Positions 1-64,000 of a DNA stretch of 64,000 nt are shown one piece after another. The stretch is taken from positions 28,151,501-28,215,500 of the forward strand of contig CM076152.1 of assembly GCA_038025085.1 (NCBI GenBank), in the 5' to 3' direction. This stretch comes from Tetragonia tetragonoides (taxonomy: Eukaryota > Streptophyta > Magnoliopsida > Caryophyllales > Aizoaceae). The notes below the pieces were generated by a model, which saw only the letters and a list, made by a program, of their open reading frames with translations, was not told the DNA's origin and searched no databases. Position 1 is the stretch's first letter. Every line of letters starts with the position of its first letter. The translations under genes and the position numbers were made by a program.

Positions 1-785
1 AGGGGGTTTTCCATTTTGACAATAAGCCTCTCATTGTTAGACCATGGTCAGCTAATGTGAACTATGCAAAGGAGGAATTGCATTCTGTGCCAATTTGGGT
101 GAAGCTGCCTGGTTTGAACATCAAGTACTGGAATGCTACTGGATTAAGCAAAGTAGCTAGCTTAATAGGGAGGCCAATGATGGCGGATAAGAATACAGAA
201 ATGAAAGTAGGCATTAATTTTGCAAGGGTGCTCATTGAGGTCAATATTAAATCTGCTTTTCCAAATAAGGTGAATTTTAGAAATGAAAGAGGAATTATTG
301 TGGAACAGCCAATGATTTATGACTGGAAGCCCACAATGTGCAATTTCTGCAGACAATATGGTCATACTGAGGATGTATGCAAGAAGAAAGCAGGCACCTT
401 GGACATTTTGAGGACTGCAAATGATGCTGTGCACAGAGCTCCTGTCGCTGGAGCTGTTACTAGACCAATTCCAGAGGCTCCTGCACCTCCAGTAGCTGGT
501 GATGGGGCAAGACAGCAACAATGGATCCCAGCAGGGAGAGGAAGGGGTAGAGGCAGAATGGGATACAGACAAAATATGCATCGAGGGGGTGGTGCAGGCA
601 GGCAACAAAATGACCATCCCAGACCTGAAGCTATTATAACTGTTAATGGTCAGAATCAGACACTAGAGGGGGTGGAAGCTACTCCAATCCACAATTCCTT
701 TGCCAGTTTGCAGCATGAACAGCCTGAGCAACCAGTTGAGACACAGGGAGGTGAGCAGATCATATCCCCAGTTGGTCATGGATAG
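1..785 (+). CDS. LINE A ORF1, 3' part (nucleic-acid-binding protein)
   Basis: The frame is open from the window edge to a TAG at 783-785. It encodes the end of a DUF4283-like domain (FHFDNKPLIVRPW, VPIWVKLPGL, GRPMMADKNTEMKVG), then a CCHC knuckle (CNFCRQYGHTEDVC, about 340-381), then an RG-rich basic tail (about 530-610). In plant L1 elements this protein coats the element RNA in the RNP; that role is known from the family and not shown here. The stop overlaps the ORF2 start in ATGGATAG. No disabling mutation is visible in this part. The first ATG at 57 is internal, because homology continues upstream of it. Confidence 0.9.
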   Translation, partial: GVFHFDNKPLIVRPWSANVNYAKEELHSVPIWVKLPGLNIKYWNATGLSKVASLIGRPMMADKNTEMKVGINFARVLIEVNIKSAFPNKVNFRNERGIIVEQPMIYDWKPTMCNFCRQYGHTEDVCKKKAGTLDILRTANDAVHRAPVAGAVTRPIPEAPAPPVAGDGARQQQWIPAGRGRGRGRMGYRQNMHRGGGAGRQQNDHPRPEAIITVNGQNQTLEGVEATPIHNSFASLQHEQPEQPVETQGGEQIISPVGHG

Positions 786-3700
786 TTTATGTATATGGAA
801 TGTTAGAGGTCTGAATGGACCTAATAAGCAAAAAGAGGTGAATCCCTTTTGCAATGTTAATAAATTCAGTTTTGTTGCTTTCTTAGAAACTAAAATAAGA
901 AGCATTAATTTTGAAAAATGCAAAAAAAAATGTGCTAGAAGGGTGGGACTCTTACATTAATTTGGCTGATCATAATCTGGGAAGAATTTGGCTGAGGTGG
1001 TTCCCTCATGTTTTAAAGGTTGTGGTAGTGTTTCATTCTGCTCAAATGGTTATTGTTAAAATCATTGAGCTTAAAACACAGCAAATGTTTTTGCTAGTAT
1101 TGTGTATGGTCTGAATGAGAAAGAGGAGAGGAGGGAACTATGGAGAGATATGTCTGTCTTTGCTGCTACTTGTAATGCACCTTGGTAGTAGCAGAGGATT
1201 TCAGCAATGTATTGAGGCCTGGTGATAGGCAAGGAGGGAGTGCAGTGTCACTCAGTTAGATAGTTGAGTTTCAGGCTTGCTTAGATCAATGCCTACTGAC
1301 TGAGCTTGGATGGACTGGCTGCAACCACACTTGGAATATTAGGCATGAAAATGGGCCTAGGGTTTACACAAAAATAGATTGGGTGTTTGCTAACTGTCAT
1401 TGAATACAGCATTACACTCAATGTTCTGTTAATTTCTTACCTGAAGGAATTTCAGATCACTCTCCAGCTGTGATTAAGCTGCATCCTGGTAACATAAAGA
1501 GGAATGGTAAATTCAGATATTTTAACATGTAGGGGAAGCATGCTGATTTTGCACACACTGTGAGTAGGGCCTGGGACATTGAATGTCATGGGACTAAAAT
1601 GTTTACACAATATTGTAAATTGAAGAATGTGAGATACAGCCTGAAGAGTCTAAACAAAAGGGAATATTCAGATATATTGGCCAGAGCAGATGAGGCAAGA
1701 TCTCAGTTGCATTTAGCACAGATATCTGCAAACAATAGTCCCTTAGACACAGCACTGCAAGCAACTGAATTACAAGCAAGGAAGAATTTTATGATTCTGA
1801 ATAATGCAGCTGAAGAGTTTCTCAAACAGAAAAGCAAGATGCAATGGGTGCAGTTGGGTGATGATAATACCAGGGTTTTTTTACTCTATTCTGAAACAAA
1901 GGCACCAGAGGAATAGAGTGATCTCCTTAAAGAATGCAGCAGGGAGAGTTTTAACTGATCAGTAAGAAGTTTTGGGGGAATTTCTCAACTTCTACAAAGG
2001 GATGCTTGGGGTTAAAGAGACTGGCAGAGTACGAGCTGCAGATTTTATATTTCAGTCAGGGATTGTGTTGAATCTCCAGCAACAAATGAGACTCATTCAG
2101 CCAGTTACAGCAGCAGAAATCAAAGAAGCAATGTTTGCAATTGATGTTGACAAAAGCCCAGGGCCAGATGGATTTGGAAGTGGCTTTTTTAAGGACTCTT
2201 GGAATGTGGTGGGAGAGGATTTATGTGAAGCAGTACAAGACTTCTTTGTGTCTGGAAGAATGCTCAAACAGGTGAATTCAACTACACTTTGTTTGATTCC
2301 TAAAATAGAAAATCCTGAATTAGCTTCTGATTTTAGACCAATTGCATGCCGCAATTCAATTTATAAATGCATTTCCAAGGTATTATGTAGTAGATTGGCT
2401 AGAATTCTTCCTGATTTAGTTGCTTTAAATCAAGGAGCATTTGTAGCTAATAGATCCATTGTACATAACATCATGATATGTCAAGATATAATTAGACATT
2501 ACAGGAAGAAAGGTACAACAACAAGATGTTTGATGAAAATTGATCTACGCAAAGCATATGACACAATTCACTGGCCATTTTTGGAGGAAATGCTGGAGGG
2601 TTACAGATTCCCAAAGAAGTTCCAAGATTGGGTGATGGCCTGTGTGAGTACAGCCAGTTTCTCAATCAATCTGAATGGAATTGATGGAGGCTATTTTGAA
2701 GCAAAAAGAGGGATAAGGCAGGGAGATCCTATCTCTCCTTTACTGTTTGTTTTGGTAATGGAATTTTTATCCAGACTGTTGAATATGCTAAGGAATGACA
2801 AGGAATTCAACTGGCATCCCATGTGCAAGAGTGTGGGGCTGAATCACCTATGCTTTGCTGATGACCTCATGGTATTTTGTAGAGCAAATGCAGCCTTAGT
2901 TACCAAGATAATGGAATGCTTCTCTTACTTTTCCCAAGTCACACGGCTGAGAGCAAATACAAACAAATCACACTTGTATGTTGCTGGTGTGGATCAGGAG
3001 ACCAAGATGAAATTGCTGAGATTATCATGGTTCCAGGAGGGAGAATTCCCAATGAAGTATCTTGGAGTGCCTTTATCACCTTCAAAATGGAGTAAGATAG
3101 ACTGCAAGTGCCTTGTTGATAAGATTACTAAGAGATTGCATATCTAGGCTTCCAGAACATTGTCTTATGCAGGGAGAACACAGTTGATCAATTTTGTACT
3201 CCTCTCTCTTCATGTGTATTGGGCAAGCATTTTTGTATTGCCCACTGGAATTGTGAAAGCTATTGAGGCCAAATGCAGACAGCATCTGTGGTCAGGGAAT
3301 GATCAGAAAAGGGGGAGTAATTTGGTTGCCTGGGATTTGGTATGCAGAACAAAGAAAAATGGGGGTTTGGGATTCAAGCAATGTAAACAGTTCAACTATG
3401 CACTGAATGGGAAGCATCTATGGGACTTAGCTGCAAAGAAAGATAACCTGTGGGTTAAATGGGTTAATGGCATTTATATGAAGGGAGAATCACTGTGGAA
3501 CTATGTACCTCACCAGGGATGCAGCTGGGCTTGGAAGAAACTGCACAAATGCAAGAACTTATTGCAGCATGCCTACCTGATTATACATGGTCTCTTACAG
3601 CACATGGAAGATATACAGTCAAGAGTGGATATACTTTTCTGATGGGAAATATGGCTAAGCTGAGACATGCCAACTTCATATGGGGGTCTCTGAATGTCCC

Positions 3701-4174
3701 ACGATACAGTTTCTGCTTGTGGTTGGCTCAAGCACACAGGCTCCTCACCAAAGATAGAATGAAGAAAATGGGATTTTTGCAAGGGGGCACTGAATGCTTA
3801 TTCTGCAGGGTACATGAGCAAACTCACCAGCATCTATTCTTTGAATGTGTCAAAACCAGGAAATTGTGGAAGAGGTGAAGAAGTGGATTAAGTGCACTAC
3901 TGCAGGCTACAATATTGCAGGGGTCATGAGCTGGACTGGAAGACAGAGGGGGAATAAATTGAAATGCAAAGAAACTGCAGCATCAACTTCAGAATTGGTA
4001 TATTGGATCTGGAAAGCCAGGAATAAGGCTTGTTTCAGACACAATCAGCTGTCCAATGAGCACATCATGCAGCAGATACAGTTTTCTGTGACAGCTAGAA
4101 TGGAATCATGCAGGACAAAGAAGTTCACCAGAACTGAGAGGAGGTTCCTGGATGACTTTGGCAGAATTAGTTAG
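778..4174 (+). pseudogene. LINE A ORF2 (endonuclease-reverse transcriptase), decayed
   Basis: ORF2 begins at ATG 778 with MDSLCIWNVRGLNGPNKQ, the start of the endonuclease. The endonuclease half (to about 1540) is broken by several frameshifts and stops, the first in an A-run near 920-929. The linker is open at 1560-1916. RT is open at 1972-3147 with KSPGPDGFGSGFF, KIDLRKAYDTIHW, KRGIRQGDPISPL and the catalytic LCFADDL box. A Trp codon has become TAG at 3145-3147. The C-terminal zf-RVT-like part follows in shifting frames (3160-3642, 3495-3878, 3845-4174). It cannot make functional ORF2 protein. Confidence 0.92.
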
Positions 4175-4405
4175 AAAATTTCTATTAACTAGCTTTACCT
4201 TATAAATTGCTGTGTTTTTTACAATAGCTTGTGTTAGGTGCTGTTTTATTGGTTTGTTGTGGTGATGATGTAATGTGGTGCAGGGTTGGAGACAGTGTGT
4301 GAACCCTACCTAATAGGTGGCATACTCTCCTCTAAGACCCTTTAGGTTGTAAGGAAGTCTATTCAGTTATCAATGCAAAACTATCTTTTCATCAAAAAAA
4401 AAAAA
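4175..4405 (+). other. LINE A 3' UTR and poly(A)
   Basis: This noncoding tail contains the conserved CCTACCTAATAGG segment (4305-4317), the counterpart of the CCTAC-loop-GTAGG hairpin in other copies but with one stem pair lost. A poly(A) of 12 follows, then the satellite. Confidence 0.75.
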
Positions 4406-4708
4406 CATTGGCATCGCGTCAAACCGCCCTTACAAGCCTATCCGGGACCCAATAACCGACCCTAGGGGCCTCCCATGTCCCCTAGGCGTCTGTTGTGCGA
4501 TATGGGGTGAAAATTCTAATGCCGAAAAGTTTGCGTAAGGAGGCCCAAAACACGTCCCCTAGAGCATTCCCAGGGCTTGGTTTCCGTTTTCGCCCGAAAT
4601 TTTTTTTGGGGGCTATATTATGGCCCTTGGGGACCCCCGGTGCCCTAGGAGGGTCATACTTATCCCCGAACTCCGATATCACCCATGTCGCCCGTTTTCG
4701 GGCCTTAA
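4406..4708 (+). repeat. Satellite block 1 (one unit, 303 bp)
   Basis: One monomer of the locus satellite runs from CATTGGCATCGCG (4406) to GGCCTTAA (4708). The monomer is GC-rich, carries CCCTAGGGG palindromes, and contains a short internal duplication (CCCTAGGGG-YCTCCC-RTG, twice in about 50 bp). Open frames of 70-90 codons across it appear in many monomers but are not conserved as protein, so I treat it as noncoding. Confidence 0.93.
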
Positions 4709-4720
4709 CATTGGCATCCC
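4709..4720 (+). repeat. 5' target-site duplication of LINE B
   Basis: CATTGGCATCCC at 4709-4720 recurs at 6696-6707 directly after B's poly(A). Both copies share the variant ending CCC where nearly all other sites read CGCG, so they are two copies of one duplicated target. Confidence 0.8.
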
Positions 4721-4827
4721 CCAGCAAACAGCGCATTGGCATCGTATCGCGCATTTTCTCTCTCTAAAATGCTCTCTCCTCTCTCCTCGACAGCGCCTGT
4801 TAGCCATTAACAAAGCACTGAGTTCAA

Positions 4828-6227
4828 ATGGGGAAGAACGGGAAAGCAAAAAAAGGGAAACCTGATGCGCAAAAAAATGGGATTCAAGACGGGGATGAGG
4901 GAAACTCAGAAGCTCCACCTTGTCCCACAAAAAACCTGTTTCAAACACAAAGAACAAGCGAAAACCTTGAAAACCTAGGTCTTGTTATGCGGAATTTAAC
5001 AGAAGAATTGGAGGATCCAGATGTGATGACACCTGATGCGCAAACAAAAACAATGAAAAAAATGGAATTAGCGCAGGAAAAAATTGATTCCTGGCTGTCT
5101 AAGATGAAGGAGAAAGCACGAACCCAGTTCGCGGCTGAAGATGAGGATGAAGAGCCTGAATAGCCAAAGCAACAGGAATTCCAAACTGCAGGTAACAACT
5201 CAGCTTGGGAAAATTTTGACATTTCCAAATTAAAGAATGCGGGGTTTAAATTAGATTTCATTGCTCCTAAATTGCATGAAGGAAAACCGGTGGGTGAAAT
5301 TAATTTTAGTGACATTGAATCTGAAATAAACTACTGGAATCAAGCAGTGGTCTGTTATGTAATGGGAGCAAGGCCCCCAATTAATGTTCTAAGTGGTTTT
5401 CTTCGAAGAATCTGGGCAAAGAGAGGGATGAATAAAATTGTCATGATGAAAAATGGGTTGGTTTTGGTCAGGTTTGAATCCCTAGAACAGAGAGATGCCG
5501 TGCTACAAGAGGGGGTTTACCACTTTGACAATAAGCCCATGATTGTTAGGGCATGGTCTGAAAATATAGATTATGAAAAAGAGGAACTGACCTCAGTGCC
5601 AATTTGGGTAAAATTCCCGGGACTTAATGTGAAGTATTGGAATGCAATGGGATTAAGTAAGATAGGAAGCCTTGTAGGAAGGCCAATGATGGCAGATAGA
5701 AACACAGAGCTTAAAGTTGGAATCCAGTTTGCCAGGGTGATTATTGAAGTTGAAATTGGAGCTGCTTACCCAATAAGGTGCACTACAGGAATGAGAAGGG
5801 AAATGTTGTAGAACAGGCAGTGGAATATGACTGGAAGCCCATCTTATGCACCCACTGCAAGCAATATGGGCACTGTGAGGCAGAATGCAGGAAGAAAGTT
5901 GCTGCAGCAACTGTGATACCAACACAGATTGCAGTACCAGTACAGAAGCAACCTGACCAACAGAAAAACACTAGGGCACAGCAATGGCAGAATGTTGGGA
6001 GGGGGTGAGGAAGAATGAATAATGCAGGTAGAGGAGCAAGAGCTGGAAGGGGTAGTTACAGGCAAATTCAGCAACAACAGAAGGATAAGCCACAGACACA
6101 AAACCCCTTTGCAGCACTACAGAATGAAGGTGAAGCACAGCTAAAGCAACAGTCCAGAGACAGTACAGAACCTGAAATTCAGAAGGAGATACACACAGGT
6201 TTCAGAAGGGAAACAGAAGCAGGTTGA
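4828..6227 (+). pseudogene. LINE B ORF1, decayed
   Basis: The frame starts at ATG 4828 (MGKNGKAKKGK, matching the MGKK starts of E, L and M). The order is a charged N-terminus, a DUF4283-like domain (about 5200-5800), the knuckle CTHCKQYGHCEAEC (about 5848-5889) and an RG-rich tail. It is broken by a TAG at 5161-5163, a one-base loss near 5772 and a TGA at 6006-6008. The last residues (from about 6198) come from 3' UTR sequence beyond the deletion junction, replacing the usual ORF1 end and its ORF2 overlap. Confidence 0.88.
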
Positions 6228-6695
6228 TGCAGCTAGACCCTAAATCAGGTTACAGGAACCAGTAGAATATACAGGAAATCAGAAGGGTGTTGTTGCAGAA
6301 AAGAAGGAAGATGAATCAACTCTGGAAGATTACCCCAGCAGAGGATTCAGAGGTAGAGAGCGGAAACAAAGCAGAAGCAGGAAGAAGCAGATTGACTGGA
6401 AAACAAGGAAAGAAATGCTGTAATAATTTAGATTATTAAGTTTTGTTTTTTTGCTGTAAGACAGGAATGTTTTTTGTATTTTGTATCTGTATTCAGATAT
6501 GGGGAACCACTGCTTGTAGTCAGTGCCCCAGGAATGTAGGGTTGTAAGGAAAATAGGGATGCAGATGAAGAGGAACCCTAACTAGTAGGTGGCCTTGGAC
6601 TTGCATTACCTATGGACTGTAATCTGTGTAACATTACAGCTAGCAATAACACAATTTCTGACTTGCACCAAAAAAAAAAAAAAAAAAAAAAAAAA
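6228..6695 (+). other. LINE B 3' UTR and poly(A)
   Basis: The tail matches the 3' UTRs of C, F, G, I, J and L. It includes GGGAACCACTGCTTGTAGTCAG, a variant hairpin CCTAACTAGTAGG (6578-6590), the terminal TGACTTGCACC and poly(A). Confidence 0.8.
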
Positions 6696-7299
6696 CATTG
6701 GCATCCCATCAAACCGCCCTTACAAGCCTATCAGGGACCCAATAACCGACCCTAGGGGCCTCCCATGTCCCCTAGGGATCTCCCGTGCCATATGGGGCGA
6801 AAATATTAACGTCGAAAAGTTTGCGTACGGAAGCCCAAAACACGTCCCCTAAAGCATTCCCGGGGCCCGGTTTCCGTTTTCACCCGAAATATTTTCGGGG
6901 GCTCTATTATGGCCCTAGGGGACCCCCGGTGCCCTGAGAGGGTCATACTTATCCCCGAACTCCGATATCACCGATGTCGCCCGTTTTCGGGCCTTAACAT
7001 TGGCATCGCGTCAAACCGCCCTTACAATCCTATTAGGGACCCAATAACCGACCCTAGGGGCCTCCCATGTCCCCTAGGGGTCTCACGTGCGATATGGGGC
7101 AAAAATATTAACGTCGAAAAGTTTGCGTCCGGAGGCCCAAAACACATCCCCTAGAGCATTCCCGGGGCCCAGTTTCTGTTTTCGCCCGAAATTTTTTCGG
7201 GGGCTCTATTATGGCCCTAGGGGACCCCAGGTGCCCCGGGAGGGTCACCTTCATCCCCAAACTCCGATATCACCCATGTCGCCCATTTTCGGGCCTTAG
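6696..7299 (+). repeat. Satellite block 2 (two units, 302 bp each)
   Basis: Two head-to-tail monomers start at CATTGG 6696 and 6998. The first begins with the CATTGGCATCCC variant that forms B's 3' duplication. The block ends at GGCCTTAG/A, where LINE C begins without a duplicated target. Confidence 0.93.
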
Positions 7300-8109
7300 A
7301 ATCCAACAATGCTGCAACAGCAAGAGGAAGATCTCCAGCAGGGACAAGATCTGGATAGGGGGGATATAGTCTGAAATTAAACTGGATCACAACAAGGAAT
7401 AGAGCAAACAGACAGACTACACCAGACAGAAAGGCAGAAAGCAGAACTCAACAGGGTGTCCTGGCATTTTTGCAAGATACCAGGAACATGTGCAGGGAAA
7501 TGGACAGCAGGTTCCCGAAGGGAATCAGAAGCAGGTTGGTGCAGCCAGACTCTAAATCAGGTAGCAGGAACCAGTAGATTGCACAGGAAACCAGCAGGAT
7601 GCTGATGCAGGAAAGAAGGTGGAATGAATCAGCTCTGGAAGACTGCACCAGCAGAGGATTCAGAGTAGAGGGAAGAAGCAAAGCAGAAGCAAGAAGAAGT
7701 AGATTCAGTGGAAAACAAGGAAATTCTGTAATCAGCAGCAGGTTGATGTAGCAAGGCAGAATGAGGAATGTAACAGCTCCAAACAGAGTCGAAAAGCTAG
7801 AAGAAGTTGTAACATTTTTAGCTATATATGTTTTTGTATTTTGCTGTAAGTCAGAAATAATTTTTTGCAAATTGTAATGTTTACAGAGATGGTGAGGATT
7901 AATTTTTGTAAATTGTAATGTGTACAGAGATGGTGAACCACTGCCTGTAGTGAGTTGCACCAGATTGAAGGGTTGTAAGGTAGTAGAGGGATGTAGCAAA
8001 AAGGAACCCTACCTAGTAGGTGGCCTTGGATCTGCATTGCCTAAGGACTGTAATCTTGTTACATTACAGTGAGCAATAATACAATTTCTGACTTGCACCA
8101 AAAAAAAAA
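7300..8109 (+). mobile_element. LINE copy C, strongly 5'-truncated
   Basis: C begins within the last codons of ORF2 (CAACAATGCTGCAACAGCAAG, equivalent to the QQCSS/QQCCN region of I and L) and continues through a long 3' UTR to a poly(A) at 8101-8109. It is followed at 8110 by CATTGGCATCG. The 5' junction is blunt at GGCCTTAG. It has no coding capacity. Confidence 0.9.
8008..8020 (+). other. Conserved LINE 3' UTR hairpin (type example in C)
   Basis: CCTACCTAGTAGG can fold with a CCTAC/GTAGG stem and a CTA loop. It recurs at 19493-19505 (F), 23427-23439 (G), 25971-25983 (I), 29236-29248 (J) and 45042-45054 (L), and as CCTACATAGTAGG at 13162-13174 (D). It lies roughly 80-100 nt before poly(A). 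It may be read by the reverse transcriptase, but this is inference. Confidence 0.6.
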
Positions 8110-8120
8110 CATTGGCATCG
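8110..8120 (+). repeat. Target remnant CATTGGCATCG between LINEs C and D
   Basis: Only 11 bp of satellite separates C's poly(A) from D's 5' end. It is both C's 3' junction and D's 5' target copy; D's 3' copy is at 13266. Confidence 0.85.
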
Positions 8121-8205
8121 AAGTGAAAAATGCTTTCTCTCTCTAGAATCCCGTTTTCCCTCCAACAGCGCACGTTAGAATCCTGCTAGCTTGCTCTGAG
8201 TTTTC

Positions 8206-9632
8206 ATGGTGAGGAAATCGAAATCAACGAGAGACGAAGAACAGGAGGGTTTGGGTAATGATAAGGGAGGGAATAACAATCCAACTAGCACAATGCAGAT
8301 TCCAGATAACCTACAAAGTTCGGAGAGGCTTAATCTTGATCGAGTTGTACGCAATCTAGCTGAGGAACTCAATGCTCTGGATATACTAACCCCTGGCGTT
8401 GAAAATGGCTCAGTGCACCAAATTGAGCTTGCGAGGGAGAAAATCAACTCGTGGCTGTCTCAATTGCAGGAGGTAGCAAAAGCGAGGGGTTCTTGGGCAG
8501 ACGAGGCAGAAAGAGCAGACTCAGAACAAGGTAATCCCTCAGCTTGGGATAATTTTGATGTTTCAAAACTGAAAAATGCTGGTTTTAGCTTGAAATATGT
8601 AGAACCTGTTGTTGTAGATGGTAAAAAAAAATTAGAGAAATTCATTTGGATGATATAAAATCTGAAATAGAATATTGGAGTCAAGCTCTAGTATGTTATG
8701 TATTAGGTGCTAGACCTCCAGTGGCTGTGTTCAGTGGTTTCTTAAGGAGAATTTGGGCCAAAAAGGGTATGAGGAAGATTGCAATGATGAATAATGGCAT
8801 TGTTTTAGTTCGTTTTGATACAATGGAACAAAGAGATGCAATATTGCAAGAGGGGATTTTTCATTTTGACAATAAACCACTCATTGTGAGGCCTTGGTCT
8901 GCAAAAACTAACTATGCAAAGGATGTTTTGTATTCTGTTCCTATTTGGGTGAAATTTCCAGGCTTAGATATCAAGTATTGGAATGCAACAGGGTTGAGTA
9001 AAGTGTCAAGCCTCATAGGACGCCCTATGATGGTTGATAAGAACACAGAAATGAAGGTGGGCATCAATTTTGCTCGTGTACTGATTGAGGTGGATATAGA
9101 CTCCGATTTCCGAGACAAAGCCTATTTTAAAAATGAAAGGGGCAATGTGGTGGAACAGGCTGTTGATTATGACTGGAAACCTACAATGTGCAAATTTTGT
9201 AGCCAGTATGGTCATGTTGAGGAAAATTGCAGGAAAAGGCTAGGCCCTGGGCTACCACAGAACACAGCTTAGCACCCTGCACAACCTGCACAGCCAGTGC
9301 AACCAGCACAGCCTATACAGCAGCTGGTTAGGCAGAGGCAGCAAGATCAGGGGGGTGCTGCTCAACATCAAAGGCAGAGAGAATGGCAACCTATTGGAAG
9401 AGGCAGGGGTAGAAGGGGAGGAAGATTTGGAGGGGGTAGAGGCAGGGCAGAGTTTGAAGGCCAGTCAAGACCTATACCTGTAGTCACTACTCATGAGATT
9501 GCACAGCAAGCTGAAGGGGAGGTAACTCCAATGCACAACTCTTTCAGTATACTTAACATGGAGGGGACTGTGGAAAATGAGGTTGATAAACAAAGGGGGG
9601 AGATGCCTGTACCTCCTGATGGTCATGGATAG
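8206..9632 (+). pseudogene. LINE D ORF1, decayed
   Basis: The start is ATG 8206 (MVRKSKSTRDEEQ). A first frame to about 8658 holds the charged N-terminus. A frameshift in the A-run at 8621-8631 moves the DUF4283-like domain into the next frame (8646-9272; GARPPVAVFSGFLRRIW, SVPIWVKFPGLDIKYW). The knuckle CKFCSQYGHVEENC is near 9188-9229. A TAG at 9270-9272 interrupts before the Gln- and RG-rich tail (9297-9632). The stop overlaps ORF2 in ATGGATAG. Confidence 0.88.
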
Positions 9633-12600
9633 CATGTTAGTATGAAATGTTAGAGGCCTCAATGGGCCTAATAAGCAAAAGGAGGTGAGCCTCTTTTGCA
9701 AAAGAAATAAAATTGGTTTTGTGGCTTTTGTTGAAACCAAAATTAGGCAGGTTAATTTTGAAAATTGCAAAAAAATATGTCTGGGGAGATTGGGAGTCAT
9801 TTATTAATTTAACTGACCACCACTTGGGGAGAATATGGATTAAGTGGTTACCTCAAGAGTTCTCTGTAACTGTGATCTTCTCTTCAGCATAGCTAGTCAC
9901 ATGTCAGGTCACTCACCTTAGGCTCCAGGAGGTGTTTTTTGTAAGCATTGTGTATGGTTTCAATGAAAAAGAAGAAAAGAAGGTTTTGTGGCAGAATTTG
10001 AGGGATTTTGCTGGAAGTTGTGCTTTGCCTTGGTTAATTGCTGGAAATTTCAACAATGTGTTGAGCCAGGAAAATAGAGCAGGAGGAGCTCCTGTTACCT
10101 TTGCTGAGACTGTTGATTTTCACGAGTGTATAAATGATTGTTTGATTACTGAATTGAGCTGGACAGGCCATGAGTACACATGGAACAATAGGCATGAGAA
10201 TGGTGTGAGGGTTTACTCTAAGATTGACTGGATTTTTGCAAATTTTCAGTGGGTGCAAAATTTTGATCAGTGCACTGTGAGTTTTATGCTAGAGGGGATT
10301 TCTGATCACTCCCCCATGCATATTAGTTTGTCCTCTTGTAATCAGCAAAAAAGGGGTAATTTCAGATACTTTAACATGTGGAGTAGGCACCCTGAATTTT
10401 TACAAGTGGTGTCACAAGCTTGGAGTCAGCAAACAAAGGGCACAAAGATGCTCCAGCTCTATCACAAACTTAAGGCAGTCAGATATGATTTGAAGAAGCT
10501 GAATAGAGAAGAATTCTCTGATATCCTAGCTAGAGTTGAACAGGCTAGAAGTGCTTTGCAAATAGCTCAAACATGTGGAAATAATTGCCCTGGTGATATT
10601 TTGCTGCAGAAGTCTGAAGGGGAGGCTAGAAAATCTTTTTGTGACATTAATTTTGCTGCTGAATCCTTTTTACAGCAGAAAAGCAAAATGAAATGGGTGC
10701 AATTAGGGGATGATAATACTCAATTCTTCCATGCATTGCTGAAACACAGAACACAGAAGAACATGGTTGCTGTTTTAAAAAAGGTTAATGGGGTCATTGT
10801 CATTGAAACTGGGCAGATCTTTGAAGAATTTATCTCCTTCTACAAGGGGATGCTTGGTGTAAAGGAAGCCACAAGAGTGCCTGCAACTGAGTTTGTTTTT
10901 AAAGCTGGGAATGTTTTATCAATTGAACAGCAAATGCAATTGATAGCTCCAATTAGCCACAAAGAAATCAAAGATGCACTGTTCTCAAGATATCAACAAG
11001 AGCCCTGGCCCAAATGGTTTCTGCAGTGGATTTTTTAAAGATGCTTGGGGGGTTGTAGGTGCTGATGTCTGTAATGCTGTACAAGACTTCTTCAGCTCAG
11101 GCAAAATGCCGAAACAGCTCAATGCAACTACCATATGTTTGGTGCCTAAGGTACAAAATCCTGAGTTTGCTTCTGACTTTCGTCCCATAGCTTATTGCAA
11201 CACATTATATAAATGCATCTCAAAGGTTCTGTGCAATAGACTAGCTCAAGTTTTACCTGATTTAACTTCATTGAATCAAGGTGCTTTTGTTGCAAAAACA
11301 TCTATTGTACACAATATCATGATATGTCAGGACTTAATTAGGCATTATAGGAGGACAAAATACCACTGCTAGGTGTTTGATGAAGATTGACCCGAGAAAG
11401 GCTTATGACACCATACACTGGGACTTCCTGGATGAGATGCTCACAGGTTATGGGTTCCCTGTTACCTTTAGTAACTGGCTGATGACTTGTGTGCAAAGTG
11501 CAAGCTTTAATGTGGGTTTGAATGGAGAATGTGATGGTTATTTTGAAGCAAAAAGGGGTATAAGGCAGGGAGATCCTATCTCCCCTTTAATTTTTGTGCT
11601 GGTAATGGAATTTCTTTCAAGACTCCTGAAGCTTGTGAGTTTATCCCCTGATTTCCAGTTCCATCCTATGTGTAAAGCTGTCCAATTGAGTCATCTGTGC
11701 TTTGCAGATGATCTCATGGTGTTTTGTAGAGCAAACAAAAGCTCTGTGACCAAGGTGATGGAATGTTTCTCTTATTTCTCACAAGTCACAAGGCTACAAG
11801 CAAACAAGGATAAGTCTCATATATATACTGCTGGGGTGGGGGAGTCAGTCAAGAGAGATCTCCATCTGTTATCTGGGTTCCAGGAGGGGGATTTCCCTAT
11901 GAGGTATTTGGGTGTTCCACTCTCTCCCTCTAAATGGAACAAAATGGATTGTGCTTGCTTGGTGGAAAAGATAACAAAGAGGTTGCATATTTGGGCCTCT
12001 AAAAGCCTATCCTATGCTGGCAGGGCTCAGTTAATTAACTTAGCTCTTATGAGTCTGCATGTATATTGGGCTAGCATTTTCATTTTACCTGCTGGAATTA
12101 TCAAGACAATTGGGAGGAAATGTAGAGAATTTTTATGGAGAGGGGATGATCAGAAACAGGGTGTCAGTCTTGTTGCATGGGACATTGTATGCAGACCTAA
12201 AAAACATGGTCGCTTGAATTTCAAGAACTGCAGAAATTTCAACTATGCTTTAAATGGAAAGCACATCTGGGACTTGGCTGCAAAAAAGGATAATATGTGG
12301 GTGCGCTGGATAAATGGGGTCTATTTAAAAAATGAAGACTTTTGGCAATATGTTCCTAACACTGGAGGCAGTTGGGCATGGCAGAAGATAAATAAGAGCA
12401 AACAATTATGTTAGAAGGGATACACTGCAGGTAATAGATGGGCTTTGACAGCAAATGGTCAATATACAGTTCAGAGTGGGTACAATTTCCTTGTAGGAAA
12501 ATTACCCAAGGTGAGACATGCTAATCTCATATGGGGAAAAGTTGCTAGGCCAAGACACAGCTTCCGTCTTTGGCTCTCCCATGCAGGCAGGCTTTTGACA

Positions 12601-13006
12601 AGGGACAGGTTGCAAAGAATGGGATTCCTAGCAGGGAGTGAAGATTGTAGTTTTTGTCACATACAGGTGGAAACACACAAGCATCGGTTTTTTGAGTGCC
12701 CCAGATCTCTTATGTTGTTGACTGCAGTAAAGAGTTGGATGGGCTGCAAGGCAACTGCCACAGATATTGAGGGGATGCTAAACTGGATAAGCAGGGAGAA
12801 GGGCAGCAAATTCAGAAAGGAATTTTATGCTGCATCACTAGCATTGGATCTGGAAGGTCCAAAATGCTATTTACTTCAATGTGGGAAAATAAACAGAGGC
12901 AACAATTCTACAGCAACTGAAGTTTGATGTTCTGGCTCGTGTGGAAGGCAGGAGAAGATATAAATGCACAAGATTGGATAGATTGTTTCTTACTAATTTG
13001 ATGTAA
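9625..13006 (+). pseudogene. LINE D ORF2 (endonuclease-RT), decayed
   Basis: ATG 9625 is followed within seven codons by a TGA replacing the Trp of the WNVRG endonuclease motif. Most of the endonuclease is open at 9932-11038 (YTWNNRH, KIDWIFAN, ISDHSP). The first Asp of the usual GGDFNNV is Asn here (AGNFNNV), so the domain would be doubtful even if repaired. Frameshifts near 10990 and 11360 split the RT (INKSPGPNG; KAYDTIHWDF; KRGIRQGDPISPL; LCFADDL at about 11696-11716). The zf-RVT-like end (12445-12927) finishes in another frame near 13006. Confidence 0.9.
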
Positions 13007-13265
13007 TAGGGTCCTGTTTCTTATTGCTGTTTTTGTTTTGTTAAGCTGTATTTAGCTTTATTGCAGTTTGTATTTTTGGTGTGTAAGGTGTGTTCTCATG
13101 TTTTGGTGTGGGGTGAGGTTAATTTGTATTGGTAAACTCTAGGCTTGTATGAGCTGCCAACCCTACATAGTAGGTGGGTCGGACTTATACAAAGGCCTGT
13201 AGGTTGTATGGTGCTTGATTTCCATCTTTTATTACAGTAGCTATCTTTAAACCCCAAAAAAAAAA
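13007..13265 (+). other. LINE D 3' UTR and poly(A)
   Basis: The noncoding tail carries the hairpin variant CCTACATAGTAGG (13162-13174): the stem is intact and only the loop differs from other copies. It ends in a 10-nt poly(A). Confidence 0.75.
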
Positions 13266-13866
13266 CATTGGCATCGCGTCAAACCGCCCTTACAAGCCTA
13301 TCTGAGATCCAATAACCAACCCTAGGGGAGTCCTATGTCCCCTAGGGGTCTCCCGTGCGATATGGGTGAAAATACTAATGCCGAAAAGTTTGCGTCCGGA
13401 GGCCCAAAACATGTCCCTAGAGCATTCCGAGGGCCCGATTTCCGTCTTCGCTCGAAATTTTTTTGGGGGCTCTATTATGGCCCTAGGGGACCCCCGGTGC
13501 CCCGGAAAGGTCATACTTATCCCCGAACTCCGATATCACCCATGTAGCCCGTTTTCGGGCCATGACATTGGCATCGCGTCAAACCGCCCTTAAAAGCCTA
13601 TCAGGGGCCCAATAACCGACCCTAGGGGCCTCCCATGTCCCCTAGGGGTCTCCCGTGCGATATGGGGTGAAAATATTAACGTCGAAAAGTTTGCGTCCGG
13701 AGGCTCAAACATGTGCCGTAGAGCATTCCTGAGGCCCGGTTTCCATTTTCGCCCGAAAGTTTTTCGTGGGCTCTATTATGGCCCTAGGGGACTCCCGGTG
13801 CCCCGGGAGGGTCACCTTCATCCCCGAACTCCGATATCACCCATGTCGCCCGTTTTCAAGCCTTAA
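13266..13866 (+). repeat. Satellite block 3 (two units, about 300 bp each)
   Basis: Monomers start at 13266 and 13566. The second ends at CAAGCCTTAA, where LINE E starts with no repeated CATTGG at its 5' side. Confidence 0.92.
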
Positions 13867-13932
13867 TTACGTAATGCTCTCTTCTCTCTCCTCAACACTG
13901 CTCATCCGCCATTGATGAAGCCGTGAGTCTCG

Positions 13933-15323
13933 ATGGGGAAGAAAGATAGAGCAAAGCAGGGGGTAGAAAAGCAAAGCGAAACCGAAGTAAACTCAGTACG
14001 ACCATGTCCCACTAAAACCGTGAACCAAAAACAAAACTCAAACAACAATCGGGAAAACCTAGATCGAGTTGTGCGTAATCTGAATGATGAATTGGAAGCA
14101 CCTGAGGTTATGACACCAGAAATGCAAACGCAAACTGTCCAGCAACTGGAGATTGCACGGGAGAAGATAAACACCTGGCTATCGAAAATGAAGGAAAGGG
14201 CAAACACCCAGATGTCGTCTGAAGATGAAGAGGAAGAAATTGAGCAACCAGTCCAGCTAGGAAATTCAGAAATTGGTAAGATCTCTGCTTGGGAAAAATT
14301 CGACATAACTAAGCTAAAAAATGCTGGGTTTAAACTTGATTTTATAGAGCCTGCTATGCACGAAGGGAAACCAGTTGGGGTGATAAACCACAAAGACATT
14401 GAATCCGAAATTAATTTTTGGAACCAAGCTGTTGTGTGCTATGTCATGGGTGCTAGACCACCAATTACTGTTTTTAGCGGATTTCTAAGACGAATTTGGG
14501 CTAAAAAAGGGATGAATAAGATTGCCATGATGAACAATGGCCTGGTACTGGTCAGGTTTGATTCAATGGAGCAGAGGGATAATGTAATTCAGGAAGGAGT
14601 GTACCATTTTGACAACAAACCCATGATAGTGAGACCATGGTCTGAAAATGTGGACTATGAACATGAGGAATTAACCTCGGTTCCTATTTGGGTGAAATTC
14701 CCAGGTCTAAGTGTGAAGTATTGGAATGCAACAGGGCTAAGCAAAATTGCAAGCCTTGTTGGTAGACCAATGATGGCAGATAGGAATACGGAACTTAAGG
14801 TAGGAATTCATTATGCCCGGGTGTTAATTGAAGTGAAAATTGGAGATGTCTACCCGGAAAAGGTAAATTTCAAGAATGAGAGGGGAAACATTGTGGAGCA
14901 GGAAGTTGAGTATGATTGGAAACCAATCATCTGTAATCATTGCAAGAAGCATGGACATGGTGAACAGGAATGCAGGAAAAAGATTGGAACTGCAGTTCCT
15001 GTGGCACAACCTGTTACAGTGCAAAACAGGCCACCAGTTCAAGCAAATCCCAGAAACCAGCTATGGCAAAATGCAGGAAGAGGGAGAGGAAGAGCAGGCA
15101 ATGCAGGGGGGGCAGAAGAGCAGGAAGAGGTTTTTACAGACAGGTCCAACCACAGCCTCATACACAGAATACTTTTGCAGTGCTACAAGAAGGAGAAAAA
15201 GAAGTGCAACAGGGGGAAAAAAAGCCAGAAGAGGCAGCAGAACCAGCAGCACAGGGGGTTATGACACCTGGTATGGTCCCAACACATGGTGAGTCTCCTA
15301 TCTTGACTGGTAGTCATGGATAG
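13933..15323 (+). pseudogene. LINE E ORF1, one frameshift
   Basis: The start is ATG 13933 (MGKKDRAKQGV). It is open for 390 codons: acidic and charged N-terminus, DUF4283-like domain (about 14280-14890; GARPPITVFSGFLRRIW, VPIWVKFPGLSVKYW), knuckle CNHCKKHGHGEQEC (about 14932-14973). In the Gly/Arg-rich tail a G-run at 15104-15110 shifts the frame, and the ancestral tail continues in the frame ending TAG 15323 (..ILTGSHG). The stop overlaps ORF2 in ATGGATAG. The RNA-binding domains are all encoded before the shift, so the protein may still be partly functional. Confidence 0.88.
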
Positions 15324-18300
15324 GATTCTTATATGGAATGTGAGAGGCCTAAATGGCCCTAATAAACAGAAAGATGTATGTTTTTTCTGCAAAAAGAATA
15401 ACTTTGGATTGGTAGTTTTGTTAGAAACTAAAATTAGACTAGTAAACTTGGAAAAATGCAAAAAAAGTTTCATGCCAGAATGGGAATCATTTAGCAACCA
15501 TGACTATCATAGATTCGGAAGAATCTGGATTAGATGGCTACCAAATTATTTTCATGTTGTTGTGTTATTTTCTTCTGTGCAAATGGTGATTTGTAAAGTA
15601 GTGAATATAAGGGAAAAAAAAGAATTTGTGATGAGCTTGGTGTATGGATTAAATGAGAAGGAAGAAAGAAAACAATTGTGGAAAGACTTGGCTGATTACG
15701 CACTTAATTGTACTGTACCCTGGATTGTTGGAGGGGATTTCAACAATGTACTTCACCCTGGTAACAGACAAGGAGGAGCCCCAGTAACTTATGCGGAAAT
15801 TCAAGATTTCAAAGACTGTCTTGAGGAGTGTAACCTTACAGAATTGAGGTGGAGTGGATGCCAGTTTACCTGGAACAACAAGCATGAGAGGGGTGGGAGT
15901 GTGTATACCAAAATTGACTGGGTTTTTGCCAACAGTGCCTGGTTACAAGAGTTTGACCAATTTAATCTAGAATTCCATGCTGAGGATGTGTCAGACCACT
16001 CCCCAATCTGTTTATCCCTGCATAAAGAAATTACAAAAACAGAAACACCCCTTTTAAATTCTTTAACATGTGGAGCCTCCACTCTGATTTTCAAGCATTG
16101 GTGCAACAAGCTTGGAACTTCAGAACACAAGGCACAAAAATGTTCAGAGTTTATCAGAAATTGAAAAAACTGAGATTAGTGTTGAAAAAGCTAAATAGAG
16201 AGGAGTTCAGTGGAATACTAACTCAAGCTGGGGTGGCAAGAACAACTATGAATCAAGCTCAGATTGAAGCAAATCAGGACCCTCTGAATGAGACACTACA
16301 GCAGCAGGAAATGCAAGCTAGAAAAAGGTACAATGAACTGAACTTGGCAGCTGAGAATTTCCTACAACAAAAGAGCAAGGCAAAATGGGTTCAGTTAGGG
16401 GATGGAAACAATCAATTCTTTCATGCAATCATGAAGCAGAGAAGACAACAACACAGAGTACGCTCCATCAAGACACAAGAGGGGGAACTACTAGAAGACC
16501 AGACTCCTATTGTGGAGGAATTTGTGGGTTTCTACAGGAAAATGCTAGGGGTCACAGGAACCAGAGACAAGGCAGCAGAACACAGTTTTTTCAATGCAGG
16601 TCACAGACTAAATATACAGCAACAGATGTCCTTGAATGCACCTGTGACTGCAGAGGAAGTAAAAAGAGCCATGTTTGACATTGACAGTAACAAAAGCCCA
16701 GGTCCGGATGGGTTTGGCTCAGGTTTCTTCAAAGCAGCATGGCATACAGTGCGACAGGAAGTGACTGAGGCTATTATTGACTTTTTTGAGTCTTCCAAAA
16801 TGCTCAAAGTGGTAAATGCAACTAACTTGTGTCTTGTGCAGAAAATACCAAGTCCTAAAAAGGCATCTGATTACAGGCCCATAGCTTGCTGCAACACTAT
16901 CTACAAATGCATATCCAAGATTCTATGTGGGAGACTGGCTAGGGTACTCCCTGAACTAGTAGCTGAGAACCAGGGAGCTTTTGTGGCACGGAGATCAATA
17001 GTCCACAACATCATGATATGCCAGGACCTAATCAAGCTCTACAACAGGAAACAATCCTCTCCTAGATGCCTGATGAAGATTGATCTCAGGAAAGCTTATG
17101 ACACCATTCATTGGGGCTTTGTCAAGGAAATGCTACAGGGATATGGATTCCCACTGAAATTCAGTGGATGGATATTGGAGTGTATCCAAACAGCTAGTTT
17201 CAGCATTAACTTGAATGGGGAAACACATGGATATTTCACTGCAAAGAGAGGCATAAGACAAGGGGATCCCATCTCCCCATTAATTTTTGTCCTGGTAATG
17301 GAATACCTGACAAGAGTTCTAAAAATAGCTTGCATGGACAATAGCTTCAGCTGGCACCCCATGTGTAAGGAGCTTGCTCTGAGCCACCTTTGCTTTGCTG
17401 ATGATCTGATGTGCTTCTGCAAAGCAAATCCTGAATCAGTGAGTACCTTAATGAACTGCTTGAATTATTTTTCACAAGTGACAGGACTGAATGCAAACAA
17501 GGAAAAATCAAGTATATATGTGACAGGGGTGAATGAACAGAAGAAAAATGAACTGCTGTATCTCTCAGGGTTTCAGGAGGGTACTCTACCAATGAAATAC
17601 CTGGGAGTTCCTCTCTCTCCCTCAAAATGGAGCAAAATAGAATGTGAATGCTTGGTAGACAAAATGACTACAAAATTGCAAATATGGGCCTCCAGAAACC
17701 TCTCATATGCAGGAAGGGCACAATTAATAAACTCTGTATTACTATCTATCCATGTATACTGGTCAAGCATCTTTGTCATGCCTGCTGGGGTGCTGAAAAG
17801 TATAGAGAAAAAATGCAGATTGTTTTTATGGGGGGCTACTGACCAAAAGCAAAAAATAAGCTTGGTTGCCTGGGATGTAGAATGCAGACCAAGGAAGAAT
17901 GGTGGTATAAACATTAAACAATGCAAATTGTTTAATATAGCACTGAATGGGAAGCATATCTGGGACCTAGCCACCAAAAAAGATACACTGTGGGTAAAAT
18001 GGGTCAATGGAGTGTATCTGAAAGGAAGCACACTATGGACTTATGCTCCAGTGTGGGGAGCTAGTTGGTACTGGACAAAGCTCAACAAAATCAAGCAACA
18101 TTTCCAAGCCCACTACACACAGAGAGGAGTTTGGAGAGGGGATCAGGATGGGGTTTACACTGCAGCTAGAGGGTACAGAACACTGTTAGGCAACCTGCCA
18201 AAGTCAAGGCATGCAGACCTGATATGGGGGAAGATCTCAGTACCCAGACAAAGCTTTTGTCTATGGTTAGCTCACATGGGAAGATTGTTGACCAAGGATA

Positions 18301-18710
18301 GAATGCAGAAAATGGATTTTCTGAATGGGGATAATATATGCTACCTGTGCACAGTGGAGACAGAAACTCATAACCATATGTTCTTTCAATGTAATGTGTC
18401 TGCACAGGCACTGCAACTGCTGAGGGACTGGCTGAAAATCACTGCAAGAGCAAACACAATCAAAGGCCTGCTCAGCTGGGTTAGCAGACAGAAGTGCTCA
18501 AGTTTCAGAAAAGAAACTTATGCAGCAGGGATTGCAGGTACTGTGTACTGGTTGTGGAGATGCAGGAACTTGATTTACTCTGAGGGGAGCAGAATACCAA
18601 TGGCACAGATTACCCAACAGATGCAGCAGTCAATCAGGCTAAAAATCCACCAAAGCATTTGCAACAGGAAATTAACCAGCAGAGACAGGAGATGGGCCAA
18701 CAGTCTGTAA
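15316..18710 (+). pseudogene. LINE E ORF2 (endonuclease-RT), one frameshift
   Basis: ATG 15316 gives MDRILIWNVRGLNGPNKQ. The endonuclease is open to about 16050 with LETKIR, GGDFNNVL, FTWNNKH, KIDWVFAN and SDHSPICL. A single base appears to be missing at about 16045-16060 (ACACCCCTTTTAAATTC). The rest is open for 880 codons to TAA 18710: linker, RT with NKSPGPDGFGSGFF, MKIDLRKAYDTIHW, KRGIRQGDPISPL and LCFADDL, then a zf-RVT-like end with a Cys/His cluster (CYLC..H..HMFFQC). This is the most complete RT here; no RNase H domain is visible. Confidence 0.93.
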
Positions 18711-19186
18711 ATTACATGCACTGAAAGCAGGAGATTATACAGTTCAGCAGCAGGGGCAGGATGCAGAAAAACAGATAGCAGGGTGCAGTAGATACCCAGC
18801 AGTAAGTCCAGAACATAGGGAAAAAAAAAAAACAGATGAAGGGGGCTCAGCAGATCAGGAAGGATGAAGAGGGCACAGCAGAAGTTTGTAGTAGCAACAG
18901 GTGATGGAAATCATGCAGGAAGCCCAAAAGGAAAAACAAGAAGCAGTGGTCAAACAGCTCAGCTCAGCAAAGCTAGAGAATCTGGCCAGCAGACAGTAAC
19001 AGGAGCAGTTTTCAGAAGGACCAGCAGAAGGAAGCAGAGTAACAGCAAGGATGGGAATAAATTAGGAAAATGCAGTAGCCTATTCCAATGTATTTTGTAT
19101 TTGTTGTATTTTGTTTTGCTGTAAGTCAGGGTGTTTCTGTTTATTTTGTCTTTCTGACTTGCACCAAAAAAAAAAAAAAAAAAAAA
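18711..19186 (+). other. LINE E 3' UTR and poly(A), hairpin segment deleted
   Basis: The purine-rich tail (many CAGCAG/AGGAA) has an internal A-run near 18821-18832, a GTAAGTCAGG segment near 19119, then a deletion relative to other copies that removes CCTACCTAGTAGG, then TGACTTGCACC and poly(A). Confidence 0.75.
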
Positions 19187-19198
19187 CCAGTGGCATCG
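19187..19198 (+). repeat. Target remnant between LINEs E and F
   Basis: CCAGTGGCATCG is the target with T to G. It is all the satellite left between E's poly(A) and F. Confidence 0.8.
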
Positions 19199-19592
19199 CC
19201 CTTTTCAGCAGGTAATCAGCAGCAGGTTGATGAAGCAAGGCAGAATGAGGAATGAAACAGCTCCAAGCAGAGTTGAAAAGCTCGAAGAAGTTGTAATATT
19301 TTTAACTATTTATGTTTTTGTATTTTGCTGTAAGTCAGAAATAAATTTTGCTAATTGTAATGTTTACAGAGATGGTGAGAAATATTTTTTGCAAATTGTA
19401 ATGTTTTTACAGAGATGGTGAACCACTGCCTGTAGTGAGTTGCACCAGATTGAAGGGTTGTAAGGTAGTAGAGGGATGTAGCAAAAAGGAACCCTACCTA
19501 GTAGGTGGCCTTGGATCTGCATTGCCTAAGGACTGTAATCTTGTTACATTACAGTGAGCAATAATACAATTTATGACTTGCACCAAAAAAAA
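19199..19592 (+). mobile_element. LINE copy F, 3' UTR only
   Basis: F starts within the 3' UTR (TTTTCAGCAGGTAATCAGCAG) and ends in poly(A) 19585-19592, followed by CATTGGCATCGCG. It is a roughly 390-bp 5'-truncated copy, nearly identical to the end of C and J. The segment AATTGTAATG-TTTACAGAGATGGTG is present twice. The hairpin is at 19493-19505. Confidence 0.9.
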
Positions 19593-20140
19593 CATTGGCA
19601 TCGCGTCAAACCGCCCTTACAAGGCTATCAGGGACCCAATAACCGACCCTAGGGGCCTCCCATGTCCCCTAGGGGTCTCTCGTGCGATATGGAGTGAAAA
19701 TATTAACATCGAAAAGTTTGCGTCCGGAGGCCCAAAACACGTCCCCTAAAGCATTCTCTGGGCCCGGTTTTCGTTTTCGCTCGAAATTTTTTCGGGGGAT
19801 CTGTTATGGCCCTAGGGGACCCTCGGGAGGGTCATACTTATCCCCGAACTCCGATATCACCCATGCCGACCGTTTTCGGGCCTTAACATTAGCATAGCGT
19901 GAAACCGCCCTTAGAAGCCTATTAGGGACCCAATAACCGACCCAAGGGGCGTCCCATGTCCTCTAGGGGTCTCCCGTGCGATAGGGGCAAAAATATTAAC
20001 GTCGAAAAGTTTGCGTTCGGAGACCCAAAACAAATCCCCCAGAGCATTCCCGGGGCCCTAGGGGACCCCCGGTGTTCCGGGAGGGTCATACTTATCCCCG
20101 AACTCCGATATCACCCATGTCGCCCGTTTTCGGGCCATAA
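19593..20140 (+). repeat. Satellite block 4 (two units, 294 and 254 bp)
   Basis: Monomers start at 19593 and 19887 (CATTAGCATAGCG variant). The second lacks about 48 bp between CCCGGGGCCC and CTAGGGGACC, an internal deletion between the repeated GGGGCCC/GGCCC stretches. Confidence 0.9.
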
Positions 20141-20152
20141 CATTGGCATCGC
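20141..20152 (+). repeat. 5' target copy of LINE G
   Basis: CATTGGCATCGC precedes G; the matching CATTGGCATCGC at 23529 follows G's poly(A). Confidence 0.8.
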
Positions 20153-22881
20153 CAATCCGTTTCAGACCACTCCCCAATCTGTTTGACCCTCCAGACAGAA
20201 CCTGAAAAAACAAAGACACCCTTCAAATACTTGAACATGTGGAGCCTCGACTCTGAATTCCATGCTATGGTGCAGCAAGCATGGAACTTCAGAACACAAG
20301 GCACAAAAATGGTCAGAGTTTACAGGAAACTGAAAAAGGTGAGACAAGTGCTGAAGAGCTTAAACAGAAATGAATTTAGGGACATTCTAGCACAAGCAGA
20401 CTTTGCAAGAGCAACCATGACTCAAGCCCAGATTGCTGCTAATAATGAGCCCTTAAATGAGGAAACACAGCACAAGGAGCTACAGGGCAGGAAAAAATAC
20501 AATGAGCTTAACATGGTTGCAGAAAACTTCTTACAGCAGAAAAGTAAGGCAAAGTGGGTGCAGCTGGGGGATGGAAACACACAGTTCTTCCATGCAGTTA
20601 TGAAGCAAAGAAGACACAAGAACAGAGTGCACTCAATCAGAACACAGCAGGGGACCCTACTGGAAGATAAACAGATGGTTATGGAGGAATTTGTGAGATT
20701 TTACAAAGAAATGTTGGGAGTCTTAGGGGATAGAGCAACTACAGCAGAAGCCAGTTTCTTCTCAGCAGGACACAAACTGGATATACATCAACAAATGGAC
20801 CTCATTGCTCCAGTCAGTGCCACTGAGGTGAAAACAGCAATGTTTGAGATAGACAGCAACAAAAGCCCGGGCCCAGATGAATTTGGTTCAGGCTTCTTCA
20901 AGGCAGCATGGCATATTGTGGGGCATGAAGTGACTGAAGCTATCATTGACTTCTTTGAGTCATCTAGAACGCTTAAAGAAGTGAATGCTACAAACCTATG
21001 CCTTGTGCAGAAGATACAAAACCCAGAGAAGGCATCTGATTTCAGGCCCATAGCATGCTGCAACACAATCTACAAGTGCATATCCAAGATCATGTGTGGT
21101 AGACTGGCAAAAGTTCTCCCAATGCTTGTTTCAGAGAACCAGGGAGCCTTTGTGGCTCAGAGATCAATTGTAAACAACATCATGATATGTCAGGACCTTA
21201 TTAAGCACTACAACAGGAAACAGTCCTCTCCTAGATGCTTGATGAAGATAGACCTGAGGAAAGCATATGACACAATACATTGGGGATTTGTGAAGGAAAT
21301 GCTACAAGGGTATGGGTTTCCTGCAAAATTCAGTGGATGGCTAATTGAATGCATCCAAACTGCAAGCTTCAGCATCAATCTGAATGGGGAAACACATGGA
21401 TACTTTATTGCAAAACGTGGCATTAGATAGGGTGATCCAATCTCTCCACTAATTTTTGTATTAGTTATGGAATACCTGTCTAGAACACTGAAATTAGCCT
21501 GTATGGATAGAAGCTTCAGCTGGCACCCCATGTGCAAAGACCTTGGCCTGAGTCATCTATGCTTTGCTGATGACCTAATGTGCTTCTGCAAAGCTTCCCC
21601 AGAACCTGTGAGCATCATGATGAACAGCATAAACCACTTCTCACAAGCCACTGGCCTATTTGCAAACAAGGAAAAATCAAACATTTATGTTGCAGGGGTT
21701 AATGAACAAATGAAAAATGAATTGCTGCATATCTCAGGATTTAGAGAGGGAACTCTACCCATGAAATATCTGGGTGTCCCTCTATCCCCCTCAAAATGGA
21801 GCAAAATTGATTGTGAGTACTTGGTGGATAAAATGACTAGGAAACTTCAGATTTGGGCCTCCAGGAACCTCTCTTATGCAGGAAGAGTACAACTAATTAA
21901 TTTTGTATTATTTTCCATACATGTATACTGGTCTAGCATATTCATTATGCCTACTGGAGTACTGAAAAATGTGGAGCAAAAATGCAGATTTTTCTTATGG
22001 GGGACAACTGAACAGAAACACAAGACAAGCTTGGTGGCATGGGACATGGTGTGCAGACCAAGGAAAAATGGTGGACTAAATGTGAAAAACTGCAAATGGT
22101 TCAACATAGCTCTAAAGGTAAGCATATCTGGGACCTGGCCACAAAGAAAGACACACTGTGGGTAAGATGGATCAATGGAGTGTACCTGAAAGGTGTGAAC
22201 CTTTGGAACTATGCTCCAGTCTGGGGTTCTACCTGGTACTGGAACAAGCTGAATAAGACCAAAAGCCACTTTCAGGCACAGTACACTACAAGGGGAGCAT
22301 GGAAGCTTGAAACTGATGGCCTATATAATGCTGCAAGTGGATACAGAATGTTGCAAGGAATTATGCCAAAATACAGACATGCAGATTTAATCTGGGGGAA
22401 ATTATCCATGCCTAGGCAAAGTTTCTGCCTTTGGCTAGCCCAAAAGGGAAGACTGTTGACCAAAGATAGGCTGAAGAGAATGGGATTCTTGAATGGTGAT
22501 GAAATATGCTACATGTGCAAGCTGAAACCAGAAGACCACAACCATCTATTCTTTACATGCAAAGTGTCAACAGAAGTCCTGGAACAGTTAAAGAATTGGC
22601 TGACAATTTCAGCAAAAGCAAAAACAATTCAGGGAATGCTTAATTGGATAAGTAGGCAAAAGTGCTCGAGAATCAGAAAGGGAGTGTATGCATCTGGGCT
22701 AGCAGCAGCTGTGTATTGGGTTTGGAAATGCAGAAATACTCACTTTGCTGGGGAAGGCAACATTCCAGTATCACAAATCATGCAACAGATACAGCAAATC
22801 GTCAGAATCAGATCCCAACACTGCAGCAACAGCAAAAGAAAGATATCCAGCAGGGATAAGAGATGGATAGATGAGATTTAG
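20153..22881 (+). pseudogene. LINE G ORF2, partial (RT and C-terminus)
   Basis: The open frame from 20183 covers the linker and RT fingers (NKSPGPDEFGSGFF, KIDLRKAYDTIHW). The Gln of GIRQGDP has become TAG at 21428-21430, after which the same frame continues (21431-22165) through LCFADDL and MKYLGVPLSPSKW. One lost base near 22115 (AAATGGGAAG to AAAGGTAAG) shifts into the frame 22039-22881, which holds the zf-RVT-like end. The endonuclease is missing because of 5' truncation. Confidence 0.92.
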
Positions 22882-23528
22882 AGATCCCAGAAGCACTGCA
22901 AGAAGAGAGATAAGGTGCAAATTATTCAGCAAAAGGGCAGCACAGAAAGGTAAAAGCAGGACTCCTCAGGGCCACAGCAGAGTAGCAAGAATTCTGCAAG
23001 GCATCAGAATATGTGCAGGAAAAAGGAAACAGAATTCAGTAGGGATAGGCCGTAAAAGACCTTATCAGGGTCTCAGCAGAGAATCAAGCAATCCTACAAG
23101 GCATCAGAACATGTGCAGGAAAGAGACAGCAGATTCAGAAGGGAAGCAAATGCAGAAACTAAGATGTGAACCAGGCAGCAGGATCCAGCAGATAATCAGG
23201 ACAGGCTGCTGGAGAAAAGCAGAGCAAGATATGAAACAGAAAAACAGAAGAATTGGAAACTAGAAGAAAATGTAATTCTAGTTTATTATGTTTTTGTACT
23301 TTGTTGTAAGTCAGGAAAGATGCTTGTAATTGTTATGTTTTACAGAGATGGTGAACCACTGTCTGTAGTGTGTTGCACCAGATTAAAGAGTAGTAAGTTA
23401 GTAAGGGGATGCAGGAAAAAAGGAACCCTACCTAGTAGGTGGCCTTGGATTTGCATTGCCTTAGGGCTGTAATCTTATTACATTACAGTGAGCAATAATA
23501 CAATTTCTGACTTGCACCGAAAAAAAAA
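22882..23528 (+). other. LINE G 3' UTR and poly(A)
   Basis: The purine-rich tail has repeated blocks of the type CAAGGCATCAGAA-CATGTGCAGGAAA (near 22997 and 23097), the AGAGATGGTGAACCACTGTC segment, the hairpin at 23427-23439, TGACTTGCACC and poly(A). Confidence 0.75.
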
Positions 23529-23829
23529 CATTGGCATCGCGTCAAACCGCCCTTACAAGCCTATCAGGGACCCAATAACCGACCCTAGGGGCCTCCCATG
23601 TCCCCTAGGGGTCTCTCGTGCGATATGGGATGAAAATATTAATGTCGAAAAGTTTGTGTTCGGAGGCCCAAAACACGTCCCGTAGAGCATTCCCGAGGCC
23701 CAGTTTTCGTTTTCGCCCGAAAGTTTTTCGTGGGCTCTATTATGGCCCCGGGGACCCCCGGTGCCCCAGGAGGGTCATACTTAACCCCGAACTCCGATAT
23801 CACCCATGTCGCCCGTTTTCGGGCCTTAA
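23529..23829 (+). repeat. Satellite block 5 (one unit, 301 bp)
   Basis: The single monomer runs from CATTGGCATCGCG to GGCCTTAA. Confidence 0.93.
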
Positions 23830-23841
23830 CATCGGCATCGC
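23830..23841 (+). repeat. 5' target copy of LINE I (CATCGGC variant)
   Basis: CATCGGCATCGC precedes I, and CATCGGCGTCGC follows it at 26071. The shared T to C change is found only around this copy. Confidence 0.8.
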
Positions 23842-25476
23842 AAGATTGACCTAAGGAAAGCCTATGACACTATTCATTGGAGTTTTGTCTAGGAAATGCT
23901 GCAAGGGTATGGTTTCCCAGTAAAATTCATTGGTTGGGTACTGGAGTGCATCCAAAGTGCAAGCTTCAGCATCAACATCAATGGGGAGGTTCATGGCTAT
24001 TTTCCTGCTAAGCGAGGCATTAGACAGGGAGATCCAGTATCTCCACTCATTTTTGTGTTGGTAATGGAGTATTTATCAAGAATCCTGAAAATAGCATGTA
24101 TGGACAAGAGCTTCAGTTGGCATCCCATGTGCAAAGAACTGGCACTGAGCCACCTATGTTTTGCTGATGACTTGATGTGCTTCTGCAAAGCAGCACCTGA
24201 ATCTGTGAGTATCATGATGAATAGCTTGAATTATTTTTCACAAGCTACTGGCCTGTTTGCAAATAAAGAGAAATCTAACATGTACATTGCTGGTGTAAGT
24301 GAACAAGTGAAAAGTGAGCTGTTAGACTTATCAGGGTTCAGAGAGGGGACACTACCCATGAAATATCTGGGGGTGCCACTGTCTCCATCTAAATGGAGCA
24401 AAGTTGACTGTGATTGCTTGGTGGATAAAATGACAAAAAAGCTTCAGATTTGGGCATTCAGAAACCTCTCATATGCAGGAAGGGCTCAACTTATAAATTC
24501 TGTATTATTCTCTATACATGTGTACTGGTCAAGCATCTTTGTAATGCCTGCAGGGGTACTCAAAAGTGTGGAGAAAAAATGCAGATCCTTTTTGTGGGGC
24601 TCTACTGATCAGAAACAGAAGACTAGCCTGGTGGCATGGGATATGGTATGCAGTCCAAGGAAAAATGGTGGAATAAACATTAAAAATTGCAAATCGTTCA
24701 ATATTGCATTAAATGGGAAGCATATTTGGGATTTAGCCACAAAAAAAGACACTCTGTGGGTTAAATGGATAAATGGGATTTATTTGAAGGGAACTAATCT
24801 CTGGAACTATGAGCCTGTTTGGGGTGCCAGCTGGTACTGGAAAAAACTCAATAAAATCAAGAGTCTCTTCCAGGACCAATATTCAGCTAGAGGAGTGTGG
24901 AAGGGCACTACTGATGGGCTCTACACTGTTGCAAGTGGATACAGGATACTAGCAGGGCCCATGCCAAAATCCAGACATGCTAACCTGATTTGGGGAAAGA
25001 TAACCATGCCTAGGCAAAGTTTCTGCTTGTGGTTGGCTCATTTGGGAAGACTGTTAACAAAGGATAGAATGCTGAAGATGGGTTTCCTGAATGGAGATGC
25101 CATGTGCAACCTGTGCAAAGTGGAGACAGAAGACCATAACCACCTGTTCTTCAGCTGTAGGGTGTCTGCAGGGATCCTGGATCAGCTAAGAGGATGGCTA
25201 CAGATGACAGGAAAAGCTAACACTATCCAAGGAATGCTCAACTGGATAAGCAGACAAAAGGTTTCCTGTTTCAGAAGGGAAGTTTATGCAGCAGGACTTG
25301 CAGCAACAGTGTATTGGATATGGAGGTGCAGAAACATCCAGCATTTTGAGGGGACAAGAATGTCTTTGATGCAGATCAAGCAGCAGATTTAGCAGGGGGT
25401 CAGAATTAGAATACAACAATGCAGCAGCAAGAGGAAAATAAACAACAAGGACAGGAGATGGATAGAAAATGTGTAA
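23842..25476 (+). pseudogene. LINE I ORF2, partial (RT palm to C-terminus)
   Basis: KIDLRKAYDTIHWSFV is followed by a TAG at about 23889-23891 where relatives have Lys. The frame is then open for 498 codons (23896-25392) with KRGIRQGDPVSPL, LCFADDL (about 24155-24175), MKYLGVPLSPSKW and the zf-RVT-like region. A Gln to TAG change ends it at 25390-25392, and the same frame resumes to TAA 25476 (..RWIENV). It is very similar to copy L through this part. Confidence 0.92.
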
Positions 25477-26070
25477 TATATCTGTTTTCTGAATTTGGTG
25501 TTGATGGAAAGCATGCAGCAGATCAGCTGAAAATCAGTTTCAGATGGCAGCAGGTCAGCAGTAGGGGAGATAAGCAAAACCCAGCAGCTCTTCAAGGCAT
25601 GAGAACCTGTGCAGAAACTCATTCAGCAGGTTACAACAAAGGGAATTAGAATCAGTTGGCAAAAACTAGGCAGAGAGAGGAAGTAGAAGAATCTGTGCAG
25701 AAATCCTTGCAGCAGGTTTCAGCAGGAAACCAGAATCAGCTGCCTAAAGCTAGGCAGAGTTAGGAAAAGCAGTGTCCAGCAGATCGAAAAGGCTAGAAGA
25801 ATTGTAATATGGTGAACCACTGCTTATTATGTTTGTGTATTTTGCTCTAAGTCAGGAATGATTTTTTGTATTTTGTTGTGTTTACAGAGATGGTGAACCA
25901 CTGCTTGTAGTGAGTTGCTCTAGTAGACTCTAGGTTTGTAAGGCAGTAAAGGAATGGAGAAAAAAGGTACCCTACCTAGTAGGTGGCCTTGGATTTGCAT
26001 TGCCTATGGGCTGTAATCTCGTTACATTATAGCTAGCAATAATACAATTTCTGACTTGCACAAAAAAAAA
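25477..26070 (+). other. LINE I 3' UTR and poly(A)
   Basis: The tail contains repeated CAGCAGGTTTCAGCAGG-like blocks, a local duplication of ATGGTGAACCACTGCTT (25811 and 25890), the hairpin at 25971-25983 and poly(A). Confidence 0.75.
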
Positions 26071-26373
26071 CATCGGCGTCGCGTCAAACCGCCCTTACAA
26101 GCCTATCAAGGACCCAATAACCGACCCTAGGGGCGTCCCATGTCCCTTAGGGGTCCCTCTTGTGATATGGGGCGTCAATATTAACATCCAAAAGTTTGCG
26201 TCCGGAGGCCCAAAACACGCCCCCTAGAGCATCCCCTGGACACGGTTTCCGTTTTCGCCTGAAAACTTTTCGAGGGCTCTATTATGGCCCTAGGGGCCCC
26301 CAGGTGCCTCGAAAGGGTCATACTTATCCCTGAACTCAGATAGCACCCAAGTCGCCCATTTTCGGGCCTTAAC
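26071..26373 (+). repeat. Satellite block 6 (one unit, about 303 bp)
   Basis: The monomer starts CATCGGCGTCGCG and ends GGCCTTAAC, where LINE J begins bluntly. It is more diverged than the others (for example GGCGTCAATATTAACATCC). Confidence 0.9.
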
Positions 26374-28692
26374 TAGGGGATGGAAACACTCAATTTTTCC
26401 ATGCACTTATGAAGCAAAAAAGGCAGCAGCACAGAGTACACTCCATTAAGACACAGGAAGGTACCTTGCTAGAGGAAAAGAACCAGATTGTGAAGGAATT
26501 TGTGGAATTCTACAGAGGAATGCTAGGAGTTGCTGGAATCAGAGCCACTTCAGCAGAAAGCAGCTTCTTCTCAGCAGGACACAGACTAGACATACACCAA
26601 CAGATGTCTCTGATTGCCCCTGTGACTGCTGAAGAAGTAAAGAGAGCTATGTTTGAAATTGACTGTAATAAGAGCCCAGGCCCTGATGGATTTGGATCAG
26701 GGTTTTTCAAAGAAGCATGGCAAACAGTGGGGCAGGAAGTGACAGAGGCCATTATTGATTTTTTTGAGTCTTCCAAAATGCTAAAAGAAGTGAATGCAAC
26801 TAACTTATGTCTTGTGCAGAAAATATCAAATCCTGAAAAGGCTTCTGATTACAGACCCATAGCCTGTTGCAACACCATCTACAAGTGCATCTCCAAGATC
26901 CTATGTGGAAGACTGGCAAGAGTACTACCAGAACTAATTTCTGTAAACCAGGGAGCTTTTGTGGCACAAAGATCCATAGTCCACAACATTATGATTTGTC
27001 AGGATCTAATCAAGCACTATAACAGAAAACAATCCTCCCCAAGATGCCTGATGAAGATTGACCTCAGGAAAGCCTATGACACAGTACACTGGGGTTTTAT
27101 CAAGGAAATGATGCAAGGATATGGATTCCCATTGAAATTTAGTGGGTGGATACTAGAATGTGTGCAAACAGCAAGCTTCAGCATCAACCTGAATGGGGAA
27201 GCCCATGGATATTTCACTGCAAAGCGTGGCATTAGACAAGGAGACCCAATTTCTCCACTAATTTTTGTGCTAGTGATGGAATACCTGTCAAGAACCTTGA
27301 AGATAGCTTGCATGGACAACAGCTTCAACTGGCACCCCATGTGCAAAGAACTTGCACTAAGTCATCTATGCTTTGCAGATGACTTGATGTGTTTCTGCAA
27401 AGCTACACCTGACTCTGTGAATATCCTAATGGAGTGCCTGAATTACTTCTCACAAGCCACTGGTTTATGTGCAAACCAGGAAAAGTCAAGCATTTATGTG
27501 GCAGGGGTTAGTGAACAAGAGAAAAGGGTGCTGGTGAGCCTCTCAGGGTTTCAGGAGGGTACATTGCCAATGAAATACCTAGGTGTCCCTCTATCCCCAT
27601 CAAAATGGAGCAAAATGGATTGTGAATGCTTGATGGATAAAATGACAAAAAGACTTCACACATGGGCTTCCAGGAACCTCTCATATGCAGGAAGGGCACA
27701 ACTAATAAATTCTGTATTATTATCTATACATGTCTACTGGTCAAGCATATTTGTTATGCCTGCTGGAGTACTAAAAAGCATAGAGAAAAAATGCAGATTG
27801 TTTCTTTGGGGGGGGGGGAACTGACCTCAAGCACAAAACTAGCCTGGTGGCTTGGGAAGTAGTATGCAGACCAAGGAGAAATGGGGGGATAAATATTAAA
27901 CATTGCAAATGGTTTAATATAGCCCTAAATGGGAAGCACATTTGGGATATAGCCACAAAAAAGGACACATTGTGGGTGAAGTGGATTAATGGAGTATATT
28001 TGAAAGGAAGTAATTTCTGGAATTATGCTCCTGTATGGGGAGCCAGCTGGTATTGGACTAAGCTCAACAAGATCAAAAGTCACTTCCAGGAGCACTATTC
28101 AACAAGAGGAGTGTGGAGGGAAACTGAAAATGGAATGTACTCAGTTGCTAGTGGATACAGAATTTTGATGGGAAATATGCCAAAATACAGACATTATGCC
28201 CTGATATGGGGAAGAGTTTCTGTACCTAGGCACAGCTTCTGTCTATGGTTGGCACAAATGGGGAGATTACTGACCAAAGACAGGCTACATAATATGGGCT
28301 TCCTTAATGGAGACACCATATGCTACCTGTGCAAAGAGGAGACAGAAAGTCACGGCCATCTATTTTTTAGATGCAGTATTTCAACAGAGATAATGAAACA
28401 GGTACAGACATGGCTGCATATTTCTGCAAGAGGAAGCACAATTCAGGGGCTACTAAACTGGATGAGTAGACAGAAATGCTCGAGATTCAGAAAGGAAGTG
28501 TATGCAGCTGGAATAGCAGCAACTGCATACTGGATTTGGAGAGCCAGAAATCTGATATGCTTTGAAAAGAGCAGGCTACCAGCAACACAGATTATGCAAC
28601 AGATACAGCAAGCAATCAGAGTCAGAATCCAACAGTGCAGCAGCAATAGGAAGCTAAAAAGCAAGGATAAAAGATGGATAAGGCAACTGTGA
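26374..28692 (+). pseudogene. LINE J ORF2, partial, one frameshift
   Basis: It is open from 26409 for 471 codons with NKSPGPDGFGSGFF, MKIDLRKAYDTVHW, KRGIRQGDPISPL, LCFADDL and MKYLGVPLSPSKW. An expanded G-run at 27810-27820 shifts the frame. The remainder is open at 27847-28692 with the zf-RVT-like Cys/His cluster (CYLC..HGHLFFRC) and a basic end. Apart from truncation this is the only visible lesion. Confidence 0.92.
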
Positions 28693-29334
28693 GCCTGAAT
28701 CAGGAAAATGGAAGAAATACAGAAGCACTTCACACAGGAGAGCAGCTTACAGCAGGCTGCAGCAGAGACTTCAGGAAGGAACCAGTAGCAGACTGCAGAA
28801 GATAGGCTGCAATCCAGGTAGAAGAATCCAGCAGGAAAAAAGGACAGCAGGCTCCAGGAAGGATACAGAAGCAGATTTATACAGAGAGAATCTGACGCAG
28901 AACAAATGCAAGGAATAGGCAGCAGTGCAGGAACTCAGGCAGCAGGTTTCAGCAGGTAATCAGCAACAGGTTGAAGAAGCAAGGCAGAATGAAAAAATAT
29001 AACAGATCCAAGCAGAGTTGAAAAGCTAGAAGGAATTGTAATATCTTTAGCTATTTATGTTTTTGTATTTTGATGTAAGTCAGAAATAATTTTTGCAAAT
29101 TGTAATGTTTACAGAGATGGTGAGGAGGAATTTTTGCAAAGTGTAATGTTTACAGAGATGGTGAACCACTGCCTGTAGTGAGTTGCACCAGATTGAAGGG
29201 TTGTAAGGTATTAGAGGGATGCAGCAAAAAGGAACCCTACCTAGTAGGTGGCCTTGGATCTGCATTGCCTAAGGACTGTAATCTTGTTACATTACAGAGA
29301 GCAATAATACAATTTCTGACTTGCACCAAAAAAA
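28693..29334 (+). other. LINE J 3' UTR and poly(A)
   Basis: The tail includes the GGCAGCAGGTTTCAGCAGG segment (28948-28966), which corresponds to the acceptor side of B's deletion. The AGAGATGGTGA segment is doubled (29112, 29152), and the hairpin lies at 29236-29248. Confidence 0.75.
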
Positions 29335-29347
29335 CATTGGCATCGCG
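29335..29347 (+). repeat. Target remnant CATTGGCATCGCG between LINEs J and K
   Basis: Thirteen bases of satellite serve as J's 3' junction and K's 5' target copy. K's other copy is at 39638. Confidence 0.85.
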
Positions 29348-29391
29348 TGCATGTGGAGAACTTCTGTCTCTAAGCGATTTCTCTCTCGGGC

Positions 29392-30783
29392 ATGGTAGAT
29401 TCTGCTAGCATGACCGGTACCATGGCAGGGGAAGGTCGTGGTCAGGGGCCTATGGGAAGAAACCATGGATATCGTGGTGGTAGGGGTGGTCCTGTGGGTG
29501 GTTCTAATGGTGGCGTCACCGGAGAAACACCAAATGCTTCTCGCGTTGCGAGGAATTTGAACCTTGAATTGGAAAACTTGAGTGCTGAACAATTAGATGG
29601 AGCCATTCGATTAATTATTTCTGTAATTAGTCCTCTTGACGTTGGAGCCCAGAAGAAAGTGAGAGAAGAGCTTAAGTCGGTGCTGCGAGATAGAGCAGGG
29701 AGCAACCAATCTTGGGTGGATGAGACTGACGCTGCCATACCAGACCCTGGTAAGTCTTCATCTCCGTGGGATAAGTTTGATGTCTCAAAATTGAGTTCTG
29801 CTGGATTTAAACTCAATTACATTGCGCCAATTGAATGTGATGGGAAGAAAATTGGGAAAATTGATATGGATGATATACATGAGGAAGTGGATTATTGATG
29901 TTCTTCTGTTGTATACTTTATTATGGGAGCTAAACCTCCATTAGCAATAATTAATGGTTTTATTAGGAGAATATGGAAACAATATGGTGTTGATAAAGTG
30001 GTGATGATGAAAAATGGATTAACATTGGTGCATTTTGAGTCTGAAATTGGGCGTGATAATGTGTTAGAAGCTGGAATTTTCCATTTTGAAAGCAAACCTC
30101 TAATTGTGAGACCATGGGGGAATAATTTGGAGGAAATAAATGAGAATGTGTTATCAGTCCCAGTCTGGATTCGTCTTCATAATCTGGATGTTAGGTACTG
30201 GAGTCCTAGGGGCATAAGCAAGATTTGCAGCTTGCTGTGCCAACCTATTATGGTTGATAAGAACACAGAGCTCAAAATGGGGGTTGATTATGTTCGTGCT
30301 CTGGTGGATGTGGAACTGAAAGGACAATTCCCTAAAGAAATTGTTTATGAGGATGCCATGGGGAGGTTGATAACTTGGGAGGTTGAGTATGAGTGGAAAC
30401 CAGTTAAGTGTGCATACTGCAAGCTCCTTGGGCATGAGGAAGCTAAGTGCAGGAAGAAGATGCCAAGAAAACAATGGCAGCCTAAGCAGCCCATTGTGGT
30501 CACTAAGGAGAAGCCTGTAGCTTCTACTCTTGATGCAGGGCAACAACCAGTTCAGACTCCTCCTTCACAAATTATGCAACAAGCTACTTTATCTATCCAG
30601 ACAGCTGAAGCTGGTAGGGGATGGAGAGTTGTACAAAATAATGCCAGGAAAAAAAACCAAGAGGGACAGGGGATGAATGTTACAAATCCTTTTGAAGTGC
30701 TCAATGGGGTTGATGCAGAAACTGGAGCTGCAGAGACCATAATAGTGCAGGATGATCCAGGGCTGCTTGATGCCCATGGATAG
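29392..30783 (+). pseudogene. LINE K ORF1, one nonsense codon
   Basis: The start is ATG 29392 (MVDSASMTGTMAGEG), with a Gly/Arg-rich N-terminus (GRGQGPMGRNHGYRGGRGG) not present in the other ORF1s. The DUF4283-like domain follows (KFDVSKLSSAGFKLNYI; GAKPPLAIINGFIRRIW; VPVWIRLHNLDVRYW). A Trp has become TGA at 29896-29898, and the same frame continues to TAG 30783. The knuckle is CAYCKLLGHEEAKC (about 30412-30453). The end overlaps ORF2 in ATGGATAG. Confidence 0.88.
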
Positions 30784-33603
30784 GCTCCTCTCATGGAATG
30801 TTAGAGGCCTTAATTGGCCCAATAAGCAAAGAGAAATCTATCTATTTTGCAAGAAGAATAATTTTGGTTTTTGTAGTTTGTTGGAAACAAAAATTAAAAC
30901 TCAAAAAATAGCTGAAGCTCATGCCAGGATTTGTACGGTTGGGAACATTTTATTAATCATCAGCATCATCATCTAGGGAGAGTGTGGATTTTCTGGAGGT
31001 AGGACATATTCCATGTTACCATTGAATCCTCATATGCTCAATTTGTTCATTGCAAGATTACTCACAGGGCCACTGGTAATATGTTTTTCTGTTCTTGTAT
31101 GTATGCTTATAATGATGCAACTGCTAGAGTTGAACTGTGGAAGGAATTAAATGCATTGAATGGGACTATGAATATGCCTTGGCTGCTTATGGGGGATTTT
31201 AATTGCATGCTTGATCCTGGGGATAGGCTTGGAGGAAATCCTTTAACATTTGCAGATATTAGGGATTTTAAAGCATGTATTGAGAACTGTTAGCTGCAAG
31301 GCCTTAAATGGACTGGTTGCCAGTTCACATGGAGTAATAAGCAGGAGGATGGGGATAGAGTTTGGTCTAAACTAGATAGGGTTTTGGTTAATGGACATTG
31401 GATTCAGGAATTTGTGGATTCTGAAGCTATTTTTCTTACAGAGGGACTGTCTGATCATTCCCCTGCTGCTGTATCTATCCACCCACACACTAAAAGGCAT
31501 GCTCAACCTTTTAAGTTCTGAGATATGTGGATAGATGATCCTGAATTCCACACACTTGTTGAGAATGCCTGGCATACAGAGATTATGGGATGCAAGATGT
31601 TTCAGGTGGTACAGAAAATGAAAATATTAAAGGGGTCTCTCAAGAAGCTTCACATACACAAATATGCAGATATGATTGGGCAGGTGGATATGGCTAGAAC
31701 TCAAATGTTAAATTTGCAGGAGGAAATTCATAAAAATCCTGCAAATCTATTGTTGCAGCACCAGGAAAAATTGGCAAGAAGGAAATTTTTAGAGGTTAAT
31801 TTGGCAAGTGAGAAACTTTTGAAGCAGAGGAGTAAAGCAGATTGGATTAGGCTTGGGGATAATAATTCTGCATATGTCTATGCAGTAATTAAACAACGCA
31901 GGCACAAAGGAAGAATTACTTCTATAACTAAGGAGAATGGGGACTACACCAGTGATCCAGAGAAGATTACAGAGAATTTTGTCACTTATTTCCAGGATAT
32001 GCTTGGGAGTTCAATGCCAAGGGTTCCAATTGAGCAGAGGGTGATGAGTCAGGGACCTGTACTGAATATCCAGCAGCAACTCCAGTTGATTGCTCCTTTT
32101 ACACATGAGGACATCAAAAAAGCCTATTTTTCTATCCCCAACTCCAAGAGCCCAGGCCCAGATGGGTACAGTGGAGGGTTTTTCAAAGCAACATGGCCTA
32201 TTATAGGAGGGGAAGTGATTGAGGCAGTTCAAGACTTCTTTCAGACTGGCAGGCTCTTGAAAAGCATCAATACTACTGCCATTGCCCTTGTTCCAAATGT
32301 TAATAATGCTTGCAATGCTGCCGAATACAGGCTTATTGCTTGCTGCAATGTGCTGTATAAGGGCATATCCTAGCTTCTATGCTCTAGACTGAAGAAGATA
32401 TTTCCTGAGATTGTGAATGAGAATCAGGGTGCATTTGTGGCTGGCAGATCCATAGCTCACAATGTTTTGATTAGCCAGGATATTATTAGGCTCTATGGGA
32501 GACAAAATTCCTCCCCTAGATGCCTCATGAAGATTGATCTAAGGAAGGCTTATGACACTAACAATTGGAGATTTATAATGGAATTACTAGAAGCTTTTAA
32601 GTTTCCTAGTAAATTCTGCAAATGGTTGAGCAATGTATGATGACAACCAGCTTTTCAGTGGTCATCAATGGAGAATTATGTGGTTTTTTTCAGGGAGGCA
32701 GAGGGCTAAGACAAGGAGATCCAGTCTCACCTCTGCTATTTGTCATGGCAATGGAATATTTAACAAGGAAGATCCAGCTGGAAGCACTGCAAGCAGAATT
32801 TTCTTTTCACCCCCTTTGCAGAGGCCTGAAGCTTGTTACGCTTTGCTTTGCAGATGACCTTTTGCTGTTCTGCAATGGCAAAGCTAGCTCTGTGAGTATA
32901 CTCCATGACTGTTTACAACAGTTTGCTGCAACATCAGGATTATGTGTAAGTTCTATGAAATCTTGCATCTATACAACTGGTATACAACAGGTCATTGAGG
33001 AGAAAATACTAGATTTAACTGGGTTTGTGAAGGGGAATTTCCCTATGAAATCTATCCCCTACTAAGTGGAGTAAAACTGATTGCCAGCTGCTCATTGATA
33101 AAATAACCAGTAGAATCAAATGCTGGTCCAGCAGACATTTGTCTTATGCAGGGAGGACCCAACTGGTTAACTCAGTCCTCTTTTCCTTGCAAGTTTACTG
33201 GGCATCCATGTTTATTATGCCACAGCACATAGTCAATAAAATTGAGCAGATTTGCAGGCAGTTCTTATGGGGGTAGGATGTAAGGAGAACTCCTCTTGTA
33301 TCTTGGGATCAGATCTGCAAGCCTAGATCAGCAGGTGGACTAAGCATTAAGAGCTGTAAAGAATGGAATACAGTAGCAATGGGTAAGCATATATGGGCTG
33401 TGTCTTCTAAACAAGATGTACTATGGGTTAAATGGGTTAATTCCATATATATGAAACAACAAAATTTCTGGGAGCATGAGGGGAAGGGGAGTCATAGCTG
33501 GTATTGGAAGAAATTGAATAAAATCAAGGGGAATTCAGAGCTGGATATGTTCTTGATACACAGTGGGGGCAAGACAATACTGGGAGATATACCATAGGCA
33601 CAG
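30776..33603 (+). pseudogene. LINE K ORF2, 5' part (endonuclease and RT), decayed
   Basis: ATG 30776 gives MDRLLSWNVRGLNWPNKQ. The endonuclease (to about 31500) is broken by frameshifts; MGDFNCMLDPG (about 31189) and LSDHSPAAV are recognisable. Linker and RT are open at 31525-32373 (SKSPGPDGYSGGFF), then a stop, then 32413-32640 (KIDLRKAYDT) and 32622-33065 (GRGLRQGDPVSPLLF, LCFADDLLLFC). The frame decays further to 33603, where the gypsy element splits it; the reading resumes at 38965. Confidence 0.88.
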
Positions 33604-34112
33604 TGTTAGGTTCCACCTACACCACCTTGTATTTTAATGCTTTCCTTTACTTTCCTTGCATTGTAACATGTCTCTAAGAAGGTTCCTGCGTGTTGACCCT
33701 TGGACATGTCTTTACGCTTTCTAGTTCCCAAGTAACATATCTCTAAGGCGCTTCCTGCGTGTTGACCCTTGGACATGTCTTTAAGCTTTCTAGTTCTTTA
33801 CTTTTAGGAGTAGATGTCGAGTATGAAAGTTATGCACTCTTGATGTATACTCCTATCAGAATGAATAAACCTTTTAAGAATCTTTATGGGGGAAGCAGTC
33901 CTCCATATTGATGTGTTGATGTCAATGCTTGTTGTTGTTAAACTGTATTGATTACTTTCATCATCCAATCCCTCTCACTAACTCTGTCCCTCCCTCTCCC
34001 TCTCGTGTCCATGGACACCACATCGACGTTCCTTGTGTACGGCTGGCATTCTTGCCGCTAGGAGACAAGAGCGCGCCTCACGTTCCGCAACAGACAAAGG
34101 CGGACCGTGACA
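33604..34112 (+). repeat. 5' LTR of the nested gypsy element
   Basis: It contains an internal duplication: two copies of a block of about 75 bp around CCTGCG-TGTTGACCCTTGGAC. AATAAACC at 33863 may be the polyadenylation region. Confidence 0.93.
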
Positions 34113-34114
34113 TT

Positions 34115-34127
34115 TGGTATCAAAGCC
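34115..34127 (+). other. Primer-binding site, tRNA-iMet type
   Basis: TGGTATCAAAGCC lies 2 nt after the LTR and resembles the complement of the plant initiator tRNA-Met 3' end (TGGTATCAGAGC) with one difference. Confidence 0.8.
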
Positions 34128-34176
34128 CAGCTTGAGAGAAGCTCGCTCATCGGAAAGTTGCCTAGAGACGGAAGCC

Positions 34177-36207
34177 ATGGTGAACATGGAAGAACTAGAG
34201 AAAATCGTGATCGGGCCGGATGCCCGGATCGACGCACTAGAGGCCCAGGTGCACGAGATGTCCTCCGCGAGCTTGCGGGAGGACCTTGACCATATCCATA
34301 GTCAACTACAGTCATTGTGGGATCAATGCACTACGATCTCGAGTGCCGTTGCTAACGGTGGTGGTGTGTCGGGGTCGAGAAGGGTGAAGCCCCCTTAGCC
34401 TCGGACATGCGATGGAGCTAGAGACTCCAAGGAAGTAGAAAATTTCGTCTTCGACCTAGAACAATACTTCCGAGTCAGTGGACTGGAAGACAACCATAAG
34501 GTCGACACCGCAGTGATGTACCTTGCGGACGATGCGAAGTTGTGGTGGCGTACGAAGTATGCCAAGATTGAGGTGAAAACTATGGTGATAAATAGATGGG
34601 AAGCCTTTAAGAAGGAACTCAAGGATCAGTTCTACCCGGAGAATACCGAATTCATCACTCAACGAAAGCTGAAGTCGATAAAGAACACCGGGTCCATCCG
34701 AGACTATGTGAAGCAGTACTCGGCGTGCATGCTCGAGATCAAAGACATGAAAGACAAAGATCGTTTGTTCAAGTTCATTGATGGGTTGAAAGACTGGGCA
34801 CAACAAGAGTTGACGCGACAAAAACTAGACACATTGTCCGCGGCCATGAGTGCGTCTGAATGACTCATGTACTACCAGACAGGGAAGGATCCCAACACGA
34901 AGAAAGGAACACCCCCACCTACTCCGGTAGTAAACCGAGTAGTGGGGACTGGCTCACTGACTGGTTTGAATAGCAGTGGGAACAACAGGTTCCGCAACGG
35001 GGGAAGTGACCCATGGAAGACATGGGCAGGTCCGGGCGCATCATTCAACCGTGACAACAGAATTGAATCTTCCTCCGTGAAGAGACTGATGGCTTGCTTC
35101 CTTTGTAAGGGGCCGCATCGGATGGCAGAGTGTCCTCACAAAGGGGACTTGAGCGCACTCCAGCAAAATCTCTCTAAGATGTCCGTGGAGTCCAACAGTG
35201 CCAATGAGAATGATACCTACACAAGCGACGACATCGAAGAGGAGGACGTGCCGCAAGTGGGAGCTGTTCGCATGTTGTGTGCTCTCGGAAAGGGAACCAC
35301 CCCATCAAAACCCAAATCAACTGAGCTTATGTACGTCGATCTAGCGATCAACGGGCGTAAGACACAGGCGATGGTGGACACAGGTGCAACCCACAACTTT
35401 GTGGCTGGATCCGAAGCCAAAAGATTGGGTTTGAAGATTGATCGTGAAGGAGGTAGTATAAAAGCTATGAACTCGGAAGCCAAACCATTCCACGGGATAT
35501 CTAACGGAGTGCCCGTAAGGATTGGGGAATGGAGTGGCCGACTGGACTTCACGGTAACGCCACTCGACGACTTCTGCCTTGTATTGGGGATGGACTTCCT
35601 TCGTGCTACGAAAGCGGCTCCCATGCCCCATCTGAGTTCGTTGTTGATAATGGGAGAAAGCCCTTGTCTCATTAAAGCATCGGGCCCGAATACGAAGACT
35701 GAGAGTCGGAAGGGACAGTTATTCTCAGCAATGCAGCTAGAGAAGGGGTTGAAGAGACAAGAAGTAACTTTCCTCGCGACCTTATCGGTCAAGGAAGAGT
35801 GCCAAGGGGAGACTACCCCGCCCATAGTGTTGGCCCTCCTCGAGGGGTATGGTGACCTTATGCTAAAGGATCTAACTCAAGTCCTTCCGCCTCCTAGGTC
35901 GGTGGACCACCAGATTGAGTTGATCCCGGGAGCGACCTTGCCGAAAAGAAACCCCTACCGTATGGCACCTTCTGAGTTGGCAAAATTGAGGAAGCAATTG
36001 GATGGGCTCTTAGAAGCTGGATTTATACGGCCGTCCAAGGCTCCCTATGGAGCCCGAGTGCTATTCCAGAAGAAACAAGATGGAAGTCTTTGGTTGTGTA
36101 TCGACTACCGGGCGCTGAGCAAGGTCACAGTGAGGAATCACTGCCCCATTTCGTTGGTTGCGGATTTGTTTGATCAGCTCGGGGGAGCTGTCTACTTCAG
36201 GAATTAA
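34177..36207 (+). pseudogene. Gypsy gag-protease-RT, first part, decayed
   Basis: The start is ATG 34177. One frame carries gag (a coiled-coil-like N-terminus, then FYPENTEF and the retrotransposon gag domain to about 34860), the knuckle CFLCKGPHRMAEC (about 35095-35133), the protease site MVDTGATHNFV (about 35370) and the RT start (LPKRNPYRMAPSEL; CIDYRALSKVTVRNHCPI). TAG at 34396-34398 and TGA at 34861-34863 interrupt it. A frameshift just before 36207 moves the remainder into another frame. It is a pseudogene. Confidence 0.92.
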
Positions 36208-37858
36208 ACTTGAGATCGGGATATCACCAAGTCCGGATTTCAGAGGGAGACGACCCGAAAACTAATTGTGTCACACGGTACGGGGCATCTCAGTGGCTAG
36301 TGATGCCATTCGGATTGACAAATGATCCCGCTACCTTCTGTACCCTGATGAACCATGTTTTCCACGGTTACTTGGACAATATCGTGGTGGTCTATTTGGA
36401 CGACATTGTGGGAAAAGGAAAAATCTGTATGGACCCGAAGAAGATCTGTGCCATCAGAGAATGGCAACCTCCAAGGAACACAACAGAGCTTCGTTCATTC
36501 CTTGGCCTTGCTAATTATTATCGGCGATTCATTGCAGGGTACCCGGGCATTGTCGCTCCGCTCACAGACTTACTCAAGACGAATCAAGTTTGGGAATGGT
36601 TTGAGGACCGTCAGGGAGCGTTCGAGAATTTGAAAGCAGTTGTGACAAGGGAACCGGTATTGGCTCTCCCAGATACCACCAAACCCTTCGAGGTCGAGAC
36701 AGAGGCTTCAGACTTCGCCCTCGGAGGGGTACTACTGCAAGAGGGACATCCGGTCGCCTAGAAGAGTAGGAAGTTGAATGGAGCCGAACGGCGGTACGCA
36801 GCTCAAGAGAAAGAGTTGTTGGCTATCGTTCATTGCTTAAGGGTGTGGAGACACTACTTGTTAGGGTCGAAGTTTCTTGTTCGCACAGACAACACGGCAG
36901 CAAGTCACTTTCTAACTCAACCAAAACTGACGGGTCGACAAGCTCGGTGGCAAGAACTGCTTGCAGAGTTTGATGTGGAGTTCATCTATCGACCTGGAGT
37001 CAGGAACAGAGTTGTGGATGCTCTCAGCCGGTGAGCGGAACTAGCTGCCCTCAAACTTGTGGGACATCTATCAACAAGCAACGTGACCACGACAGTCCGC
37101 GACCAAATCGAGGAGCACTTAGATCAGGATCCGATGGTGAAGACCGTCAAGGAGCTAGTCCAAGAGGGAAAGACTAGACAATTCTGGATCGAAGAGGGCC
37201 TTGTCTTCACTAAGGGCCACAAAATGTTTGTCCCGAGGGCCGGGGGCCTCTGGAAGAAGCTACTTAGTGAGTGTCACGACACCCTCTTGGCGGGACATCC
37301 GGGGTGGCAAAGAACGTTGAGTTTCTTGAAGCAGGGTTACTACTGGCCGCAGATGAAGGAAGACGTGATGAGTTATACTCAAACATGTCTCGTCTGCCAA
37401 CAAGACAAGGTAAATCGACAGAGGCCGGGTGGCTTGTTAGTTCCCCTCCAAGTCCCGACCCAGCCAATGGAGAGTGTGTCCATGGACTTCATCAACGGGC
37501 TGCCGAAGGTGAGGCCATTGTCGGCGATTATGGTGATTGTTGACAGGTTCTCGAAGTATGCAACGTTCATTCCCATGCCAAAGGCCGGCAGAGGGGAGGA
37601 GACATCAGTCCTCTTTTTCAGGCACATTGTCAAGTTTTGGGGATTGCCACGAAGCATAGTGAGTGATCGAGACCCCCGCTTCACCAGCATGTTTTGGGCT
37701 GAGTTGTTCAAGCTGCTTGGTTCGGATCTTAACATCTCTTCAGCCTACCACCCCCAAACAGATGGGAAGACTGAGAGATTTAACTGTCTCCTCGAAGAAT
37801 ATCTCCAGCACTTTGTGAGTGCCTACCAGAAAGAGTGGGTTAGGCTCTTGGATTAGCC
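36208..37858 (+). pseudogene. Gypsy RT-RNase H-integrase, second part, decayed
   Basis: The frame 36210-37856 continues with LRSGYHQVRI and the catalytic VYLDDI (about 36390-36410). It then jumps straight to MDPKKICAI, so the segment normally between these motifs (about 70 residues by family comparison) is missing. RNase H follows (EASDFALGGVL, RTDNTAASHF), with stops at 36759-36761 and 37032-37034. The integrase has the HHCC finger (HPGWQRTL..CLVCQQDK), FINGLPKV, VDRFSKYATF and YHPQTDGKTERFN. Confidence 0.92.
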
Positions 37859-38388
37859 CAACTTTGTTTCAATGCCCAGAAGAGCTCTTCTTCTAACACA
37901 AGCCCCTTCGAGCTTGTGACGGGACAACAACCACTGCCCTACCGCACACCCTAGACGAGCCATACAAAGGCCAGAGCAGAAAAGCCTATGAGTTCACACG
38001 AGAATGGAAGCAGAATACCGACATTGCTCGTGGGTACTTGGAGAAAGCTTCCAAACACATGAAGAAGTGGGCAGATCAGAAGAGGAGGCCACTTGAGTTC
38101 AATGTGGGAGATTTAGTTATGGTGAAGGTGAACCCGGAACACATGCGGTTTCTCAGAGGAAGGGACAAGCGTCTGTTCCGCATATATGAAGGCCCCATCC
38201 TCATCACAAAAAGGGTGGGAAGAGCTGCTTACAAAATAGAGCGTCCAGCTTGGATGAAAGTACACCCGGTCTTTCATGTGAGCTGCCTGAAGCCCTACTA
38301 TCCAGATCTAGCAGATCCTGCTCACAACAAGAACAAACGCGGCAACATCAGGACAAAGCCATCGCCAGCGACAACTTCTGCAGATTGA
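37859..38388 (+). pseudogene. Gypsy integrase C-terminal part
   Basis: Frameshifts occupy 37859-38010. The frame then opens at 38038-38388 with FNVGDLVMVKVNPEHMRFL and VHPVFHVSCLKPYYPD, the usual C-terminal integrase block of chromovirus-like gypsy elements. It ends at TGA 38388 after SPATTSAD with no chromodomain motifs between that block and the PPT. Confidence 0.88.
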
Positions 38389-38438
38389 GTCAGCCATAAC
38401 TGACCTTTTGTCATGTCGACGAGGGCGTCGACAACTCT

Positions 38439-38450
38439 AGTGGGGGAGAA
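38439..38450 (+). other. Polypurine tract of the nested gypsy element
   Basis: AGTGGGGGAGAA directly abuts the 3' LTR and would prime plus-strand DNA. Confidence 0.85.
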
Positions 38451-38959
38451 TGTTAGGTTCCACCTACACCACCTTGTATTTTAATGCTTTCCTTTACTTT
38501 TCTTGCATTGTAATATGTCTCTAACGCGCTTCCTGCGTGTTGACCCTTGGACATGTCTTTACGCTTTCTAGTTCCCTAGTAACATGTCTCTAAGGCACTT
38601 CCTGCGTCTTGACCCTTGGACATGTCTTTAAGCTTTCTTGTTCTTTACTTTTAGGAGTAGATGTCGAGTATGAAAGTTATGCACTCTTGATGTATACTCC
38701 TGTCAGAATGAATAAACCTTTTAAATGTCTTTATGGAGGAAGCAGTCCTCCATATCGATGTATTGATGTCAATGCTTGTTGTTGTTAAACTTTGTTGATT
38801 ACTTTCATCATCCAACCCCTTTCACTAACTCCGTCCCTCCCTCTCCCTCTCGTGTCCACGGACACCACATCGACGTTCCTTGTGTACGGCTGTCACTCTT
38901 GCCTCTAGGAGACAAGAGCGCGCCTCACGTTCCGCAACAGACAAAGGCGGACCATAACA
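38451..38959 (+). repeat. 3' LTR of the nested gypsy element
   Basis: It is 509 bp, the same length as the 5' LTR, with the same internal duplication and about 29 substitutions. Confidence 0.93.
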
Positions 38960-38964
38960 CAAAG

Positions 38965-39496
38965 GATACAGATGGCTTATGGGTGTGCAGGAGAAGCTGC
39001 CTGTGGCTAGACAGATATGGAATAGAACTACCACACCCAAGCATGCTTTTGTGTTGTGGTTAGCCTCTATGAATAGGTTCTCACCAAAGACAGGCTAGTG
39101 AGATTTTAGATTCAAGGGGTTGATCCTGTGTGCAGCTTATGCAGGGTGGAAAATGAGAGCTATGATCATCTCATGTGGCGATGTGAGTACACTCGGATTC
39201 TGTTTCAGAAAGCTTTTAACTGGCTGGGAATTGCTAATATACCAGAGAACTTGCACAGAATGCTCAGATGGATAGACAGAAAGCCATGGAGAAGGGCGAA
39301 GAAGCATGCAGTCAGTGATACCCTAGCTGCTGTGGTGTATCATGTATGGCTGGAAAGAAATAGGCGCATTTTCAAGAAGACAACAATCCCTAAGATGCAG
39401 ATTCTAGATATGATTAAGCTTAATGTTTGTACTAGAATTAAATTTGTTTTTTCTTCACCTAAATCTGTAATAGTGAGTAGATACATTATGTCTTGA
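38965..39496 (+). pseudogene. LINE K ORF2, 3' part (zf-RVT-like C-terminus)
   Basis: This is the continuation of K's ORF2 after the gypsy insertion. The open part at 39128-39496 has the Cys/His cluster CSLCRVENESYDHLMWRC and the conserved AVVYHVWLERNRRIF segment. The sequence upstream of it is frameshifted. TGA at 39494-39496. Confidence 0.88.
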
Positions 39497-39637
39497 GGTG
39501 CTTAGAGAGCCTATTAGCTTGTTGTCCTAGCTGGAAGCAAGTTAAGTAGGTTGTGTATGGTTGTTATGGTTTTGGTAATAAAACAATTAATTTGTTACCC
39601 AAAAAAAAAATAATAATAAAAAATAAAAAAAATAAAC
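39497..39637 (+). other. LINE K 3' UTR and A-rich tail
   Basis: The short 3' UTR has AATAAAACAATTAATTTG and an A-rich tail interspersed with TAATAATAA; the satellite resumes at CATTGG 39638. Confidence 0.8.
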
Positions 39638-40527
39638 CATTGGCATCGCGTCAAGCCGCCCTTACAAGCCTATTAGGGACCCAATAACTGACCCTAGGGG
39701 CCTCCCATGTCCCCTAGGGATCTCCCATGCGATATGGGGCAAAAATATTAACGTCGAAAAGTTTGCGTCCGGAGGCCCAAAACACATCCCCTAGAGCATT
39801 CCCGGGGGCCCAGTTTCTGTGTTCGCCCGAAATTTTTTCGGGGGCTCGATTATGGCCCTAGGGGACCCCCGGTGCCCTAGGAGGGTCACCTTCATCCCCA
39901 AACTCCGATATCACCCATGTCGCCCGTTTTCGGGCCTGAACATTGGCATCGCGTCAAACCGCCCTTACAAGCCTATCAGGGACCCAATAACCGACCCTAG
40001 GGGCCTCCCATGTCCCCTAGGAGTCTCCCATGCAATATGGGGCGAAAATATTAATGCCGAAAAGTTTGCGTCAGGAGGCCCAAAACACGTCCCCTAGAGC
40101 ATTCCCAGCGCCCGATTTCCATTTTCGCCTGAAATTTCTCCGGGGGCTCTATTATGGCCCTAGGGGACCCCCGGTGCCCCGGGAGGGTCCTACTTAACCC
40201 CGAACTCCGATATCACCCACGTCGCCCGTTTTCGCGCTTTAACATTGGCATCGCGTCAAACCGCCCTTACAAGCCTATCAGGGACTCAATATCCGACCCT
40301 ACGGGCCTCCCATGTCCCCAAGAGGTCTCCCGTGCGATATGGGGCGAAAATATTAACGTCGAAAGTTTGCGTCCGGTGGCCCAAGACACGACCCCTAGAG
40401 CATTCCCGAGGCCCGGTTTCTGTTTTCGCCTGAAATTTTTTCCAGGGCTCTATTATGGCCTTAGGGGGCCCCCGGTGCCCCAGGAGGGTCATACTTATCC
40501 CCAAACTCCAATATCGCCCATGTCGCC
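39638..40527 (+). repeat. Satellite block 7 (three units)
   Basis: Monomers start at 39638, 39941 and 40243 (303 and 302 bp, and a third of about 285 bp that lacks its end after CATGTCGCC). This is the longest uninterrupted stretch of the array in the window. Confidence 0.93.
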
Positions 40528-40641
40528 GGCTGGGCCCTCTCTATGATTTTGATCGCTCTTCTCTCTCAAAAAAAAAAAAAAAATGCTCTCTTCTCTCTCC
40601 TCTACACCGCTCGTTCGCCATTGACGCAGCTGTGAGTTTCA

Positions 40642-42039
40642 ATGGGGAAGAAAGACAAGGCCAAACGAGGGACAGAAAAGCACGATGACATTGGGGAAAA
40701 CTCAGCTCCACTGTGTCCTACAAAAACTGCGAATCATAGGCAAACTACAAGCACTAATCGAGACAACCTAGATCGGGTTGTGCGCAACCTTACCGATGAA
40801 TTGGAGGCACCGGAGGTCATGACTCCTGAAGTACAAACAGAAACAGTTCAACAAATGGAACTAGCAAGAGAGAAGATCAATACGTGGCTCTCGAAAATGA
40901 AGGAAAAGGCAAGAACACAATTCTCGTCTGAAGATGAGGATGAAGGCTCAGACCAAGCCAATCAGCAAGAAACTGCAATTGCAGGTAATACCTCAGCTTG
41001 GGAAAAATTTGATATCTCCAAATTGAAAAATGCGGGATTTAAATTGGATTTTATTGCGCCTACAATGCATGAGGGAAAACCTGTTGGGGAAATTAGTTTC
41101 ATGGATATTGAATCTGAAATTAATTACTAGAATCAAGCGGTTGTTTGCTATGTTATGGGGTCAAGACCACCAATTAATGTGTTAAGTAGATTTCTAAGAA
41201 GAATTTGGGCAAAACGGGGGATGAACAAAATTGCTATGATGAAAAATGGCTTGGTTTTGGTTCGTTTTGACTCCCTAAAGCAGAGGGATGCTATAATACA
41301 GGAGGGGGTCTATCACTTTGACAATAAACCCATGATAGTAAGGCCATGGTCTGAAAATGTGGATTATGCACAAGAGGAATTGACCTCGGTGCCTATTTGG
41401 GTAAAATTCCCTGGACTTAATGTGAAATACTGGAATGCAAAGGGATTGAGCAAGATTGCAAGTCTTGTAGGAAGGCCAATGATGGCAGATAGAAACACTG
41501 AGCTTAAAGTAGGGATTCAATATGCCAGAGTGATGATTGAAGTAGAAATTGGAGTTGAATACCCTAACAAGGTACACTATAAGAATGAGAAGGGCAATAT
41601 TGTGGAACAGGAAGTGGAATATGACTGGAAGCCTATTCTATGCAGCCATTGCAAACAATATGGGCATAGTGAAGCTGGATGCAGAAAGAAAGCTACTGCA
41701 GGTCCTGTGATCCCAACATTGCCTGTACAGAATCAACCAGCACAACAAGAAAACCCTAGGAAACAGCAGTGGCAGAATGCGGGGAGTAGGAGAGGAAGAA
41801 TGGGTAATGCAGGGAGAGGACTAAGAGCTGGAAGAGGCTATTACAGACAAATTTAGCAACAACAAAAGGACAATCCACAGACACAGAATCCTTTTGTAGT
41901 ACTGCAAAATGAAGGAGAAGCACAGGAAGGGCAACTGTCACAGATTGAAAATGCAGAACCAGACATACAGGAGGATCTGCACACAGGTATGGTACCATCA
42001 CATGGTAAGCCTCCTATCTTGACTGGTAGTCATGGATAG
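40642..42039 (+). pseudogene. LINE L ORF1, two nonsense codons
   Basis: The start is ATG 40642 (MGKKDKAKRGTEKH). One frame runs to TAG 42039 with stops at 41128-41130 (a Trp of NYWNQ) and 41854-41856 (a Gln). The DUF4283-like domain spans about 40990-41620, with knuckle CSHCKQYGHSEAGC (about 41641-41682) and an RG-rich tail. CACACAGGTATGG at about 41976-41988 is the donor-like sequence at which B's deletion begins. The end overlaps ORF2 in ATGGATAG. Confidence 0.9.
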
Positions 42040-44741
42040 GATCCTTATATGGAATGTAAGAGGCCTGAATGACCCAAATAAGCAGAGGGATGTTGCACTT
42101 TTCTGCAAAAAGAACAATTGTGGCTTGGTAGCTTTCCTAGAAACAAAAATTAGAGGAATTAATCTAGAAAAATGCAAAAATAGGTTCATGCCAGGGTGGG
42201 AATCCTACAGTAATCACAATGACCATAGGTTGGGAAGAATTTTGATAAGATGGTTGCCAGATATTTTTCATGTTGTTGTGATTTTCTCTTCTGTGCAAAT
42301 GATTATCTGTAAGGTAATTAATCTAGTGAGGAAAAAAGAATTTGTGGTGAGTTTTGTGTATGGGCAAAATGAAAAAGAAGACAGGAAACAATTATGGAAG
42401 GATCTTAGTGATTTTGCAATTAATTGTAATAATCCTTGGATTGTTGGTGGGGATTTTAACAATGTCATGCTACCTAGTAATAGACAAGGAGGGCAACCAG
42501 TTACTCATGCTGAAATACAAGATTTTAAAACCTGCATTGAAGGCTGTTTCCTCACTGAAATGGGATGGTCTGGGTGCCAGTACACATGGAATAATAGGCA
42601 TGAGGAGGGGGGGAGAGTATACTCAAAAATAGACTGGGTTTTTACCAACAGCCTCTGGTTGCAGGAGTTTGATCAGTGCACTCTACAGTTTCTTTCAGAG
42701 TGTGTATCTGACCACTCTCCTATTTGCTTAACTCTCCAAAAAGAAACCACAAAAAGAAACATCCCCTTCAAATTCTTTAACATGTGGAGCCTCCACTCTG
42801 AATTCCAAGCATTGGTGCAGCAAGCCTGGAATTGCAGAACACAGGGCACAAAAATGTTCAGAGTGTATCAGAAGCTGAAAAGAGTGAGAACTGTTCTGAA
42901 AAAACTAAATAGAGATGAATTTAGTGATATCTTAGCTCAAGCTGATATTGCTAGAACCAGGGAGCTTGGCAAGAGTGCTTCCTGACCTAGTCTCTGTGAA
43001 CCAGGGAGCTTTTGTGGCTCAGAGATCAATAGTACACAACATAACGATTTGCCAGGATCTTATCAAGCATTACAATAGGAAACAATCCTCTCCTAGATGC
43101 TTGATGAAGATTGACCTAAGGAAAGCCTATGACACAATTCATTGGAGTTTTGTCAAGGAAATGCTGCAAGGGTATGGTTTCCCTAGAAAATTCATTGGTT
43201 GGGTACTAGAGTGCATCCAAACTGCAAGTTTCAGCATCAACATGAATGGGGAGGCTCATGGTTTTTTTCATGCTAAACGTGGCATTAGGCAGGGAGATCC
43301 AATATCTCCACTAATCTTTGTGTTGGTAATGGAACATCTATCAAGAATCCTGAAAATAGCCTGTATGGATAAGAACTTCAGCTGGCATCCCATGTGCAAA
43401 GAACTTGCACTGAGTCACCTATGTTTTGCTGATGACTTGATGTGCTTTTGCAAAGCAGCACCTGAATCTGTGAGTATCATGATGAACAGCTTAAATTATT
43501 TTTCACAGGCTACTGGTTTGTTTGCAAATAAAGAGAAATCTAACATGTATATTGCTGGTGTAAGTGAACAAATGAAGAGTGAGCTGTTAGGCTTATCAGG
43601 GTTCAGGGAGGGTACACTACCCATGAAGTATCTGGGTGTTCCACTGTCTCCATCTAAATGGAGCAAAATTGACTGTGAATGCTTGGTGGATAAAATGACA
43701 AAAAAGCTTCAGATTTGGGCATCCAGAAATCTCTCGTATGCAGGAAGGGCTCAACTTATTAATTCTGTATTATTCTCTATACATGTATACTGGTCAAGCA
43801 TTTTTATAATGCCTGCTGGGGTACTTAAAAGTGTAGAGCAGAAATGCAGATCATTCCTGTGGGGTTCTACTGATCTGAAACAGAAGACAAGTTTGGTGGC
43901 ATGGGACATGGTATGCAGACCAAGGAAAAATGGTGGAATAAACATTAAAAATTGCAAATGGTTCAATATTGCTTTAAATGGGAAGCATATTTGGGATCTA
44001 GCCACAAAAAAAGACACACTGTGGGTTAAATGGATAAATGGGGTTTATTTGAAGGGAGTTAATTTCTGGAACTATGCTCCTGTATGGGGCGCCAGTTGGT
44101 ACTGGAAAAAGCTTAATAAAATCAAAAGCTATTTCCAGGACCAATATTCAGCTAGAGGAGTGTGGAAGGGCACTACTGATGGGCTCTATTCTGCTGCAAG
44201 TGGATACAGTGTACTGACAGGGGTCATGCCAAAATACAGGCATGCTAACCTGATTTGGGGGAAGACAACCATGCCTAGGCAAAGTTTTTGCCTGTGGTTG
44301 GCTCAATTGGGAAGACTGCTAACAAAGGATAGGATGCAGAAGATGGGTTTCCTGGATGGAGATGCCATGTGCAACCTGTGCAAAGTGAAGACAAAAAACC
44401 ATAACCACCTGTTCTTCAGGTGTAGTGTATCAGCAGGGATCCTGGATCAGCTAAGAGGATGGCTACAGATGTCAGCAAGAGCAAACTCTATCCAGGGCAT
44501 GCTCAACTGGATAAGCAGGCAAAAGAGCTCCAGATTCAGAAGGGAAGTCTATGCAGCAGGACTTGCAGCAACAGTGTACTGGATATGGAGATGCAGGAAC
44601 ATCCAATATTTTGAGGGAAGCAGAATGTCATTGGTGCAGATCTTGCAGCAGATTCAGCAGGTGGTTAGAATTAGAATACAGCAATGCAGCAGTAAGAGGA
44701 AAATCAACAGCAAGGACAGGAGATGGATAGAAAATGTGTAA
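42032..44741 (+). pseudogene. LINE L ORF2 with RT-fingers deletion
   Basis: ATG 42032 gives MDRILIWNVRGLNDPNKQ. The endonuclease is open with VGGDFNNVML, YTWNNRH, KIDWVFTN and VSDHSPICL. At about 42957-42960 the linker (DIARTR) is joined out of frame to LARVLPDLVSVNQGAFV, removing the rest of the linker and the RT fingers, including the KSPGPDGF motif. From 42948 the new frame is open for 597 codons through MKIDLRKAYDTIHW, LCFADDL and the zf-RVT-like end to TAA 44741. The RT is not functional. Confidence 0.92.
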
Positions 44742-45142
44742 TTTTTTTTTCTGAAATATGTGTCTGTATTTTGGTGTTACTGTAAAAGCATGCAGGAGGT
44801 TCAGCAGGAAAATCTGATTCAGATGTAAGCAGCTCAGCAGAAGGAGGAAGATGCAGAATCCAGCAGCTCAGCAAGGCTAGAGAACCTGTAATAGTTTAGA
44901 TTACTATGTGCTGTATTTTGCTGTAAATCAGGAATGTCTGTTTTTGTTTGTTTCAGACATGGGGAACCACTGGTTGTAGTGAGCTACTCCAGTACTATTT
45001 TGGGTTTTGTATGGTTGTAAAGGGATGTAGAAAAAAGGAACCCTACCTAGTAGGTGGCCTTGGATTTGCATTGCCTATGGGCTGTAATCATGTTACATTA
45101 CAGCTAGCAATAATACAATTTCTGACTTGCACCAAAAAAAAA
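44742..45142 (+). other. LINE L 3' UTR and poly(A)
   Basis: Short 3' UTR of about 400 bp with the GGGGAACCACTGGTTGTAGTG segment, the hairpin, TGACTTGCACC and a 9-nt poly(A). Confidence 0.78.
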
Positions 45143-45443
45143 CATTGGCTTCGCGTCAAACCGCCCTTACAAGCCTATCAAGGACCCAATAACCGACCCT
45201 AGGCACCTCCCATGTCCCCTAGGGATCTCTCGTGCGATATGGGGCGAAAATATTAATGTCGAAAAGTTTGCGTTCGGAGGCCCAAAACACATCCCCTAGA
45301 GCATTCCCGGGGCCCAATTTCTGTTTTCGCCCGAAACTTTTTCGGGGGCTCTATTATGGCCCTAGGGGACCCCCGGTGCCAAGGAGGGTCATACTTATCC
45401 CCGAACTCCGATATCACCCATGTCGCCCGTTTTCAGGTCTTAA
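45143..45443 (+). repeat. Satellite block 8 (one unit, 301 bp)
   Basis: The last satellite monomer in the window runs from CATTGGCTTCGCG to GTCTTAA. No satellite is seen to the right of it. Confidence 0.93.
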
Positions 45444-45522
45444 CATTGGCATGGCTTTCTCTCTCTAGAATGCTCTCTCCTCTCTCCAGTGCTCGTTAGC
45501 CATTAACGTTGCTCTGAGTTCC

Positions 45523-46937
45523 ATGGGGAAGAAGGACAAAGCCAAGAAAGGAGCTGATAAGAATGGCGATGATGAGGTAAGGACAATGGCACCACCAAGT
45601 CCGACCAAAATTACAAACCCTAGGCAATGTAACAGTAGTGAACGACCCAATCTTGATCGTGTTGTGCGTAATCTCACAAACGAACTGGAAGCCCCTGAAA
45701 TCATGACACCTGAAATGCAGCCGGAAGCGGTACAGCAGTTGGAGATAGCTAGAGAGAAAATTAACTCATGGCTATCAAAGATGAAGGATAGAGCCCAAAC
45801 CCACTTCTCGTGGGAAGATGATGTCGTAGCTTCGGAAGCTGAAAAGCAACAGCAATCATCTAGAATAGGCAATATCTAAGCTTGGGATAATTTGATATAA
45901 CAAAATTAAGAAATGTGGGATTTAAATTGGAATTCATTGAACCAGTAATGCATGAGGGCAAACCAGTTGGGGAAATTAAAATCATGGATATTCAATCGGA
46001 AATTAGCTACTGGAATCAGGCTGTTGTTTGTTATGTTATGGGTTTTAGGCCTCCTATTAATGTTTTCAGTGGATTTTTAAGGAGAATTTGGGCGAATAAG
46101 GGTATGAATAAGATAGCTATGATGAATAATGGGTTGGTCCTAGTGCGATTTGATTCATTGGAACTAAGGGATGCTGTATTGCAAGAGGGGGTTTATCATT
46201 TTGATAATAAGCCTATGATTGTAAGACCATGGTCTGAGAATGTGGATTATGCTAGTGAGGAGCTCACTTCTGTCCCTATATGGGTTAAACTTCCTGGGTT
46301 AGATGGGAAATATTGGAATGCTGTGGGTTTAAGCAAAATCTCAAGCCTCATTGGCATGCCAATGATGGCTGACAAGAACACTGAGCTAAAGGTTGGCATT
46401 GAATATGCTAGAGTGATGATTGAGGTGGAGATAGGTGGTGAATACCCTGATAAAGTGTATTTCAAGAATGAAAGAGGCAACATTGTAGAGCAGGAGGTGG
46501 ATTATGACTGGAAGCCAACTGTTTGCAGCTATTGCAAACAATATGGGCACATTGAGGAGGCCTGCAGAAAGAACAACAAGGTAACTCCTGCCCCTGTAGT
46601 TCAGCCTGCATAGCCTGTTCAGAATGCAAATCCTGTGCAGCCAGTTGCACTCAGAAATCAACAATGGCATAATGCAAGGAGAGGGAGAGGCAGAATGGGG
46701 AATGCCGGGAGGGGAAGAATGGGTGGTGGGAGAGGGATATACAGGCCTAGACCCCAGCCACAGAACATAGCTACACAAGTGCACAACCAATTTCAAAAAC
46801 TGCAAGCAGATGGTGGGGTGCAGGAGGTGCAATTGGCACATGAAGCCACTGAAGAGCCAGAGGTGTTAGAGCAGCTGCATAGTGTGATGTTGTCACAGCA
46901 TGGTATGTCCCCTATATTATCAGATAGTAATGAATAG
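45523..46937 (+). pseudogene. LINE M ORF1, decayed
   Basis: The start is ATG 45523 (MGKKDKAKKGADKNG). A TAA at 45877-45879 and a frameshift near 45890 break the start of the DUF4283-like domain. The rest is open from 45915 (MDIQSEISYWNQAVVCYVMG; VPIWVKLPGLDGKYW) with knuckle CSYCKQYGHIEEAC (about 46524-46565). A TAG at 46611-46613 precedes the RG-rich tail. The end overlaps ORF2 as ATGAATAG, the only departure from ATGGATAG. Confidence 0.88.
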
Positions 46938-49211
46938 AGTCCTTGTTTGGAATGTGAGAGGGCTCAATGGCCCTAATAAGCAAAGAGACATTGCTCTCTT
47001 TTGCAAAAAACATAAATGTGGTTTAGTTGCTTTCCTAGAAACTAAACTTAGACCAGTCAACATTGAAAAATGCAAAAAAAGCTTCATGTCAGGTTGGGAG
47101 TCTTTTATAAACCATGATAAACACCATTTGGGTAGGATTTGGATTAGGTGGCTACCTAATTATTTTCATGTTGATATTATTTTCTCTTCTGCACAAATGG
47201 TTATATGCACAGCATGTCATAGGGAGAGTAAAAAAATAATTTTGTTTAGTGCTGTGTATGGTCTGAATGAGAAGGAAGAGAGGGTGCAGTTGTGGGAGGA
47301 TTTAAGAACCTGTGTAACCAATTGCCAGCTTCCTTGGCTGGTAACTGGTGATTTTAATAATATGAAATCTGGAAATAGGCAGGGGGGAATTCCTATGACT
47401 TATGCTGAAATTCAGGAGTTCATATATTTTCTGAATAATTGTTACCTTACTGAGCTCAGATGGTTTGGATGCAAGTACACTTGGAATAACAGGCATGAGA
47501 AGGGAGGGAGAGTTTATTCCAAAATTTACTGGACTTTTGCAAATAGCAATTGGCTCGAGCAGCTTGATCAATGCATTGTTCAGTACTACCTTGAAGGAGT
47601 ATCAGACCATTCCCCTATGTGTCTTACTCTTTTTCAGAGTAGTGTTAGAAGAAAAACCCCTTTCAGATTTTTTAATATGTGGAGCCTCCACTCTGAGTTC
47701 CAAGCAGTTGTACACCAAGCTTGGAATGTCAGAATACAAGGCACAAAAATGTTCCAGTTATACCATAAAATGAAAAATGTGTGGAGAGGCTTGTTGAAGT
47801 TAAATAGGGATGAATTCAATGATATTCTATCTCAGGCAAATATTGCAAAAGCTAACATGCTTCAAGCTCAAACAAAGGCAAACTGTAATCCTTTGAATGA
47901 GAATTTGCAGCAGTATGAATTGCAGGCTAGGAAAAGATTAAATGAATTGAATTTGGCAGCTGAAACATTCCTCCAGCAGAAGAGTAAAGGGAAATGGATT
48001 CAGCTGGGAGATGGCGATACTCAATACTTCCACTCTATTATGAAGCAAAGAAGGAAACAAAATAGGGTGCTTTTTGTCAAGACACAAGAGGGGGTAGTGC
48101 TTGAGGATCAGAATTTGGTTATTGGGGAATTCCTGCAGTTCTATCAGAATATGTTGGGAGTGACTGGTACTAGAGAGCTGAGTGCAAATCACTGTTTCTT
48201 CTCAGCTGGTCACAAATCGGATATTCAGCAGCAGATGAGGTTGATTGCTCCTGTTACTCTGCAGATGAAGTGAAGAAGGCTATGTTTGATATTGACTGTA
48301 AGAAAAGTCCAGGACCAGATGGATTTGGGTCTGGTTTTTTCAGAGAAGCTTGGCAGGTTGTGGGGGATAAGGTTACTGAAGCGGTGCTGGACTTTTTTGA
48401 TTCTTCTAAAATGCTTAAAGCATTGAATGCTACTAACCTCTGTCTGGTGCAGAAGATATCTGACCCTGAACAGGCTTCTGACTTCAGGCCAATAGCCTGT
48501 TGCAACACAGTTTACAAGTGTATCTCAAAAATCTTGTGCAGTAGACTGGCAAGAGTGTTACTGACCTGGTGTCCATGAATCAAGGAGCTTTTGTGGCTCA
48601 AAGATCTATTGTGCAAAATATCATGATCTATGAGGACTTAATTAAGCATTATAGGAGGAAGCAATCCTCTCCTAGATGCTTGATGAAGATAGATCTAAGA
48701 AAGGCTTATGACATTATTCACTGGGGTTTTATTAAAGAGATGCTACAAGGCTATGGCTTCCCTGTGAAGTTTAGTGGTTGGCTCATGGAGTGTATCCAAA
48801 CTGCAAGTTTCAGTATCAATGTGAATGGTGAAAGTCATGGATATTTTGTGGCTAAGCGTGGTATTAGGCAGGGGGACCATGTGTCTCCCCTAATCTTTGT
48901 GTTGGTGATGGAGTTTTTCTCAAGGATTCTAAAGACTGCTAGCCTGGACTCTGCATTTCAGTGGCATCCTATGTGCAAGGAGCTTGCACTTAACCACCTT
49001 TGTTTTGCAGATGACTTGATGTGCTTCTACAAAGCTGACACTGCCTCTGTGTCTCTTTTGATGGAGAGCCTAAACTATTTTTCTAAGGTAACTAGATTGC
49101 ATGCTAACAAGGAGAAGTCCAATATTTACCTGGTAGGAGTGAACGAAGAACTTAAAAGGGAGCTACTGCAATTATCTGGTTTTAGAGAAGGATCACTACC
49201 TATGAAGTATC
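46930..49211 (+). pseudogene. LINE M ORF2, frameshifted and truncated
   Basis: ATG 46930 gives MNRVLVWNVRGLNGPNKQ. The endonuclease is open; the metal-site segment reads TGDFNNMKSGNRQ, about three residues shorter than relatives, and KIYWTFAN replaces KIDWVFAN, so a catalytic-region Asp is lost. Frameshifts near 48262 and 48560 split the RT (KKSPGPDGFGSGFF; KIDLRKAYDIIHW; KRGIRQGDHVSPL; LCFADDL at about 49000). It ends at the breakpoint at 49211. Confidence 0.9.
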
Positions 49212-49857
49212 GAGGCTAAGGCCCTACGGCGTATCGAAGAACAAGACATCAGGAAGTTCATCTGGGAGAATGTAATCACCCGCTTTGGAGTTCCTAGGGG
49301 TATTATATTCGACAACGGTCCACAGTTTGACAACCCAGGGTTGAAAACATACCTGTCAGACTTGGGCATAAAGGCCCGATTCACAGCTGTGGCCAAACCT
49401 CAGTCGAATGGTCAGGCTGAGGCAGCCAACAAGATCATCCTCAATGGTCTGAAGCGCAAACTCGAAGCAGCCAAAGGGCTCTGGGAGGAAAGATTGTATG
49501 AAGTCCTCTGGTCAATCAGAACAACTGCTAAAAATACCATGGGGGAAACTCCTTTCAGTCTGGTCTACGGGTCAGAGGATGTCCTACCAATAGAGCTGGT
49601 CACCCCATCTCCTCGTGTAATCTTCTACGATCCTAAAGAAAATGATTGGCAATTGAGATTCAACCTCGACTTACTACCAGAAACGAGAGGAGATACCCTC
49701 CTACGAATGGAAATAGCTAAAAATCAGTTGATACGGCATTTCAATACGAGGGTAAAGGGGAAACATATGGTGGCAGGCGACCTGGTACTCCGCAAGACAG
49801 AGAGTACGGGAAAACAGTCTGAACAAGGGAAGCTGACTGCTAACTGGGAAGGACCCT
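49212..49857 (+). pseudogene. Tat-like Ty3/gypsy integrase, first part
   Basis: The frame begins at the breakpoint with EAKALRRIEEQDIRKFIW and continues through FGVPRGIIFDNGPQFD, KPQSNGQAEAANKIIL and LYEVLWSIRTTAKNTMGETP, typical of the Tat branch. Everything upstream (gag to the integrase finger) is missing. It is interrupted at ..NWEGP by the Athila-like element; the last five bases ACCCT (49853-49857) are duplicated at 55151-55155. Confidence 0.92.
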
Positions 49858-51036
49858 TGTTGAGCCTAAAAATATACATTTTTATACCCTTTATACTCTA
49901 GTTTTTGTTCATAAATAATTGTAAGGTTAGTACTTTGATCTCGATTTGTCTTGTTTTACAGGGAAGTGCAAGATAGGAAAAATTATTGTTGACTTGACTA
50001 GAAAAGACAAAATTGCAAAAGCTTGGCATAGAGTGAGACAATGAGCAAGTGATTACACACCCAAGCAAATCAGTCCACTAGATGGACTACTTTGGAATTT
50101 AAAGAGCAAGCAGATTTGGTGACCAAGGACACGTAACAGCCATGCGTGTTCCGCCTTTTCTCTACAAGACAAACAACAGCAACTTTCTCTCTCTACCCAG
50201 AAGTCCATTAAACCATTCTTCCCTATCACGCTAACCCCTTGATTAATTTGTCCTAAATTGAATTATTTTGGGCTGAATTTCGAGTTGGTGAAATTGAAGA
50301 GAAGAAGCAAAGGAAAATAGATGTTGGGCTTTGACCTGACGAATCAATTGGAAGACAAAGACTCGACTCGGCAGCGTGAGATGGAAAACCGAAAGCTGGG
50401 GTTTATGGCAAGTACCTATATAAGGCGAAGCAATCGAGATTCAAGGGTACGCCGTTAGTTTACAGTTTAATTAGGGTTTAATTATTGAATTAGTTTAGCT
50501 TTCAATTCAATTGTTTCAATTTCCCTTGTTCTTCAATACAGATACAATTAGCTAGTTTATTAGGATTACTAAGTTTGGTTCAAATTGTTCGTCAAATTGC
50601 ATTTTGGTTCGGAATCCTGTTCTAGCACTCAGTTGATTTAGTTCAGTTGTTTGGAGCGAATGGGTGATTTCTTTCCTTTACTCTGTCAATTTCAATTACA
50701 GATTTTTGCTAATTTTATTAGTTGTGATTTGTTCCCAGTACTCTAATATGTTTTCTGTTCAGTATTTCATTGAGTTCTAGTAGTGATAGATTATTAAAGT
50801 TTCAATCTTTGGTAATAGTTAGTTTAATTTGTTTTGCTTTTACTGTTATCTTGGTAGTGGCACTAGTAGTTATTCGTGCAATCTCAGTACTCTCTGTTTA
50901 CTGCGTAGCTTAGTAGTAGTAGTGTTTGGTCTTTAACAAGTGAATTAATAACATACCAACATCCTCGTGGGATCGACCCGTACTTGCATATGCTAGCTAC
51001 AACTACACCGTGCACTTGCGGTATTTTAACTCAACA
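49858..51036 (+). repeat. 5' LTR of the Athila-like element
   Basis: The likely promoter is CTATATAAGG (50416-50425). Downstream lies a pyrimidine- and T-rich leader. Confidence 0.93.
50416..50425 (+). promoter_or_regulatory. LTR TATA box
   Basis: CTATATAAGG in the middle of the 5' LTR; the same box is at about 54530-54539 in the 3' LTR. Confidence 0.65.
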
Positions 51037-52183
51037 AGTTTTTGGCGCCATTGCCATACTTTCATTTTGTCATGACCAGGCATGTGGAGGGCATTTTAGT
51101 GGTAAGAAAACAGCGGCCAAAGTCCTCCAAAGTGGGTTCTATTGGCCGACATTGTTTAAAGATGCAAATGTTTACTGTAAGAGTTGTCCTCGCTGTCAAC
51201 AAATGGGTAAGATCGGTCGTAGAGATATGATGCCTCTCCATCCTATTATTATTGTTGAAATCTTTGATGTTTGGGGAATAGATTTTATGGGACCATTTCC
51301 TGTTTCTTATGGGAATGAGTATATTCTGCTTGCTGTCGATTACTTGTCTAAGTGGGTCGAAGCAAAACCTTGTCAAACTAATGATGCTAAGGTTGTGGTT
51401 AAAGTTTTGAAAGAAAATATTTTCTCTCGTTTTGGTATGCCTAGAGCTATTATTAGTGATAGAGGTACTCACTTTGACAATAGTGTGTTTGACGCTTTGT
51501 TGGAAAAGTACTCTATAACACACAGGCTGGCTACCCCTTATCACCCACAGACTAGTGGTCAGGTTGAGGTGTCAAATAGACAGATTAAACAAATTTTGGA
51601 AAAAACAGTGCACAAGAATAGGAAGGATTGGTCACAGAAACTTTCTGATGCTCTGTGGGCATACAGAACAGCTTTCAAAACCCCCTTAGGCATGTCACCT
51701 TATAGAGTTGTATTTGGAAAGCCCTGTCACCTCCCTGTAGAACTTGAACATCGAGCTATGGGGGCTATTAAGATGTTGAATTTTGATCTGAATGATGCAG
51801 GACCAGCAAGAAAACTACAGTTAAGTGAGTTAGAGGAGATACGAAATGAAGCTTATGAGAAATCGAAAATACATAAAGAAAGAGCAAAGTTGTTTCATGA
51901 CAAACATATCGTTCGGAAAACCTTTGAACCTGGACAGAAAGTTTTATTATATGATTCTCACTTACACTTGTTTCCTGGTAAACTAAAATCTCGCTGGACA
52001 GGGCCTTTTGTTGTGTTACAGGTTTATCCGCATGGTGCTGTGCAGATAACAGACCCCGAGCAGGGAACTAGCTTCAAGGTGAATGGGCATCGACTTAAAC
52101 CATTTTTAGAGCAAGGAACCTGCAACTCTGACATTGAGGAAGTGGACTGTTTGATACTCTATGAGCCTCAATACAATGACTAG
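50984..52183 (+). CDS. Athila-like integrase, intact frame opening in the LTR
   Basis: A 399-codon frame begins at an ATG inside the 5' LTR, crosses the PBS and enters integrase at about 51066. It shows the end of the zinc finger ([13 protein letters not shown]), the core ([49 protein letters not shown]) and the C-terminal domain ([22 protein letters not shown]), ending TAG 52183. The three acidic core positions (the D of IDFMGP, the D of SDRGTHF and the E of GQVEVSN) are visible. Whether the LTR ATG is used is unknown; the N-terminal 28 or so residues are not integrase. Confidence 0.88.
51041..51055 (+). other. Primer-binding site remnant, Athila type
   Basis: TTTGGCGCCATTGCC starts 4 nt after the LTR and resembles the TGGCGCCGTTGCC site of Athila elements. 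Homology to usual leader sequence ends here, so the internal deletion probably starts at or just after this site. Confidence 0.7.
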
Positions 52184-52401
52184 ATCAGAAGCAAAAAGGC
52201 TTGGATACACTCAGTATTCGACCCGGTACTCTCGTTCTTTTCTCTATTTCGTTTTCTTCTTCCTTGTCTGAATCTGTTTTGCAACTTCCTTGTCTGCAAT
52301 GTGGACATTGCCAAGTTTAAGTGTGGGGGGAGAAGAATTTGTGTGTTTGATTTATTTATTTATTTATTATTATTTTTTTTTTTTTACTGCTTGCGTGTGT
52401 C

Positions 52402-52449
<48 letters not shown>

Positions 52450-53957
52450 CAAAATTAGGAGTTTTTCATTCTTTAAAGACTTATAAAATGATTGAATTAG
52501 TTGACTGACTACTTGCGATTAACTAGTATAGTCATGATCATTGATGTAAGAGTGACTTTCTCTTGGTGGACACATATATAACTAGTGAGATTTTGAGCCT
52601 TTAGACTGAAGCATCCATATCAGTCTCACTATATTCTTTCATGTGTGATATTCTTCCATGATTTTGTTTCTCTAGAATTTGTATTGATTCTGTTTTGAAG
52701 CCACATTGACACATGCATGCATATGAAAATGACAAAGGCATTCTTTCATATATATTGTGAGCTACATTAACCAAATAGCCTACCATTGCGATAATATTTC
52801 TGTTTGATTAACCCCTTTGAGCTTTATTGGCCATTTCTTTTCTTATAAGCCACATTACAAGCTAATATTTATCCCAAACACATTATCTTCACCTAGCCTT
52901 AGGACTAGTGGAGCTTTTTGATCATTAGCTTGAAAGGATGTTAAAGAATAGGTGTGGAGGTGTTCTGTGTGGTTGGCTATTGTTTGAAAAAAAAAAAAAA
53001 TAGAGAAGATGGAACACATTGTAATTCTCTTTTCTTTTTGTTCCACTAGTATAATATGTCTTGAAAAAAAAAAGAAAAAGAGAAGAAGCTGAAAACAGGA
53101 GAAAATGTTCTGTGTAAAGAAGTACTAAAGTTGTAATTTAATTTCCTCCTAGAGTAAAGAGGGATGGAGAATGTATTAATGATGATCAGTTTCTGCTGAG
53201 GTAATCGTCATCTTAATCTCTGTTTTAGAATTCCTTGGCTTCACTAGATAAAAAAGGGGTGATAGTTCAATGTTTGGAAGATTTTTGGAGTTTGGGGTAG
53301 AGTTTTGAGTGTCTATTTTTGAGGTCCATCTTTGGTTCTGATTCAAATTGCTCCGCTAGTTCCACGGCTTTTAAGCTAAATTCCCAAATATTGTCCCACC
53401 TTTACCTTAAGCCTCATTACAACCCTTATAAAGACCTTTTGATTTGTATCATGCATTGTGATCCCAGTGGTGGAGAATTAGAAGATTTGCAAGCCTATGG
53501 TAGAACTTTTTCACTGGAATGAATTTTTGAGTGAAACACATCCCTTATCAAACACATGAGTGTTAGAGTGGTACAATACTCCTTGTGAGAGTCCACCAAG
53601 TGTATTTGTTCTACCTTCTCAATGATTTTTGCTTGCTAATTAATCGGGAGTTTGTTTGAGTATCTTCGTTCATGAAGTGTTATGAGTTTTGAAAAGATTG
53701 TTTCACTCTCTAAGTTAACGTCAAGATTTTTGTTTGGTTAGTTAGTCTCTTTGTTTTAGTATGCTGGATTTTGTGGGTATATCTTCTGTAAACCCTCACG
53801 AGACCTTACTCATCCACTAGGGAAACCTAGGGGTTTAAAGGGCTTGTTGCACATGCTAAGTGCGATCGCGATTCCTGCGAAAGTGAGTTAGGATTTTTAT
53901 TTCTTGTTTTTTAATTATTAGCTAGTAGTCATTTTTACTCGAGACGAGCAAACGCTT
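52184..53957 (+). other. Noncoding 3' interior of the Athila-like element
   Basis: This is about 1.8 kb without a credible frame. It includes AGTTTAAGTGTGGGGGG (52315-52331), which resembles the PPT at 53958, a T-rich tract and a 42-nt A-run (52406-52447). In complete Athila elements an extra (env-like) frame can lie here; I see none. Confidence 0.75.
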
Positions 53958-53971
53958 AGTGTGGGGGTATT
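53958..53971 (+). other. Polypurine tract of the Athila-like element
   Basis: AGTGTGGGGGTATT immediately precedes the 3' LTR. Confidence 0.8.
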
Positions 53972-55150
53972 TGTTGAGCCTAAAAATATACATTTTTATA
54001 CCCTTTATACTCTAGTTTTTGTTCATAAATAATTGTAAGGTTAGTACTTTGATCTCGATTTGTCTTGTTTTACAGGGAAGTGCAAGATAGGAAAAATTAT
54101 TGTTGACTTGACTAGAAAAGACAAAAATGCAAAAGCTTGGCATAGAGTGAGACAATGAGCAAGTGATTACACACCCAAGCAAATCAGTCCACTAGATGGA
54201 CTACTTTGGAATTTAAAGAGCAAGCAGATTTGGTGACCAAGGACACGTAACAGCCATGCGTGTTCCGCCTTTTCTCTACAAGACAAACAGCAGCAACTTT
54301 GTCTCTCTACCCAGAAGCCCATTAAACCATTCTTCCCTATCACGCTAACCCCTTGATTAATTTGTCCTAAATTGAATTATTTTGGGCTGAATTTCGAGTT
54401 GGTGAAATTGAAGAGAAGAAGCAAAGGAAAATAGATGTTGGGCTTGGACCTGACGAATCAATTGGAAGACAAAGACTCGACTCGGCAGCGTGAGATGGAA
54501 AACCGAAAGCTGGGGTTTATGGCAAGTACCTATATAAGGCGAAGCAATCGAGATTCAAGGGTACGCCGTTAGTTTACAGTTTAATTAGGGTTTAATTATT
54601 GAATTAGTTTAGCTTTCAATTCAATTGTTTCAATTTCCCTTGTTCTTCAATACAGATACAATTAGCTAGTTTATTAGGATTACTAAGTTTGGTTCAAATT
54701 GTTCGTCAAATTGCGTTTTGGTTCGGAATCCTGTTCTAGCACTCAGTTGATTTAGTTCAGTTGTTTGGAGCGAATGGGTGATTTCTTTCCTTTACTATGT
54801 CAATTTCAATTACAGATTTTTGCTAATTTTATTAGTTGTGATTTGTTCCCAGTACTCTAATATGTTTTCTGTTCAGTATTTCATTGAGTTCTAGTAGTGA
54901 TAGATTATTAAAGTTTCAATCTTTGGTAATAGTTAGTTTAATTTGTTTTGCTTTTACTGTTATCTTGGTAGTGGCACTAGTAGTTATTCGTGCAATCTCA
55001 GTACTCTCTGTTTACTGCGTAGCTTAGTAGTAGTAGTGTTTGGTCTTTAACAAGTGAATTAATAACATACCAACATCCTCGTGGGATCGACCCGTACTTG
55101 CATATGCTAGCTACAACTACACCGTGCACTTGCGGTATTTTAACTCAACA
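53972..55150 (+). repeat. 3' LTR of the Athila-like element
   Basis: It is 1179 bp, about 99.4% identical to the 5' LTR by eye, and is followed by the ACCCT duplication. Confidence 0.93.
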
Positions 55151-55265
55151 ACCCTATAAGATTACAGGGGTCATTCAACCAGGCACGTATCGACTGGAAA
55201 ACATGAGTGGAATCCCACTACCCAGAGCATGGAACCTCAACAACTTGAGAAAATTTCATATCTGA
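55151..55265 (+). pseudogene. Tat-like integrase, C-terminal end after the Athila insertion
   Basis: Removing one ACCCT, the frame resumes as GP-YKITGVIQPGTYRLENM and ends at TGA 55263-55265 after NLRKFHI, the normal end of Tat integrases. This shows the Athila-like element inserted into an already present Tat fragment. Confidence 0.92.
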
Positions 55266-56200
55266 CGTGGATGGTTTCGCTCTCTCATAAACCTGAAACA
55301 AAATGGGTTGGCGAACTCCAGAGAAAATCGACCCTAGGGTTCACAAATCCCTTAAAAAATTGTGTATCCTCTTTTAGGGTTCACAAATCCCTTAAAAATT
55401 GTCTATCCTCTTTTAAGGTTCACAAATCCCTTAAAAAATTGACTATCTTTTTTGTTTTCTAGGGTTCACAAATCCCTGCAAAAATTGTCTGCTAAGTCAA
55501 AGAGTTTCTGGCAATCCCACCAAAATTGTCCAAATTGTAAAGGGTTAGGTGATCCCTGCAAAAATCAACCTCTGTAACGGGTGAGGACCCTCACAATACC
55601 TCTATCAATGACAATCGGGTGGGAACCCTACAACATCTTCTATCAATACTTCTCAGAAAGCTCTTTAATCGAGACAATCGATATCAATTAACCAGCGAGT
55701 TCGGGGGCATACACACGTGTGTTTTGACTTCACAACATGCTCGCAGATTAATCGATCCTACAATACTCGAAGATTGGACACGTAACAGGGGGCAAGATAT
55801 CTGATGTTTTGATAACCCTATTCTAAATTGTTACGCGCCTAACCATTGAACATCGGGCTAAGTAGGTCCAACGACCCAAAAACGCTATACATTGGACTAA
55901 AGTGATCACTCCTACGATCATTAAGGTCTTACAAGGTCCAAACGACCTAAAACTTAATTGCGGGCAAACTAGGCCCACGAAGCCTAAGGCCTTTACATGA
56001 GCTTTACGTCTCATGCACAAGACACTACTACTTTGAGATTAAGACTTAAGATCTTATGACCCTCCTCAACCGGCCAAACGCCTACGAAAATCGGGCTAGA
56101 ACAGGTTCAGCTAACCTAAACGCCTTACAGGACTAAAACGTCTTACAAAATGTGAGGGTCGATTGGCCAAGCCAAGACCTTAGCAAAGAAAGGACAGTTC
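55266..56200 (+). other. Post-integrase spacer of the Tat-like element
   Basis: No convincing gene is seen. It contains the short tandem repeat at 55336-55490 and stretches rich in CCTACGA/CTTACA. In Tat elements a long region between pol and the 3' LTR is usual. Confidence 0.6.
55336..55490 (+). repeat. Short tandem repeat, four copies of about 40 bp
   Basis: GGGTTCACAAATCCC followed by TTAAAAAATTG and TATCCTCTTTT recurs from 55336, 55376, 55415 and 55461, with period 39-46 bp and small differences between copies. Confidence 0.85.
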
Positions 56201-56408
56201 TGAAAATAAAATAGTTATGAAAGACAAAAAGAGCATAGCAAAAGACCAATTTCATTCAGTTGATGGTCGAACCAATATTTATAAGCCTCTTTGGGCCAAA
56301 AAGTTACAAACCCCAATAGGCCACAAAAAGAAAGAAAGCATATCAAGGGGCAAATCCCGAAGGACCACCCTCGGCAAGACGAAGACTGTGCTCCTGGAAA
56401 AATGAATG

Positions 56409-56930
56409 TCAACCACTAGCAGTAATAAGAACAGCTTTGTGAAGGGCCATATCCTTCTCAAGGACCTCTACCCGAGCAGTCTCACCAGCAATCTCCTGCT
56501 AAATGGTCGTCACCCTCGACTCAGCTACCTTTAGCTCGATGGCCAGCTTCTTCAAGTTATGGTCGGCAACCGCCAGCTTCTCACAAGCCCTGGCAAAATT
56601 CGACCGATGATGCTTCCGGTCACACAGAGCTTGGGCCTACCGAGCCTCGAGAGCCTGAGGATCTGCAGCGGCATCAGCAGGAAGAGGGGGGAGAAAACCC
56701 TCTCTCCTCCGAGCAAACCTGAGAGCGTCTAAAGCGACGCAATAGTCACAATTACAACGCTCCAAGTGAGAGCGTTGCTCCAGGGGCACACTGACAATAG
56801 CCGACCCACTAGGCCCGGCTGGAACCTCGATCTTAGGGCTAACTGGAACCCCGCCCATAGTTATGGACAGACGAGGGGTAGATCTACCCCCGAGGTCAAG
56901 CCTACGGCTTTTGGAAGCTGGAGAAGACAT
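56409..56930 (-). pseudogene. Antisense unit 1 of the Tat-like region, coiled-coil protein
   Basis: Read on the minus strand from ATG 56930 (MSSPASKSRRLDLGG) to TGA 56409, in one frame with two stops (56637-56639 and near 56501). The second half has a heptad-like, Lys/Glu-rich pattern (HNLKKLAIELKVAE; EVLEKDM), as a coiled coil would. A TATA box lies 118 bp upstream on the same strand (57048-57055). I do not recognise the product. Antisense frames after pol are known in some Tat elements, which is why I assign it to the element and not to the host. Confidence 0.6.
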
Positions 56931-57047
56931 GTCACAACGACTGATGGGTTGCTTGGAAAAGTTATATGGAGCTCAAGAAATCTAGAGAGAGAAAGTGAAA
57001 ACAAGAAATGACGAAGAGAATGACGAAATTTTGAGCAACCGTGGGGG

Positions 57048-57055
57048 TATTTATA
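57048..57055 (-). promoter_or_regulatory. TATA box of antisense unit 1
   Basis: TATAAATA on the minus strand, about 118 bp before ATG 56930, with TTTCTCTCTCTAGATTTC in between. Confidence 0.6.
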
Positions 57056-57696
57056 ACCTTTCCAAAAGAAGATGAACCGTCACCTCCAACCGGTGTTTGA
57101 GAGAAGAGAAGCCTCAATTTGGAGGAGACACGTGTAATGACCCAAAGGGTGGATTATCCCAACCGTCACGTCCACTTAAAATAATTATGGCAATTATGAC
57201 AATGAAGAGCAACCGGTGTTTTGGAAAACATGCCAGACTACGAAACTCCCAGAGTACAGTAAAAAGTCGACCCAAACAGCCGCACCCCGAGTGTGGGGGC
57301 AGGGTATACTTACCTCGATACATTTTACACTTGAGGTACGACTAATAAACGGGCATCAGTGATAAAGGAACCATACAAAAAACTTGAGCAAAATTGGAAA
57401 ATTTTGAAACAGCAGCCGAACCAATAAATTGGAGCAATAATCCTTATATTGATTAAAGGAAAAGATTACACAAGATCGAAGGATGAAACTACACATTTAA
57501 AGTTCATCTACAAAATTCCTAGTCGGCATACAAGCTCGACAAAGCCAAAAAGCCTATCTATGAAAAAAGACAAGACTCGACCCTCCAACCTCATGCCGGA
57601 AGAAAGAGGTCGGGGAAGAAATAGCCAAGTACAAGATAACCTCCTGACCTACCCCTAGAAGAAAGAGGTCTGGGAGGAGATTGCTAAGTACAAGGC
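57056..57696. other. Spacer between antisense units 1 and 2
   Basis: No gene is seen. A purine-rich AGTGTGGGGGCAGGG (57290-57304) looks like a PPT, but I cannot find an LTR after it. Confidence 0.5.
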
Positions 57697-58286
57697 CTAC
57701 CCAAGGCAGAGCCTAAAGGGATAGGGGGGGAGAAGCAGGAGGCTGACCCTCCAGTTGGTTCCTCAGAACCCTCACTTCATCGAGGAGTTCCTCCCTCCGC
57801 TCCCGAAGGCCGTTCAGCTCTTCAACTCCTCCAGTGATCCGAGTCGCCAGCTCGGTCCTAGCATCCATGAGGGCATTGTCCCTCTGCTCCTAGCGGCGGA
57901 TCTTAGCTTGGGTACCCGCCTCCCTCTCGCAAGCCCCACCAATCTCCCGGTGAAACTCCTGAAGAAGATTTGCCAGCCGTTCTGCCAGAGGAACCAGTCG
58001 AGCAGGCAGTTCAGGCTCTCTGACAGCATGAGGAGGAACCAGAACCTCAGCAGCAGAAGGGGCTCGACAATCAGTCACCCGGCGTTCTGCTCGGGACCTC
58101 CGGATAGCAGTAATCAGATCCCGAGCTTCCGAGCCCAAACTTTATCCAGGAGAGGATCAGGGGGTAGCTGGGGTGTAGGATTCAGAAGAAGTCGAGCCAC
58201 GACTCTTCCCAGGACCCCCGACCTTAACTTGTTTGCTAGACTCTCCATGATGGGGAGCCTGTAGCCTTCCTCTTGGAACCTACCAT
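57697..58286 (-). pseudogene. Antisense unit 2, coiled-coil protein, decayed
   Basis: The start is ATG 58286 on the minus strand (MVGSKRKATGSPSWRV), stopping after 16 codons. The sense continues in other frames: ESLANKLRSGVLGRVVARLL, then from about 58138 GSEARDLITAIRRSRAERR and on to TAG 57697, with one more in-frame TAG near 57890. The C-terminal part (LNGLRERREELLDEVRVLRN) looks like a coiled coil. A TATA box lies at 58399-58406. Product unknown. Confidence 0.55.
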
Positions 58287-58398
58287 CTCAGGAACAGAGC
58301 AAAAACTTGAGAAAAAATTACTGAAGACTGGAAGAGTATTTCTAGAGAGAGAAAGTAATGCGAGAAAAGTTGGATGAAACTGAGAAAGTTCACTCAAG

Positions 58399-58406
58399 TA
58401 TTTATA
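58399..58406 (-). promoter_or_regulatory. TATA box of antisense unit 2
   Basis: TATAAATA on the minus strand, about 113 bp before ATG 58286, followed by ACTTTCTCTCTCTAGAAATA. Confidence 0.6.
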
Positions 58407-58682
58407 GGCAAAAAAGCCATGGGAAACCAAGCGGCGCCTCCCTTCAGGAGACACGTGTCATGAAGATACGGGGTGAACTTGGTTCGCATTCCCAAGAAAA
58501 AGGAAAAGCTTCGGTTACCTCATCTTCCCCTCGACTCGCGAGTAGAAAAAACAACTACATAGACTAGAGTCAAAAATATAAAACCGTTCGAACATTCATT
58601 CCAAATATCAAAGGTGCCAACTATTATAATACAGCTACATCATAAAATCGAGGCGACTACAATGATTAAAGGAAGCAAGAGC

Positions 58683-59456
58683 TTAAGGATGTAGATCTTC
58701 TCGTTTGTGCTTAATCTCCTGCTCCAAGGCTTGTTGTCTCTGAACCAGAGAGTGATGGACTTTCCTTCCCTCTTCGAGGGCTAGGGCCCTATCCTCGACT
58801 ATTTGCTTCGCAGCATGGAGGTCCTTCATAAGCTGATCGACCCTCCATGCTACCCGTGTCTGCTCCTTCAATATCGATCTCCTAGCTTCCTCTGCATGAT
58901 GAATTTCCCGCTCCAGAGCCTGCCTACTAGCTTGCCGGGTTTGACAGTCTGACTCACCCTTTGTCTCGTGCGGATGTTCGACTTGAAGGGGGTCTTTACC
59001 CTCAGGATCCCCCACTTCGGGGATAGGAGTATCGGGACTAGGATCGACTTGAGAAGAAACAGGGGGAGGAGAGTCAAGTCTGCTGCCCCCCTCGCCAGGA
59101 AGCCTCGCGGCTAGAGGCTCGACTTCTAAACATTCCAAGACACCCTGGGATTGAAGCCGCTGAAATACCATCCATATGTGGGTACGAAGACGCTCGGATA
59201 AGGAATTATCCTCGAAGAGACGAACAAAATCAGAAACCGCCAGCTTAGCCAAACTGGCCTCACTAAACTTATCTGGAACTTCCAAGGGCTCTTTATGAGT
59301 CGATCTTGAAGCACCTTCATTAAGTCTCTTGCTAGGTCGACTATTCCTGGGAGCACGTTTCCCCGACCGAAGGCGATACGTCCTAGATATTGACTTGGTA
59401 TCTACGGAAGATTCATCACTAGAGCCTGAAGAAATGAATATAGTTGAGGAAGACAT
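58683..59456 (-). CDS. Antisense unit 3, intact 257-codon coiled-coil protein
   Basis: Minus strand, ATG 59456 (MSSSTIFISSGSSDESS) to TAA 58683, uninterrupted. It has a Ser-rich acidic start, a basic stretch (RLRSGKRAPRNSRPSKRL, residues about 28-45), a middle with SEASLAKLAVSDFVRLFEDN, a Pro/Asp-rich linker, and a C-terminal Glu/Arg/Lys coiled coil (about residues 175-255). The TATA box at 59501-59508 is 45 bp upstream. I do not recognise a named domain. That it is the only intact frame of the four units is notable. Confidence 0.65.
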   Translation of the reverse strand: MSSSTIFISSGSSDESSVDTKSISRTYRLRSGKRAPRNSRPSKRLNEGASRSTHKEPLEVPDKFSEASLAKLAVSDFVRLFEDNSLSERLRTHIWMVFQRLQSQGVLECLEVEPLAARLPGEGGSRLDSPPPVSSQVDPSPDTPIPEVGDPEGKDPLQVEHPHETKGESDCQTRQASRQALEREIHHAEEARRSILKEQTRVAWRVDQLMKDLHAAKQIVEDRALALEEGRKVHHSLVQRQQALEQEIKHKREDLHP

Positions 59457-59500
59457 CTCTCTAGAAAGATTGGGGGCAAAATCAACAAACTAAATGGGTC

Positions 59501-59508
59501 TATTTATA
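59501..59508 (-). promoter_or_regulatory. TATA box of antisense unit 3
   Basis: TATAAATA on the minus strand, 45 bp before ATG 59456, with CTTTCTAGAGAG just before the start codon. Confidence 0.6.
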
Positions 59509-60359
59509 AACAAAAAAGGAAAGGCACGAACGGTTATTCACGACAGTTGTCCCCCATGCAAAGGCATCATCATTGAAAGACAATAAATGATCATTTATTG
59601 AAAATGATGAGGATACAAGCTAAAAAAAAAGAAGACTTGAGTAAATGGAAAGTCGGCATCATCATTTATCAACCCTCAAAAGCGGAGGGGCGCAAACAGT
59701 TTACAACAGGGGTGACCAACCACCCTAAGCAAAGAACAAATACAAACTCCCCTTAACCCAGGGGTGCAGGCCTGAAAAGGCCCTGATCATTCAGCCTCCT
59801 CCTCTGCCCGCCTCGCTGCAAGGAGGTTCTCCATATCTTCCAAGTTTGGGGCAATGGAAGCTTCGATTCTACTTGCCTCTGCCAGATCGTCGGGGTTAGT
59901 AGAAGCTCGGAGGTTACGAATGCGGGCTAGGGAGCTAACTACAGAGGCTCCCACATCGCCTTCTCCATACACTCGGAGCAGGGCTTCCTCCCAGTGACGA
60001 GTCTGGATATCCACCGCAGCCTTCCACATAGCCTGTGCCTGAGCCTCTTTGGTCATCCAATTCTCAGCATCGGCCTGGGCAGCCTCGAGGAGATGGGCGG
60101 TTTGGGCCTTGGCCTTATTGGCCTCCTCCAGTCTCCCCCTTAACTCCTCAAGGGAATGCTCCCTCTCATCAAGGAGAGACTTCCCCTTTTTAAGATCGGT
60201 CTTCACCTTCTCCAGTTCGGTACGAAGCCCCGACAATTCAGCTCGAGCCTCTTCGCGAGCCTTAGCCTCTGCGTCAGCCTGCCACTCTTGGCATTGGATG
60301 ACCAATCGGCACCTCTGAGCCTCGTCAGCCCTGATTACCGCGCTCAGAAGAATGTCATC

Positions 60360-60439
60360 CTGAAAAACACAAAACAAATCAATAACAACCTAAAAGATTC
60401 GATCAAAAAAATGGACGAAGGAAGGGACCGTTAAAATAC
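60360..60439 (-). other. Probable intron in antisense unit 4
   Basis: On the minus strand, CTGAAG|GTATTTTAAC at the donor and TGTTTTTCAG|GATGAC at the acceptor, with a T-rich interior. The frame joins cleanly across it. Confidence 0.65.
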
Positions 60440-61027
60440 CTTCAGGCGATTCAGGGCCACACGCTTCAGAAGGGTCGTCACGGCGTTTGTCGACCCCACC
60501 ACGGAGGTAACCTACTCCATGTCCTTCTCATGGAACAAGTTAGGGAAGACGGCCTCAGCAATTTTTGACTGCTCATCCAGAGGAGGCCCCAGAACGGTCG
60601 GCATCTTGAGGGCATGATCCTCGGGACTCTGCCTACTGACCATGTACGCCTGGCCCGAGAACTCGTTGCTATCCCTTCGTGTGGATCGGATAGCCCGCAT
60701 CTCATCGATGCTTCGCAGGCTCGAAGGAGAGAACTCTCTCGCTACAACTGAATTGGACGGGCCAGCGCTCGACTCCTGGTTCCCAGCAGGAGGGGTAACC
60801 TGCCCCCAAGTGGCAACTGTAGGCTGACCTGGGGAGATCAACTCCGCACCAGGGGTATCCACCTTCTTCTTCTTCAAAGGAGATACCCTCTCCTGGGTCA
60901 CCAAGGCGTCGTCACCCGACCTCTTCTTAGAGCGAAGGTTGGCATCAGGCAAGACCCCAGACGAGGAACCCCCCTTCCTCAATCTTGTCTTCGTCCCATA
61001 GACCATTGCCTTCTTCTTCTTAGGGGA

Positions 61028-61108
61028 CTACAAAAAACAAAGCAGGTTATCAGTGACAATCCTAGAACTATGGAATATGAAGAACGAGGGAAGGAGAGTG
61101 TCTGTTAC
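61028..61108 (-). other. Probable intron in antisense unit 4
   Basis: Minus strand GAATCG|GTAACAG and GTTTTTTGTAG|TCCCCT, joining an EAQRKLES exon to an SPKKKKAM exon. Confidence 0.65.
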
Positions 61109-62209
61109 CGATTCAAGCTTCCTCTGAGCCTCGACCACGTCCTTGAAACCCTCAAGGAAGGCCTTGGAGGTTGTCGCAGCCACCATCTGCTCCCCTTCTG
61201 GAATCTCCAACAACTCAACAACGGTGGCCTCTACAAGATACAAAGAAAAGGTTAGAAAAGCCCTCGATATACAGAAAAACATTCAGAGCAAGGAAACAAT
61301 GGGGACAAGGCCGTTGTACCATGTGTCATGGTCGACCGAAAACCAATGAAGACCATGAATGCCTCATGAGAGAACCAGGACTTATCTATCTTCCAATAAG
61401 GAGGGGCGTTAACCTGCCTACATACGTCCTCGTCCCGGTTAGGATGACGGAAGTATTCTACCGACCGACGTTCGGCCGGGGATAGAGAATCCAGAGGCTC
61501 GCGATCCGGGCCAAACAGCTCACTACCTACCTCCTCCAGGTATTCCTCCCTCCAAGGAGGACACACTCCATCCCATCCCTGCTCGTTGTGCAGAAATAAG
61601 AAATTCTCCTTCCAAAAGGTGACGTTGCTCAAGGATCGACACATGGAAAAATCCTTTCTAGGGCTTAGACACCAAGTCCCAAACTTGGTCGATTGCACCT
61701 TGAGATACAGGTGGCGAAGGACAGCATCGCTCACAGTTAACCTGTGGACATGTGCCGCTGCCGCCAAGCCAACCAGAGATCTCCAGGAATTAGCTTGGAG
61801 CTAAAAGTAGTGGACTCCCAGATGACCCACTATCTTCTTAATCAGACGAGGGAGGGGAAACCTTAAACCCTCGTCAAAAACTTTGGTGAAAAAGGGAATG
61901 CAGCCAGATGAAGCAGGATGGCACCCTTCTAACTTACTAGGACAGATAAAAGACATCCCTTAGGGCAGCTGGTATCGCCTAGCCAACAACTCCATGTCCT
62001 CAGCCGACCTGCCAGCTAAGAGCGACCGTTTTGAGTGGATGGGAACAGTGTCGGCCTTCTTCCCCTGCTTCGATCCTCCGTCCGCAGGGTCCTCCTCCGT
62101 CTGCTCATGGCCCGGCTCTACTTCGACATTTACATAATCAGCCTGGTCCACCTCCTCCAAGGGCTCGGACGTTGGTGGTCTTTCTCCCCTACTGGAGCGA
62201 GACCTCTTC

Positions 62210-62258
62210 TTCTTCTTCTTCTTCTTCTTCTTCTTCTTCTTCTTCTTCTTCTTCTTCC
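62210..62258. repeat. (CTT)n microsatellite
   Basis: About sixteen CTT triplets in a row. On the minus strand it encodes a Lys run inside antisense unit 4, next to RSRSSRG, so it would add a strongly basic, nuclear-localisation-like stretch. Confidence 0.9.
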
Positions 62259-63394
62259 TCTCCTGCTTCTCCTCTGAAGGAGGAGGAGAGAAAGCCTCAT
62301 CATCAACAGGATGACAGTCTCCAACTCGGATCTCACCGCTCTCCAGCGACCCTTGGGAGGCGTCAGCCTCTTCATGTCCCAACCCTACAGGCTCGGGCAT
62401 GCCATCATGCGAGCCAGAAGTACTGGCTACCCGATCGACAGATTTGGTCAATTGATCAGACGTAGAATCGGGTATACCACCCGAAGCACTAGCCAAATTC
62501 TCCATTTGCCCAGAAGAACTCCTTTCCCTACACTCCCTACAAGATAAGCAATTGAAGAAGGTCAGGATGGGCAACAGGACTTTGACAACAACACAAGGAA
62601 AAGTAGTCGAAGGACAAAAAACATACTTCATTATATGAGGGCAGATAGGCCGTTCCCCTATCTGCTCAAAGTCACTCAAGGGAGAGGAGCAATTAAGACC
62701 CCCTCTACCTGAGCGGCAAGTTTGTTTAAAACAAACCCTAGACATCTCGACTTCGTCTCCCTGCAGGGGAGAGACAGAGCGTAAAGGTTTGACCCCGTCT
62801 AAAACATGGATCTCTCCCAACGCTACACTCATTTGAAAGACATTCAACACATCCTGATTAAAGCCTCGTGGAATGTCGGGGTCCGATAGAACCCTGGCAT
62901 ACGAAGACTCCTCCCGAAACCGAAACGGAACGACCCACTCCGGAAGAAGCAATCCGTCCGGGCTCGACCACTCAAAACCCCGACGAAACTCGGAAAAGGG
63001 GAAACCCGGCGGAATCGGGGCAACTAGATCACTCGAAGGATGAGGGCAAGACTTCTCATACGACGGGCCAGGCCCCTGACTAGACGAGCCTCGACCGGAA
63101 AAGATCCTGAAGTCCCTGATCGAGGTGCCTCAGGCAAGCTGTCAGATCCCAACGATATATCAATGGGCGAAGACATCGACATGGGAATAACACAAATAAA
63201 TGCAAGCAAGAAAAATACCAAAAGAAAAGTGTTATACCTTGGGGGAATATAGAAGACGGATCTACTAAGAAAGACTGAACAAACAGTGACAAATCAACGG
63301 AAGACTAGCAAGAAAATTTCGATAACCCACTTTTCTCTCTCTAGAAAATTCAGACGGCTGGAATAAAGAGAGAAAAGAAGAGGAAGACTCTGAC

Positions 63395-63402
63395 TATTTA
63401 TA
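63395..63402 (-). promoter_or_regulatory. TATA box of antisense unit 4
   Basis: TATAAATA on the minus strand, about 213 bp before ATG 63182. A leader with TTTTCTAGAGAGAGAAAAG lies in between. Confidence 0.6.
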
Positions 63403-64000
63403 GGCGAGGAGACCTAGAACAACATGTTGCTCGCATGACTGACAGATGGACGGCCCAATACGTCCACCAACTATCTATCCCGATGAAAAGGGGGCCCTTC
63501 CAAGGAAAGAACGGACCTCGAAGCAAAAGCCCACTGAATGAAAAGCATCGACCAACCACATCTCAGCAGGACTCGACGGAGAGAAACTCTCCTCCTACTG
63601 AGATGTGAGGGCAAAATGATATAACCAAAATACCGAGGCTCGAGCTATCGACCCTCGCCCCGACCACCATTGAAGGATTCCAATCTCTCACGCAGTCTGT
63701 ATCATCGACGGTATCAAGAGGATGCTCTCCCACCGCAAATGGGAGCCTTTGATCGAAGTATCCCTCTACCCACTGTACAAACATCGCCAACAGACCCGAC
63801 AAGACCTACACCAACTATCAGTCTCATACACACCCAAGGATTACAATTATGCTCTGGCTCGACTAAGAGGGTCGATTCAACTACGAATCAACCCTCAGGC
63901 TCTGTGTGTGCTAAACCCTGACGCCAGCACATGTACTGTGCGAATATTCCTACCAAGATTCGGTTGGCTGCCTTGGCGCCTACGCTCTCTCAGTCACAAG
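63403..64000. other. Right end of the window, no gene recognised
   Basis: This lies upstream of antisense unit 4. TGTGAGGGCAAAATG at 63604 could be an LTR start, but no adjoining PPT or second copy is visible, so I do not call one. The 3' LTR of the Tat-like element is probably outside the window. Confidence 0.4.

Follow-up and report, generated by a model that had tools for sequence, protein, structure and literature searches.

Organization of the Locus

The window, which is the whole 64-kb stretch of Tetragonia DNA analysed here, contains 12 LINE copies and 13 monomers of a 302-bp satellite (Table 1). All 12 copies are on the plus strand, in keeping with the single orientation given in the preliminary description, and their 5′ truncation points differ, as had also been claimed. 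The twelfth copy, c12, has lost its 3′ end.

The copies have the features of plant L1-type LINEs, namely an ORF1 with DUF4283, an ORF2 with an apurinic-type endonuclease (EN), a reverse transcriptase (RT) and zf-RVT, and poly(A) tails, 5′ truncation and target duplications. The RT groups with plant LINEs, whose proteins make up most of the named relatives, the best identity being 46% (among the 120 matches listed of 3253); two RT trees were built, both quickly, the second from a thinned set of relatives. The proteins of the LTR retrotransposon that interrupts c10, like those of the LINEs, had only distant relatives, most of them in plants. Among solved structures, the best matches to the RT region are 8c8j (named RNA-directed DNA polymerase) and LINE-1 ORF2 proteins, with R2 proteins lower, and a comparison of the EN domain with PDB sequences gave no match at E 0.001. 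The scanned ORF2 pieces contain Exo_endo_phos, the apurinic-type domain, and none of them has a listed match to a restriction-like endonuclease family, which is an R2-like feature.

Table 1. LINE copies, satellite monomers and copies of the target site along the window.
Feature	Position	Strand	Remarks
LINE c1	1–4405	+	5′ part beyond window; 3′ end on site; belongs with c4 to second deep lineage
Satellite monomer	4406–4708	+	Begins at site
c2 5′ junction	4709–4744	+	Ladder: target copy, filler, second target copy
LINE c2	4745–6695	+	ORF1 retained, EN and RT lost; 94% identity over 1926 bp to a chromosome C1 copy
Two tandem satellite monomers	6696–7298	+	Uninterrupted site at 6998
LINE c3	7299–8109	+	Truncation in 3′ UTR region
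Site	8110–8120	+	Flanked by c3 and c4, without satellite between
LINE c4	8121–13265	+	5′ leader; second deep lineage
Two satellite monomers	13266–13866	+	
LINE c5	13867–19187	+	ORF1 13927–15264 (DUF4283), EN 15307–16164, RT and zf-RVT 16026–18710
Site	19188–19198	+	Separates c5 and c6; CAGTGGCATCG
LINE c6	19199–19592	+	3′ fragment of 394 bp
Two satellite monomers	19593–20140	+	Deletion in second
c7 5′ target duplication	20141–20151	+	
LINE c7	20152–23528	+	Truncation near EN end
Satellite monomer	23529–23829	+	
c8 5′ target duplication	23830–23840	+	CATCGGCATCG
LINE c8	23841–26070	+	Truncation in RT
Satellite monomer	26071–26372	+	Its site is CATCGGCGTCG
LINE c9	26373–29334	+	Truncation in ORF2; 99.6% identity over 1013 bp to off-site chromosome C1 copy L030
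Site	29335–29345	+	Separates c9 and c10
LINE c10	29346–39637	+	Most divergent family (RT 41–45% aa); LTR retrotransposon inside at 33604–38959
Three satellite monomers	39638–40527	+	Last shortened
LINE c11	40528–45142	+	5′ leader; ORF2 partly absent
Satellite monomer	45143–45443	+	
c12 5′ target duplication	45444–45454	+	CATTGGCATGG
LINE c12	45455–49219	+	5′ leader; 3′ end lost

A Fixed Junction in the Satellite

At all 11 LINE 3′ junctions of the window, poly(A) is followed by the motif CATTGGCATCG with zero to two substitutions, which bears out what had been claimed for these ends; the tails at 19188 and 39638 have a final C ahead of the motif. The corresponding position in the 302-bp satellite is the one at which TTAA is directly followed by CATTGGCATCG, and all five uninterrupted monomer junctions in the window read from satellite straight into the site. 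A survey based on 3′-UTR homology, which missed the junction at 19188, found 10 LINE 3′ ends in the window; in nine of them the A tail is followed by exact CATTGG, and in the tenth (26071) by CATCGG.

Eleven 5′ junctions are visible. Four have a duplication of about 11 bp beside satellite (4709, 20141, 23830, and 45444), three have the arrangement LINE–site–LINE (8110, 19188, and 29335), and four lack a duplication or bear a small deletion (7298, 13866, 26372, and 40527).

The 302-bp unit could itself be a part of the LINE, comparable to the 5′ monomer of mouse L1, rather than its target; indeed, every run of one to three monomers in the window sits between LINEs. However, this idea, to which we attach a vanishingly small probability, is refuted by the truncated copies, since 5′-truncated LINEs follow whole monomers and a target duplication (at 20141 and 23830). 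Moreover, the three LINE–site–LINE junctions contain no monomers, and LINE-free tandem monomer junctions exist genome-wide. In one satellite subtype, exact junctions across the genome number 97 empty as against 125 filled; in a second (CGTAAAAC), the TTAA empty form was found five times.

Site Use across the Genome

When the window was taken together with a 200-kb array on chromosome C1 (17,500 bases of which were left out), the A tail ran directly into exact CATTGG at 50 of the 52 surveyed LINE 3′ ends; the other two, CATCGG and TACATACG, were both joined to satellite. These ends were scored on the bases immediately following the tail; those at C1 26300, 32531, and 186155 bear a second copy of the site further on. 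The sequence A6CATTGGCATCG occurs 798 times in the genome as against 0 for the reversed control, and chance is therefore excluded as the cause of the junction.

The preliminary description had proposed that a genome-wide collection of 3′ flanks should show a peak at this motif. Such a peak was found, with CATTGG within 30 bases of at most 861 of the 1379 family-A 3′ ends (chance expectation, 0.75%). It had also called the targeting strict, which does not stand: a strictly target-specific non-LTR element has nearly all its copies on site, whereas here exact CATTGG is absent from about 38% of family-A ends, about a third of the copies lie elsewhere, and the arm ends described below are at unrelated sequences. 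Its idea of the array as a LINE reservoir fared better, the arrays being supported as the main reservoir; on chromosome C1, 30 of the 42 real family-A ends among the matches listed fall in 0.2 Mb, a density ratio of 682.

Diversity of the Elements at the Site

The RT lineages that share the site are 41–61% identical in amino acids. The junction could nevertheless have been inherited and not re-made, if a founder LINE–satellite unit had been multiplied by unequal crossing-over. Chromosome C1 does contain three near-identical units spaced 2183 bp apart, a pair (44690 and 165802) that is 96% identical and has the same 5′ start, and two copies (99049 and 100163) with the same flank. However, at least four types of 3′ UTR, none similar to another by blastn, meet the same base, with further types on chromosome C1; the truncation points differ; RT identity falls to 41–45% for c10; and 5′ duplications are present. 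The divergent c10 family, moreover, is on site in nine of 18 matches (the best 18 of 40, the other nine being off site) and repeats this use of the site on chromosomes C4, C10, C12, and C14. Multiplication of a founder unit is thus highly improbable, and as the sole cause it is refuted. Tandem duplication, an origin of the copies that the preliminary description had named as contrary to its reading, fails for the copies overall and holds for some of the C1 units, so there were fewer events than the site-linked counts suggest. The differing truncations, 3′ UTRs, and RTs instead uphold repeated, independent insertion at one nucleotide of the satellite.

Off-Site Copies

For family A, 100 of the 1379 places were listed and 20 were fetched, comprising all 18 in chromosome arms plus two in arrays (L047 and L048), which are at the site with one substitution. 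One arm place, L041, proved to be a chance match and was set aside; the other 17 are real LINE ends, and all 17 have unrelated flanks and belong to the same lineages as the on-site copies. On chromosome C1, a divergent LINE of the same host clade lies in reverse orientation at another site.

These copies raise the possibility that LINEs insert widely and persist mainly in weakly selected satellite arrays, the exact base reflecting only the ordinary L1 preference for TT/AA. The frequency of off-site insertions of the same lineages and the TTAA within the site speak for this explanation. However, LINE bodies make up most of the C1 array, which offers many alternative sites, yet almost all the window and C1 ends meet CATTGG, and the arms retain young off-site copies with 99.9% identity to one another. 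We therefore consider differential survival quite improbable.

No AACATTGG was seen at the arm junctions examined. An 8-base preference is therefore not enough to account for the targeting, which calls for a longer recognition sequence or for chromatin tethering. A separate non-specific subfamily was also considered and rejected: in a 3′-UTR tree of the 42 family-A ends from C1 and the window plus 19 fetched ends, the off-site copies are scattered (14 changes as against a shuffled mean of 14.8, with 195 of 500 shuffles as low).

Extra Target Copies at the 5′ End

Extra target copies were found at the 5′ junctions of 8/21 full-length insertions and 0/14 truncated ones (Fisher p 0.012). This is the corrected table, from which two false motif matches (101036 and 121286) were removed and in which 29335 was moved to full length; as first scored, the counts were 8/20 full-length and 0/17 other (p 0.004). 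The table excludes satellite-deletion cases and junctions without target duplication, and the test is a small one with at least two duplicated pairs within it. These ladders might have been inherited as 5′ transductions. However, the filler differs in four related pairs (93–98%) and is the same in one pair, itself possibly a duplicate; the four differing pairs favour formation of the ladder at insertion.

A Possible Mechanism of Insertion

We put at roughly 85% the probability that these plant L1-type LINEs have their 3′ ends at one fixed satellite position, most likely via an EN-preferred bottom-strand nick and target-primed reverse transcription. At the level of sequence, this is supported by the constant position of the 3′ junction behind the poly(A), by target duplications (about 11–14 bp) in many of the 5′ junctions, and by the empty site between tandem monomers. 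The endonuclease would nick the bottom strand near CAATGTT/AAGG, and the TT end at the nick would pair with the poly(A) tail, recognition probably requiring the upstream satellite and CATTGG. One chromosome C1 insertion has a 14-bp duplication, CATTGGGTTGGTCA, and therefore seems to have used a site in which the CATCG part was missing. The dispersed copies may stem from a second, promiscuous mode of insertion. The extra target copies could arise when the enzyme, on reaching the 5′ end of the RNA, jumps onto target DNA, which would confine them to full-length copies. Elements without EN and RT appear to be carried to the same site in trans; c2 and its chromosome C1 relative share the same internal loss in different target contexts.

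The balance tips slightly towards a fuller account, in which a clade of plant L1 elements, apparently independent of those of Cuscuta, evolved a base-exact satellite home and kept it as RT identity between its families fell to about 41%. In this account the same lineages use both a homing and a dispersed mode, ORF1-only derivatives are mobilised in trans, and RT jumps write extra 5′ target copies into full-length insertions.

Comparison with Other Systems

R1, TRAS, SART, and Tx1 are animal elements that insert at a fixed site in repeated DNA and have an apurinic-type endonuclease. The Tetragonia LINEs share both properties; the hosts and repeats are different, and off-site copies look commoner here than is usual for those elements. 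The Tx1 and R1 clades are named as target-specific, with an apurinic-like endonuclease, in one report (PMC4640811).

In plants, such targeting had been described as not known, which is contradicted by the L1-CS LINEs of Cuscuta europaea: 91% of these are associated with the satellite CUS-TR24, in two adjacent insertion regions (PMC8091179). Both cases have plant L1 LINEs massed in one satellite at preferred positions, target duplications, and heterogeneous LINE sequences at common sites. However, Cuscuta has two adjacent regions (TTCTA and TTTCAA) in a 389-bp monomer (PMC8091179), whereas the Tetragonia site is single and base-exact, and its monomer measures 302 bp, a length that sets this satellite apart from CUS-TR24. 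The published Cuscuta case is similar but looser. In the RT tree, four C. europaea LINE proteins, which may or may not be CUS-TR24 elements, fall in another supported cluster. Celine of Populus is likewise a plant L1 LINE in a chromosomal niche, enriched at the centromere with nested copies, but has a target duplication of its own for each copy and no fixed site (PMC11288735).

Within the literature searched, four features are new. Deeply diverged families share one base-exact site; the elements spread in two ways; extra target copies at the 5′ end are confined to full-length insertions; and an ORF1-only derivative of 2 kb occupies this site on two chromosomes. Plants thereby gain a base-exact LINE target comparable to those of R1 or TRAS, and a satellite region can turn into a LINE reservoir while the same lineages leak to the arms. 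With both filled and empty sites abundant in the genome, the rules by which a plant L1 endonuclease recognises its target become directly testable.

Other Features of the Satellite

The satellite pattern had 0 matches in viral_contigs, and an Rfam search at the gathering threshold also gave 0. Two candidate features of the site were rejected: the hairpin GCCCGTTTTCGGGC just 5′ of it has an ordinary fold (z −1.21), and the raised conservation at the site is common to other parts of the monomer.

A Fixed Insertion Site in the Satellite

The window contains 12 LINE copies (c1 to c12), every one on the + strand, which agrees with the single orientation reported in the preliminary description; all 11 positions listed there do show poly(A) joined to CATTGGCATCG, with 0 to 2 substitutions. 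The copies are separated by one to three 302-bp satellite monomers (83–96% identical to one another) or by the site alone, i.e., the fixed position in the monomer at which the poly(A) tails end and whose exact core is CATTGG. The satellite intervals all start at this site and, apart from small deletions at 7298 and 40527, also finish there, and all five uninterrupted monomer junctions read satellite followed by site. At the 5' junctions, a target duplication beside the satellite is found four times, the arrangement LINE–site–LINE three times, and no duplication four times. The satellite contains an inverted repeat, GCCCGTTTTCGGGC, about 5 to 18 bases before the site; its folding energy, when tested, was not unusual.

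The domain layout of c5 (see the table) is that of plant L1 elements. Among solved structures, its RT region is best matched by 8c8j (named RNA-directed DNA polymerase) and by LINE-1 ORF2 proteins, with R2 proteins lower, while the closest protein relatives among 120 listed reach 46% identity and, where named, are mostly plant LINEs.

Mobile elements in the window and on chromosome C1
Feature	Location	Strand	Remarks
ORF1-only derivative c2, about 2 kb	window 4745-6695	+	EN and RT lost
LINE c5	window 13867-19187	+	ORF1 with DUF4283, apurinic-type endonuclease, RT, zf-RVT
LTR retrotransposon	window 33604-38959		inside LINE c10; LTRs 94% identical
Integrase fragment	window 49206-49901		precedes the next element, at the cut-off point of LINE c12
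LTR retrotransposon	window 49857-55151		LTRs 99.4% identical
ORF1-only derivative, about 2 kb	C1 locus about 120292-122252 (C1:24945292-24947252)		same internal loss as c2

On another chromosome, C1, a 200-kb sample (of which 17.5 kb was left out) consists of LINE and satellite sequence alternating almost end to end. A survey by 3'-UTR homology gave 42 LINE 3' ends on C1 and 10 in the window; exact CATTGG directly follows the A tail in 50 of these 52, and the remaining two, which read CATCGG and TACATACG, both adjoin satellite. The CATCG that comes after CATTGG is less constant, being replaced by other sequence in seven C1 ends (23070, 26300, 32531, 37844, 122243, 183650, and 186155). One C1 insertion with a 14-bp duplication, CATTGGGTTGGTCA, has satellite on one side and an older truncated LINE on the other, such that the upstream satellite plus CATTGG would seem to be enough for insertion.

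A divergent LINE on C1 (about 24.978–24.983 Mb) adjoins a satellite monomer in reverse orientation and at another site; its apparent duplication differs, reading CAYCAAAAGCATGG. Satellite monomers pass into minisatellite-like repeats of the GGGACATGGGCGCTTGGACATAGG type at about 24.914, 24.971, and 25.022 Mb.

Independence and Ancestry of the Insertions

RT identities fall into three levels: c5, c7, c8, c9, c11, and c12 are mutually 69–90% identical; c1 and c4 share 61% with each other and 55–61% with that group; and c10 shares 41–45% with all other copies. Copies c1, c4, and c10 have 3' UTRs that blastn matches neither to the common type nor to one another, and despite this, these copies finish at the same base as the common-type copies. 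The scattered 5' truncation points noted in the preliminary description are indeed present. Its alternative explanation, the tandem duplication of one ancestral LINE–satellite unit, is excluded as the sole cause because RT levels, 3' UTR types, truncation points, and 5' junction types all differ. Local duplication does occur on C1, where three units are spaced 2183 bp apart.

A tree that includes related sequences of other plants places the window LINEs in a single group (SH-aLRT 92). When C1 copies are added, a host clade (96) comprises c10, the main group, and the reversed off-site LINE of C1. Site use would then either date back far within this clade, with one or more losses, or have arisen on two occasions.

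On-Site and Off-Site Copies Across the Genome

Over the genome searched (752.8 Mb, 27 contigs), A6CATTGGCATCG gives 798 matches versus none for the reversed control, and these are clustered (among the 100 of 798 listed, C1 to C3). The 3' end of family A, the common LINE family, occurs 1379 times, with CATTGG within 30 bases in at most 861 (one or more places enter this figure twice). Among the matches listed, 30 of the 42 real family-A ends on C1 lie inside the 0.2-Mb array. In one satellite subtype, 97 exact junctions are empty (uninterrupted) and 125 filled by a LINE, and the site therefore exists in both states. Two satellite subtypes lie behind the site, with exact CGTCAAAC junctions on C4, C5, and C10–C16 (among the matches listed) and CGTAAAAC in the C1 array, possibly a subgenome or chromosome-group difference.

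Twenty listed family-A places without CATTGG were sampled: one is a chance match, two are in arrays with CATTAGCATCG, and 17 are true LINE ends, all in chromosome arms and in unrelated target sequences. One off-site copy (L030) is 99.6% identical to c9 across 1013 bp, and two others (L035 and L045) are 99.9% identical to each other. Off-site rows are interspersed with on-site rows on the 3'-UTR tree (14 changes versus a shuffled mean of 14.8; 195 of 500 shuffles are as low); the same lineages therefore insert both on and off the site. The genome-wide concentration of 3' flanks on the site, proposed as a check in the preliminary description, holds for about 62% of family-A ends (those on an exact core; 0.75% by chance), but not for these arm copies of the same lineages. 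In the most divergent family, that of c10, the best 18 of 40 matches comprise nine on-site (the window copy counted; two with one substitution) and nine off-site, the latter including two pairs with a common flank; at 86% identity or more, 9 of 13 are on-site, versus none of five below.

The preliminary description knew of no strict satellite targeting in plants. However, according to the available part of the paper, 91% of L1-CS elements in Cuscuta europaea are associated with the CUS-TR24 satellite, with insertions at two adjacent regions having the motifs TTCTA and TTTCAA (PMC8091179). In the available parts of other papers, Populus Celine prefers centromeres, each copy having a unique duplication (PMC11288735), most target-specific families belong to the early-branched, Tx1, and R1 groups (PMC4640811), and a 2025 review of plant transposon niches offers nothing closer (PMC12477314). 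Satellite targeting by plant L1 LINEs is, then, already known, and what would be new is the base-exact site, no other report of which, for a plant L1, was found among the matches listed, in a literature mostly without subscription papers.

5' Ends and Non-Autonomous Copies

In several full-length copies, two or three target copies with short filler separate the leader from the preceding satellite or poly(A). Such ladders occur at 8 of 21 full-length versus 0 of 14 truncated junctions with corrected scoring (p 0.012; originally 8 of 20 versus 0 of 17, p 0.004). The filler differs in four close copy pairs and is common to one. These extra target copies could arise if the enzyme, at the RNA 5' end, jumped onto the target DNA, a template jump that we infer as a reading of the ladders rather than a demonstration.

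The two ORF1-only copies in the table are 94% identical across 1926 bp and have different target contexts; together with their common loss, this suggests that both were mobilised in trans to the same site. Two further ORF1-only copies on C1 have breakpoints unlike those of c2.
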